A stretch of 40,843 nt of DNA, taken from assembly GCA_005777805.1 (NCBI GenBank), contig SXLG01000177.1, positions 1-40,843 of the forward strand. The letters run 5' to 3'. Below the pieces are notes generated by a model, which did not search any database, was not told where the DNA came from, and saw nothing but the letters and a program-made list of their open reading frames with translations. Within the stretch, counting starts at the first letter, position 1, and every line of letters begins with the position of its first letter. The position numbers and the translations under genes are program-made. This document shows, piece by piece, positions 1-40,843 of this stretch. This DNA comes from Pseudomonadota bacterium. Lineage in GTDB: Bacteria > Desulfobacterota > Binatia > UBA12015.

Positions 1-669
1 CTGCAGGAGCGCGAGATCCGCCCGGTCGGTTCCGACCGCACCCTGCGGGTCGATTTCCGCGTCGTCGCGGCGACCAACAAGGATCTGCGCGCCCTGATCG
101 CAAACGGCCAGTTCCGCGAGGACCTGTACTACCGGCTGGCGGTGATCCCAGTGCACATGCCCTCCCTCCGCGAGCGCCGGTCCGACATCCCGTTGCTGGT
201 CCAGCATTTTCTCGCCGAACACAACCGCCGACACGCCGCAGTTCCCGTGACGATCGCCGAGGACGCGATGGTCCATCTCTGGGAGTACGACTGGCCGGGC
301 AATGTGCGCGAACTCGAGAACCTGATCGAGCGCCTCGTCATCCTCGCCGACGATGCACAGATCCGACTCGGCGACCTGCCCCCCTACGTGCGGGCGTTCA
401 TGTCGGAGAAGAAGCACCCACGCCCCATCCTCACCGATTCCGGGTTCGATCTGCAGCAGGCGGTCGAGGACTTCGAGATGGGGCTGATCGACGAGGCGTT
501 GCGTCGCACCGGCGGCAACAAGCAGCAGGCGGCTCGCCTGCTCGGACTCAAGCGCACCACGCTCGTCGCCAAGCTGCGGCGGGTACGCGGCGGGCCCACG
601 AGCGTGCTTGCCGAGGGAGCCGACGAGAGCGACGACGAAGACGTGGATCTCGAGAGTGAGGCGCCATGA
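1..669 (+). CDS. sigma-54-dependent transcriptional activator, C-terminal part (5' end outside window)
   Basis: The reading frame is open from the first base, so the N-terminus is missing. What remains is the second half of a sigma-54 AAA+ domain followed by a Fis-type helix-turn-helix. Visible signatures are 'VVAATNKDL', 'FREDLYYRL', 'LRERRSDIPLL' and 'WPGNVRELENLIERLVIL', the usual NtrC-family order. The C-terminal helix pair around 'GGNKQQAARLLGLKRTTL' is the DNA-binding Fis domain. The protein should activate transcription by ATP-driven remodelling of sigma-54 RNA polymerase. It ends in a very acidic tail (about 16 residues rich in D and E), which is less common. The last codons overlap the start of a receiver-domain gene (ATGA), so the two are probably co-translated. 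Family certain; target genes unknown. Confidence 0.95.
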   Translation: MQEREIRPVGSDRTLRVDFRVVAATNKDLRALIANGQFREDLYYRLAVIPVHMPSLRERRSDIPLLVQHFLAEHNRRHAAVPVTIAEDAMVHLWEYDWPGNVRELENLIERLVILADDAQIRLGDLPPYVRAFMSEKKHPRPILTDSGFDLQQAVEDFEMGLIDEALRRTGGNKQQAARLLGLKRTTLVAKLRRVRGGPTSVLAEGADESDDEDVDLESEAP

Positions 670-1103
670 GCACGCAGACACACAACGGCAGCGCGGGCGG
701 ACACATCCTGGTCATCGACGACGACGACGATTCGCGACGGCTACTGACGCACCTGCTCCGCCGCCGGGGCTTCGAGGTTTTTGCGGTGGACGGTGGCCGC
801 GCCGCCCTCGAACTGCTCGAAGATCATGCCGTCGACGCCATTCTGCTCGACGTGATGATGCCGGGGATGGACGGCTTCGCGGTCTGCCGCGCGCTCAAGA
901 AGACCCCGGCCACGGCCGCCATTCCCGTCCTCCTGCTGACAGCACGCGACGATCTGGAGACGCGCGCCGCGGGAATGAAACTCGGCGTCAGCGAGTTCCT
1001 CACCAAGCCCGTGAATCGCGACGAACTCTTCAGCCGGATCGAGACTCAGGTCGCCGCACGGCGGCGCGCGGTTGCGCTCGAAGCCGCGGGCAAGCGGGCC
1101 TAG
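666..1103 (+). CDS. stand-alone response regulator receiver protein
   Basis: This 145-residue protein is a CheY-like receiver domain with no output domain. Acidic residues D18-D22 form the metal pocket, D62 in 'ILLDVMMPGMDG' is the expected phosphoacceptor, and T92 and K114 ('TKP') complete the active site. The start ATG overlaps the stop of the sigma-54 activator (ATGA at 666-669), so translation is probably coupled. It could relay phosphate from a kinase outside the window or act on the upstream activator. Whether that activator has its own receiver cannot be seen, because its N-terminus is missing. The final 20 residues are Arg/Ala-rich and look unstructured. Confidence 0.93.
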   Translation: MSTQTHNGSAGGHILVIDDDDDSRRLLTHLLRRRGFEVFAVDGGRAALELLEDHAVDAILLDVMMPGMDGFAVCRALKKTPATAAIPVLLLTARDDLETRAAGMKLGVSEFLTKPVNRDELFSRIETQVAARRRAVALEAAGKRA

Positions 1104-1205
1104 CCAGGCCGCCGGGGCGATCCCGGGGGCTCCGCCCTCGCACCCGCTGCGGCGCGTCACGCCCCGGGGTTTGACACGAGCCGCCGGGCCGGCACATTCA
1201 GAGGG

Positions 1206-2327
1206 ATGACTATCGCGCTTCTCTTCGACGGTCCCCTCTCGCGATCGCTGGCGGCGGCGACCCTCCTGACCCTCGCGGCCTGCGGCAACTCGCACGACGC
1301 CCCGCGCACCTGGGTCTTCAACGGCGAGAGCAATCGCCTCAACGTCTACGAACCGGCCACCGGCCAGAGCCAACGGGTGATCGACAATCGCAACAACGAC
1401 CCCGCGGGCTGGGACATCAACGCACAGATCTGCTTCGCGCCCGACGGCTCGCGGCGCTTCATCGCCGGCGAGGACACGGGCCAACCCAACCCGCCGCAGG
1501 GCTGGGGCTTCTTTCAGCTCGACGGCGACGCGATCGGCGAACTTTCCGCGCGACGACTCGGCAAGCTCACGCCGACCTATCAGGGGAGCCTCGACAACGC
1601 CGAGAACTACGGCTGCGGCTTTCTCTCCGACGGGCGGCTCGTGACGACCGACGTCGGGAACCAGGCGGGCGGCGAGAGCAACGGCCAGCTCATCATCTGG
1701 TTCCCGCCCTTCGATCGCATGGATGTGTCCTACTGCAAGCTCGATCTCGGCATCGGCACGGCGGGATCGATCTGGGTCGATGACGATGACCGTCTGCTCG
1801 TGACGAGCGCCCGGGGTAGCGCGGGCGTGTGGTCCTACGAGCCGCCTTTCCCGACCGGACCTGATGCAGCCGGGGGTTGCGGGCTGCGGGATTCGACCGG
1901 CGCCCCGCTGACCGACACACTGCAACGCTCGCTCTTCATCCCCGCCGACGCCCAGACCCCGACGCCCAATGCGGTCGTTGCGGACGGCGCGGGCGGCTAT
2001 CTGGTCTCGAGCGTGCTGAACGGCGTCATCGCGCGCTACGACGGCGAGGGCGTGTTCGTCGAGCGCATACTCGAGCCACCCGCGGGCGAGACCCTCGGCG
2101 CCACGCCCTTCAGCACCGGAACGCCGCTTGGGATCGGCCGCGACAGCACGGGCAACGTCTACTACGCCGACATCGGCCTCGTGCTCGACCAGAGCGGTAT
2201 CGGTCCGGGCCGGAACACGGGCTCGGTCCGAATGTTGCCCTTTACAGACGGCGAGTTCGGTGCGCCCGTGACCCTGGGCGCGGGGCTCGCGTTCCCCGAC
2301 GGCATCGGTGTCCTCGAACTCCGCTGA
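1206..2327 (+). CDS. putative lipoprotein with SMP-30/NHL-like beta-propeller character
   Basis: The 373-residue product has a signal peptide ending in a lipobox (L23-A24-A25-C26), so it is probably a lipid-anchored envelope protein. The mature part has repeated strand-turn units such as 'GSIWVDDDDRLLVTSARG', 'NAVVADGAGGYLVSSVLNG' and 'LGIGRDSTGNVYYADIG'. These resemble SMP-30/NHL-type beta-propeller blades. No catalytic residues can be assigned, so the function is unknown. The GAGGG directly abutting the ATG is too close for a normal ribosome-binding site, so the start may be leaderless or slightly different. The next gene follows in the same direction after 90 nt. Confidence 0.8.
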   Translation: MTIALLFDGPLSRSLAAATLLTLAACGNSHDAPRTWVFNGESNRLNVYEPATGQSQRVIDNRNNDPAGWDINAQICFAPDGSRRFIAGEDTGQPNPPQGWGFFQLDGDAIGELSARRLGKLTPTYQGSLDNAENYGCGFLSDGRLVTTDVGNQAGGESNGQLIIWFPPFDRMDVSYCKLDLGIGTAGSIWVDDDDRLLVTSARGSAGVWSYEPPFPTGPDAAGGCGLRDSTGAPLTDTLQRSLFIPADAQTPTPNAVVADGAGGYLVSSVLNGVIARYDGEGVFVERILEPPAGETLGATPFSTGTPLGIGRDSTGNVYYADIGLVLDQSGIGPGRNTGSVRMLPFTDGEFGAPVTLGAGLAFPDGIGVLELR

Positions 2328-2339
2328 GGGGATCGCCCG

Positions 2340-2434
2340 GCGTCGCCACGGCACCATCATCGAGAGGAGGGTGCCCGGGGTACGTCATCGGCGCGCCGGC
2401 GCTCGGGATGAAGGCGCGTGAGCCGGCACCATCA
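2340..2434 (+). repeat. imperfect direct repeat, copies 75 bp apart
   Basis: The 10-mer GGCACCATCA occurs at 2350-2359 and 2425-2434. The flanks are partly similar: GCGTCGCCAC precedes the first copy and GCGCGTGAGCC the second. The second copy covers the likely GTG start of the next gene. On its own this is a modest match. It is listed because the spacing matches other gene-border repeats in the window. Confidence 0.4.
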
Positions 2435-2969
2435 CTCTCCTCCGGGAGGCGCGCTGCCGGAGCGCTCGCTCGGACTCGGCCGCGAACTCTGGGGGAGACT
2501 CTCTCCAGGCGGCGCGTCGCCGCGGCATTCCTGGCGACAGCTACGTCGCCGCCGATCCGCGGTGCTGATTGCCGGCTGGCTCGTGCTGGCAGCGGTGACT
2601 CGAGTCGCCAGCGCGCCCGTGGGCGAGGATCCCCTCACGCAGGACGAGGGCGTACCCCCAGCCACCGAGCCCCGCGCGGCGGTCGTCCTGCGCGGCGAGG
2701 TGGTCGAACCGAGCTGCTTTGTCGTCGGCAACCGCCGCGGAGAGAGCCACCGCCAGTGCGCGATCGCCTGCGCGCGCGCCGGTCAGGACCTCGCAGTCCT
2801 TGACGAGCGGAGCGGCCTGCTCTGGCTCGAGCTGCCGGACCGGCGTGAGGGCCGCGCCGAGCAGCGCCTGCTGCCGCATATCGCGCGGCGTGTCGAGGTG
2901 AGCGGGTTTGCGGCCGCACGCGGTGGCGTGCGCGGACTCATGGTCGAGTCGGTGCACGAGTTGCACTGA
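2418..2969 (+). CDS. secreted or membrane-anchored small OB-fold-like protein
   Basis: The frame encodes up to 183 residues. A basic, Pro/Gly-rich N-terminus precedes one hydrophobic segment ('SAVLIAGWLVLAAVTRVASA', about residues 47-66) that looks like a signal peptide. The mature part starts with 'VVLRGEVVEPSCFV', followed by 'HRQCAIACARAGQDLAVLDE' and 'RVEVSGFAA'. That order (GEVV..C, then H..CA..CA..G, then RVEV.G) is typical of a family of small secreted hypothetical proteins with a predicted OB fold and conserved cysteines. Function unknown. The GTG start is uncertain: a start nearer the hydrophobic segment would give a more normal signal peptide, but I see no clear ribosome-binding site for one. 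Confidence 0.65.
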   Translation: MSRHHHSPPGGALPERSLGLGRELWGRLSPGGASPRHSWRQLRRRRSAVLIAGWLVLAAVTRVASAPVGEDPLTQDEGVPPATEPRAAVVLRGEVVEPSCFVVGNRRGESHRQCAIACARAGQDLAVLDERSGLLWLELPDRREGRAEQRLLPHIARRVEVSGFAAARGGVRGLMVESVHELH

Positions 2970-3030
2970 GACAGCGGACCGCGCGGATCATCCTCGCCGG
3001 CCAGGACTCACGATCGAGTCGGTGCACGAC
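2934..3030 (+). repeat. imperfect direct repeat, copies exactly 70 bp apart, across a convergent gene border
   Basis: The segments 2934-2960 and 3004-3030 match at 24 of 27 positions with no gap. They share GGACTCA followed by TCGAGTCGGTGCACGA. The first copy encodes the last residues of the secreted protein that ends at 2969. The second lies in the 3' end of the convergent methyltransferase gene and contains its stop codon. The two unrelated genes therefore end in copies of one segment. Confidence 0.75.
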
Positions 3031-3790
3031 CTCTGAGCCCGCGGGCGAGAGCGCCGAGCGTCCGTCGCGCGATCCCCCGCACGAGCCGGACCTCGCGACG
3101 AGTCGGCGCGACGCGGTCGAGCAGCTTGCGGATCTCGGCCAGCGAGCGCGCGGGCCGCTGCGCCTTCAAATAGCCGATCGCCGCCAGCGCCTCGCCGACA
3201 TGGCTCACCAGAGCCTCGCGCTCCTCGGCCGTCGGCGGCTCGGCCTCGGCGTCAAGCCGCTCGCGCCGCCGGCCCCGCGGCGGCAGCGCGGCCAACGGGG
3301 CGGGGTCGTCGGCGGCGAGCAGAATCTCGTAGGCGAAGATCGCCGCAGCGTGCGAGAGGTTGAGCGATTCCTCGTCCCTGCCCGTCGGGATGGTCGCGAG
3401 CTCGTGGCAGAGGCCAATCTCCGCCCGGCTCAAGCCATGATCCTCCGGTCCGAAAACGACCGCGACCGGCCCGGAGCACGCCGCGGCAACGATACCCGCG
3501 GCACTCGAACGCACCGCCACCACCGGCTCGCGCCCGCCATGCATGCGGCCGATCGTGCCGACGATCCGCACGCAACCCGCGACGGCTTCGGCGAAACTCG
3601 CGACCTCGCGTCGGCGATCGAGCACATCCACGCCGCGCACCGCCCGCCGCGCCGCGGTCGTGCCGATACGGGCACGCGGCCGCACGAGCACCAGCTCGGC
3701 CACCGGAAAGCAGGCCAGCACGCGGGCAATGGCGCCGACATTGCCACTGCGCCGAGGCCGCACGAGAACGAAGCGGATCGCCGGAGACAC
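3008..3790 (-). CDS. trmJ: TrmJ/SpoU-family tRNA 2'-O-methyltransferase
   Basis: The 260-residue protein has the three SPOUT signatures in order: 'RSGNVGAIAR' (about residues 14-23), 'VFGPEDHGLS' (112-121) and 'IPTGRDEESLNLSHA' (134-148). Together they form the knotted SAM-binding site. The layout and the C-terminal helical tail match TrmJ, which methylates the 2'-O of position 32 in tRNA. The GTG at 3790 is chosen because an AGAGG ribosome-binding site lies 5 nt upstream. The frame stays open further upstream, but that part does not resemble the family. The gene is divergent from the lipoprotein at 3874 (83-nt gap, shared promoter region). Substrate position is inferred from family resemblance only. 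Confidence 0.88.
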   Translation of the reverse strand: MSPAIRFVLVRPRRSGNVGAIARVLACFPVAELVLVRPRARIGTTAARRAVRGVDVLDRRREVASFAEAVAGCVRIVGTIGRMHGGREPVVAVRSSAAGIVAAACSGPVAVVFGPEDHGLSRAEIGLCHELATIPTGRDEESLNLSHAAAIFAYEILLAADDPAPLAALPPRGRRRERLDAEAEPPTAEEREALVSHVGEALAAIGYLKAQRPARSLAEIRKLLDRVAPTRREVRLVRGIARRTLGALARGLRGRAPTRS

Positions 3791-3873
3791 GCGAACCTCT
3801 TGACCGGCGCAGCGGCATCGCGCAATTCCGCGTGGCTCGACACCCCGGAGACCCTCCGATATACGCGCCCGCA

Positions 3874-5193
3874 ATGCGTTCATGGATCGTGCTGGTCGGG
3901 GTCGCCAGTCTCGCGGGCTGCGTAAGTGGCCCGAGCCAGGAGCTGCCGCCGGCGCCCACGGCCGCACCCGGCTCGAGCGAAGTCTACCTCTACGTCGCCG
4001 AGGGCACGTCACCCGAACTCGAAACCAGCGGCGGCGCGATCAGCGTCTACCGCATCGGCAACGACGGACTCCTCGCCGGGGGCGCCCCACTCCAGACCAT
4101 CCCGGTGACCAACCCCGTCGATGTCATCATGCACCCCGCTCTGCCCGTGCTTTACGTCGCCACGCCGAGCCAGGTGCTGGCCTTCGATGCTTCAGCGGGC
4201 ACCTTGAGTTCGCTCTGCAGCGGAACCTCGGCGGGTCTGGCGCCGCCCTGTGCAACCGCACCGCGACCCGACGCGGGCGTGGCCGACCTCATCGTGCAAC
4301 AGGCCGAGAGCGGCCAGTGGATCCTCTACGCCGTCGAAGGCGGGATCCCCGGCGATTTGCTCGCACCCACTCGACTCGCCGCCTTCGATCTCGGCCCCGA
4401 GGGTGGCTTGCCCCCCTACGCTTCGAGCCAAGCCAACTATCCGAACTCGATCCTCTTCCAGGGAGCGGCGCTGACCGAGACCTACGCCTTCGTGAGCGAC
4501 GCCGGCATCAATTCGATCGTGCGCTTCGATCTCGGCGCCGACGGCGGTCTCCCCGATGTCGCACCGACGCCGTCGCCAATCGGGGAGCCCACACCTACCC
4601 CCTCGCCGACGCCTTCGCCGAGCCCGATCGGCCAGCCCACACCCTCGCCGAGCCCCTCGCCTCCGGCCTTCGATGCGGGCGCTCCGACCCAGCTCTCCGT
4701 TCTGCCGATCCTCCCGGGTCCCGCGATGACTCCCGGCGCGATGCTGCTGGCCAACGAACTCAGCAAGAACCAGATCACCGGCCGGCCGATCCCGCCTGAC
4801 GGCGTACTCGGCAACGAGCGCACCACCACGACCTACAAGATCGCCGGCCAGTTCGACCGGTTCCTCGTCAATCCCGAGCGCACGATCCTCTACGCCGCCG
4901 CCTACCAGCTCGGCCGAATCGATTGGTTCGGTCTCGATGCCGGCGGCAATATCGTCGACAACGGCGGCCGCACCTTCGAGAGCACCCCCTCGTATCCGAC
5001 TGGCCTCGCCCTGGTGTCGATGACGACCACCGGCGGGCCTCGCACCACGTTGCTGGTTTCGCTCGCCGGCTACGGCCGGGTCGATGCCTACGAAGTTGGC
5101 GCCGACGGAGGGCTCGCGAACAAGCCTTTCTCGAGCACCGAAGCGCGCTTGAACAGCTTCCCCACCGACCTCGTCGTCCACGTCGTGCCCTGA
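3874..5193 (+). CDS. lactonase-like beta-propeller lipoprotein with Pro/Thr/Ser-rich insert
   Basis: The ATG at 3874 gives a compact signal peptide ('MRSWIVLVGVASLAGC') with lipobox L-A-G-C, which is why it is preferred over the ATG 42 nt upstream. The mature protein has propeller-like repeats such as 'VYLYVAEGT', 'ISVYRIGNDG', 'VLYVATPSQVLAFDASAGTL' and 'YRVDAYEVGADGGL'-type strands. These resemble the 6-phosphogluconolactonase-like (YVTN/lactonase) fold. About residues 230-266 (4561-4671) form a low-complexity linker of Pro, Thr and Ser with repeated 'PTPSPSP' units, inserted inside the propeller rather than at an end. Expected location is the outer membrane or periplasm. Enzymatic activity cannot be judged. 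Confidence 0.82.
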   Translation: MRSWIVLVGVASLAGCVSGPSQELPPAPTAAPGSSEVYLYVAEGTSPELETSGGAISVYRIGNDGLLAGGAPLQTIPVTNPVDVIMHPALPVLYVATPSQVLAFDASAGTLSSLCSGTSAGLAPPCATAPRPDAGVADLIVQQAESGQWILYAVEGGIPGDLLAPTRLAAFDLGPEGGLPPYASSQANYPNSILFQGAALTETYAFVSDAGINSIVRFDLGADGGLPDVAPTPSPIGEPTPTPSPTPSPSPIGQPTPSPSPSPPAFDAGAPTQLSVLPILPGPAMTPGAMLLANELSKNQITGRPIPPDGVLGNERTTTTYKIAGQFDRFLVNPERTILYAAAYQLGRIDWFGLDAGGNIVDNGGRTFESTPSYPTGLALVSMTTTGGPRTTLLVSLAGYGRVDAYEVGADGGLANKPFSSTEARLNSFPTDLVVHVVP

Positions 5194-5251
5194 GCAACCC
5201 GGGGGGGCGGCACCGTGGCGGCGAGGCCATGCCAACCCGCGTCTCCTGGCT

Positions 5252-5329
5252 GCGGCCCGAGCCGTCACGCGGTTGACCTCGGGACCGGGGAGCGGGTAAC
5301 GAACGCGCGACAGCGGCGGCTCGGGCCGC
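5252..5329 (+). repeat. perfect 12-bp inverted repeat upstream of the DoxX gene
   Basis: GCGGCCCGAGCC at 5252-5263 is the exact reverse complement of GGCTCGGGCCGC at 5318-5329. The 54-nt loop contains a -35-like TTGACC (5273-5278) without a convincing -10. The right arm ends directly before the GGGAGG ribosome-binding site of the DoxX gene. It could be a leader hairpin affecting translation, or two half-sites for a regulator that loops DNA. Confidence 0.6.
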
Positions 5330-5341
5330 GGGAGGAAAGCA

Positions 5342-5773
5342 ATGGAAACGGTAGGTGATCTCGTCGCGGAACGCAGCGTGCTGGTGTTCGCGCGCTTCGC
5401 CGTCACGGCGTTCTTCGCCCTGATCTTCCTGCAATCAGGGCTCAACAAATTCGCCGACAGCGATGGCAACATCGCGTACTTCCAGGAGCAGTTCAAACAG
5501 GCACCCAGCCTCCAGGGGATCATCGGGCCCCTCTTCTGGGCGCTGGCGGCCCTCGAACTCGCGGCCGGTGTGTTGTGCACGCTGGGCGTCGTGACGCTCA
5601 GCTTCGCCTCCGGCGGCTTCCTTGCGCGATGGGGGCTCGGCGCCTCGACCGTGGCCCTGCTCTGCCTGACCTTCGGCCAGCGCATGGCGAAGGACTACGC
5701 CGGTGCGGCCGTGCTGGCCGGCTACTTCGCCGTCGCCATGACGGGGCTGCTCGCGTTCGCGATCGGCAAATGA
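5342..5773 (+). CDS. DoxX-family integral membrane protein
   Basis: The 143-residue protein has four predicted membrane helices (about residues 17-37, 59-84, 92-112 and 120-140). The 'RFAVTAFFALIFLQSGLNKF' start is typical of DoxX/DoxD-like proteins. A strong GGGAGG lies 7-8 nt before the ATG. DoxX-family proteins are linked to quinone-dependent redox reactions or stress responses, but their exact role is often unknown and nothing here narrows it. The gene stands alone, convergent with the DUF2333 gene only 7 nt downstream, and is preceded by a perfect inverted repeat. Confidence 0.85.
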   Translation: METVGDLVAERSVLVFARFAVTAFFALIFLQSGLNKFADSDGNIAYFQEQFKQAPSLQGIIGPLFWALAALELAAGVLCTLGVVTLSFASGGFLARWGLGASTVALLCLTFGQRMAKDYAGAAVLAGYFAVAMTGLLAFAIGK

Positions 5774-5780
5774 CGCCGGA

Positions 5781-6662
5781 CTACTTCTCGAGCTCGTCGC
5801 GTACCGAATAGAGCTTCTGTCGCGCCTCGACGACGTGCGCATCGAGGTTGCGCAGATGGTTCGCGCGCAGGCTCGTGTCGTGCCCGGCCAGCACGACCAG
5901 CGGCTTCGCGCGGGCGCAGGCCTGGAGCGGCACCCGCACCTCCTCGAGGAGCTGCGTCAGAACCGGCCGGCGATCGAGCTCACCCCGATAGTCGACCTCG
6001 ATCGCCGCGACCGCATACGCGAGCGTGTGGCAGCGGCCGGTCGCACGGTAGTAGACGTCGTCGGTCTCGAAGAAGCCGATATCGTCACGGTAGAGATCCG
6101 CGTGCGCGGCCCCCAGCAGGTCGGTCCACGCCTGCACCAGCCGCATCAGCTCGATCGTACGGACGTTGATCGGCCGTGAACGCGCCGGTTCGCCAGAGAG
6201 CCCGGCCGCATAGCTCCGCAGGGCACCGGCGGCGTCGCGGTAGCGGCTCTCGGCCGAGGGCAGCATCCATTTGGTCGGATCGTTGCGCAGCAGGTTGTCG
6301 GCCTCGACCAGGTTGTCATCGTAGTTCTCGCTCGAGACCTTGGTGAGGTGGTCCTTGAAGACCCGCACCGTCTCGCGCAGGCCCTGCAGGATGCCGAGCT
6401 GGCGATTTGAATTATTGTCGGCGGCCGCCGGGCCCCAGATCACGAGGTCGTTCGGGCGCCAGCCGGTCGTGCCGTCGAGTTCATGGTCGATGACCAGAGC
6501 CAATGCCAGCGCCAGCGCGTTCCCCGGGGGGCCGGGATCGTCGCCAAGCAAAAGTTCAAAGTCCGAGTGCGCGCGCAGGCCCAGGTGCAACGCGAGCGGC
6601 AGCAGAACCAGCAGGAGCACCGCCAGGGCCGCGGCCGCAATCGCCCCCGTACGCGCCGACAT
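5781..6662 (-). CDS. DUF2333-family protein with one N-terminal membrane helix
   Basis: The 293-residue product starts with a hydrophobic anchor ('AIAAAALAVLLLVLLPLAL', about residues 7-25). A largely helical soluble part follows. Signatures such as 'WRPNDLVIWGPAAADNNSNRQLGILQGLRETVRVFKDHL' and the ending 'LYSVRDELEK' match DUF2333 proteins, which are about 300 residues long. The role of that family is not established. The protein probably sits in the inner membrane with its bulk in the periplasm. It lies 16 nt downstream of the CsgG-like lipoprotein gene on the same strand, so the two may share a transcript. Confidence 0.82.
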   Translation of the reverse strand: MSARTGAIAAAALAVLLLVLLPLALHLGLRAHSDFELLLGDDPGPPGNALALALALVIDHELDGTTGWRPNDLVIWGPAAADNNSNRQLGILQGLRETVRVFKDHLTKVSSENYDDNLVEADNLLRNDPTKWMLPSAESRYRDAAGALRSYAAGLSGEPARSRPINVRTIELMRLVQAWTDLLGAAHADLYRDDIGFFETDDVYYRATGRCHTLAYAVAAIEVDYRGELDRRPVLTQLLEEVRVPLQACARAKPLVVLAGHDTSLRANHLRNLDAHVVEARQKLYSVRDELEK

Positions 6663-6678
6663 CCGTCCCTACTCCGCC

Positions 6679-7584
6679 CTAATGAACGGCGCGTTCGAGC
6701 TTCTGGGTGATCTGCTCGGTGGCCGAGTTCATCGCCGAGCGCGTCGCTTGACCGAGCGCGCTGGCGGCAAACGCGTTGCTCGCCGTGCCGAAGCCGAAGA
6801 GCGAGAAGCCGTTGGCCGCGCTCTCGGAAGTGAACGTGCCGTTGGCGACCAGACCCCCGAGCAGACGTCCGTTGCGCGCATCGACGACCTTGAGGTCCAT
6901 GCCGACCGATCCCGTCCGCCGAGCCGTCGTATTTTTATAGGTCGGGTTGGCCAGGGCCAGTCCCGCGCCGGTGTAGGTCGCGACATCACTGCCACCGATC
7001 GCGCCACCGATGGCCAGTGCTGCGCCGAGCGCGCCCAGCGATCCCCCGGTGCCCGAACTCTCGGCCTCGGCGACCTCGCTGAACTCGGTCACGCTGCCGC
7101 GGATGATGAAGGGCCCGCGCTCGCCCTTGCCGACCAGCTTGCCCGGGTTGCCCTGATTCTGCTGGTAGAAATCATAGTCGATCACGACGAGGTTGCCGAC
7201 GTTGGTGAGTGCGGACTCGAGCTGGGCACCGGTGCCGCTGCCGATCTCGCTCGACATGCGCGTGGGCGGTGCGGTCATCGTGTCGGCGTCGGGCCCCTGC
7301 GGCAGGATCCAGCCCCAGGCTCCGTACCCGTAATGCACGCGACCTGCGTCCCGTGGCATCGACGCCTGCGACTCGATGGGTGCCAGACGGAGCGGCTCGA
7401 CCGTCACGACGTACTTCGGATAGGCCGGGTCGTAGGGGATGTGCAGGGCGGGGACCTGCTGCGATTCCGGGGCCTGCGCCGTCGCCTGCGCGCCGCTCTT
7501 GTTCACCCGGGCCGGAGCGCACGCCGACCCGCCCGAGAGCACCCCCACCAGTACCGCCGCGACCACCCCACGCATCGTCATCAT
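6679..7584 (-). CDS. CsgG-like outer-membrane lipoprotein
   Basis: From the ATG at 7584 the product is 301 residues. A GAGGAGGAGC ribosome-binding region lies 8-12 nt upstream and supports this start. A signal peptide ends near 'GGSAC', a slightly atypical lipobox. The body carries CsgG-like features: 'ALTNVGNLVVIDYDF', 'FIIRGSVTEFSEVAEAES', a glycine-rich stretch, then 'TGSVGMDLKVVDARNGRLLG'. In CsgG-type proteins these strands build a secretion pore or a related periplasmic assembly protein. No curli subunit genes are nearby, so a curli role is not implied. The gene is divergent from the SDR cluster with a 193-nt gap. Confidence 0.75.
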   Translation of the reverse strand: MMTMRGVVAAVLVGVLSGGSACAPARVNKSGAQATAQAPESQQVPALHIPYDPAYPKYVVTVEPLRLAPIESQASMPRDAGRVHYGYGAWGWILPQGPDADTMTAPPTRMSSEIGSGTGAQLESALTNVGNLVVIDYDFYQQNQGNPGKLVGKGERGPFIIRGSVTEFSEVAEAESSGTGGSLGALGAALAIGGAIGGSDVATYTGAGLALANPTYKNTTARRTGSVGMDLKVVDARNGRLLGGLVANGTFTSESAANGFSLFGFGTASNAFAASALGQATRSAMNSATEQITQKLERAVH

Positions 7585-7708
7585 CCGTCCTGCTCCTCCT
7601 CGAGATGTTCTGGCTATCCGAAGCCCGCGGCTCAGACAATCGAAGCCCTCGCGACGGCCGGGCCAGCGGCGCCGCACGAGGGCCGGGAACGCATGATGCG
7701 GGCGGAGG

Positions 7709-7736
7709 TTGACCAAGCCACCCCGCCCCCACTAAC
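7709..7736 (+). promoter_or_regulatory. weak sigma-70-like promoter candidate for the SDR cluster
   Basis: TTGACC (7709-7714) is followed after 16 nt by ACTAAC (7731-7736), which matches a -10 box at only three positions. It lies 42 nt before the first SDR gene, a reasonable distance. The ribosome-binding site AGGAGG is at 7766-7771, 6 nt before the GTG start. The ribosome-binding site is convincing; the promoter is a guess. Confidence 0.25.
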
Positions 7737-7777
7737 TGCCGGTTGCTCCATCGACTCGAAGGAACAGGAGGTAGCGC

Positions 7778-8719
7778 GTGGCAGGGATGCTCGAAGGGCG
7801 GGTTGCCGTCGTCACCGGGGCCGGTCGTGGCATCGGCCGCGGGATCGCCCTGCTCATGGCGGCTCACGGCGCCAGGGTGGTCGTCAATGATTACGGGGTC
7901 TCGAGCGATGGTGCCGAGCCCTCGTCCGAGCCTGCCGACGAGGTCGTCGCCGCGATCGGAGCCGCCGGGGGCCATGCCGTGGCCTGCGCCGAGAGCGTCG
8001 CCACGATGCAGGGGGCGCAGCGCATCATCGGCACTGCACTCGACACCTACGGCACGATCGACATCCTCGTCACCTGCGCCGGCATCCTGCGCGACCGGAT
8101 GATCTTCAACATGACCGAGGTGGAATTTGACGCCGTCGTCGCAACCCACCTCAAGGGCACCTTCACCTGCGTGCGGGTCGCCGTCGGCACGATGCGCGAG
8201 CGCGGTTACGGGCGCATCCTCACCTTCACCTCCGGGGCGGGCCTCTTCGGCAACCCCGGCCAGTCGAACTACGGCTCCGCCAAGAGCGGTATCGCCGGCT
8301 TCACCAAGGTCTGCGCGCGTGACCTCGGCCGCTACGGCATCACCGTCAACTCGCTCTCTCCTGTCGCCGGAACGCGCATGACGCTGACCCCGGCCTATCT
8401 CCGGGCGCGTGACATCCGCCGCCAGCAGGGCATCGTGCGCGAGGATCGTGGCGTCGGCGACATCGAGAACCTGAGCCCCGACGACGTCGCGCCGCTGGCG
8501 GTCTATCTGGCGAGCGAGGACGCCGGCAACGTCAATGGCCAGGTATTTCTGTGTACCGGCACCTCCTACTCGCGGGTCGAAGCACCGCGACCGGTGGCGA
8601 GCATCTTCAAGGACGGCCGCTGGACTGTGGACGAGTTGCTGGCGGCAGCACCCGAGGGCTTGATGCGGGGCGTGGCCAATCCCGCCCCGCCCCGCGCCGA
8701 CGAGGGGAGCAGGCGATGA
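7778..8719 (+). CDS. SDR oxidoreductase, (3R)-hydroxyacyl-CoA dehydrogenase (MFE-2) type
   Basis: The 313-residue protein starts at GTG with AGGAGG 6 nt upstream. It has the cofactor motif 'TGAGRGIG' (13-20), the 'VVVNDYG' strand and catalytic S152, Y165 and K169 in 'GNPGQSNYGSAK'. 'AGILRDRMIFNMTE' and 'THLKG' are typical of the dehydrogenase part of peroxisomal multifunctional enzyme 2 (HSD17B4-like). Those enzymes oxidise 3-hydroxyacyl-CoA or hydroxysteroids with NAD. No hydratase or sterol-carrier domain is attached. Beyond the usual SDR length there is a tail of about 55 residues containing 'GRWTVDEL' and 'NPAPPR', shared with the next gene. The stop overlaps the next ATG (ATGA). Confidence 0.9.
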   Translation: MAGMLEGRVAVVTGAGRGIGRGIALLMAAHGARVVVNDYGVSSDGAEPSSEPADEVVAAIGAAGGHAVACAESVATMQGAQRIIGTALDTYGTIDILVTCAGILRDRMIFNMTEVEFDAVVATHLKGTFTCVRVAVGTMRERGYGRILTFTSGAGLFGNPGQSNYGSAKSGIAGFTKVCARDLGRYGITVNSLSPVAGTRMTLTPAYLRARDIRRQQGIVREDRGVGDIENLSPDDVAPLAVYLASEDAGNVNGQVFLCTGTSYSRVEAPRPVASIFKDGRWTVDELLAAAPEGLMRGVANPAPPRADEGSRR

Positions 8720-9642
8720 AGCGACATCTGAAGGGCAAGGTCGCCGTCGTCACCGGGGCCGGCCGGGGCATCGGGCGGGGCGTCGCCCTCCTGCTGGCAC
8801 AGCAGGGGGCCGCGGTCGTCGTGAACGATCTCGGCTGCGACGTCGACGGCTCGGGAAACGAGTCGCGCGTCGCCGATCAGGTCGTCCTGGAGATCCGCGC
8901 CGCCGGCGGCGCCGCCGCGAGTAACGGCGACTCGGTCTCCGACTTCGCGGGCGCCGGGCAGATCATCGACACCGCGGTGCGCGAATTCGGGCGCATCGAC
9001 CTCCTCGTCAACCTCGCCGGCATCCTGCGCGACCGGATGATCTTCAACATGTCGGAAGCGGAGTGGGACGCGGTGATCGAGGTCCACCTCAAAGGCACGT
9101 GGAACTGCACGCATCACGCCACCCGTCGCATGAAGGAACAGAAGGGCGGACGCATCATCTCCTTCACCTCGACCTCGGGCCTCTATGGCAATCCCGGCCA
9201 GGCCAACTACGGTGCTGCCAAGGACGGGATCGCCGGCATGATCCGCGTCGTCGCGCGCGAGGTTGGCAAGTACGGCATCACTGTCAACGGGATCGCTCCT
9301 GCCGCCCACACCCGGATGATCGCGAGCATCCCGCAGGCCGCGACCGACAAGAAAGTCGCCGCCGGCATCGCAGTGCCCCGCACCGGGCCGCGCCCGCTCT
9401 TCGGCGAGGCTGACGACATCGCCCCGACGGTCGCCTGGCTCGCGACCGACGCCGCCTGCGACGTCAATGGTCAGATCTTCATGGTGACTGCCGGGCTGGT
9501 GTCGCGCCTCAGCGACCCGACGCCGCATCGCACCATCTCGCGGCCCGAGCGCTGGACACCCGAGGAGATCGCCATGATCTTCTCGCGCACGCTCGGTCTC
9601 GACGTCCCGAATCCGATGCCGCCGCGCCCGAAGACGGCTTAG
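8716..9642 (+). CDS. SDR oxidoreductase, MFE-2 type, paralogue of the preceding gene
   Basis: The 308-residue protein is clearly paralogous to the SDR encoded immediately upstream. The cofactor motif 'TGAGRGIG' is at 13-20, and S152, Y165 and K169 fall at identical positions. 'AGILRDRMIFNMSE' and 'GNPGQANYGAAK' are shared. The tail ('ERWTPEEIAMIF', then 'VPNPMPPRP') repeats the extension of the first copy. Start ATG overlaps the upstream stop, implying coupled translation and perhaps a heteromeric enzyme. The likely reaction is NAD-dependent oxidation of a hydroxyacyl-CoA or steroid-like alcohol. The substrate is not identifiable from sequence. Confidence 0.9.
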   Translation: MKRHLKGKVAVVTGAGRGIGRGVALLLAQQGAAVVVNDLGCDVDGSGNESRVADQVVLEIRAAGGAAASNGDSVSDFAGAGQIIDTAVREFGRIDLLVNLAGILRDRMIFNMSEAEWDAVIEVHLKGTWNCTHHATRRMKEQKGGRIISFTSTSGLYGNPGQANYGAAKDGIAGMIRVVAREVGKYGITVNGIAPAAHTRMIASIPQAATDKKVAAGIAVPRTGPRPLFGEADDIAPTVAWLATDAACDVNGQIFMVTAGLVSRLSDPTPHRTISRPERWTPEEIAMIFSRTLGLDVPNPMPPRPKTA

Positions 9643-9687
9643 CATGGCCCGATCGTCGACGACGGCGCCACCGCTCGGAACGGGTTC

Positions 9688-10479
9688 ATGAACCCGCAAC
9701 GCTTCGCCGGCCGCGTCGCGCTGATCACCGGCGCGGGGACCGGCATCGGACGGGTTCTGGCGATCGCGTGGGCCCGCGAAGGCGCGCAGGTCGTGCTCGG
9801 GGCGCGCCGACGCGATCTGCTCGAGGAAACCGCCGCCCTGGTCACGGCGGCGGGGGGCACGGCGCTGGTGGTCCCCACCGACGTGGCGCGCGAGGAGGAC
9901 TGCCGGGCGATCGTCGCCCGCACGCTCGAGCGCTTCGGCCGACTCGACGTCCTGATCAACAACGCCGCGATTCCGGGCACTGACCAGCGCGTCGTCGAGA
10001 TGGATCTGGAGAACTGGAACCTGACGATTGCGATCAACCTGACCGGGCCGATGCTGATGACGCGCGAGGCGCTTGGTCAGGCCATGATTCCACAGCGCTC
10101 CGGCAACGTGCAGTTCATGTCCTCGGCGGCGGCCAAGAAGATCCGGCCGCGCAAGGCGCACTACGCCGTGGCGAAAATGGGCCTGATCCCGCTGGCCCAG
10201 ACGCTCGCGCACGAGGTCAGCGAGCATCGGATCCGCGTCAACACGCTGGTCATCGGGTTGGTCGCGGGCGAGCTGGTCGAGCGCTGGATCCAACGGACCG
10301 CCGGCGAGAGCGGGCGATCCGAACAGGACGTCCGGGCCGGTCTTCTCGCCGAGATCCCCCGGCACAGCGCCATCGAGCCGCAGGAGATCGCCGACCTCTC
10401 CCTCTACCTCGCCTCCGACGCGGCCTCGGCGATCACCGGGCAGAACATCAACGTCACGGCCGGGGCCGAGATGCGCTGA
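9688..10479 (+). CDS. classical SDR-family oxidoreductase
   Basis: The 263-residue product has the classical SDR layout: 'TGAGTGIG' (14-21), 'NNAA' (91-94), N117, and catalytic S146, Y159 and K163. The ending 'LYLASDAASAITGQNINVTAGAEMR' is the usual C-terminal SDR strand, so this copy has no extension. R40 and R41 after the second strand ('VVLGARRRD') suggest NADP preference, as known for SDRs with basic residues there. It lies 45 nt after the SDR pair on the same strand and is more distantly related to them. Probable role in the same catabolic route; substrate unknown. Confidence 0.9.
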   Translation: MNPQRFAGRVALITGAGTGIGRVLAIAWAREGAQVVLGARRRDLLEETAALVTAAGGTALVVPTDVAREEDCRAIVARTLERFGRLDVLINNAAIPGTDQRVVEMDLENWNLTIAINLTGPMLMTREALGQAMIPQRSGNVQFMSSAAAKKIRPRKAHYAVAKMGLIPLAQTLAHEVSEHRIRVNTLVIGLVAGELVERWIQRTAGESGRSEQDVRAGLLAEIPRHSAIEPQEIADLSLYLASDAASAITGQNINVTAGAEMR

Positions 10480-10515
10480 CCGCGCCGGCTCGGTCGTCGG
10501 CAGAGGCGAATCGCC

Positions 10516-11142
10516 ATGAAACGGAGTCCTTCTCCCTCACGCAAGAAACGCCACCCAGTTCTTGACGCCACAGCCGGCGAGCCCTCGACCGGGACCGGTG
10601 TGGCGATTCCGCCCTCCCCCCCGCCGCGAGCGCCGGCCCTGGAGACCCGGCTGGCAACTCTCGAAGCGCGCGTGCAACGCCTCGAGGACGAGCTCGCGAT
10701 CCACCGCCAAATCGTGCGCTACGGACTCGCCGTCGACACGGGCGATGCCGCAGAAACGGCCCGACTCTTCACCGAGGACACCGTCTACGACGTGGACCGC
10801 TCGTTCGTGATGGAGGGGCGCGCGGGGGTCCGCGCGATGGTCGAGGGCGCGCGCCATCGCGCACTGCTGCCGGAGTGCGCGCATACCATCGGCCCAGCCC
10901 TCATCGAGATCGACGGCGAGCGCGCGGTGGCGACCGCCTACTCACGGATCTACCTCCACCGCGACGCGGAGTTCCGTTTGCTGCGGCTAAGCTGCAACCG
11001 CTTCGAACTCGAACGCCGCGCGGGGGGCTGGCAGATCGCGCGCCGCACGACACGTCTGCTCGGCAGCCCCGGAGCGCAGGAGATCTTCCGCCGTCACCTG
11101 CACGCGCCCTTCGCCGAACCCGACGAACCAACGGACCCGTAA
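10516..11142 (+). CDS. SnoaL/NTF2-like protein with N-terminal coiled coil
   Basis: About 40 disordered, Pro/Ser-rich residues precede a short coiled coil ('LETRLATLEARVQRLEDEL', about 42-60). Then comes an NTF2-like fold: 'HRQIVRYGLAVDTGDAAETARLFTEDTVYDVD', 'MEGRAGVRAMVEGARH', 'RAVATAYSRIYL' and 'WQIARRTTRLLG'. Proteins of this family are small cone-shaped dehydratases, isomerases or binding proteins. The N-terminal helix-turn start matches the SnoaL_4-like subgroup common in steroid and aromatic catabolic clusters. A role beside the SDR genes fits but is inference. A weak AGAGG lies about 9-13 nt upstream. An alternative start further in is possible, because the first 40 residues are low complexity. 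Confidence 0.78.
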   Translation: MKRSPSPSRKKRHPVLDATAGEPSTGTGVAIPPSPPPRAPALETRLATLEARVQRLEDELAIHRQIVRYGLAVDTGDAAETARLFTEDTVYDVDRSFVMEGRAGVRAMVEGARHRALLPECAHTIGPALIEIDGERAVATAYSRIYLHRDAEFRLLRLSCNRFELERRAGGWQIARRTTRLLGSPGAQEIFRRHLHAPFAEPDEPTDP

Positions 11143-11197
11143 CGCGCCGCACAGAACCGCGAACGTCGCCCGCCGCGCGACGGCTGCGCGGTGGTGC

Positions 11198-11217
11198 ATC
11201 ACCGTGGTCGCGGTGAT
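11198..11217 (+). repeat. 7-bp perfect inverted repeat upstream of the isomerase gene
   Basis: ATCACCG (11198-11204) and CGGTGAT (11211-11217) are exact reverse complements with a 6-nt spacer, 43 nt before the start of the DsbA/kappa-GST-like gene. It could be a small regulator site or a weak hairpin. Its size alone is not remarkable in GC-rich DNA. Confidence 0.3.
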
Positions 11218-11260
11218 AGCGCCGGGGAGTGCCGGTTCCGGCAGTCGCGGAGAAATCGTG

Positions 11261-11923
11261 ATGGACGAGCGTGTCGAGGTCTTCTTTTCGTTCCGCAGCC
11301 CGTACTCGTGGATGGGCTGCCACCGGCTCGAGCGGGTGAAGGAACGCCTGCCGGGGATCACACTCGAGTACATCCCCGTTTTCCCGCCGCCGGGGGCACC
11401 CGAACCCGTCATTTCGGCAGACCCCCGGCGCCTGAACTACGCCTTCGAGGACGTGGCACGCTTCGCCACCGCCTACGGGCTCGAGATCCACCAGCCCGCC
11501 ACGCGCGACACCGTCTGGATGCGGCCGCACGCCGCCTTCCTCGCCGCGCGCGACGCGGGCCGAGCGGCGGCCTTCATCGAAGAGGCCTACCGCGCGCGCT
11601 TTCAACATTCGTGCGATCTCGCCGACGACCTCGTGCTGGCCGGCGTGGCCGAAGCCGCCGGCCTTGCGCCGGGTCTCGTGCTCGAAGCGGCGGACTCGCC
11701 GGCGCGCCACGACCAGGTCAAGGCCGGACTCCTCGACTTCGTCAAGCTCGGCCTCTTCGGCGTCCCCGCTTTCGTCTTCCGCGGCCAGCGATTCTGGGGC
11801 AACGATCGCCTCGAATGGCTCGTGCGGGCCGTCGATCAGGCCGCCGGCCGCCCGGTCACCGACCTGTGCTCCGACCCGCTCGGCTCTCCCCTGCGGGGCG
11901 CGACACCTGAGCCACACGGCTGA
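11261..11923 (+). CDS. DsbA-family / 2-hydroxychromene-2-carboxylate isomerase-like (kappa GST) protein
   Basis: The ATG at 11261 is chosen because GGAGA lies 7 nt upstream and the protein then begins 'MDERVEVFFSFRSPYSWMG', the first thioredoxin-fold strand of this family. The product is 220 residues. 'FGVPAFVFRGQRFWGNDRLEWL' near the C-terminus is the cis-Pro region and final strand, highly typical of HCCA isomerases and kappa GSTs. There is no CxxC redox motif, so it is not a disulfide oxidoreductase. Serines in 'SFRSPYS' are in place for glutathione or thiol binding. HCCA isomerases act in aromatic-ring degradation, which fits the SDR neighbours. The actual substrate is unknown. Confidence 0.87.
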   Translation: MDERVEVFFSFRSPYSWMGCHRLERVKERLPGITLEYIPVFPPPGAPEPVISADPRRLNYAFEDVARFATAYGLEIHQPATRDTVWMRPHAAFLAARDAGRAAAFIEEAYRARFQHSCDLADDLVLAGVAEAAGLAPGLVLEAADSPARHDQVKAGLLDFVKLGLFGVPAFVFRGQRFWGNDRLEWLVRAVDQAAGRPVTDLCSDPLGSPLRGATPEPHG

Positions 11924-11957
11924 AGCGGCACGGTCGTCGCTGCGGCCGCGCCTGCCT

Positions 11958-12135
11958 GTCGCTGCAGGGCAACCGCACCGCGGGTGCCGCGGCAGCCGAC
12001 CTGAGCGACACCTGCCGGTCGCCACAGCGCAACCGTACGCTTGGGGCCACGGCGGGAACCGCGGGTCTCTGACGACGGCCGCACCGCTGTGGTCGCGACA
12101 GGGCAACCGCGCTTCGGGCCGTGGCGGGAGCCGCA
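11958..12135 (+). repeat. three degenerate tandem repeats upstream of purC
   Basis: This lies in a 315-nt gene-free stretch (11924-12238). The 19-nt segments GTCGCTGCAGGGCAACCGC (11958), GTCGCCACAGCGCAACCGT (12018) and GTCGCGACAGGGCAACCGC (12092) agree in all three copies at 15 positions. They are 60 and 74 bp apart. A second shared block rich in GGC follows each copy (about 11981, 12044 and 12116). In addition ACCTGAGCCACAC (11905), at the 3' end of the preceding gene, recurs as ACCTGAGCGACAC at 11999. No protein coding is evident. Purpose unknown. Confidence 0.75.
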
Positions 12136-12238
12136 GCCGCTGTTGTCGCTTCTATACGCCGCCGCTTGCTCCACCCGCCGCGATTGATAGTCCCTCGGCT
12201 CGCGCCGGACCGTGAAGGGACCGGAGGGAGCCCTTGCC

Positions 12239-13231
12239 ATGCAGGCTGCATCGATGACCACACCAGAATCCTATGCCGGACGGATCCGCGCCCAGCTCGG
12301 CCATTGCCTCGTCGACACCGCCCTGCCCCGCGGTCGGAAGATTCCCGGAAAAGTGCGCGATCGTTACGAACTCGGCGATCGACTGGCCCTCATCACAACC
12401 GACCGCCAGAGCGCGTTCGACCGCGTGCTGGCCGCGATTCCCTTCAAGGGCGCGGTGCTCAACCTGACCAGCGCGTGGTGGTTCGAGCGCACGCGCCACA
12501 TCGTCCCGAACCACGTCGAGGCCATCCCCGACCCGAACGTCACGATCGCGCGCCGCTGCGAGGTCTTCCCGATCGAGTTCGTGGTTCGAGGCTACATCAC
12601 GGGCACCACCAGCACTTCGCTCTGGACCCACTACCAGCGCGGCGACCGACGCTACTGCGGCCACGACCTGCCCGACGGTCTCATCAAAAATCAGAAGTTG
12701 GAATGCAACCTGCTCACGCCGACCACCAAGGAGGCCGATCACGACCGGGCGATCGCGCCCGACGAGATCGTCTCCGAAGGCTGGATGGGGGCGGCGGATT
12801 GGGAGCGCTGCAGCGCAATCGCGCTCGAACTCTTTGCCTACGGCCAGCAGGTGGCAGCAGCCCACGGACTGATCCTGGTCGACACGAAATACGAACTGGG
12901 GCGCGACGCCGAGGGACGCATCACGCTGGTCGACGAGATCCACACCCCCGATTCGAGCCGCTACTGGCTCGCCGATTCCTATCGCGAGCGCACCGCCGCC
13001 GGTCTCGAGCCCGAGAACGTCGATAAAGAGTTCCTGCGGCTCTGGTTCCGCGAGCACTGCGATCCCTACAACGATCCCGAGCTACCCGAAGCGCCGACCG
13101 AGCTGGTCACGGAGCTGTCGCGCCGCTACGTCTTTCTCTACGAGAAGATCACGGGGGAACCGTTCCCGTTCCCGGACATGGACCAGCCCGTGATGGAACG
13201 CATCCAACAGAACCTCCAGAGGTGGCTATGA
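12239..13231 (+). CDS. purC: phosphoribosylaminoimidazole-succinocarboxamide (SAICAR) synthase
   Basis: PurC joins CAIR and aspartate using ATP in purine synthesis. The 330-residue protein shows 'GKVRDRYELGDRLALITTDRQSAFD', 'FPIEFVVRGYITGTTSTSLWTHY', 'LPDGLIKNQKLECNLLTPTTKEADHD' and 'LVDTKYELG', all SAICAR synthase hallmarks. The longer form with 'YxRGxRxxCG' and 'KNQKL' resembles the yeast and plant-type subgroup rather than the 240-residue E. coli type. The ATG at 12239 is preferred because GGAGGGAG lies 8 nt upstream. The stop overlaps the purE start (ATGA), so both enzymes are co-translated. A repeat-rich 315-nt region precedes it. Confidence 0.96.
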   Translation: MQAASMTTPESYAGRIRAQLGHCLVDTALPRGRKIPGKVRDRYELGDRLALITTDRQSAFDRVLAAIPFKGAVLNLTSAWWFERTRHIVPNHVEAIPDPNVTIARRCEVFPIEFVVRGYITGTTSTSLWTHYQRGDRRYCGHDLPDGLIKNQKLECNLLTPTTKEADHDRAIAPDEIVSEGWMGAADWERCSAIALELFAYGQQVAAAHGLILVDTKYELGRDAEGRITLVDEIHTPDSSRYWLADSYRERTAAGLEPENVDKEFLRLWFREHCDPYNDPELPEAPTELVTELSRRYVFLYEKITGEPFPFPDMDQPVMERIQQNLQRWL

Positions 13232-13632
13232 AGGCCGTGATTTTGATGGGCTCGACCGCAGACGAGCCCTGGGCGAACAGGATTACCGAACGTCTGAGCG
13301 AACTCGGCATCGCGTGGGAGCAACATGCGTGCTCCGCCCACAAGCAGCCGAAACTCGTGCTCGACGTCCTCGAGCGCTACGCCTCGGCGAAACACATCGT
13401 CTACGTGACGATCGCCGGCCGGTCGAACGCACTCTCGGGCTTCGTCGCCGCCAACTCGAGCTTCCCCACCCTCGCTTGCCCGCCCTTCGCGGACCGGACC
13501 GATATGCTGGTCAACATCCACTCGACCTTGCAGATGCCGAGCCAGACACCGGTATTGACGATCCTTGATCCCGGCAATTGCGCCGAAGCTGTCGCCCGCA
13601 TCCTGGCCTTCGGCGCTCGCGGCGAGGATTGA
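13228..13632 (+). CDS. purE: class II-type AIR carboxylase (PurE)
   Basis: The 134-residue protein has the PurE start 'VILMGSTADEPWA' (4-16) and the 'CSAHKQP' loop (35-41). Class I PurE has 'SAHRTP' and 'AGGAAHLPG'. Here the substrate loop reads 'AGRSNALSG' (63-71), followed by 'ACPPF'. The AGRSN..CPP pattern is that of class II enzymes (Treponema, animal PAICS), which carboxylate AIR directly with CO2 and need no PurK. The gene order purC-purE with a 4-nt overlap mirrors the domain order of the fused animal PAICS enzyme. The start ATG at 13228 lies inside the purC stop. Confidence 0.93.
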   Translation: MKAVILMGSTADEPWANRITERLSELGIAWEQHACSAHKQPKLVLDVLERYASAKHIVYVTIAGRSNALSGFVAANSSFPTLACPPFADRTDMLVNIHSTLQMPSQTPVLTILDPGNCAEAVARILAFGARGED

Positions 13633-13639
13633 CCTACCG

Positions 13640-13663
13640 GCCTCCGGAGCGAGAGCGCCGGAG
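13640..13663. terminator. hairpin between convergent genes, possible bidirectional terminator
   Basis: CCTCCGG (13640-13646) pairs perfectly with CCGGAGG (13657-13663) around a 10-nt loop, 8 nt after the purE stop and 49 nt from the end of the convergent methyltransferase gene. No T-run follows on either side, so it is not a textbook intrinsic terminator. Position and pairing still make a transcript-end role plausible. Confidence 0.45.
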
Positions 13664-13711
13664 GATCCCTGCCGCGGACCCACCGGGACGCGCGAGAGCC
13701 CTCGGTCAAAC

Positions 13712-14476
13712 TCAATGCGGTAGCGGTACGGCCGGGGGATGCGGCAGGACGCGGCCGATGCGCGGCAGGAAACGACCGGTCCGGGCGCGGTACTCCTCGT
13801 AGGAAGCGCCGTGGCTCGCCACGAGATCGCGCTCCTCGAAGCGCACGGCCACTTCGATGTAGAGCGTGGTCACAGTGGCAAAGAGCAGGTGCCCGGCGGT
13901 CATGGTCGGCGTCGCCCAGAAAGCGATCATGAAACCGGTCATCGTCGGGTGCCTCACGAAGCGGTAGATGCCCGGCATCTGGAACGGACTCGGCGTGTAC
14001 TGCCGGCCCCGGTAGTGGAGCCAGGCCTGACGCAGGCCGAAGAGATCGAAGTGATCGATCAGGAAGGTCGAGACCAGCACCAGCCCCCAGCCCGCCCAGA
14101 AGAGTCCCGTGATCAGAGCCACGGCTTCGGGCGCCTCGACCTGCCAGATCGCTCCACCGATCGGACGCCACTGCCAGAGCACGGCCGCCAACACGAGGCT
14201 CGACGCCAGCACGTAGGTCGAGCGCTCGGCGGGCCGCGGCGCCAAGCCCACGAGCCACGCCTTGAAACCTTTGCGTGCCATCACGCTGTGCTGGAGACCG
14301 AAGAGCATCAGCAGCCCGGTGTCGATCGCCAGCGCGGCCCCCAGGGGCTCGGCGGGCCCGATGTCGATCGACGTCAGTCCTGCAAAATTACCAACAAAGC
14401 CGATCGCCCAGAGAACCGTGGCCAGAAACGCCGCATACGCCACAACAGCATAGGCCAGAACTCCAGCTCCGCTCAT
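13712..14476 (-). CDS. NnrU/MddA-like integral membrane methyltransferase (possible methanethiol S-methyltransferase)
   Basis: The 254-residue protein has five to six hydrophobic segments. In its second half it carries 'HFDLFGLRQAWLHYRGRQY', 'PGIYRFVRHPTMTGFMIAFWATPTMTAGHLLFA' and 'RFEERDLVASHGASYEEYRA'. The RHPxxxGxxxxFWA and EERDL.......YxxY elements are those of the isoprenylcysteine carboxyl methyltransferase superfamily. The 'FWATPTMTAGHLLFA' wording is very like MddA, which converts methanethiol to dimethyl sulfide. GGAGG lies 7 nt before the ATG at 14476. MddA function is an inference; an NnrU-like role is the alternative. It converges on purE. Confidence 0.78.
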   Translation of the reverse strand: MSGAGVLAYAVVAYAAFLATVLWAIGFVGNFAGLTSIDIGPAEPLGAALAIDTGLLMLFGLQHSVMARKGFKAWLVGLAPRPAERSTYVLASSLVLAAVLWQWRPIGGAIWQVEAPEAVALITGLFWAGWGLVLVSTFLIDHFDLFGLRQAWLHYRGRQYTPSPFQMPGIYRFVRHPTMTGFMIAFWATPTMTAGHLLFATVTTLYIEVAVRFEERDLVASHGASYEEYRARTGRFLPRIGRVLPHPPAVPLPH

Positions 14477-14612
14477 CGCAGCACCTCCCCGGACGCGCAC
14501 ACCCGTCAAGTCGTGGCAGCACGCCTTCTCCCTTCCTGATGCGCCGGCGGGCGAGCCAAGACAAGGGCACGAGCCCCCGCCACGCGAGACGCGGCCGGCC
14601 CACTCCGGGACC

Positions 14613-14786
14613 CACTCGGCCCGAGCCGCGGGCACTCGCTCGACGGGCCCGGACCGCTTGCCGGCCCCGCAGTCTCCGTTCGGCCGCAGCACTCGGGCAC
14701 TCGCTCGGTCCAAACCACGGCCCTGCTCCGCGCCGTAGCCCCATCCACACACTCGGCCCGAGTCGCGGAGCCACTCACTCGACGCG
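14613..14786 (+). repeat. degenerate tandem repeat array covering the 3' end of the nuclease gene
   Basis: This lies in the 298-nt gap 14477-14774 and runs into the nuclease gene. CACTCGGCCCGAGCCGCGG (14613) recurs as CACTCGGCCCGAGTCGCGG (14750), with 18 of 19 positions identical. A middle partial copy CACTCGGGCACTCGCTCGG starts at 14690. The sub-motif CACTC(G/A)CTCG falls at 14633, 14698 and 14772, giving spacings of 65 and 74 bp. The last copy contains the stop codon of the minus-strand nuclease gene (14775-14777). The other copies follow downstream of that gene. Confidence 0.75.
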
Positions 14787-15371
14787 ATGGCGATAAATCC
14801 AGGGTGCGACGGGGTGCGGCCGCGACCACAGGCCCCGATGCTCGGCGCGGGCGCGCTTCTCGCGCTGCGCCAGATCGCGATCCTGCGGGGCGTATTTGCG
14901 GTAGTGCCAGGCCAACCCCTCGCGCACGAGCACCCGCCCGATACTGCGCCCGTTGGGCAGGAAGACCTCGGCGATGACACGGCCGTAGCGATCGGACGCC
15001 ACGCGTTGCTCGATGCGAACCCGCCGTCCGGCCATGAGGGCCCGCGTCCGTGACCGGGCTTTCTTCGCATAGGACTGGCCCTTCTCCGGGCAGTCGACGC
15101 CGTAGAGGCGAACATGCACCACCCGGCCCTCGCTCGCGATCAGCATCGAGTCGCCGTCGAAAACGCGCTCGACGACACCACTCCGCGGACGGTAGCGGGG
15201 AGCGGGTGTGATCTTCGTTGACGCGGCGGGGGTGGCGGTCCCCGCGCGGGGAGAGGCCGCGTCGGCAGGCGGCAACGTCGCCCCGCCCAGAACCAGCAGC
15301 AGCCCCAGCGGAGCCAACAGACGCCGCGTCCGTGCGCCGAGAAGGAGTCGCTCCGATCGATGGAAGGCCAT
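14775..15371 (-). CDS. secreted staphylococcal-nuclease-like (thermonuclease) protein
   Basis: The 198-residue precursor has a signal peptide ('RRLLAPLGLLLVLGGATLPPADAA', about 15-38), so it is exported. The mature part is an SNase OB fold: 'GVVERVFDGDSMLI', 'VRLYGVDCPEKGQSYAKKA', 'DRYGRVIAEVFLPNGRSIGRVLVREGLAWHY'. The catalytic Arg-Glu-Arg set of the family is present in 'VRLYG', 'CPEKGQ' and 'DRYGR'. It should hydrolyse DNA and RNA in a Ca2+-dependent way in the periplasm or outside. No clear ribosome-binding site precedes the ATG at 15371, so the start is moderately certain. It is divergent from manC with a 267-nt gap. Confidence 0.88.
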   Translation of the reverse strand: MAFHRSERLLLGARTRRLLAPLGLLLVLGGATLPPADAASPRAGTATPAASTKITPAPRYRPRSGVVERVFDGDSMLIASEGRVVHVRLYGVDCPEKGQSYAKKARSRTRALMAGRRVRIEQRVASDRYGRVIAEVFLPNGRSIGRVLVREGLAWHYRKYAPQDRDLAQREKRARAEHRGLWSRPHPVAPWIYRHRVE

Positions 15372-15638
15372 GCGCGGGACAGCCTGCGCCAAGCCCCCGC
15401 GTTCGTCAAGCGCAGAGCACTCAAGAAAGGACTCCTCCCGCCGGACTCGCTTGCCTGGACGAGCCGGCTCCGACGCCACGGCGAAGCCCGGCGGACTGGC
15501 GTCGCCGGCCCCGCCACGCGGAGCGCCCAGCGCTTGCGTGGCGTGCTCCGCCGAGCCAAGGAGAACCTCGCTCGCGGACGGGGAAGGCCGCGACCGCACG
15601 AGAGACGCCAACAAGGCACGCCCCCGAGAGGACGACCC

Positions 15639-16745
15639 ATGCAACGCTACGCCGTGATCATGGCCGGGGGCTCGGGCGAGCGCTTCTGGCCGGCCAGCCG
15701 CCAGGCTCGCCCGAAGCAGCTCCTGCGCCTCACCGACCCCGAGCGCACGATGCTCGGCGAGGCGATCGACCGGATCGCTCCGCTGATCCCGCCCGAGCGG
15801 GTGTTGATCGCCACCAACGAGATCCTCGCCGAACCCATCCGGCGGGGCCTGCCCGAGATTCCGCCCGAGAATGTCATCGCCGAACCGGCCAAGCGCAACA
15901 CCGCCGCCTGTTTGGCCCTCGCCACAGCCCACCTGCGCCATCGCTACGGCGACGCACCCGTGGCGATGGCCGTGCTCACCGCCGATCACAAGATCGCCGA
16001 CCCCGAACGCTTCCGGCAGACGGTGGATGCAGCCCTCACCTTTGCCGAGAGCAACGACGCCCTCGTCACGATCGGCGTCCGGCCGACGCGGCCCGAGACC
16101 GGCTACGGCTACATCGAGATCGAGACGAAGCTTGCTCCCGCCAGCGGCGCTCCGAGCCCTGCCGACGTCCGACCCGTCGCCCGATTCCGCGAGAAGCCCG
16201 ACCTCGCCACCGCGCGCGAGTTCGCGATCTCCGGCCACCACCTCTGGAACAGCGGCATGTTCTTCTGGCGCACCGACACCCTCACCCAGGGCTTCATCAA
16301 GCACATGCCGGCGCTCGCCACCGCACTGCCGGTGCTCACCACCGCCATCGCGAGCGCAAACCATTCAGGCTTGCTCTCCTGTTTCTCGGCGCTCGACGAC
16401 ACCTCGATCGACGTGGGCCTGATGGAACGCGCGGCCAACGTACACGTCATCCCGGCATCGTTTGCCTGGGACGACGTCGGTGCCTGGGACGCGCTCTCCC
16501 GCACCCGCGAATGCGATCCGCAGGGCAACGTCGCGACCGGAGACCCCGTCCTGATCGAGAGCCGTGACTGCATCGTCTACAACGAAGCCGGGCCCGACCA
16601 GATCGCGCTGGCACTGGTCGGCGTGCGCGATCTGGTCGTCGCCGCGACGGCCGATGCGGTGCTGGTCTGTGCCCGCGATCGCGTCCAGGACGTCCGGCGG
16701 GCGGTCGCCGAGCTGCGCCGCACCGGGCGCGGCAATAAGACTTGA
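15639..16745 (+). CDS. manC: mannose-1-phosphate guanylyltransferase
   Basis: The enzyme makes GDP-mannose from mannose-1-phosphate and GTP, feeding polysaccharide or glycolipid synthesis. The 368-residue protein begins with the nucleotidyltransferase signature 'GGSGERFWPASRQARPKQ' (10-27). It contains 'FREKPDLATA', 'HHLWNSGMFFWR', 'IDVGLMERA' and 'FAWDDVGAWDAL'. It ends after the left-handed beta-helix region and lacks the C-terminal mannose-6-phosphate isomerase domain of bifunctional AlgA/ManC enzymes, so it is the single-activity type. AGAGG lies 7-11 nt before the ATG. No other GDP-mannose genes are in the window. Confidence 0.94.
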   Translation: MQRYAVIMAGGSGERFWPASRQARPKQLLRLTDPERTMLGEAIDRIAPLIPPERVLIATNEILAEPIRRGLPEIPPENVIAEPAKRNTAACLALATAHLRHRYGDAPVAMAVLTADHKIADPERFRQTVDAALTFAESNDALVTIGVRPTRPETGYGYIEIETKLAPASGAPSPADVRPVARFREKPDLATAREFAISGHHLWNSGMFFWRTDTLTQGFIKHMPALATALPVLTTAIASANHSGLLSCFSALDDTSIDVGLMERAANVHVIPASFAWDDVGAWDALSRTRECDPQGNVATGDPVLIESRDCIVYNEAGPDQIALALVGVRDLVVAATADAVLVCARDRVQDVRRAVAELRRTGRGNKT

Positions 16746-17067
16746 TAGCGCACGTCGCCCCCGGCGAGCACCGCCGTGCTCCGCGCGGGGCAAGGCGGAG
16801 ATGGCGACAATCCTTGACGAGACACGAGAGTCCCGCTGAGGGATCCTCCCGATGCGCGGGCTGGCGCACCTCGCCACGGCCAGCCCGCGGCCCGATCCAG
16901 GACGATCGAAACCGCTGTGTCCATGAGGCCCAGCGCCTCGGGCAGACGTCTTCCGGAGATCTCCTCGATTCTCCCCAGCCCCTATCGCCTCGCTCGAAGC
17001 ATTGGAGTATCTTCCGCCGAACAGGCAGCAGGTCGGCCTGGTTCAGCGGCAGGCGGAGAGCAGGGGA
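16746..17067 (+). other. gene-free stretch between manC and the WS/DGAT-like gene
   Basis: About 320 nt without a convincing gene. It holds a strong hairpin (16855-16889). There is also a weak echo of the manC end: 16731-16754 resembles 16803-16827, offset 72, about 15 of 24 positions. The 12-mer GGCGACAATCCT at 16803 recurs at 20395 in another gene-free region. No promoter stands out. Confidence 0.5.
16855..16889. terminator. strong hairpin, possible transcription terminator after manC
   Basis: CGCGGGCTGG (16855-16864) is perfectly complementary to CCAGCCCGCG (16880-16889). One extra C-G pair inside makes an 11-bp stem with a 13-nt loop. It lies about 110 nt after the manC stop. There is no T-run, so termination would have to be atypical. 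A regulatory hairpin is an alternative. Confidence 0.45.
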
Positions 17068-18444
17068 ATGGCGGCAGACGGAGACGATCTCGCGCGGCAA
17101 CGTGAGCCACGCAACGCACACGCAAGGGGCGAGACTGCTATCCCCATGGCCCATGCCGGAGTGATTGCCCACCTCGGTTCACGGCCCAACGCCGCACTCC
17201 TGCTGCGCGGCATAGCAAGGCTCGCCGCCGACCAACCGAGCCTCCGTACGACCCGCCACGGCGTCCTGCCGATCGAGCATTTCGACCCGCCCTATCATCT
17301 GCGCTGGGAGCAGGTCGCCGACCGGCGCTTCCTCGCGCGAACGATCGAGACGCGCTTGGCATCGCCTCTCGCTCCGCACCGGCCGCTCTGGGAGTTGCAC
17401 TGTTTTGCCCTGCCGGAAGGCGCGGCACTGCTCCTCAAGGTCTCGGCCACGCTCGAACGCGAGGCCGGCGGGGCGGTTGGCCTGCTGGAGAACCTGGCAC
17501 GCGCCTGCGCGGACGAGAGCGAGCCCGCGGTCGAGGACGCGGGACTCCTGGCGCTGCCCGGCTGGGCCCTCGATCGCGCACGCGGCGCGCTCGGCAACGC
17601 GCTGGGCCTCCTCGACGGGCCGCTCGAGCGACTTCGCGGAGCCGTCTCGGAGCTGCCGACACCGGACCTGCTCTTCTCTCGTGCGCGTGACGCCTCGGCC
17701 GCCGGGGCGGCGCTGGCCGGCCACGCGCTCGAGGTCGCACGTTCGCTCGGGCTCTCGCTCAATGAGCGCGCCGCCGCGCCCACGGCCGGGGGACTGGCGT
17801 GGCCCGTCGGCGGCAGGCGTCGGGTCGGGGCTTTCGACCTGCCGCTCGGCGCACTCGAAGCTCTGGGCGCCGGCATGAGGACCAGCGTCGGAACTCTCGT
17901 CCTCGCCGGCACCAGCAGCGCACTGGCGCGCCTTGAGAGCGATCGCGGCGTCACGGTCCCGGACGTGGTCGCAGCAAGAGTCGGCTTGCCCGACCTCGGC
18001 ACGACGGAACTCCTGCTGCCGCTGGGCCACCTGAGCCCGCTCGCACGCGCCGAACGCATCCACACCTCGCTCGCGGGCCGACTGCTCGAGCGCGACCAGC
18101 CCGTCGTCGGCGCACTCGCCGCCGGACTCACGGCTCTGCCGCGAACCCTCTCCTGGCTGGCGCGCCCGATCTTTGGCGCGTCGTTCGCCCTGAGCATCCG
18201 CGTCGAGGCCCCGCGCCAGGAACCGCAGACTATTGCTGGCGCCCGGATCGAGCGCCTCTACCCGATCGTCGGCTCGACACGGGACTGCGCTCTCACGATC
18301 GGCGCGCTGCCGCGCGACGGGAGGCTCGGCGTCTCGTTCACCGTGGACGAGGAAGCGCTACCACAGCCCGAAATCCTCGAGACCTCTCTGCGTTCCTCGT
18401 TCGCCGAACTCTGTGCCAGCCGCCCCGGCAGTCCCGCTCACTGA
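17068..18444 (+). CDS. WS/DGAT-like acyltransferase homologue lacking the catalytic HHxxxDG
   Basis: The 458-residue protein follows the wax-ester synthase/diacylglycerol acyltransferase layout: 'IPMAHAGVIAHLG' (the PMHVG position), 'HFDPPYHLRWEQV', 'LASPLAPHRPLWELHCF' and the C-terminal domain 'LYPIVGSTRDCALTIGALPRDGRLGVSFTVDEEALP'. Where active enzymes have HHxxxDG, this one reads 'SATLERE' (126-132), after 'LLLKV' and before 'GGAVGLLENL'. Both catalytic histidines are gone, so it is probably not an acyltransferase. It may bind lipid or regulate an active paralogue. The start at 17068 (AGGGG just upstream) is uncertain; 17002 or 17146 are possible. Homology is moderately certain, function unknown. 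Confidence 0.72.
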   Translation: MAADGDDLARQREPRNAHARGETAIPMAHAGVIAHLGSRPNAALLLRGIARLAADQPSLRTTRHGVLPIEHFDPPYHLRWEQVADRRFLARTIETRLASPLAPHRPLWELHCFALPEGAALLLKVSATLEREAGGAVGLLENLARACADESEPAVEDAGLLALPGWALDRARGALGNALGLLDGPLERLRGAVSELPTPDLLFSRARDASAAGAALAGHALEVARSLGLSLNERAAAPTAGGLAWPVGGRRRVGAFDLPLGALEALGAGMRTSVGTLVLAGTSSALARLESDRGVTVPDVVAARVGLPDLGTTELLLPLGHLSPLARAERIHTSLAGRLLERDQPVVGALAAGLTALPRTLSWLARPIFGASFALSIRVEAPRQEPQTIAGARIERLYPIVGSTRDCALTIGALPRDGRLGVSFTVDEEALPQPEILETSLRSSFAELCASRPGSPAH

Positions 18445-18460
18445 TCCGGCCATTCGCCTC

Positions 18461-18580
18461 GGCCCCAGGGATTCATGACGGCTCCGACACAGCGTACGCC
18501 TGCGAATAGCGGCCGCATCGCCCGCCGCGGGGAACCCGGGCATTCGTGATGCCTCCGACGCCGCGTGCGCCCACACCGGG
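18461..18580 (+). repeat. imperfect direct repeat duplicating the start of the CHAD gene, offset 71 bp
   Basis: ATTCATGACGGCTCCGAC (18471-18488) and ATTCGTGATGCCTCCGAC (18542-18559) match at 15 of 18 positions. Similarity continues for another 16 nt at a lower level. The second copy is the start region of the CHAD gene. The first copy opens a 24-codon ORF (18475-18549) beginning 'MTAPTQRTPANSGR', against 'MPPTPRAPTPGR' of the real gene. The preceding CGGCCCCAGGGATTCATG is also close to CGGCCCCCGGGATTCGTG at 20169. Confidence 0.7.
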
Positions 18581-19670
18581 GCGGGCTCCGACGCTGGGCG
18601 CTTGCGCCACGACCTGGCTTGACAAGCAATGTAAACGTCTCTTCGATTGCCTCGCGGCCGCGCTCGACGGCCGCGACCCCGAAGGCGTCCATGATATGCG
18701 CGTGGCCACGCGACGACTGCGCGCCGCCCTCGAGGTCTTCGCGCCCTGGATGGCGCCAGCTAGCGCAGACCAGGTGGGTTGCCACCTGCGACGTCTCGGG
18801 CGAGCACTCGGGCGGACGCGCGAAATCGACGTGGCGTTGCTCCAGCTCAGCCAGGCCGGCGACCGCACCACGCCGGAGCGACGACTCGCCATCGAGGAAG
18901 TGAGCGCGTGTCTCGTCAAGAAGCGCCGCAAGGCACGGCGGCGCATGATTCGCGCCTTCGCGGCAGTCGATCTCGACCGCCTGCGGCAGACACTCGAGGC
19001 CCTGCCACGGGAACACCTCGCGGTTTCGGCGAGCGCGCTGCCCTTCGTCACCCTGGCCGCGGCGGTTAGCCCCGAGCTGCTAACGGCCGCGCGAAGGATC
19101 GTCGCCGCGGCCGAGATGCGCGCCGAGGTCGGCAGTGCCGAGGCTCTCGACATCCTGCACGCGACGCGAATCGACGCCAAGCGTCTGCGCTACCGGATCG
19201 AAATCCTCAAGCCCGGACTCGGAGACGCTGCCGGGGAGGCCCTGGTCGCCCTGCGGCAGTTGCAGGATCACCTCGGCGGCCTGCACGATGATTCTATTCT
19301 GGTCGCTCTTCTGGCCGAGGTCGGCGGCACGGTGCGCGAATCCTCACGCCCTCTCCTCGCAGCCGAAGTGCAACGGCTGCACGCCCTGCGCGGGCAACGC
19401 CTGCGCCGGGACGAGAAGGCCTGTCGCCACGACCTCGCCACCCTCGCCGCGAGCGGTTTCGTCGAATCGCTCGAGGTTCTCCTGCGGGAAGCCGCGCCGA
19501 CAGCACCCGTGCCCGCCGACCCCCGGGCCGATTTCGCCACCCCCGAGCTCCCGGATGAGAACACCGGGACGCCGTCGCAGCTTCTTCCAGAAGCGCCGAC
19601 GCTGCCGTGCGACCCGCCGCGCACGCCACTAAAGCGCCCCCGTGCCTCGCACGATGCAGCCTTGGATTGA
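18549..19670 (+). CDS. CHAD domain protein
   Basis: The 373-residue product has the helical CHAD domain: 'GVHDMRVATRRLRAALEVF', 'LRRLGRALGRTREIDVALLQL', then 'ILHATRIDAKRLRYRIEIL' and 'LRQLQDHLGGLHDD'. The conserved His and Arg/Lys residues of both helical repeats are present. CHAD domains are known to bind inorganic polyphosphate, and this one lacks an attached CYTH phosphatase domain. A polyphosphate-granule role is therefore plausible, not proven. The tail after about residue 320 is Pro-rich. ATG 18549 and GTG 18546 are both possible starts; a 24-codon upstream ORF ends across them (TGATG). Its end overlaps the MEKHLA gene. Confidence 0.86.
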   Translation: MPPTPRAPTPGRAPTLGACATTWLDKQCKRLFDCLAAALDGRDPEGVHDMRVATRRLRAALEVFAPWMAPASADQVGCHLRRLGRALGRTREIDVALLQLSQAGDRTTPERRLAIEEVSACLVKKRRKARRRMIRAFAAVDLDRLRQTLEALPREHLAVSASALPFVTLAAAVSPELLTAARRIVAAAEMRAEVGSAEALDILHATRIDAKRLRYRIEILKPGLGDAAGEALVALRQLQDHLGGLHDDSILVALLAEVGGTVRESSRPLLAAEVQRLHALRGQRLRRDEKACRHDLATLAASGFVESLEVLLREAAPTAPVPADPRADFATPELPDENTGTPSQLLPEAPTLPCDPPRTPLKRPRASHDAALD

Positions 19671-20121
19671 ACCGCGACTGGTGGCTCACGCCTGCCTGCT
19701 CGTCGAGTCCTATCAGCGCATGGTCGGCCGGCCGCTGCTGCACGCGGCCGGTGACACGACGGGCATCGCTGGTGCCCTCTATCGCGCTCCGTTCGTGGTG
19801 GTGTCGCACGACACGGCCGATCCGCCCTGTCTCAACTATGGTAACCAGAGGGCCCTCGAACTCTGGGAGATGAGCTGGCCGCGCCTGATCGGGACGCCCT
19901 CGCGCGAGACGGCGGAAGCTGCGGAGCGCGCCGCCCGAGAGCGTCTGCTGGAGCGGGTCGCACGCGAGGGCTTTGTCGACGACTACACCGGCATTCGTGT
20001 GTCGAGCCGCGGCCGACGTTTCCGCATCGACCGGGCCACGGTGTGGGCCGTGGTCAGTCCCGAAGGTCGCCCCGCCGGGCAAGCAGCAACGTTTTCTGAG
20101 GTGACGTTCCTGGATCCCTGA
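19654..20121 (+). CDS. MEKHLA domain protein
   Basis: The 155-residue protein reads 'LLVESYQRMVGRPLL', 'LYRAPFVVVSHDTADPPCLNYGNQRALELWEMSW', 'PSRETAEAAERAARERLLERVAREGFVDDYTGIRVSSRGRRFRIDRATVW' and 'GQAATFSEVTFL'. That is the complete MEKHLA domain (PAS-related), first described in plant HD-ZIP III proteins and common as a stand-alone bacterial protein. It is thought to be sensory, with unknown ligand. The ATG at 19654 overlaps the end of the CHAD gene by 17 nt, so coupled expression is likely. A GTG 12 nt earlier is an alternative start. Its final codons and stop are echoed 73 bp downstream. Confidence 0.9.
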   Translation: MQPWIEPRLVAHACLLVESYQRMVGRPLLHAAGDTTGIAGALYRAPFVVVSHDTADPPCLNYGNQRALELWEMSWPRLIGTPSRETAEAAERAARERLLERVAREGFVDDYTGIRVSSRGRRFRIDRATVWAVVSPEGRPAGQAATFSEVTFLDP

Positions 20122-20400
20122 GCGCGGGGCGATGCCTGCGGCGACGGCTCTGGTCTGAACGGACTCGCGGCCCCCGGGATTCGTGGATCCCTGAGCATGA
20201 GGCGCGATGCGACGCGCCAACCGGCCGCCCAGATCCGCCACCACGCCGTCGCCACGAGCGGCGCGCTGGCGCGTCCATACGAGAATCGCCCTGGCACCAC
20301 CGCTGCGACCGCCCGCGCGACGCTTCGGCCGAGGCCGCAGCACCACCCCGCGTGAGAATCGCCCCGTGCCCCCCCCTGCGGCCGTCCCTCCGTTGGCGAC
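20107..20400 (+). repeat. degenerate tandem repeats of about 73 bp after the MEKHLA gene
   Basis: TTCCTGGATCCCTGAGC (20107-20123), the last codons and stop of the MEKHLA gene, recurs as TTCGTGGATCCCTGAGC at 20180 (16 of 17, offset 73). CGATGC also recurs downstream of both. Further on, GAGAATCGCCC at 20281 recurs at 20354, again offset 73, and the next 30 nt are similar (CTGCG, CCG and CCC blocks). The whole 296-nt gap thus looks like a decayed array of four units. No gene is evident in it. Confidence 0.75.
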
Positions 20401-20417
20401 AATCCTACCGACATCTT

Positions 20418-21113
20418 ATGGGCCAGGAGATGCAAGGCTTCACTGGATTCACCCGCAGCGTCCGGACGCGCCGCCTGCTGGCCCCCCTGCTCGCGACCCT
20501 GCTGGCGATCGCCGGCTGCTCCGCCGCCGCGAAGAAGGCGGCCTACGAGCCCGAGGATCGCGACACCTGGCAGAAGCCGGCCGAGGTAATTTCGCTGCTC
20601 GACATCACCCCGGGCAGCACGCTGGTCGATCTGGGCTCGGGTGGTGGCTACTTCACGGGTCGCCTCGGTCGCGCCACGGGACCCGCGGGCAAGGTCTTCG
20701 CGGTGGACGTCGATCCCACCATGAACGCTCTCCTTGGAACGCGACTCGCGGAAGAGGACATTCGCAACGTGACGATCGTGACGGCCGACCCGAACCATGC
20801 GGGACTCGCCCCGAACTCGATCGATCTCGTCTTCGTCAGCAACACCTACCACCATCTGCCCGATCCGGTGCGGTACTTCGCACGGCTCCTGGCAGCGCTG
20901 CGGCCCGGCGGTCGGGTCGCGATCCTCGAGTACCACCCCGACGCAAACACGTTCGTCCGACTGTTCCGCCATGGCACCGCAGCCGTGCGCATCCGCGACG
21001 AAATGTCGGCCGCCGGCTACATGTTGCTGCGCGAGAAATCGCTCGAACGCCAGGACCTGCTGATCTTCCGGCCCGCCCGCGCCGCGTCGAGAGCGGGCCC
21101 CGACGCCGGCTGA
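20418..21113 (+). CDS. SAM-dependent methyltransferase with lipoprotein signal
   Basis: A signal peptide ending in 'LLAIAGC' (lipobox) precedes a class I methyltransferase. Motif I is 'LVDLGSGGGYFTGRLGRATG', followed by 'VFAVDVDP', 'NSIDLVFVSNTYHHLPDP' and 'LRPGGRVAILEYHPD'. A periplasmic lipid-anchored methyltransferase is unusual, since SAM is cytoplasmic, yet such lipoprotein methyltransferases recur in deltaproteobacteria and relatives. The mature protein is about 190 residues. ATG 20418 and ATG 20430 are both possible starts; the AGGAG abutting 20430 is too close to decide. Substrate unknown. It precedes the tRNA-Thr gene. Confidence 0.83.
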   Translation: MGQEMQGFTGFTRSVRTRRLLAPLLATLLAIAGCSAAAKKAAYEPEDRDTWQKPAEVISLLDITPGSTLVDLGSGGGYFTGRLGRATGPAGKVFAVDVDPTMNALLGTRLAEEDIRNVTIVTADPNHAGLAPNSIDLVFVSNTYHHLPDPVRYFARLLAALRPGGRVAILEYHPDANTFVRLFRHGTAAVRIRDEMSAAGYMLLREKSLERQDLLIFRPARAASRAGPDAG

Positions 21114-21230
21114 GCGCACCGGGGCCCCGGCCGCACGCAGCCGAGCATGGCCCGCGCCAACGGCGACCGCGGCGGGGCCCGCCATAGTGTTGCCGCCCAC
21201 GCGCACGTCGGGTACGGCTGCAACGCCCGC

Positions 21231-21303
21231 GCCACCCTAGCTCAGTTGGGAGAGCAACTGATTCGTAATCAGTAGGTCGCCGGTTCGAGTCCGGCGGGTG
21301 GCT
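21231..21303 (+). tRNA. tRNA-Thr (anticodon CGT)
   Basis: A full cloverleaf can be drawn. Acceptor GCCACCC (21231-21237) pairs with GGGTGGC (21296-21302). The D stem is GCTC/GAGC. The anticodon stem ACTGA/TCAGT has loop TTCGTAA, so the anticodon is CGT and reads ACG (Thr). The T stem is GCCGG/CCGGC with loop TTCGAGT. The discriminator base is T at 21303, and CCA is not encoded directly after it. All stems are perfect. Confidence 0.96.
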
Positions 21304-21629
21304 CTCCACAATTCAGCGTCGTTCGGGCGCTTGGCCCCGGGGCGGGGCGTCCGAAGACACCGGGGTGGTTGTCGCCTGTTCGGGATCCATCCGGGAAGCC
21401 GAGGCGTGGGGCCTTCGCTTGACCCCACTGGGGCAAGGCCGGAGGGGCCGCCCCTGCAGGGCACCACGGCGGCCCCCGTGGTCGGGCTCTCGACGCGAGC
21501 ATCGACGTTGCGGGCCTGCGCTTCGAGCTTCGATTCGCGAGGGATCGCGGAGCGCTCGAACACGGACTTCTCGACGCCAAGCCGCGCCGGCCCACACGCC
21601 CGCAGTCATCCGCAGCGACGAGCCGCTCA
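21304..21629 (+). other. gene-free stretch between tRNA-Thr and the FAD oxidoreductase gene
   Basis: About 325 nt with no convincing gene. Long open frames crossing it run through the tRNA in antisense and contain 'AGLEPATY', the well-known spurious translation of a tRNA. I see no terminator, promoter or repeat. Confidence 0.6.
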
Positions 21630-22964
21630 TCAAGCACTATGTGATAAACCCGGCGCCGTGCGCACCGTCGCGCCGGCGATGCGCGCAAGGCAGAGTTCGG
21701 CCGCGCGCCGCGCGCTGGCGAAGCTGCCATCGGCGAGCAACCCCTCGGCGCCGACCCAGTCACCCGCGACGTAGAGCCCCGGCTCGATCTCGGGCCCGGG
21801 GCGGCCGGCCAGGCCGCCGCCGCGCGCCGTGACCAGAGCGTGCGACACCGTCATGCGTGGCAGGAAGCGGCGGTGCACGACGTGCGCGCGCCAGCCGGGC
21901 TGGAGCAGGTCGGTGAAAGCCTCGAGTTCGGCGAGATCACGCGCCGCGTCCTCCGGAGCCAGCGGGTCCAGATATTTCGCGACGTGCACCAACGCGCCCC
22001 GCCCCGGCGTGAGATCGGCGACGGCGGAGTGAACCGAGAAGTAGAGCGGCGTGTCGATGCCGAGGCCGAAGGTGGTGCGCGGCGCCGGCAGTGCGTCGAG
22101 TGCAAGATCGAGACACGCCGCGCGCACGCCGATCGCGTCGCGCGAGCAGCGCTCGAGAAGCGCCCGGGCCGCACCCGCCCCCAGCCGTGCCGCGTCTTCC
22201 GGCGCGACCGCGAGGATCGCGCTGGTGCAGCGCAGGCAGGTGCCGTCGGCGAGACGCACGACACGGGTGCCACCGTCCACCGGCTCCTCGACCGCATCGA
22301 CACGCACGCCGGTCTCGATCGTCACGCCCGCGGTGATCGCTGCCGCCCGTAAAGCATCGACCAGCTGCTGCCAGCCCCCATCGAGATACAGGACGCTCTT
22401 CGCGAGCGCGCGCTGCACCTGCTCGAGTGCCGCGCCGCCACTCATGAGATCGGGTGCGTTGACGTAGGTCGCAAGCCGCACCAGCGCGCCGAGGAGCAAG
22501 CGTACCTCGCCTGCGTGAGCAACGGACGCGAGCCATTCGCCGACGGTGCGTGCCTGCCACGGTCCAGGGTCGAGCGCACTCAACCGGCCGAGCAAGCGGG
22601 CGACCTCGAGCTTGCCCCGGAACGTGAGCAGCCGGGTCATCAGCAGCTCGCGCGGACCACCGGGGAAGGCGTGCCCGACCCCACCCAGCATGGCGTGTCC
22701 CCCTCCCGTGCGCGGCACGGCCCCGCGCGGCGTGACGCCGAGTTCGGCAAGCACCCGTATCCCGGCCGCGTCACGGTAGAGCGCGTGCGGGCCGACGTTG
22801 AACGAGAACCCATTCTTGACCTGCGTCACGGCGCGGCCGCCGACAAAGCCCGCTTTCTCGAAGAGGCGCACGCGGCGACCCCTACGGCCGATCAGGGCCG
22901 CCGCGCTGAGGCCTGCGATGCCACCGCCAATCACGACGACGTCCGGGGTATGTTCAGTGCTCAT
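21630..22964 (-). CDS. FAD-dependent oxidoreductase, phytoene-desaturase-like amine oxidase fold
   Basis: The 444-residue protein opens with the dinucleotide-binding motif 'VVVIGGGIAGLSAAALIGRRGRRVRLFEKAGFVGGRA' spread over residues 9-45. It continues 'NGFSFNVGPHALYRD' and closes with 'GLYVAGDWVGAEGLLADGSFASARRAAE', the second FAD-binding region. This is the architecture of phytoene desaturases, carotenoid isomerases and related NAD(P)/FAD oxidoreductases. There is no signal peptide. No carotenoid genes are nearby, so the substrate cannot be named. The ATG at 22964 is the natural start by homology; the ribosome-binding site is weak (GGCGGTGG about 9-11 nt upstream). A 540-nt poorly coding region lies upstream. 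Confidence 0.9.
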   Translation of the reverse strand: MSTEHTPDVVVIGGGIAGLSAAALIGRRGRRVRLFEKAGFVGGRAVTQVKNGFSFNVGPHALYRDAAGIRVLAELGVTPRGAVPRTGGGHAMLGGVGHAFPGGPRELLMTRLLTFRGKLEVARLLGRLSALDPGPWQARTVGEWLASVAHAGEVRLLLGALVRLATYVNAPDLMSGGAALEQVQRALAKSVLYLDGGWQQLVDALRAAAITAGVTIETGVRVDAVEEPVDGGTRVVRLADGTCLRCTSAILAVAPEDAARLGAGAARALLERCSRDAIGVRAACLDLALDALPAPRTTFGLGIDTPLYFSVHSAVADLTPGRGALVHVAKYLDPLAPEDAARDLAELEAFTDLLQPGWRAHVVHRRFLPRMTVSHALVTARGGGLAGRPGPEIEPGLYVAGDWVGAEGLLADGSFASARRAAELCLARIAGATVRTAPGLSHSA

Positions 22965-23377
22965 GCTCGCGCCACCGCCTAACACATCCGCCGCCACGGG
23001 ATCTCGTCGTCCCGCTATTCGGCCCGCCGCCCGAAGGGAGGCACGAGAACCTGTAAAAACGACTCCCGCAGATCGACACACCCGCCGCGACGATGGTCCT
23101 CTCGGCCAGTCGACTGCGGCCCGGGAGCTCGTCGTGAGTCACCGACCGACGTCGAACCTGCCCGATCGAGGTGCCCGGACGAGTTCAAGGCGGTCGTAAC
23201 AGGCGCCATCCCTCTCGCCCGCAGGAGTAGATCTCGATCCCGCGCCACGGCGTGTCCGACCACGCGGGCTGCGCGGAGATTGGCGATCGCGCCACGCCAG
23301 ACCTTGATCCCGCGGCCACGGCGTTGACCGATCGGGCCAGTGCGACATAGTGACTTCGCACCAATCCCCGCGTGGAG
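22965..23377 (+). other. gene-poor stretch upstream of the beta-helix protein
   Basis: About 410 nt without a recognisable gene. Short minus-strand frames (such as 23185-23418, 77 codons) exist, but their products match no family I know and they have no clear ribosome-binding site. The stretch contains the 70-bp-offset repeat at 23236/23306. Confidence 0.5.
23231..23375 (+). repeat. imperfect tandem repeat, unit 70 bp
   Basis: GATCCCGCGCCACGGCGT (23236-23253) and GATCCCGCGGCCACGGCGT (23306-23324) are identical apart from one inserted G. Weaker similarity extends through the rest of the 70-nt unit (GGGC, TGCG and CGC blocks). The second unit ends right at the ATG (23378) of the beta-helix gene's putative signal peptide. 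Confidence 0.7.
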
Positions 23378-23507
23378 ATGGCCTTGTCAATACATATCTG
23401 TATCCGTTCCCTCGGCATCTACTCCGGACTCGTCGCGATGGCGGCGCAGAGTGCCCTGCTCGGCGTGACGGCTCGCGGCGGTCGACGTCACCGCCTGCGG
23501 CCAACGT

Positions 23508-24224
23508 GTGCCCGCAGGTGAGAGCGGCGTGCTGCAGGCGGATCTCGACTGCGCGTCGACGCTGGGCATCGTGCTCGAAAAGGGGAGCACGCTCGACTTC
23601 GCCGGCCACGGGATCGCCGACGGCAAGCCCTACGCCATCCGCTGCGCCGGCAACGCGTGCGCGCTTCTGAGCAGCACGGGAACCGGCGAGATCAGCGGGA
23701 GCGCAACCGCAATCAGCGTCTGGGGCGGCCGCGGCCCAGTACAAGTGCGCGACATCACGATCCGCGACAGCGGCCCCTTCCCGGTGCAAACCCAGGGCGC
23801 GATCGACGCCGTGGATGCGCGCCTCGATCTGATCCGGGTTCGCATCCTGAACGCCCTCGCCAACTATGGAATCATTGCCCGCCGCATCGTGGCGACCGAC
23901 GTCGAGGTGAGCGGCGGCACCGGAATCGGCCTGTTCGCGATTCGCAGCCTGGTCGCGAGCAATCTCACCACCGATGGCAACGGTGAGATCGGCGTCCTCG
24001 CGTCCCCGGCCAGCGTCACCGGCCTGAACGCGCCCAACAACGGCAGAGCCGGGCTGGCCTCGGCACGGCCGACGATCGAGGGCGGCGAGATCACCGGCAA
24101 CGGCTCGCAAGGCGGGCCCGACGTGCTCGCGAGGGCGCCCCGGTTCAGCGCAGTCATCTGCGGCACGAGCCAGCGGCTGCGCAGCGACCCCCCCGTGACG
24201 CTCGGCGTCTGTGCCAACGACTGA
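23508..24224 (+). CDS. secreted right-handed beta-helix protein, apparently frameshifted in its signal peptide
   Basis: From the GTG at 23508 this frame gives 238 residues with beta-helix rungs: 'LGIVLEKGSTLDFAGHGIADG', 'VQVRDITIRDSGPF', 'IRVRILNALANYGIIARRIVATDVEVSGGTGIGL', ending 'VICGTSQRLRSDPPVTLGVC'. The GTG is probably not the true start. The same frame upstream reads 'AAVDVTACGQRV', a typical mature N-terminus of such proteins. Another frame just before it encodes a good signal peptide from ATG 23378 ('MALSIHICIRSLGIYSGL' then 'ALLGVTA'). One extra base (or two missing) between 23468 and 23480 would explain the break. Probably extracellular; function unknown. Confidence 0.75.
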   Translation: MPAGESGVLQADLDCASTLGIVLEKGSTLDFAGHGIADGKPYAIRCAGNACALLSSTGTGEISGSATAISVWGGRGPVQVRDITIRDSGPFPVQTQGAIDAVDARLDLIRVRILNALANYGIIARRIVATDVEVSGGTGIGLFAIRSLVASNLTTDGNGEIGVLASPASVTGLNAPNNGRAGLASARPTIEGGEITGNGSQGGPDVLARAPRFSAVICGTSQRLRSDPPVTLGVCAND

Positions 24225-24230
24225 AGCCGG

Positions 24231-24330
24231 CCGGCAGGGCTCGGCCACACGGCGACAGCGGCGCCACGCGCCTCGCAGGGTTGGCGGCGCAAAGCGTGAG
24301 TTCGGCGGGACTCGGCTACGCGCGCGACCC
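24231..24330 (+). repeat. imperfect direct repeat just after the beta-helix gene, offset 71 bp
   Basis: GGCAGGGCTCGGCCACACGG (24233 on) resembles GGCGGGACTCGGCTACGCGC (24304 on). With small gaps about 20 of 24 positions agree, and the CTCGGC core is offset by exactly 71 bp (24240 and 24311). It starts within 10 nt of the stop codon at 24222-24224. The rest of the 271-nt gap to the next gene shows nothing else. Confidence 0.6.
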
Positions 24331-24495
24331 CGCGTCGCCTGTCCAGTCCGCCACGCGCGGCTGTGTTGTCCCAATTACCGGGACGGCCGCGGCGCGGAAT
24401 CCGAATTGATCACTTCCCACTTCGAGCGTGATGGTCTATGCCTCGGTCACGACCTCACGTTCCCGTCCCTGAACCCTCACCCAGGAGAAGCCTTC

Positions 24496-25446
24496 ATGCG
24501 TCTTCCGAATCTTGCCGCCGCTCTCTTGATCAGCGCACTCGCGCTCATCGACACGACCGCGCGACCGATGTTCGCCCGTGCCGCCGGAGCTGTCTTCCCC
24601 GTGGTCAAGTTCTACGGCCAGGCCGGCCGGGTCGGTGCCGCGCTGCCGGTCGCGGATCTGCGCTACCAGGCCGCATGGGAAGCGAGCGATCTGCCAACAC
24701 TCGCGCTCAACAGCCCCGACGCCCGCGTCACCATCGATGCCATCCTGACCGACGAGAACGGCGAGGAACTCGCCACCCTCGGCGGTGCCGACCTGATGAC
24801 GGAGGCGCTGGTGCCACGACCGGGCGGCAGCTCGTGGCGACAGACCTTCGTGCGCACCGCACAGGACCCGAACAGCCTGCGGGTCGATGTCGAGCAGCGC
24901 GCTGGCCAACTGCGGGTGCGACTCTCCTTCGCGCGTGCCCGGATCCTGGCACCGGCGGTCTGCCTCGCCGGCATCGAGCGCGTCCTGCTCACGACGGCCT
25001 TGACCGTCGACGACGGTAGCGCCGCGGGCCCCGTAGAGATGACCGCGACCCAGCCCTGGGTCTGCAAGGTACGCAACGACGGTACCTGGGAGCTGCGCGG
25101 CCAGAACGCGCAAGACCATGCCGGACACCACGACCACAACAACGGCGACGAGAACAAGCGCCCGCAGGTCAAGATCGCGCTCGAGAACCACACGCGGATC
25201 AACGGCGTACCCAACCTCATCCAGATCGATGCGGCCCGCTCCGAGGACCAGGACGGCACCATCGTCAGCTACGCGTTCCGAGTGATGGAACGCTACGGCG
25301 GCGCGATGATCTACGAGGCCGGACCGCAGGCTTCGCCCGAGAGCTGGCTCTGGCTCGCGCCGGGCGAATACCTGGTCTGGGTGACAGTGGTCGACAACCA
25401 GGGTTCGTCCCACACCGAGAACCGCCGCGCCTCGGTGCGCGACTGA
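24496..25446 (+). CDS. secreted protein of unknown function with C-terminal PKD-like domain and His-rich loop
   Basis: The ATG is supported by AGGAG 8 nt upstream. A signal peptide ('LPNLAAALLISALALIDTTARPMFARA') leads a 316-residue precursor. The first 190 mature residues are beta-rich and unrecognised. A loop around residue 210 reads 'QDHAGHHDHNNGDENK' and could bind metal. From about 228, 'LIQIDAARSEDQDGTIVSYAFRV' and 'VWVTVVDNQGSSHTENRRASV' form a PKD/Ig-like domain, as seen in many extracellular proteins. It lies between two secreted-protein genes on the same strand. Function unknown. Confidence 0.82.
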   Translation: MRLPNLAAALLISALALIDTTARPMFARAAGAVFPVVKFYGQAGRVGAALPVADLRYQAAWEASDLPTLALNSPDARVTIDAILTDENGEELATLGGADLMTEALVPRPGGSSWRQTFVRTAQDPNSLRVDVEQRAGQLRVRLSFARARILAPAVCLAGIERVLLTTALTVDDGSAAGPVEMTATQPWVCKVRNDGTWELRGQNAQDHAGHHDHNNGDENKRPQVKIALENHTRINGVPNLIQIDAARSEDQDGTIVSYAFRVMERYGGAMIYEAGPQASPESWLWLAPGEYLVWVTVVDNQGSSHTENRRASVRD

Positions 25447-25487
25447 CTGGCACGCTACCTGTCGCCCGGCAGAGGCGTCGTCCCACT

Positions 25488-25893
25488 TTGCGGAAGATCC
25501 CGTTCGCCGTGCTGGCGATACGCCGGACGACCGCAGAGACCGACCGATCATCCCCGCCAGGAGCCCATGCGACAGCGTGCGTCGTCGATGGGCGAGACCG
25601 ATCTGCCATCTCCTGCGACGATAGATTTCCGACGCCGGGGCTCTCGTTTTACCATTTCGAGCTTGAGTTCGAGGCCGGGGACGTGCGATGCTTGAGCGTC
25701 TGCACCTACTTACTGACCGAGAGCGGTGCACCGGCCGGCGCCTGCGACAATGCCGAGGCCTGCACCGGCAGCGCTGCCGCCTGCCCGGCCGACGCCAAGA
25801 GCACCGCCGAGTGCCGCGCGTCGGCCGGCGCCTTCGACCCGGCCGAGAGCTGCGACGGCGCGTGTCCCACCGACGTCAAGCTGTCCGCGGTTG
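25488..25893 (+). pseudogene. 5' part of a Cys-rich repeat protein, separated from its 3' part by a frameshift
   Basis: This frame reads 'CLSVCTYLLTESGAPAGAC', 'CTGSAAACPADAKSTAECRASAGAFDPAESCDGACPTDVKLSAV'. These are disintegrin-like Cys repeats, with some cysteines lost ('AGAFDPAES' where 'AGxCDPAES' is expected). At about 25890 the repeat continues one frame over as 'CRSSAGICDPAESCDG' in the gene annotated from 25688. One base is missing between GCGGT and TGCCGC. The N-terminal 50 residues show no signal peptide and no family resemblance, so the 5' end looks damaged as well. A sequencing or assembly error is possible. Confidence 0.6.
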
Positions 25894-26878
25894 CCGCTCC
25901 TCGGCGGGCATCTGCGACCCCGCCGAATCCTGCGATGGCGCGGGCGACGACTGTCCCACCGACCTGCTGACCGTCGCCGGCACCGAGTGTCGCGCCGCCA
26001 GCGACGTCTGCGATCTCGCGGAGGAGTGCACCGGCAGAGCGGTCGCCTGTCCGACCGACGCCCTGCTGCCCGACGGCACGGTCTGCGACGACTCCGACGA
26101 CTGCACCGTCGACGACCAGTGTGAACTCGGCGTGTGCACCGCCGACGCCGAGTACGCCATCCACCGGCGCGCGAGCTTCGGCCCCGAGGCCATCCTCGGC
26201 GATGATCTGAACGTGTACGCCACTTCCGGCATGACCGTGTTCGCGATCGGCTCGGGTGCCGAGGAGGGAACCCTGATCACCTCGGCCCGGGTACGCATGG
26301 GCATGGGCGCCGCCATTCATGACGTCGCCACCACGGCCGTGGCCGGCAAGGGTACGGTCAACGGCACGCAGTCGCCCTTCCCGAGCCTGCCCGACTTCGA
26401 CACGCGCTTCCCCGAGCCGGTCGTCGCCTGTGGCGGCGAGTCCCTCACGCTGGCCGTGGACGAGCAGCGCGACATCAGGCCGGGCAGCTACGGCGACGTC
26501 TACATGCTCGATCGCGCCCAGCTTCATCTTGCAGCCGGCAACTACTCGTTCTGCAACATCGAAATGTACAACGAAGGGCAGATCCTCGTGACGAGCGGCA
26601 CCGACGCCACCTCGATCGACGTGAGTGACGAGTTCCGCACCGGCTTCGGCGTGCGTCTGGCCGCGACCGGCGACGGCACGCCGGCACCGACGCTGCGGGT
26701 CGCCGGCGCGCTCTTCCTCAAGAACGACAACGAGATCGATGCCCACATCTACGCGCCGACGGCGGCGATCCGTGCCGGCCGCGGCACGGACCTCAGAGGG
26801 AGCGTCATCGCCAATGTCTTGGCCGCCAAGGTCGCCGGACGGGTGGGCTGCTCGCTGCATGGCGAGCCCACGCCGTAA
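25688..26878 (+). CDS. Cys-rich repeat plus beta-solenoid surface protein (3' part of a frameshifted gene)
   Basis: The meaningful protein starts at about 25891. Before that, this frame is an out-of-frame reading of the upstream repeats. It has disintegrin-like units 'CRSSAGICDPAESCDG', 'CRAASDVCDLAEECTG' and 'DDCTVDDQCELGVC'. These are followed by a beta-rich domain: 'RPGSYGDVYMLDRAQLHLAAGNYSFCNIEMYNEGQILV', 'LRVAGALFLKNDNEIDAHIYAPTAAIRAGRGTDLRGSVIANVLAAKV'. The C-terminal domain resembles a beta-solenoid family that often follows these Cys repeats in deltaproteobacterial surface proteins. Probably extracellular. Any reconstruction should join it to the upstream frame by adding one base near 25890. 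Confidence 0.7.
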   Translation: MLERLHLLTDRERCTGRRLRQCRGLHRQRCRLPGRRQEHRRVPRVGRRLRPGRELRRRVSHRRQAVRGCRSSAGICDPAESCDGAGDDCPTDLLTVAGTECRAASDVCDLAEECTGRAVACPTDALLPDGTVCDDSDDCTVDDQCELGVCTADAEYAIHRRASFGPEAILGDDLNVYATSGMTVFAIGSGAEEGTLITSARVRMGMGAAIHDVATTAVAGKGTVNGTQSPFPSLPDFDTRFPEPVVACGGESLTLAVDEQRDIRPGSYGDVYMLDRAQLHLAAGNYSFCNIEMYNEGQILVTSGTDATSIDVSDEFRTGFGVRLAATGDGTPAPTLRVAGALFLKNDNEIDAHIYAPTAAIRAGRGTDLRGSVIANVLAAKVAGRVGCSLHGEPTP

Positions 26879-27133
26879 CGCGCTCGGAGCGATCACCGCC
26901 GTCCATCGAGTGACAATCCGAAAAGCGCAGGATCAGGCTGGCGGTCAGGCGCGATCGCCGCGTTCGCGCCGCGCTCCTGGCGGCACTGCGCGGACATGCA
27001 GCCAGGCCCCGGTGGTAGCGACCCAGGCTCCGCCCCAGCGCGCGTGATACCGGCCGCGACAAGTGCGGCAGGTCGCCAGAGCGAGCGCGTTTTCAGAGGA
27101 TTCGCCGCGCAACAGGATCATTGTCCCGCCAGA

Positions 27134-28777
27134 CTAGGGCACGCCCGCGACGGGCTGGAAGAGCACGTCGCACGGGCCCCCAACCGTCACGGTGGCGGTC
27201 TGCGACGGCTCGGCACAAGATTCGCCGCGCGTGCGAGCACGGCAGGTCAGTGCCAGCGGCTGCCCGCTCGCGAGCCAGGGCGGGACGCGCCGGTGGCGCC
27301 CCACACTCACGAAGCCACAGCTGGCTGGAGTGCCATAGGGCCGGCATCGCTCGACCGGGCGCAACTTCACCTGGCGCGCATCCAACACGAAGCCCGGATA
27401 GTCGTCGCTCGTCTGGATCACGTCACGCTCGGCTTGGTCGTCGATCGAAACCGTGCGGAAGGCAAAGCCGCCCTCGCGCCGCGCACCGACCTCGACCCGG
27501 CGGTTGGCGATCAAGGCAAAATCGCTCCCGCGGCGTGCGACCGCACCCGTCATGTACTCGATCCGAGGATGCCCCGGAAAGCATTTCCCCATCGCAGGCG
27601 GGTGGTAGTAGTGGCGCAGATTCCGCGGGGAGCCGCCGGTCACGCCGGCGAAGGCCACCGCCAACGCGCGGTCGCCACCGAAGAGGATCGCCTCGATGTC
27701 GGGGCGACTCTGGTCGTACATCGCCTGTAGGCGGCCGGCGTCGTCGTCGCCGGCAAGGTCGGGGCGCAGGAAGCACGACGCAAGCCCCGAGATCTGCGTG
27801 AGGTACTCGTCCCAGATGTTGTACTGCGAGGGTTCCGCAGCAACGCCGGCGATGTCACCGCGGTAACGGCAGCCCTGCCGGGGCGAGCACGCTTCGCCGG
27901 CTCGGTTGCGCAGCGAGAGGGCGATCGCCATGCGCTCGCAGGCGCCGTAGGCGCTGCAGCCCCGACCGAGATGGGCCTCGAAAAGTGCGGTGCGCATCGC
28001 GTAGTCGAGGTGACGGGCGCGCTCGAGTCGTGCGGTCGGCCAGCGACCTGCCTGCTCCGCCGCGAAGCGAGCCCAGGCCCGCGCCAGCGCATCGCGCCGG
28101 CCGATCAAGTACTGCTGCACGGCCGTGCAGTGCGGCGAACCATGAAACGCACGCACGATCGCGTCGAGATCGCTACCCGGAGAGACGGCTGGTCTGGACG
28201 GCGCCGGCTGCGGATCGAACCAGGGCGCCTTGTCCATCGCGTAGAGATTCCGGGCGTCAAGGACAGTGCGTACACCCGCCGGGCAGTGATGATTACGAAC
28301 CTCGCGACCGCGCCGCGCCGCAAGGGCGGCACGAAACGTCGCGGCCGAGGCGCGCGTGGCGCGGCGGGAATCGACCACGACCTCGAAGCCCACCCACGGC
28401 ACGCCGCCGGCATCGACCAGCGGCCGCCCGGCGCGCACAACGAGGCAAGGAATGACCGATGTGCCCTGTGCGAGCGAGCCGGCAGGCCTCGCCCGAGATC
28501 CACGCGCCGCCACCTCGGCCACGGCGTAAAATGGGACGTCGAGCGCATTATTAGTGCGATAGAGCGTCAGCACGGGCGTGGCGGGGATGGCCAGCGCGAG
28601 CCGCGGCGACTGCGCGCCGAGCAGCGCCAGCGAGACAGCCAACGCCACGCCGCGCCAGCAGCGGGCGCGCACGACTCGATTCCTGACCGACACCGCCCTT
28701 CGCCCCCCGGCCGCCAACCATCCACCGCTGCCCAGATCCATCGCGGGCCGGCCAGCCTTCCCGAGCAACGCCTTCAT
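27134..28777 (-). CDS. large secreted protein of unknown function
   Basis: From ATG 28777 the product is 547 residues. A long basic N-terminus and hydrophobic segment ('WRGVALAVSLALLGAQSPRLALA') suggest export, with the mature protein starting near 'IPATPVLTLYRTNN'. The central region has many paired cysteines. Conserved-looking stretches include 'RHLDYAMRTALFEAHLGRGCSAYGACERMAIALSLRNRAG', 'EPSQYNIWDEYLTQISGLASC' and 'GKCFPGHPRIEYMTGAVA'. The 'ERMAIALSLRNR...PSQYNIW' pattern loosely recalls cell-wall hydrolases of the SleB type, but I cannot confirm it. The start is uncertain (28741 is an alternative). It lies 110 nt downstream of another secreted-protein gene on the same strand. Confidence 0.7.
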   Translation of the reverse strand: MKALLGKAGRPAMDLGSGGWLAAGGRRAVSVRNRVVRARCWRGVALAVSLALLGAQSPRLALAIPATPVLTLYRTNNALDVPFYAVAEVAARGSRARPAGSLAQGTSVIPCLVVRAGRPLVDAGGVPWVGFEVVVDSRRATRASAATFRAALAARRGREVRNHHCPAGVRTVLDARNLYAMDKAPWFDPQPAPSRPAVSPGSDLDAIVRAFHGSPHCTAVQQYLIGRRDALARAWARFAAEQAGRWPTARLERARHLDYAMRTALFEAHLGRGCSAYGACERMAIALSLRNRAGEACSPRQGCRYRGDIAGVAAEPSQYNIWDEYLTQISGLASCFLRPDLAGDDDAGRLQAMYDQSRPDIEAILFGGDRALAVAFAGVTGGSPRNLRHYYHPPAMGKCFPGHPRIEYMTGAVARRGSDFALIANRRVEVGARREGGFAFRTVSIDDQAERDVIQTSDDYPGFVLDARQVKLRPVERCRPYGTPASCGFVSVGRHRRVPPWLASGQPLALTCRARTRGESCAEPSQTATVTVGGPCDVLFQPVAGVP

Positions 28778-28887
28778 GACCACGCCAAGCGTCCCCTTAT
28801 GAGCGTGCCCACAGGCGTTCTCAGGAGCAGCACAGACCCGCGCAACGCGAAGCATCGCATGAGCCGCCGTGTCTGTTCGGGCCCGCG

Positions 28888-30489
28888 TTACTGCTGATAG
28901 AGCAGCACGAACCGCGAATCGGCGGCGAGACCGGCAGCGTCGGTGCATCCCACGCCGACGAGCGCCGTGCGCGCCGGATCCGCCATCAGCGTCTCGACCT
29001 GGCAGGCGTGCGCCCCGCCGCCGTCGTACGCCGTCACGTGCACGACCGGGTGGACCGTGTCGCCGGCCCCACCAGGGCCGACCGGAGCCGCGAGAAGGGG
29101 CAGCGCCACTTCGTATCGCCCCGTGCCGCTACGAGTGATGGTGTTCGTCTGACCACGCGAGTGCCACTGATACTGGGTTGACGGCGTGTAGCTCGCCGCG
29201 GTCGGATCATCCGCCCAGAGGTAGGCTGCTTCACCACCTCCGGGTGCCAGTGGCGCCTCGTCGACATAGGTCAGTGCCCAGCGCGAGTTTGCGGGAATCC
29301 CGTTCAGATCGAAGCATCCCACGCTCACCTGGAGGTCGGCGCCACTAGCTCCCCAGTACCTGATCTGACAGGTGCGAGAACCGTTCATCGTCGTCAACGC
29401 CACCGCCCCCCCGTCTCGACCGAGGCCCGGAAGCGTCGCTTGATAGATTCCTGGAGAGACGACATCGATCCGGTTCGGGCGCCCGGTGGAGTTGTAGTTG
29501 AAGAGAAGGTTGGGAACGTAGCTCGTGGAATCGGTGGCATCGGTACTGAGATAGGCACGCCGTCCGGTTCCCGCCGCCGGACGCGAGAAGTGGACGAAGA
29601 AGCGGGTGTCGGCTGGATTGCCAGCGGCATCGTCACAGTTGACGTGGATCGTCTCGGCGTCGGTCGCCGCGCCGAAGAACCCGGTCATGTCGCAACGCCG
29701 CACCGCGGGCAGGACAGAGCGGGCGACGACGTGCGCGATGCCGCCGAGATCGCCGGTCAGCAAGCTGTTTCGCCCGACGCCCGGCATGGTCACCTCGTAG
29801 CGCCCCGGGCTACTTCGCCCGACGCTGACGTAGCCGCTCGCCGAGCTGTATGCGTTCTCGACCGGCAGCTCGACCGGTGACTCGGGTGATGCCGTCATGG
29901 CCCAGGCACCCGCCGATACCTGGGGTGGACAGACGATGCCCCCCGGGCTCGTGCCACAACGCGCGGCCGGAGTGAAACTCTGCAAGCCCTGGTTCCAGAC
30001 CAGCGAGAGGCTCTCGCCGAGTCCGGGAAACTGGAGCGCCTCGGCCGATCCCACGGCGCCAGGCAGGAAGGGCACGCCGAGCGTCGTCACCGTGAAACTG
30101 GCGCGGCCGAACTCGACACCATCGGCGTAGGCCACAGTCTCGTGCGCTCCCGCGCCGAGCAGTCCATAGTTCCACAGCAGCCCGAAGCCGTTGTTGGCAT
30201 CACCGCAGGACGGAATCGTGTCGTCACGCGTCGTGCCGTAGGCGGCTTCGATCGGCGTCCCGCCATCGAAGGCGATCGTGATCTGGCCCGCCGAACAATG
30301 CCAGCCCGAGACCAGCGAGATGCCTCCCATCGCGGAGTTGGCGCCGGGATTCTCGAGCACGCCCTGTGCTGCGGCCACCGCCGGCACGATGGCGGCGCCG
30401 AGACCGAGCAAAGCGCCAGAGCCGCGTCGCCGCAGCAAGGCCCAGCGACCGCGGCCGACGAAGGTGCGTCCCGATTCGTGGTGCGACAT
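28888..30489 (-). CDS. secreted protein with three about 100-residue beta-rich repeats
   Basis: ATG 30489 is chosen because GGGAGG lies 4 nt upstream; the ATG 12 nt earlier would place that site inside the gene. The 533-residue precursor has a signal peptide ('GALLGLGAAIVPAVAAAQ'). An N-terminal domain ('GVLENPGANSAMGGISLVSGWHC') is followed by three repeats. Each repeat has 'GRYEVTMPGVG'-like, 'C...' and 'V.C.D.AGNPADTRFFVHF'-like blocks (for example 'GIYQATLPGLG', 'GCFDLNGIPANSRWALTY' and 'GRYEVALPLL', 'GCTDAAGLAADSRFVLLY'). Repeats occupy roughly residues 205-533. Such repeats occur in many uncharacterised bacterial extracellular proteins. Function unknown. Confidence 0.82.
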   Translation of the reverse strand: MSHHESGRTFVGRGRWALLRRRGSGALLGLGAAIVPAVAAAQGVLENPGANSAMGGISLVSGWHCSAGQITIAFDGGTPIEAAYGTTRDDTIPSCGDANNGFGLLWNYGLLGAGAHETVAYADGVEFGRASFTVTTLGVPFLPGAVGSAEALQFPGLGESLSLVWNQGLQSFTPAARCGTSPGGIVCPPQVSAGAWAMTASPESPVELPVENAYSSASGYVSVGRSSPGRYEVTMPGVGRNSLLTGDLGGIAHVVARSVLPAVRRCDMTGFFGAATDAETIHVNCDDAAGNPADTRFFVHFSRPAAGTGRRAYLSTDATDSTSYVPNLLFNYNSTGRPNRIDVVSPGIYQATLPGLGRDGGAVALTTMNGSRTCQIRYWGASGADLQVSVGCFDLNGIPANSRWALTYVDEAPLAPGGGEAAYLWADDPTAASYTPSTQYQWHSRGQTNTITRSGTGRYEVALPLLAAPVGPGGAGDTVHPVVHVTAYDGGGAHACQVETLMADPARTALVGVGCTDAAGLAADSRFVLLYQQ

Positions 30490-30611
30490 TGAGCCTCCCA
30501 TGCACGGCTGCCCAGCCGCGCTGCCGCGGCAACTATCCGCCGTTCGCAGCTCAAGTCAACTTCGGGGCGCCATGCGTGTAGCTGTCCCTTCCAGTCACGG
30601 AGGAAAGCGAA

Positions 30612-30680
30612 ATGAGGACTCATTCCCGGCAGCAGGCGGAGCAGAGATTCGCGCCCGGCGTGCTGCTCAGACCTGAGTAG
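30612..30680 (+). CDS. possible 22-residue small ORF with a strong ribosome-binding site
   Basis: GGAGGAAAGCGAA directly precedes an ATG that opens a 22-codon frame ('MRTHSRQQAEQRFAPGVLLR', then PE) ending in TAG at 30678-30680. The last codons overlap the end of the convergent permease gene. The ribosome-binding site is as good as that of real genes here, but the peptide resembles nothing known. It may be a remnant or chance. Confidence 0.2.
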   Translation: MRTHSRQQAEQRFAPGVLLRPE

Positions 30681-32199
30681 CGCCGCGGCGCCAGAGGAAC
30701 GCTGCGGGTAGCCCGCAGGCGACGATCGCGAAGCCGGGCCACGTCGCGGACGGCTTGACGATCAGGAGATCGACGGTAATCGCGAGCGCCAGCGCGACGT
30801 AGACCGCCGGCAGCAACGTCCCCGTGCGCACGCCTCGCGTCGCGGCCACGAACTCGGGACGCCGCCGGAGACGGAACAGGCCGAACATCGTCAGGGCATA
30901 GAACACCAGCGCGGTTGCGATCACGTAGTCGAGCAACTGGCCGTAGCGTCCCGAGAGAGCGAGCACGGATGCCCAGAGACCTTGCGCCACGAGGGCACGT
31001 TGCGGCACGCCATTGTTCGCGAGTCGCGCCAGGCCGCGGAAGAACAAACCGTCGGCCGCCATGGCCTGAATCAGCCGCGGGCCGGCGAGCACGAGCCCGT
31101 TGGCGCAGCCGAACGTGGAGACCATGACGAGAATCGCCATCACAACCGCGGCGTCGCCACCGATCGCCGCGCCCATGGCCGCGGTCGCAACCCGACCACC
31201 GGGCGCCGCGGCCACGCTGCCCCCAAGGCCATCCATCGACGCGCCGTCGCGCGCCGGCAGAATGCTCAGGTAAGCAAGATTCACCAGCAGATAGAGCCCG
31301 ACCACGATCATCGTTCCGACCAGCAGCGCCCGCGGCAGGGTGCGGTGGGGCTCGCGCACCTCGGCCGCGGTGAACGTGACATTGCTCCAGGCATCGGCCG
31401 AAAACAGGGCTCCGACCATGGCCGCGCCGAAGGCGGTCACGATCCAGCCGTTGGCAAACTCAGTGCTGAACGGTGCTGCGAGATTGGCGGCCACGGCCTG
31501 ACTGTTCCACCCCGGGCCAAGGCCGATGAGCACGATCGCCACCAACGCAGCTAGCTTGACCACGGTGAAGGAGTTCTGGATACGCTTGCCGACATGCAAG
31601 CCGCGCGCGTTGGCCGCGGTGAGAAGCGCGATCATCGCCACCGCCACGAGCTGGCGCGCCGAAATCGAGAACCCAGCCATCCGAACCCACACCGGATCAC
31701 CGAGCGCCGGCACGATCTCCGCCAGGTACGTGGCAAACGCCACCGCAACCGCAGCGATGGTCCCGGTCTGGATGACCAGCGCGAGTGTCCAGCCGTAGAG
31801 GAACCCGGCCAGCGGGCCGAAGGCCTCGCGCAAGAATACATACTGGCCACCGGCACGGGGGTAGGCGATCGAGAGTTCGGCGAAAGCACGCGCCGCCACC
31901 ACGGTCATTGCCCCGGCCAGCGCCCAGACGGCGACGAGCCAGCCCGCCGTGCCGACCTCATGGGCGATCTCCGCCGGCACGATGAAGATCCCCGAGCCGA
32001 TCATCGACCCGGCGACGATCATGGTGGCGTCGAAGGGACCGAGCAGCCGCCGGTAACCCCCGCCGCTCGCCCGCCTCTGCGCGGGCGGTGCCGGCGCCGC
32101 TGCGCCCGCAGCCGCGCCGGCCATCCCGCGCCGGTCACTCGCGCGACCCTGCTCGCTCGAGGCCCCGCGAGTCGCCGCATCCCGACCGTGGTCCGCCAC
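30667..32199 (-). CDS. APC-superfamily amino acid permease
   Basis: The protein (about 510 residues) has twelve hydrophobic segments after a low-complexity N-terminus of roughly 45 residues. The first membrane helix carries 'VAGSMIGSGIFIVPAEIA', the GSGIF substrate-binding turn of amino acid transporters. 'AFAELSIAYPRAGGQYVFLREAFG' and 'FSADAWSNVTFTAAEVREPHRTLPRALLVG' are typical of the LAT/basic amino acid permease branch. It should import or exchange amino acids across the inner membrane. The GTG at 32199 has AAGG 4 nt upstream; an internal ATG (32124) is an alternative start, given the Ala-rich leader. No metabolic neighbours indicate the substrate. Confidence 0.92.
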   Translation of the reverse strand: MADHGRDAATRGASSEQGRASDRRGMAGAAAGAAAPAPPAQRRASGGGYRRLLGPFDATMIVAGSMIGSGIFIVPAEIAHEVGTAGWLVAVWALAGAMTVVAARAFAELSIAYPRAGGQYVFLREAFGPLAGFLYGWTLALVIQTGTIAAVAVAFATYLAEIVPALGDPVWVRMAGFSISARQLVAVAMIALLTAANARGLHVGKRIQNSFTVVKLAALVAIVLIGLGPGWNSQAVAANLAAPFSTEFANGWIVTAFGAAMVGALFSADAWSNVTFTAAEVREPHRTLPRALLVGTMIVVGLYLLVNLAYLSILPARDGASMDGLGGSVAAAPGGRVATAAMGAAIGGDAAVVMAILVMVSTFGCANGLVLAGPRLIQAMAADGLFFRGLARLANNGVPQRALVAQGLWASVLALSGRYGQLLDYVIATALVFYALTMFGLFRLRRRPEFVAATRGVRTGTLLPAVYVALALAITVDLLIVKPSATWPGFAIVACGLPAAFLWRRGATQV

Positions 32200-32349
32200 G
32201 CAACCTTCATCGCACGTTGCACACTCGCCGGCGACCGCAGCGTCGCGTTGCGCTCGGCCCGCCGGCGCGACGCGAGGATCTCCCCTCTTGCGAAACCCGC
32301 GCGCGTCGGGCGACGGGTGGGTCCCGCTGGAGCGGGGGATCGCGCCAGC

Positions 32350-33078
32350 TCAGTCGAGCAGGAACCAGGTCACGGTCGTGACCACACGCACGATCTTGTC
32401 GATCTGCTTCTCGGGCCGCTCTCCGGGAATCTCCACCGCGGGCCGGATCTCGATGACGCCCTGACTGGCGTTCTGGATCGAGCCGACGCGAGCACCGGAT
32501 TCGGTGGCAAAGATCTCGGCGGCCTCGCGCGCGCGCTGTGCCGCCTCCGCCAACATATCCCTCTTGACGGAGGCCAGATCGGTGAAGACGTACGACGGAC
32601 CCGCGCTGAAGCTGTCGGACGCGAACGCGACTCCGGCCTTCAGCAAGTCGCCCACATTGCGCGCGGCACTGGCCAGGCGCTCGACCTCACCCGTGCGGAC
32701 CAGCAGGTCCTCGGTGAGCACGAAGCGGAACTCCGCAGGCGTTTGCGCGGCGTTGAAGCCCGCCATGCGGTCCTCGACCTGGATGTTCTGCACGCCAAAG
32801 CTGCTCTCCGGAAAGCCGCTGGCGCTCAGGTACCCGGCCACCGCCCGCTCGGACTTCTCGAGCACCCCACGCGCCGTCTCGAGACTCGGGCCGCTCGCCG
32901 TGAAGCGGATCGGCCAGAATCCGAGATTAGACTTGACTTCACGTTCGGCGAGTCCCTTCACGGTGACGGTCCGGAAGCCGAGCCGGCTTTCGACCAGCGA
33001 CTGGCCGCCGAGGAAGCCGGCCGAGGCCAGCCCGCAGGCGACGATCAGAGCAGCGAGAATGCGGCTTACATTCGACAT
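32350..33078 (-). CDS. SIMPL (DUF541) domain protein, periplasmic
   Basis: The 242-residue precursor has an N-terminal hydrophobic signal or anchor ('RILAALIVACGLASAGFLGG'), then 'TVTVKGLAEREVKSNLGFWPIRFTASG', 'AGYLSASGFPESSFGVQNIQVEDR' and 'DMLAEAAQRAREAAEIFATESGARVGSIQNASQGVIEI'. That is the SIMPL domain from end to end. These are periplasmic proteins implicated in envelope stress, mostly uncharacterised. GGGAGAG lies 6-7 nt before the ATG. Upstream on the same strand is the DUF4236 gene; downstream the permease gene starts after 150 nt. Confidence 0.9.
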   Translation of the reverse strand: MSNVSRILAALIVACGLASAGFLGGQSLVESRLGFRTVTVKGLAEREVKSNLGFWPIRFTASGPSLETARGVLEKSERAVAGYLSASGFPESSFGVQNIQVEDRMAGFNAAQTPAEFRFVLTEDLLVRTGEVERLASAARNVGDLLKAGVAFASDSFSAGPSYVFTDLASVKRDMLAEAAQRAREAAEIFATESGARVGSIQNASQGVIEIRPAVEIPGERPEKQIDKIVRVVTTVTWFLLD

Positions 33079-33100
33079 CGGAGTCTCTCCCGGAGGTGAG

Positions 33101-33215
33101 GATCATAACCGGCGCCCGTGCAGAAGCCACCGGCCGTGGCGCACGAGACCGCGTTTCGGGGCGACGCCAACAACCACGGGATCGGCGCCGGTGCATAATC
33201 CGCCCGCCATGGCAC
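33101..33215 (+). repeat. imperfect tandem repeat, unit 73 bp
   Basis: GGCGCCCGTGCAGAAGCC (33111 on) and GGCGCCGGTGCATAATCC (33184 on) belong to 30-nt segments that match at 24 positions without gaps, offset 73. Both are preceded by GGATC, and another GGGATC occurs at 33243. The repeat lies in the 241-nt gap between the SIMPL gene (5' end at 33078) and the DUF4236 gene (3' end at 33320). I see no gene in the gap. Confidence 0.7.
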
Positions 33216-33319
33216 CGCAGACGAGCCCAAGGGAGTGCCCGCGGGATCCTTCAGCGCGTGGCTCGGAGCCCGGGCAACTTCGCTCAGGTGCCCGCATTCC
33301 GCGCAAGCGCAGATGCATC

Positions 33320-33586
33320 TCAGTCATCAACAAATTCCGAGTTCCGCTCGCCGCGCATCGCCGTTCCCAACCGGGGAGCCTCACCGCCAACGTCACCGCG
33401 TGGCCGGCCCAGGGATTTCGTCCACGAGACCCCCAGTCCCGGAAAGCCCAGCGTGAGCTGGCGGCGACCGTCGGGGCCGACTCCGAGGCGGATGCCCGGA
33501 ACGCCGAAGCTCAAGCCAAGACCCGACTTCGAGAGCGTGCCGCGCAGGGGTCCGAGGTTCAACGTCCGCCGGAATCGCCAGCCCAC
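33320..33586 (-). CDS. DUF4236 domain protein
   Basis: The GTG at 33586 is chosen because GGGGGAGGGAC lies about 5 nt upstream. The 88-residue product then starts 'VGWRFRRTLNLGPLRGTLSKSGLGLSFGVPGIRLGVGPDGRRQLTLGFPGLGVSWTK'-like over residues 1-55. The order F-R-R-x-x-x-LG, 'LSKSGLGLSFG', 'GLPG/GFPGLGVSWT' defines the DUF4236 domain, a short beta-rich module found at N-termini of many bacterial proteins. Here it stands alone with a short polar tail. Function unknown. Confidence 0.8.
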   Translation of the reverse strand: MGWRFRRTLNLGPLRGTLSKSGLGLSFGVPGIRLGVGPDGRRQLTLGFPGLGVSWTKSLGRPRGDVGGEAPRLGTAMRGERNSEFVDD

Positions 33587-33699
33587 GATCGTCCCTCCCC
33601 CTCGGTCACGGGGGCGCTCCGAGATGAACGCGCCCCTCACGCTGCCCGCTCGATTGAGGCACCGATCGGGTCACCCGTCAAGTCATAGACCTCGCAGTG

Positions 33700-34713
33700 T
33701 CACCGCAGGCGCTCGGGCGGCGGGTCGAGCGCGTCGGCGGCGAGCGCCGGGAAGACCCGGCTCACCTTGCCGAGCAGGTACTCGCCATAGGTACCCTCGA
33801 TCTCGTGCACGCTCGCGCTATCCCAACGCGCTGCGCGGTCGGCAGCGCGCGCCGCCGCACCAATCGGGTGGATCGCCTGCAATCGGGCCGCGAAGCCGGG
33901 GTCGAAGAAGAAAGGCAGCGAGATGCGCCCGCCCGCCACGGGCGGACGAACGCGGTGCGGTGTCGAGCGGTAGATTCCACCGGTCAGACGATCGAGCATG
34001 TCGCCGAGATTGCACACGAAAGCGTCGGCGAGCGGTGGCACGTCGATCCAGGTCCCGCCGGAGCGCACCTCGAGCCCGCCGGTGCCGTCCTGCGCGAGCA
34101 GCGTCAGGAAGCCGTAGTCGGTGTGCTCGCCCACCGCCCACGCCGCGGCGGGATCTCCCGGCCGGCGCGCCGGGTAGTGAAAGATGCGCAAGAGGAGAAT
34201 CGGATCGGTCGTGAAGCGCTCGGCGATCCAGGAACCATCGCGACCGAGGCTCAGCGAGAGGGCCTCGGTCAGGGCATGGCCGAGCCGGGTCAGCGCGGCG
34301 ATCCATTCGAGGACGCTCGCCCGCAGGCCGGGCACCTGCGCCGGGAAGAGGTTCGCGCCGTGCAGCGGCAGTCCCGCCCGCACACGGGAATCATCCGGTC
34401 CCAGCTCTTCGCCAAAGTAGATCCCTTCCTTCAGATCGGGCACGCCCGAGGTCAGCTCGCCGCCGAGGGGGAAGTAGCCCCGCCAGGCGCGCCCGCCATG
34501 CCCCATCGCGATCTCGAGCTTCACCTGCTCATCGAGCGCAAAAAACTCGCGGCTCTGCGCGAAGAGGCGCTCGCGCAGGGCCGCATCGACGCCGTGCCCG
34601 ACAACGGAGAAGAAGCCGTGCGCGCGGCAGACCTCGCCGATCCGAGCGGCCACCGCCGCGCGATCCCCCCCACGCCCGCAAAAGGGGCCCACGTCGATGA
34701 CCGGCAGTTCCAT
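33700..34713 (-). CDS. 2-oxoglutarate/Fe(II)-dependent oxygenase, isopenicillin-N-synthase family
   Basis: The 337-residue protein has the DIOX_N region ('LPVIDVGPF', 'ARIGEVCRAHGFFSVVGHGVD', 3-43) and the jelly-roll core. The iron ligands are H197 and D199 in 'GEHTDYGFLTLL' and H253 in 'YRSTPHRV'. R263-x-S265 ('RIS') binds 2-oxoglutarate. Typical reactions are hydroxylation, desaturation or ring closure of small molecules; the substrate cannot be inferred. The ATG at 34713 gives the expected N-terminus, but the ribosome-binding site is weak. It is divergent from a SnoaL-like gene with a 246-nt gap, which probably holds both promoters. Confidence 0.92.
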   Translation of the reverse strand: MELPVIDVGPFCGRGGDRAAVAARIGEVCRAHGFFSVVGHGVDAALRERLFAQSREFFALDEQVKLEIAMGHGGRAWRGYFPLGGELTSGVPDLKEGIYFGEELGPDDSRVRAGLPLHGANLFPAQVPGLRASVLEWIAALTRLGHALTEALSLSLGRDGSWIAERFTTDPILLLRIFHYPARRPGDPAAAWAVGEHTDYGFLTLLAQDGTGGLEVRSGGTWIDVPPLADAFVCNLGDMLDRLTGGIYRSTPHRVRPPVAGGRISLPFFFDPGFAARLQAIHPIGAAARAADRAARWDSASVHEIEGTYGEYLLGKVSRVFPALAADALDPPPERLR

Positions 34714-34959
34714 GACGCCCGGCTGGTGTACCGAAGGGATCGGCAAGCGTCATGCGTTCGACAGCGCCGGGAGAGCGAGAGTAGAGAATGCTCGCCGCCG
34801 GGGAGCGAAGCTGCCAGGGCGTGGCACGGGCGGAAACCTGGTACCGATCGTCCAAGCATGAGCATTCGCGGCAGATGAGCGGAGGCCCGGGGGCTTGGCG
34901 CCAGGCTCGCGGACCGGCGCTCGGCCGGGACTTCGTTGCGTCGCATGGGGAGAACGAGA

Positions 34960-35409
34960 GTGTCGAACGTCGCACGCACCGCTGGCGAGGACATCGCTGC
35001 ACTGATCCTCCGCTATGCCGAGCACATCGACGCCGGCGACTTCGCCGGGCTGGCGGCACTCTTCGAGCACGCCGCGCTCCGCACCGACGGCCACGCCGAC
35101 GTCCGGCGCGGCCGTGACGAGGTGCGTACCCTCTACGAGTCCATGGTCCGCCTCTACGACGGCCGGCCCTCGACCCAGCATGTCACGACCAATATCCAAG
35201 TGGAGGTCGCACCTGACGGACAGAGTGCCCAGGCTCGTTCCGTCTACACCGTCTTCCAGGCGCGCCCCGATCTGCCGCTCCAGCCGATCGTCGGCGGGCG
35301 CTACCACGACAGCTTCGCCCGCGGCCCGGGGGGCTGGTACTTCACGGAACGGGTCATCTTCGTGGATCTGGTCGGCGATTTGAGCCGACATCTGCGGAGA
35401 CCCATCTGA
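34960..35409 (+). CDS. SnoaL/NTF2-like protein
   Basis: The GTG at 34960 is preferred (GGGGAGA 6 nt upstream); an ATG at 34945 is in the same frame. The 149-residue product reads 'IAALILRYAEHIDAGDFAGLAALFEHAALRTDGHADVRRGRDEVRTLYES', 'PSTQHVTTNIQVEV', 'AQARSVYTVFQA' and 'GRYHDSFARGPGGWYFTERVIFVDLVGDLSRHL'. This is a complete SnoaL-like fold, with the H-D pair common in the dehydratase/isomerase branch. It is related in fold, not closely in sequence, to the SnoaL-like protein at 10516. A partner role to the divergent oxygenase is possible but speculative. Confidence 0.85.
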   Translation: MSNVARTAGEDIAALILRYAEHIDAGDFAGLAALFEHAALRTDGHADVRRGRDEVRTLYESMVRLYDGRPSTQHVTTNIQVEVAPDGQSAQARSVYTVFQARPDLPLQPIVGGRYHDSFARGPGGWYFTERVIFVDLVGDLSRHLRRPI

Positions 35410-35521
35410 GAACGCCACGCGAGTGCATCGGGATTGCGGGGGTACGGATGGCGGGCTTGTCCTTTTGGGACTGCCGTGAGATTGGGCGGCGCGCCCCGTG
35501 GCGCCTGAGGAGGAATCGCTG

Positions 35522-36070
35522 ATGGGCTGGAGCGTGCTCGGTGTCGCGGTGCTGGTCGTCGCATGGGGTATCGTCATCTACAACGGTCTGGTCCGCGGCC
35601 GCGTGGCCGGGGACGCCGCCTGGGCGCAGATCGATGTGCAATTGAAGCGCCGCTACGACCTGGTGCCCAATCTCCTCGAGGCCGTGAAGGGCTACGCCGC
35701 GCACGAGCGGGACACCTTCCAGGCGGTCGTGCAGGCCCGACAGAAAGCCATCGACGCCCAGGGCGTCGCCGCGCAGGCGCAAGCCGAGACGTCGCTCACA
35801 GCTTCACTGCGTGGCCTGCTCGCCCTGCGCGAGGCCTACCCCGACCTCAAGGCGAACCAGAACTTCCTCGCTCTGCAGGAGGAGTTGGCCAGCACCGAGA
35901 ACCGCATTGGCTTCGCCCGCCAGCACTACAACGACGCCGTCAATGCCTACAACGGATCGATAGCGGTCTTCCCGGCCGTGCTGATCGCCAACAATTTCGG
36001 CTTTGTCCGGCGCGACTTCTTCGAGCTCGAGGACGGCCCGCAGCGCGAGGCCCCCCGGGTATCGTTCTGA
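35522..36070 (+). CDS. lemA: LemA family membrane protein
   Basis: The 182-residue protein has one N-terminal membrane helix ('SVLGVAVLVVAWGIVIYNGLV') and then the LemA body: 'AWAQIDVQLKRRYDLVPNLLEAVKGYAAHERDTFQAVVQARQKA', 'YPDLKANQNFLALQEELASTENRIGFARQHYNDAVNAYN', 'FPAVLIANNFGFVRRDFFE'. The signature is unmistakable. LemA proteins are helical inner-membrane proteins of unclear function, often encoded next to the protease HtpX, as here. GAGGAGG lies 8 nt before the ATG at 35522. Confidence 0.95.
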   Translation: MGWSVLGVAVLVVAWGIVIYNGLVRGRVAGDAAWAQIDVQLKRRYDLVPNLLEAVKGYAAHERDTFQAVVQARQKAIDAQGVAAQAQAETSLTASLRGLLALREAYPDLKANQNFLALQEELASTENRIGFARQHYNDAVNAYNGSIAVFPAVLIANNFGFVRRDFFELEDGPQREAPRVSF

Positions 36071-36163
36071 GCCTCCCTCTCCGCAGCCGGCGAGGGCTCG
36101 TCCCCGCAACCGACGATCCCCCGCGCCACGCCGGGATCGCCGGCCGCGCGCCCTGCCCTGCTC

Positions 36164-36176
36164 TATATTAAACACA
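36164..36176 (+). promoter_or_regulatory. -10-like box at a distance suggesting leaderless htpX transcript
   Basis: TATATT (36164-36169) lies 6 nt before the htpX ATG, and no Shine-Dalgarno sequence is present between them. It is the only AT-rich spot in the region. If it is a -10 element, transcription would start at or next to the ATG. No good -35 is visible. Confidence 0.35.
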
Positions 36177-37207
36177 TGACGCCCTCGCCCCCCGTACCCG
36201 ACCCGTGGCCGCCGGGCACCACCTTCGAGACCCTGATCGCACGCAACCGGAGGCGCTCGCGACTGCTGGTGGTCGTGCTGGCTCTCGTCGGCGCGCTCGT
36301 GTTCGCGGCGGCGGGCGACATCGCTGCCGGGGGTGGTCTGCCGGCCGGTCCGCTTCTGGCCCTCGTCCTGCTCGGCCTCTGCGCGAGCGGCATTGCTGCG
36401 GCGGCAAGCCTCCGATTCGGCAGTTCGGTGCTGCTGCGGTTTGCCGGCGCGCGACAAATCGAACGCGACGACGATCCCGAACTCTGGAACGTCGTCGAGG
36501 AGATGGCGATCGCCGCCGGCACACCCATGCCCACCGTCCATCTGATCGAGAGCCCGTCCCTCAACGCCTTCGCCACCGGACGCGATCCGGCGCACGCTTC
36601 GATCGCCGTCACGAGCGCACTGCGGCAGGAATTGAATCGCGACGAGTTGCAGGGCGTGGTGGCGCACGAGATGTCGCACGTGCGACACCTCGACATCCGG
36701 CTGATGCAGCTCGTTGCGACAATGGCCGGGTTCATCGTGCTGGCGGCGGATGCGGCCCGATTCACGACCCGTGGCAACCGTGCCTCGCGGGAGACCTCCG
36801 GGACGGCACGCACGGACGGGGCACAGGGTGGTGGCAGCGGAACCGCGATCGTCGTCATGATCGGGCTCGTGCTCATGATCGTGGCACCACTCATCGCCCG
36901 CATGTTGCAGCTCGCGATCTCGCGCGAACGCGAGTACCTCGCCGACGCCGGCGCGGTGGCGCTGACCCGCAACCCGCTCGGCCTCGCCTCGGCACTGCGC
37001 CGCCTCGGCAGCTCGACCGAGCCACTCGCCAGCGCAAGCCGGGGCAACGCCCACCTGTGGATCGTGAATCCAGTGCTGCACGCACGCGGCCGCGACGACT
37101 GGGACAGTGTCTTCTCGACCCACCCACCGCTCGCCGAGCGCATCGCCCGGCTCGATGCCCTGGCGGGCGGCGGAAGACCGCAGCCACGCGGCGGCGGGCA
37201 AGCCTAA
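36176..37207 (+). CDS. htpX: M48-family zinc metalloprotease, HtpX-like
   Basis: The 343-residue protein has two N-terminal membrane segments (about 29-48 and 57-77). The zinc site 'HEMSH' is at 164-168 in 'LQGVVAHEMSHVRHLDIRL'. Two more membrane segments follow (176-193 and 222-242), then 'ISREREYLADAGAVALT', whose Glu is the third zinc ligand. The ending 'VFSTHPPLAERIARLDAL' is typical. HtpX degrades misfolded inner-membrane proteins, and the lemA neighbour fits. No ribosome-binding site is visible; the ATG directly follows a TATATT. The thiolase frame begins inside its 3' end. Confidence 0.93.
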   Translation: MTPSPPVPDPWPPGTTFETLIARNRRRSRLLVVVLALVGALVFAAAGDIAAGGGLPAGPLLALVLLGLCASGIAAAASLRFGSSVLLRFAGARQIERDDDPELWNVVEEMAIAAGTPMPTVHLIESPSLNAFATGRDPAHASIAVTSALRQELNRDELQGVVAHEMSHVRHLDIRLMQLVATMAGFIVLAADAARFTTRGNRASRETSGTARTDGAQGGGSGTAIVVMIGLVLMIVAPLIARMLQLAISREREYLADAGAVALTRNPLGLASALRRLGSSTEPLASASRGNAHLWIVNPVLHARGRDDWDSVFSTHPPLAERIARLDALAGGGRPQPRGGGQA

Positions 37208-38402
37208 AACAATAGACTCCACGACAGAGGCCGTCATCGTCGTCGCCGCCGCGCGCACGGCCATCGGCACTGCACGCAAGGGATCGCTCATCCAGGTCGG
37301 TGCGTTCGAACTCGGGCTCTTCGCCATCGGCGAGGCGCTGCGCCGCTCGGGCCTGCCGCCCGGCGACGTCGAGGACATCGTCATGGGCGAATCGCTGCAG
37401 GGTGGCGGTTGCATCGCGCGCCACGCCGCCGTGGTGCTGAGCCTCGACCACATTCCGGCGGTGGCGATGAACCGCCACTGCGCCTCGGGACTCGCCGCCG
37501 TCCAAACTGCTGCGGCCTCGATCCGCGCCGGCATGGACCGGGTCGTGATCGCCGGCGGGGTCGAGAGCATCTCGACCTCGCCCATTATCCTGCGCCAGGG
37601 CCCCGGCCAGTTGCAGCCGCAGCCATGGATTCCGCCCTCGCATCCCGAGACCCCCGACGCGCCTACCCTCGACATGTCCATCACCGTCGGCTGGAACACG
37701 GCACAGGAGGCCCGGGGCACGCGCGAGGAAATGGGCGCCTGGGCGCTGCGCTCGCATCACGACGCAGCCGCAGCACGCGATTCAGGAGGGTTCCGCGCCG
37801 AAATCTTTCCGATCGAGATCCCCGACGGACAGGGCGGCACGCGCGTCTTCGACACCGACGAACACCCGCGCCGCGACACGACGCCAGAGAAGCTGGCCGC
37901 CCTCCGGCCACTCCACCCCGAGATCCCCGGCTTCAGCATTACCGCCGGCAACGCCTCGGGCCTTGACGATGGCGCCACCGCGGTGGTTGTCGTCGCCGGC
38001 GACGATGCCAGGACTCATGGCTTGAGGCCGCTGGCTCGGATCCTGTCGTGGGCATCGGCCGCCGTGGCACCGCGACGTACCAGCCTTGCCCCAACAGTGG
38101 CGATTCCGAAAGCGCTCGGGCGAGCCGAACTCGCCGTCAGTGACGTCGATCTGGTCGAGATCAACGAAGCTTTCTGCTCGATGGCCGTCGCCTGTACGCG
38201 CATCCTCGGCTTCGACCGCGAGCGGGTCAACGTCAATGACAGCGGCTGCGGCCTCGGTCATCCCGTCGCGTGCACGGGAGCGCGCAGGGTCGTGACGATG
38301 GTGCACGAACTTGCCCGCCGCGGCGGCGGCATGGGGGTCGTCTCGATGTGTGCCGGCGGCGGCATGGGATCGGCCGCGGTGCTGGAGGTCCTGCCGGCCT
38401 GA
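37155..38402 (+). CDS. thiolase (acetyl-CoA acetyltransferase family)
   Basis: The 415-residue frame includes 'VIVVAAARTAIGTARKGSL', catalytic C109 in 'NRHCASGLAAVQ', 'NEAFCSMAVACTRILG', the His of 'GLGHPVACTGARRV' and the second Cys in 'SMCAGGGMGSAAVLE'. All three catalytic residues are present, so it should be active in thiolysis or Claisen condensation of acyl-CoA. The glycine-rich loop before GHP ('VNDSGCGLGHP') differs from the usual 'NGGAIALGHP'. No start codon exists between the htpX stop and the conserved part, so translation must begin inside htpX (ATG 37155, 53-nt overlap) or at a rare codon. Probable fatty-acid or aromatic catabolism. Confidence 0.9.
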   Translation: MPWRAAEDRSHAAAGKPKTIDSTTEAVIVVAAARTAIGTARKGSLIQVGAFELGLFAIGEALRRSGLPPGDVEDIVMGESLQGGGCIARHAAVVLSLDHIPAVAMNRHCASGLAAVQTAAASIRAGMDRVVIAGGVESISTSPIILRQGPGQLQPQPWIPPSHPETPDAPTLDMSITVGWNTAQEARGTREEMGAWALRSHHDAAAARDSGGFRAEIFPIEIPDGQGGTRVFDTDEHPRRDTTPEKLAALRPLHPEIPGFSITAGNASGLDDGATAVVVVAGDDARTHGLRPLARILSWASAAVAPRRTSLAPTVAIPKALGRAELAVSDVDLVEINEAFCSMAVACTRILGFDRERVNVNDSGCGLGHPVACTGARRVVTMVHELARRGGGMGVVSMCAGGGMGSAAVLEVLPA

Positions 38403-38411
38403 GCGCGGCCT

Positions 38412-38723
38412 TCAGGCGATCGCGCCCAGCTCCGCCCGAGCAGGATACGCGCGATCTGCCAGATCTGGATCTCGTCGGTGCCGGCGAAAATCTGCGGGAC
38501 CCGGGCATGGTGGCCGAGAACGGCCCCCATCTCGGCGGCGCCGCGGCCGTGCCCATTCCAATACCCGACGCCGATGAGAAGCGTTCCGCGCGCCCCACCC
38601 GGCGTGGACAGCTCGCGCTTGAACTCGAGAGTCCTGCCCTCCGGAGGCTCCAGCAGCTCGACAGGGTCGATCGTGCTCGGCAACGGCCGCTCCAACCCTG
38701 ACCAATCGCCCCCCAAACACCAT
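38412..38723 (-). pseudogene. chimeric gene remnant: AlbA_2-like fragment joined to an acyl-CoA dehydrogenase C-terminus
   Basis: Reading leftward, one frame gives 'STIDPVELLEPPEGRTLEFKREL' over about 38675-38608 and then 'GTLLIGVG'. This is the start of a Schlafen/AlbA_2 domain ('pEgetlEFKrel...GGtlliGv') with its middle deleted. The same frame runs on into 'VPQIFAGTDEIQIWQIARILLGR' (about 38500-38432), the last helix of an acyl-CoA dehydrogenase. After 'LLGR' a one-base shift would give 'ELGAIA' and a stop at 38412. Two unrelated gene pieces are thus fused, and the frame is broken. Surely non-functional. It converges on the thiolase gene. Confidence 0.65.
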
Positions 38724-38746
38724 CGTCCGATTCCCCTGACCTCAGC

Positions 38747-38900
38747 TCACTCGGCCCCCTGGTCGGCGAGCAGGGACCCGACCCACCCGATGATGGCGTT
38801 GCTGTCGGGGAAGATCCCGAAGAACCCAGGCGCGCCAGATCAGCTCCCCGGTCGTGCCCGAGGCAATCGGTTTCACGCCGGCGGGATCACGGGAGAGCGA
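38747..38900 (-). pseudogene. C-terminal remnant of an unidentified gene
   Basis: Reading leftward, 'FFGIFPDSNAIIGWVGSLLADQGAE' (split over about 38824-38750) ends in a stop at 38747-38749. It reads like a genuine protein end. Just upstream, another frame gives 'GVKPIASGTTGELIWRAW', and a one-base shift near 38826 would join them. No longer gene exists. The family is not recognisable; a regulator or acyl-CoA enzyme remnant is possible. The adjacent tandem palindromes would fit a lost autoregulated repressor, which is speculative. Confidence 0.4.
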
Positions 38901-38941
38901 AATCGCACTCCCAGGGGGACCAGTCGTGAAAAACGAGAATT

Positions 38942-38979
38942 GTTCACTCGGATGGAACAACCGTTCACTCGGAATGAAC
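38942..38979. promoter_or_regulatory. tandem palindromic operator-like sites
   Basis: GTTCACTCGGATGGAAC (38942-38958) and GTTCACTCGGAATGAAC (38963-38979) are near-identical and 21 bp apart, two helical turns. The second is a palindrome with 5-bp arms (GTTCA/TGAAC), the first with 4-bp arms. This is the usual architecture of a two-dimer repressor site of the TetR type. It lies 85 nt upstream of the surface-protein ORF string and beside gene remnants on the other strand. Confidence 0.6.
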
Positions 38980-39063
38980 GCTTCTTGGGACAGACACGAC
39001 GCCGCAGCTTCGCCCGGCGAACGCGAACGGGCCTGCTGAGACGGACCGCTCAGGAGGCATCGC

Positions 39064-39210
39064 ATGGTTTTTACCGCATATCCTGGAGGGCGAATAGGAA
39101 TGATCACACCCGCCAACCCCCGCCCCTCCGGACAATGGAATCGGACCGTTCCCGTTGGGCAACGCCCTTCGGCCCCCAACTCCGCCACGAGGCAGGGGGG
39201 TGGTCTGTGA
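39064..39210 (+). CDS. 48-residue small ORF leading the surface-protein operon
   Basis: AGGAGG (39052-39057) lies 6 nt before this ATG. The frame runs 48 codons ('MVFTAYPGGRIGMITPANPR' and on) and ends in TGA at 39208-39210, overlapping the next start (GTGA). A second in-frame ATG at 39100 also has a GGAGGG 9 nt upstream. The peptide is Pro/Gly/Arg-rich with no hydrophobic segment. It could be a translational leader that delivers ribosomes to the next ORF. No family recognised. Confidence 0.45.
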   Translation: MVFTAYPGGRIGMITPANPRPSGQWNRTVPVGQRPSAPNSATRQGGGL

Positions 39211-39419
39211 TCACGCTTCGATGGCCTCGCATTCCTGGGCTGGCGAACGTGCTCGCGGTGCTCCTCGTCTGCGCCTCCGCCAGCTCGGTCCGGGCGGCCA
39301 ACCCTCGGGATGATGGCCCCTCTCTGGACTGTCCGAGCGAGGAGATGCCGAAGTCGAGCGCCCAAATTCCAAGCATCGGCACGATGGGAGGCCATCGCCA
39401 ACGGGGGATTGTGTTTTGA
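39207..39419 (+). CDS. small secreted protein, 70 residues
   Basis: The GTG start overlaps the upstream stop (GTGA), and AGGGGGG lies about 5 nt before it. A good signal peptide ('IPGLANVLAVLLVCASASSVRA', about 9-30) leads a short mature peptide of 40 residues ('ANPRDDGPSLDCPSEEMPKS' and on) with one cysteine. The stop overlaps the TTG start of the following surface-protein gene (TTGA). It may be a truncated relative of such proteins or a small export partner. No family recognised. Confidence 0.5.
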   Translation: MITLRWPRIPGLANVLAVLLVCASASSVRAANPRDDGPSLDCPSEEMPKSSAQIPSIGTMGGHRQRGIVF

Positions 39420-40843
39420 ACAAGCGGCTCCTCACAGCACTCGCGGCCGTGGTCTCATGGGCGCTGCCGGGCGCAAGCGACGCCACCACGCCGGCATCGC
39501 TCTGCACCGGCGACCCCTGCGTCATATCCAATAATTCGACAATCGACGCTGGCTCAGTGCTCGACTTCGGGCCCGTGGTGCTGCGACTCGACACCACCAA
39601 GGTCCTGACGGTCGGCGCGGGCACGGCGCCACGACAGGTCACGCTGCGCGCCGGCTCGATCGTGTTCGAGCCGGGAGCTCGCATCGAAGGTGGTGGCGAC
39701 GACGGCCATCTCGTGATCGAGACGACGACCGGTGGTTTCGAGATGCAATCGACCGGGACCAACAAGTCCAGAATCAACTTGCGCAGTTCGTCTGCCGGCC
39801 TGCTGAGCATCAACGCCAAGGGCGACGTCCTGATCGAGGGCCAGATCGATGCAGGCGCACCCGGCGCCGAGGCCTTTGGTGGTCAGATCGACATCATGAC
39901 CGAAGGCCGATTCGTCCTCTCTGAAAAACTTAATCTCGACGCCACCGGCCAGGCCGCCCAGGCCGGCAGGCTCGATGTCCTCGCCAGCGGCGACATCGAC
40001 GTCATCGACGACATCCTTGCGGCCGGCCAACAAGGTGCCGGTGAGATCACGCTCGAGAGCCTGCGGGGCGACGTCGAGGTCGCGGCCAAGATCGACGTCA
40101 GCGGCATCGGCGCCGGCGCCTCGGGAGAATCGGTCGATCTCATCGCCCGCCAGGGTCAGGTCATCCTGGCCGCGACTGGCGAAATCAAGGGCACCGGTGG
40201 CACGGGCCCCATGGAGGACTGCGGCGACGGGGCCTTCGTGGTGATGGACGGGGCCCTCGGTGTCGTCCAGGCCGGCAGAATCAGCCTTGCCGGCGGCTAC
40301 TCCACTTGTGGAGGTGGCGGGGTCTCGGTTGGGGCGACGAGCGGCAACTTCAACATGGTGGCCGGCAGCGTCTCCGATCTCACCGGCGCCGGCCCCTGGA
40401 GCTACGGCGGCTTCGTGGACGTCCGTGCCAGCGGCGACGTCGTGCTCGGCCTGATCAAACTCAACTCACCGGGCAGTGGCGGCAACTTGATCCTCGACTC
40501 GGGCCACAAGATCACCTTGACTGACACGATCGACGTCCGCGGCACGAGCGTCGACGGTTTCGCTGGTGTCGTCAAGATCGCCGCCTGCGAGATCGACCTT
40601 GCCACGAGAGCCTCGATCGACAGCTCGGGTGGCACTGCGGGCACGAACCTCCTCAAGGCGAGCGGTGCCATGACTCTGCGCGGCTCGCTGCGGGCCTCGG
40701 GCAGCAACGAGCTGCGCTACAAGACGGTGACCCCGGTGATCACCGGTACCGTGACTCCGCCGCCGACGATCACCCAGGACTCCTCGCTCGCCGATTGCGC
40801 GGCCGGCTGTGGCAACGGCACGGTCGAACAGGGCGAGGCCTGC
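39416..40843 (+). CDS. secreted beta-helix surface protein with C-terminal Cys-rich repeat (3' end outside window)
   Basis: The frame starts at TTG 39416, overlapping the preceding stop (TTGA), and is open to the end of the window (476 codons). A signal peptide ('RLLTALAAVVSWALPGASDA') is followed by 'LCTGDPCVISNNSTIDAGSVLDFG' and then many rungs of 'G.I..SG..G..G.I.L.A.GDI.V' type. These include 'DVLASGDIDVIDDILAAGQQGAGEITLESLRGDVEVAAKIDVSG', 'SVDLIARQGQVILAA' and 'GNLILDSGHKITLTDTIDVRG'. Together they form a large parallel beta-helix. At the edge, 'CAAGCGNGTVEQGEAC' begins a Myxococcus-type Cys-rich repeat (CGNGxxExGExCDDGN). Probably exposed on the cell surface. Role unknown, perhaps adhesion. 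Confidence 0.85.
   Translation, partial: MNKRLLTALAAVVSWALPGASDATTPASLCTGDPCVISNNSTIDAGSVLDFGPVVLRLDTTKVLTVGAGTAPRQVTLRAGSIVFEPGARIEGGGDDGHLVIETTTGGFEMQSTGTNKSRINLRSSSAGLLSINAKGDVLIEGQIDAGAPGAEAFGGQIDIMTEGRFVLSEKLNLDATGQAAQAGRLDVLASGDIDVIDDILAAGQQGAGEITLESLRGDVEVAAKIDVSGIGAGASGESVDLIARQGQVILAATGEIKGTGGTGPMEDCGDGAFVVMDGALGVVQAGRISLAGGYSTCGGGGVSVGATSGNFNMVAGSVSDLTGAGPWSYGGFVDVRASGDVVLGLIKLNSPGSGGNLILDSGHKITLTDTIDVRGTSVDGFAGVVKIAACEIDLATRASIDSSGGTAGTNLLKASGAMTLRGSLRASGSNELRYKTVTPVITGTVTPPPTITQDSSLADCAAGCGNGTVEQGEAC

What the first reader, a model, noticed from the sequence alone, without database searches (positions are those of the whole stretch)
2340..33215. Recurrent gene-border direct repeats with a common offset of about 70-73 bp
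At least eight intergenic regions contain imperfect direct repeats of 17-40 nt. Offsets: 2934/3004 (70), 18471/18542 (71), 20107/20180 (73), 20281/20354 (73), 23236/23306 (70), 24240/24311 (71), 33111/33184 (73), 2350/2425 (75), 11958/12018/12092 (60, 74) and 14633/14698/14772 (65, 74). The repeated sequence mostly differs between loci, so this is not one dispersed element. It looks like repeated local tandem duplication of about one 70-bp unit at gene ends or starts, followed by decay. The narrow offset range would point to a specific mechanism or a length constraint (a structural unit, a bound protein or a copying error). I know of no described system with this signature.
Basis: seen in the sequence. 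Interest (0 to 1): 0.75.

Follow-up and report, generated by a model that had tools for sequence, protein, structure and literature searches.

The report
Genome-wide CRISPR-like spacer insertion scars
At more than a hundred places between the genes of this bacterial genome a short local sequence (about 37 bases where best preserved) occurs twice around a stretch of about 35 bases, and these are likely scars of a CRISPR-type spacer-inserting enzyme, itself not found in the genome, that worked all over the chromosome instead of in one array.

Summary
In 1.40 Mb sampled from this 3.6 Mb bin, noncoding DNA has 136 direct-repeat matches at lags 70-74 (score >=14) against 0-2 in ten shuffles, with a spike at exactly 72. 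Coding DNA has no such spike. One S is a 34/34 copy of a distant gene (type II secretion protein F). Another pair is R-S-R in one strain haplotype and a single R in another, and its S matches another contig over 27 of 28 nt. Some loci are short arrays with one repeat and different spacers. This is the product expected from off-target CRISPR spacer integration ("neo-CRISPR"); a same-genus genome has a CRISPR array with a 37-nt repeat. Against it: no Cas1 in either genus bin (70% and 88% complete), three of four spacers searched genome-wide had no source, the genus array has period 74, not 72, and a third of the loci have shorter lags that I cannot fully explain. Window loci are eroded members, assigned by resemblance.

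The parts
2934..2959 (.). R copy 1 of pair at lag 70 (second copy 3004-3029); lies in the last 36 nt of the predicted + gene 2562-2969
   Evidence: 26 nt, score 22; gene
3004..3029 (.). R copy 2 of the 2934 pair; 2960-3003 is the stretch between
11951..11993 (.). first repeat of a three-copy cluster (11951 / 12011 / about 12091), lag 60
   Evidence: 43 nt, score 21
12011..12062 (.). middle repeat of the cluster; matches 12091-12134 at lags 74 and 72
   Evidence: scores 15 and 17; gapped alignment 12017-12062 with 12091-12134
12091..12134 (.). third repeat of the cluster
18464..18500 (.). R copy 1, 37 nt, lag 71
   Evidence: score 21
18501..18534 (.). S, spacer-like 34-nt stretch between the copies
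   Evidence: follows coordinates
18535..18571 (.). R copy 2
20107..20131 (.). R copy 1, lag 73; contains the 3' end of the predicted + gene 19654-20121
   Evidence: 25 nt, score 17; gene
20180..20204 (.). R copy 2 of the 20107 pair
20281..20314 (.). R copy 1, 34 nt, lag 73
   Evidence: score 18; family D2
20354..20387 (.). R copy 2 of the 20281 pair; 20315-20353 is the stretch between
33110..33149 (.). R copy 1, 40 nt, lag 73
   Evidence: score 20
33183..33222 (.). R copy 2 of the 33110 pair; 33150-33182 is the stretch between
23229..23314 (.). weak pair 23229-23244 / 23299-23314, lag 70
   Evidence: score 12, near the shuffle level
24232..24322 (.). weak pair 24232-24251 / 24303-24322, lag 71
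   Evidence: score 12, near the shuffle level
   Evidence: score 12

Best explanation
The repeat pairs are likely scars of off-target CRISPR-type spacer integration, in which pieces of DNA of about 35 nt were likely inserted at scattered, mostly noncoding sites, each insertion presumably duplicating the 36-37 bp of target it landed in. The inferred mechanism is that an integrase of the Cas1-Cas2 kind joins a short double-stranded fragment to the two strands at points 36-37 bp apart, and gap repair then gives R-S-R with a fixed offset of about 72. Shown: the noncoding spike at lag 72; R of 36-37 bp with sharp ends in the three best-preserved pairs; R sequences unrelated between loci; one S that is an exact copy of a distant gene segment; one strain haplotype with R-S-R where another has a single R; loci with three repeats and different spacers. 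Inferred: the direction of change (insertion rather than loss), the identity of the enzyme, and that the eroded loci, those of the window included, arose in the same way. Insertions at gene 3' ends would be tolerated because the duplication leaves the gene end intact; most others in genes would be purged. Repeats at one site would then grow by further insertions (R-S1-R-S2-R) or by slippage (whole 72-nt units).
For: Lag spike and controls. Sharp R ends: background identity outside R in 78 pairs. Length: of 66 pairs filtered to R 33-41 nt, lag 70-75, score >=14 and over 30% noncoding, 28 have R of exactly 36 or 37 and 31 have lag 72. The three best pairs, L196 37/37, L029 36/36 and L216 36/37, have S of 34, 35 and 35. 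S origin: the L196 spacer is 34/34 identical to C189:28505-28538, in a frame that matches Pfam T2SSF at 2.6e-21, with unrelated flanks; the L049 spacer (38 nt) matches contig C78 over 27 of 28 nt, E 1.2e-7 against the 1.40 Mb sample. Presence/absence: contigs C12 and C67 overlap at 96.6-98.5% identity; at this place one has R, the other R-S-R, one 72-nt unit more. Array growth: of ten successive-match candidates the clearest (L183 7211, L018 7756, L022 15747, L023 12099) have one repeat and different spacers. Position: in the 66 loci, 19 copies contain a predicted CDS 3' end and 2 a 5' end. Same-genus G001 has a CRISPR array with three 37-nt repeats and two 37-nt spacers. CRISPR repeats are the target duplications of spacer integration, generally 25-50 bp, against 14 bp for a casposase (PMC6977970, passages). 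Cas1-Cas2 integrates outside arrays in vitro (PMC6895254, passages) and in vivo when overexpressed (PMC11788318, passage citing Nivala 2018).
Against: No Cas1 (PF01867) in G000 (70% complete) or G001 (88%); only 2 of 14 genomes of the family have one, and one of these (G003) shows no lag-72 signal in the 8.4 kb of noncoding DNA sampled. Of 4 spacers searched genome-wide (parts of 27-30 nt, up to 3 mismatches) only 1 had a second copy; L029, L216 and L208 had none in the bin, and exact parts of L029 and L216 are not in the viral contigs. The native G001 array has period 74 (37+37), the scars 72. No target motif, border-base preference or shared repeat sequence was found, although in vitro off-target sites of one system prefer G. 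No PAM could be derived. Match lengths vary: at lags 70-74, 59 of 125 are under 34 nt, 32 are 34-39, 8 are 40-45 and 26 longer; three matches are perfect over only 20-25 nt (L182, L180, L028). 64 of 198 loci have lags of 54-69, while my simulated later indels put only 3-14% there, so later deletion does not account for them as modelled. Five noncoding matches cover 100 nt or more, whole 72-nt units, which needs slippage as a second step. The C12/C67 difference could also be loss of a unit between direct repeats.
Confidence: 0.66

Rival explanations
1. Insertion of about 35 nt with a 36-37 bp target duplication is right, but the enzyme is not Cas1-Cas2: an unknown integrase or transposition-like repair process with the same geometry.
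For: No Cas1 in either genus bin; the period differs from the array of the sister species; no canonical array in the 1.40 Mb of G000 sampled.
Against: I know of no other enzyme class with target duplications this long (from general knowledge). CRISPR loci are often lost from MAGs (general knowledge), and G001 has an array but no Cas1 either, so its bin may simply lack the genes.
Confidence: 0.19
2. Ordinary tandem duplication of about 72 bp by slippage, followed by decay.
For: Five noncoding matches of 100 nt or more are whole-unit repeats; some loci have gapped similarity next to R above the 99% control level (S against right flank 10 of 105, against left flank 8 of 105, left against right flank 5 of 105).
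Against: Background identity outside R; perfect 36-37 nt repeats with abrupt ends; simulated full 72-bp duplications give more long matches (0.14-0.27 at 52-64 nt) than seen (0.07) and fewer at 36-39 nt (0.11-0.14 against 0.22); S copied from a distant gene.
Confidence: 0.08
3. Functional paired elements (regulatory sites or RNA structures) kept by selection at a fixed spacing.
For: Common in intergenic DNA; narrow spacing.
Against: Almost no shared sequence between loci, no excess RNA folding, all four gene orientations affected about in proportion, presence/absence between strain haplotypes at one locus.
Confidence: 0.03
4. Assembly artefact.
For: The bin is fragmented, with 141-nt exact contig-end overlaps.
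Against: Copies differ by about 20% on average; no spike in coding DNA; similar pairs in an independent same-genus bin.
Confidence: 0.02

Closest known systems
Neo-CRISPR loci / off-target (non-canonical) spacer integration by Cas1-Cas2 (Nivala, Shipman and Church 2018; not held; seen only as cited in PMC11788318, PMC9456107 and PMC11687729)
   Same: Short insert flanked by a duplicated target of CRISPR-repeat length at a chromosomal site outside an array.
   Different: Reported for overexpression in E. coli and, as I recall the abstract, a few natural cases. Here it is over a hundred sites in 39% of one genome, and the integrase was not found.
Canonical CRISPR array (e.g. G001 contig C10)
   Same: Repeat of about 37 nt, spacer of similar length, some loci with several repeats and different spacers.
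   Different: Every locus has its own repeat; period 72 against 74; mostly one spacer; no cas genes identified.
Casposons (Cas1-family transposons)
   Same: Target duplication by a Cas1-family integrase.
   Different: 14-15 bp duplications (PMC6977970 passages) and long elements with terminal inverted repeats; here inserts of about 35 nt, unrelated to each other.
Minisatellites / MIRU-type intergenic tandem repeats (recalled)
   Same: Intergenic, tens of bp, tandem.
   Different: Those repeat the whole unit, often with a shared family sequence; here mostly half the unit is repeated and loci are unrelated.

Membership tests
Off-target Cas1-Cas2 spacer integration (neo-CRISPR) | Insert flanked by direct repeats of CRISPR-repeat length made from the target | tested here: met
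   R 36-37 in the three best-preserved pairs, peak at 36-37 in 66 filtered pairs; single R in the other haplotype of L049
Off-target Cas1-Cas2 spacer integration (neo-CRISPR) | Insert of spacer length | tested here: met
   S 34, 35, 35 in the three best pairs; native G001 spacers are 37
Off-target Cas1-Cas2 spacer integration (neo-CRISPR) | Insert copied from a protospacer elsewhere | tested here: inconclusive
   Met for L196 (34/34) and nearly for L049 (27/28); not found for L029, L216, L208 in a 70% complete bin
Off-target Cas1-Cas2 spacer integration (neo-CRISPR) | cas1 and cas2 in the genome | tested here: inconclusive
   Cas1 model found nothing in G000 or G001, both incomplete; Cas2 not searched
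Off-target Cas1-Cas2 spacer integration (neo-CRISPR) | PAM beside the protospacer | tested here: inconclusive
   One clean source only
Off-target Cas1-Cas2 spacer integration (neo-CRISPR) | Period equal to that of the native array (expected, not strictly defining) | tested here: inconclusive
   Scars 72; the only native array seen is in the sister species G001, 74, with two spacers; none seen in the sampled part of G000
Canonical CRISPR array | One conserved repeat family | tested here: not met
   Repeats unrelated between loci
72-bp tandem duplication (minisatellite) | Whole unit repeated | tested here: not met
   Background identity outside R for 78 pairs; exceptions: 5 matches of 100 nt or more
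Casposon | 14-15 bp target duplication and Cas1-solo gene | tested here: not met
   36-37 bp; no Cas1 in the bin; casposase value

The most novel reading that the evidence does not exclude
This bacterial genus has a runaway spacer integrase, possibly not Cas1 at all, that seeds short self-derived DNA all over the chromosome and builds small CRISPR-like arrays from arbitrary target sequences. New arrays would then arise from any noncoding DNA as a normal part of genome evolution.
Probability: 0.3. Interest if true: 0.92.

Novelty: new variant of a known kind. Interest (0 to 1): 0.8.

Why it matters
Off-target spacer integration has been proposed as a route by which new CRISPR arrays arise, but as far as I know it is seen mainly on overexpression. 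A genome with over a hundred such scars would show that it can be a major natural mutational force, would give a large natural data set on integrase target choice, and would show neo-arrays gaining further spacers. If Cas1 is truly absent, it would point to an unknown integrase with the same ruler.

Tried and rejected
RNA structure: no excess folding in 105 loci against 105 control noncoding segments. Inverted repeats: only a mild excess near the centre, not pursued. Common motif: a few k-mers are raised (z up to about 6 among many tested, e.g. ACTCGA) but without a fixed position; best alignments between R or S of different loci barely exceed controls (mean 6.98-6.99 against 6.72-6.87). Border bases: an apparent G preference in 26 pairs faded in 66 (G 32, C 24). 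Hidden gapped homology: the gapped aligner was run without a control and I think it over-extends; with permuted controls the median locus shows none, a minority does. Variable R length: an early reading (R 17-38) was dropped because short high-identity matches are what older repeats of about 36-38 nt leave by chance (simulations) and because the best pairs, which overlap predicted genes, had been masked out; it is not excluded. Coding repeats of 24 codons: lags 71 and 73 are frequent and not multiples of 3. DNA wrapping as a ruler was considered and not tested. Phage origin of S: exact parts of two spacers (L029, L216) not in viral contigs. Genes around the CRISPR array on G001 contig C10: ten predicted proteins gave transposase, helicase-like, regulatory and metabolic families, none a Cas protein, only a weak CARF-model hit on a LuxR-type protein. 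The simulation stopped with an error and was rerun.
Full report
Observation. The pairs are in the window at most of the stated places; seven of twelve are strong, three weak, two unsupported. The window is contig C173 of a 3.61 Mb, 194-contig bin (G000), 70% complete. I sampled 1.40 Mb of G000 and predicted genes with a simple codon-usage finder of my own. Noncoding DNA shows a spike at lag 72 (66 matches of score 13 or more at 72, 30 each at 71 and 73), a harmonic near 144 and a low shoulder at 54-69. Shuffles give 0-2 where the real count is 136 (lags 70-74, score 14 or more). Coding DNA has 43 such matches at 70-74, the second highest of 14 bins ranging 17-47, so a mild rise over 65-79 but no spike; in the first 0.8 Mb there was no rise at 70-74. 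Scaled by size, about 320-350 sites in the bin; this is an extrapolation.

Anatomy. In 78 merged pairs with matches of 48 nt or less, identity is about 0.8 inside the match and at background outside. The repeated part therefore ends sharply. When masking of coding DNA is lifted, the best-preserved pairs appear: L196 12916 (37/37, S 34) and L029 9786 (36/36, S 35), both with one copy over a predicted gene 3' end, and L216 15968 (36/37, S 35), inside a predicted frame. In 66 pairs filtered to R of 33-41 nt, 28 have R of 36 or 37 and 31 have lag 72; the filter itself limits R, so only the peak within it counts. In the unfiltered noncoding set at lags 70-74, 59 of 125 match lengths are under 34 nt, 32 are 34-39, 8 are 40-45 and 26 are longer. 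Simulations of fixed repeats of 36-38 nt with 15-45% divergence give a similar spread, full 72-bp duplications do not; none of the models gives the shoulder at 54-69 (3-14% simulated, 32% seen). In the 66 loci, 19 copies contain a predicted gene 3' end and 2 a 5' end: an insertion that duplicates its target leaves the gene end whole.

Origin of the inner stretch. The 34-nt S of L196 occurs once more in the genome, on C189 at 28505-28538, 34/34, with unrelated flanks, inside a frame that matches the type II secretion protein F family (Pfam T2SSF, E 2.6e-21). The S of L049 matches C78 over 27 of 28 nt. Three other spacers searched genome-wide (L029, L216, L208) had no second copy at up to 3 mismatches over 27-30 nt. 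Of 59 spacers compared with the 1.40 Mb sample, L049 is the only convincing distant match among the twelve best listed; one other (L218) is a nearby tandem repeat in predicted coding DNA, and the rest are at the level of the R control.

Strain difference. Contigs C12 and C67 cover the same place from two strains (270 nt at 98.5% and 323 nt at 96.6%). C12 has a single R; C67 has R-S-R with one extra 72-nt unit; there are other small differences. The order of events cannot be read from two alleles; the outside origin of S favours insertion. Two other contig overlaps that I looked at gave no further case.

Array growth. Ten candidates have two successive matches, two of them from one cluster. The clearest, L183 7211, reads R-S1-R-S2-R at 73 and 72 with unrelated spacers; the first two repeats are more diverged than the last two, as if spacers were added in turn. 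Some candidates are weak (score 12). Five matches of 100 nt or more repeat the whole unit and are best read as later slippage.

Distribution. Same-genus G001 shows matches at lags 70-74 in 26 kb of noncoding DNA (6 at score 15 or more), but two of the loci listed are its native CRISPR array at lag 74, so about four remain. Four other genera of the family gave 0 at lags 70-74 in about 34 kb of noncoding DNA together, where the G000 rate would give about 31 at score 12. G003, one of those four, does have a Cas1.

Mechanism. A repeat of 36-37 bp made from the target, an insert of about 35 nt copied from elsewhere, and stepwise growth at one site are what spacer integration by Cas1-Cas2 makes; CRISPR repeats are themselves the target duplications of that reaction (PMC6977970, passages). 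Off-target integration is documented in vitro (PMC6895254, passages) and in vivo on overexpression (PMC11788318 and PMC9456107, passages, citing Nivala 2018, which I could not read). G001 has a 37-nt-repeat array, so the genus has had such a system. The missing Cas1 is the main weakness: both bins are incomplete, and G001 has an array without any Cas1 in its bin, so loss in binning is plausible but unproven. The 72 against 74 period and the shoulder of shorter lags are further weaknesses.

Novelty. Literature searches on neo-CRISPR, off-target or non-canonical integration, spontaneous CRISPR loci, casposase target duplication, orphan single-spacer repeats, integration outside arrays and 72-bp intergenic duplications (I saw the listed titles and abstract openings, and passages of five papers) showed no report of a genome filled with such scars; the library holds open-licence papers only. 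I rate it a new variant of a known kind. On checking I lowered the main confidence slightly (0.68 to 0.66) because the simulations do not reproduce the shoulder of shorter lags.

Noticed in passing
L148 (G001 contig C10) 10571-10755: A canonical CRISPR array with three 37-nt repeats and two 37-nt spacers at the contig end, beside a DDE transposase gene, with no cas gene among ten proteins tested on the contig; the repeat was not found in G000 at up to 3 mismatches.
   Followed up: partly
noncoding DNA of G000, lags 54-69: A broad excess of direct repeats (64 loci) below the main lag, with small bumps near 58-62; not reproduced by simulated later indels; perhaps a second size class.
   Followed up: partly
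L057 909-1157, L026 2390-2599, L026 5246-5428, L208 3133, L202 10533: Arrays in which the whole 70-72 nt unit is repeated, unlike the R-S-R pairs; probably later slippage.
   Followed up: partly
L216 15968-16076: A well-preserved pair (36/37, lag 72) wholly inside a predicted coding frame; 72 is a multiple of 3, so it may be an in-frame insertion of 24 residues, or the gene call is wrong.
   Followed up: no
window 25717-26035: Cysteine-codon-rich imperfect repeats of about 88-90 nt in a reading frame 25688-26878; Pfam gives only a sub-threshold disintegrin match (5.6e-6, below cut-off). Looks like a protein repeat, unrelated to this finding.
   Followed up: partly
window 21231-21303: The only Rfam hit in the window at gathering threshold, a tRNA on the + strand.
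   Followed up: no
G000 contigs C12/C67, C35/C36 (L204/L205), C7/C84 (L008/L183): Overlapping contigs at 97-99% identity suggest that the bin mixes at least two strains; exact 141-nt contig-end overlaps suggest assembly at k=141.
   Followed up: partly
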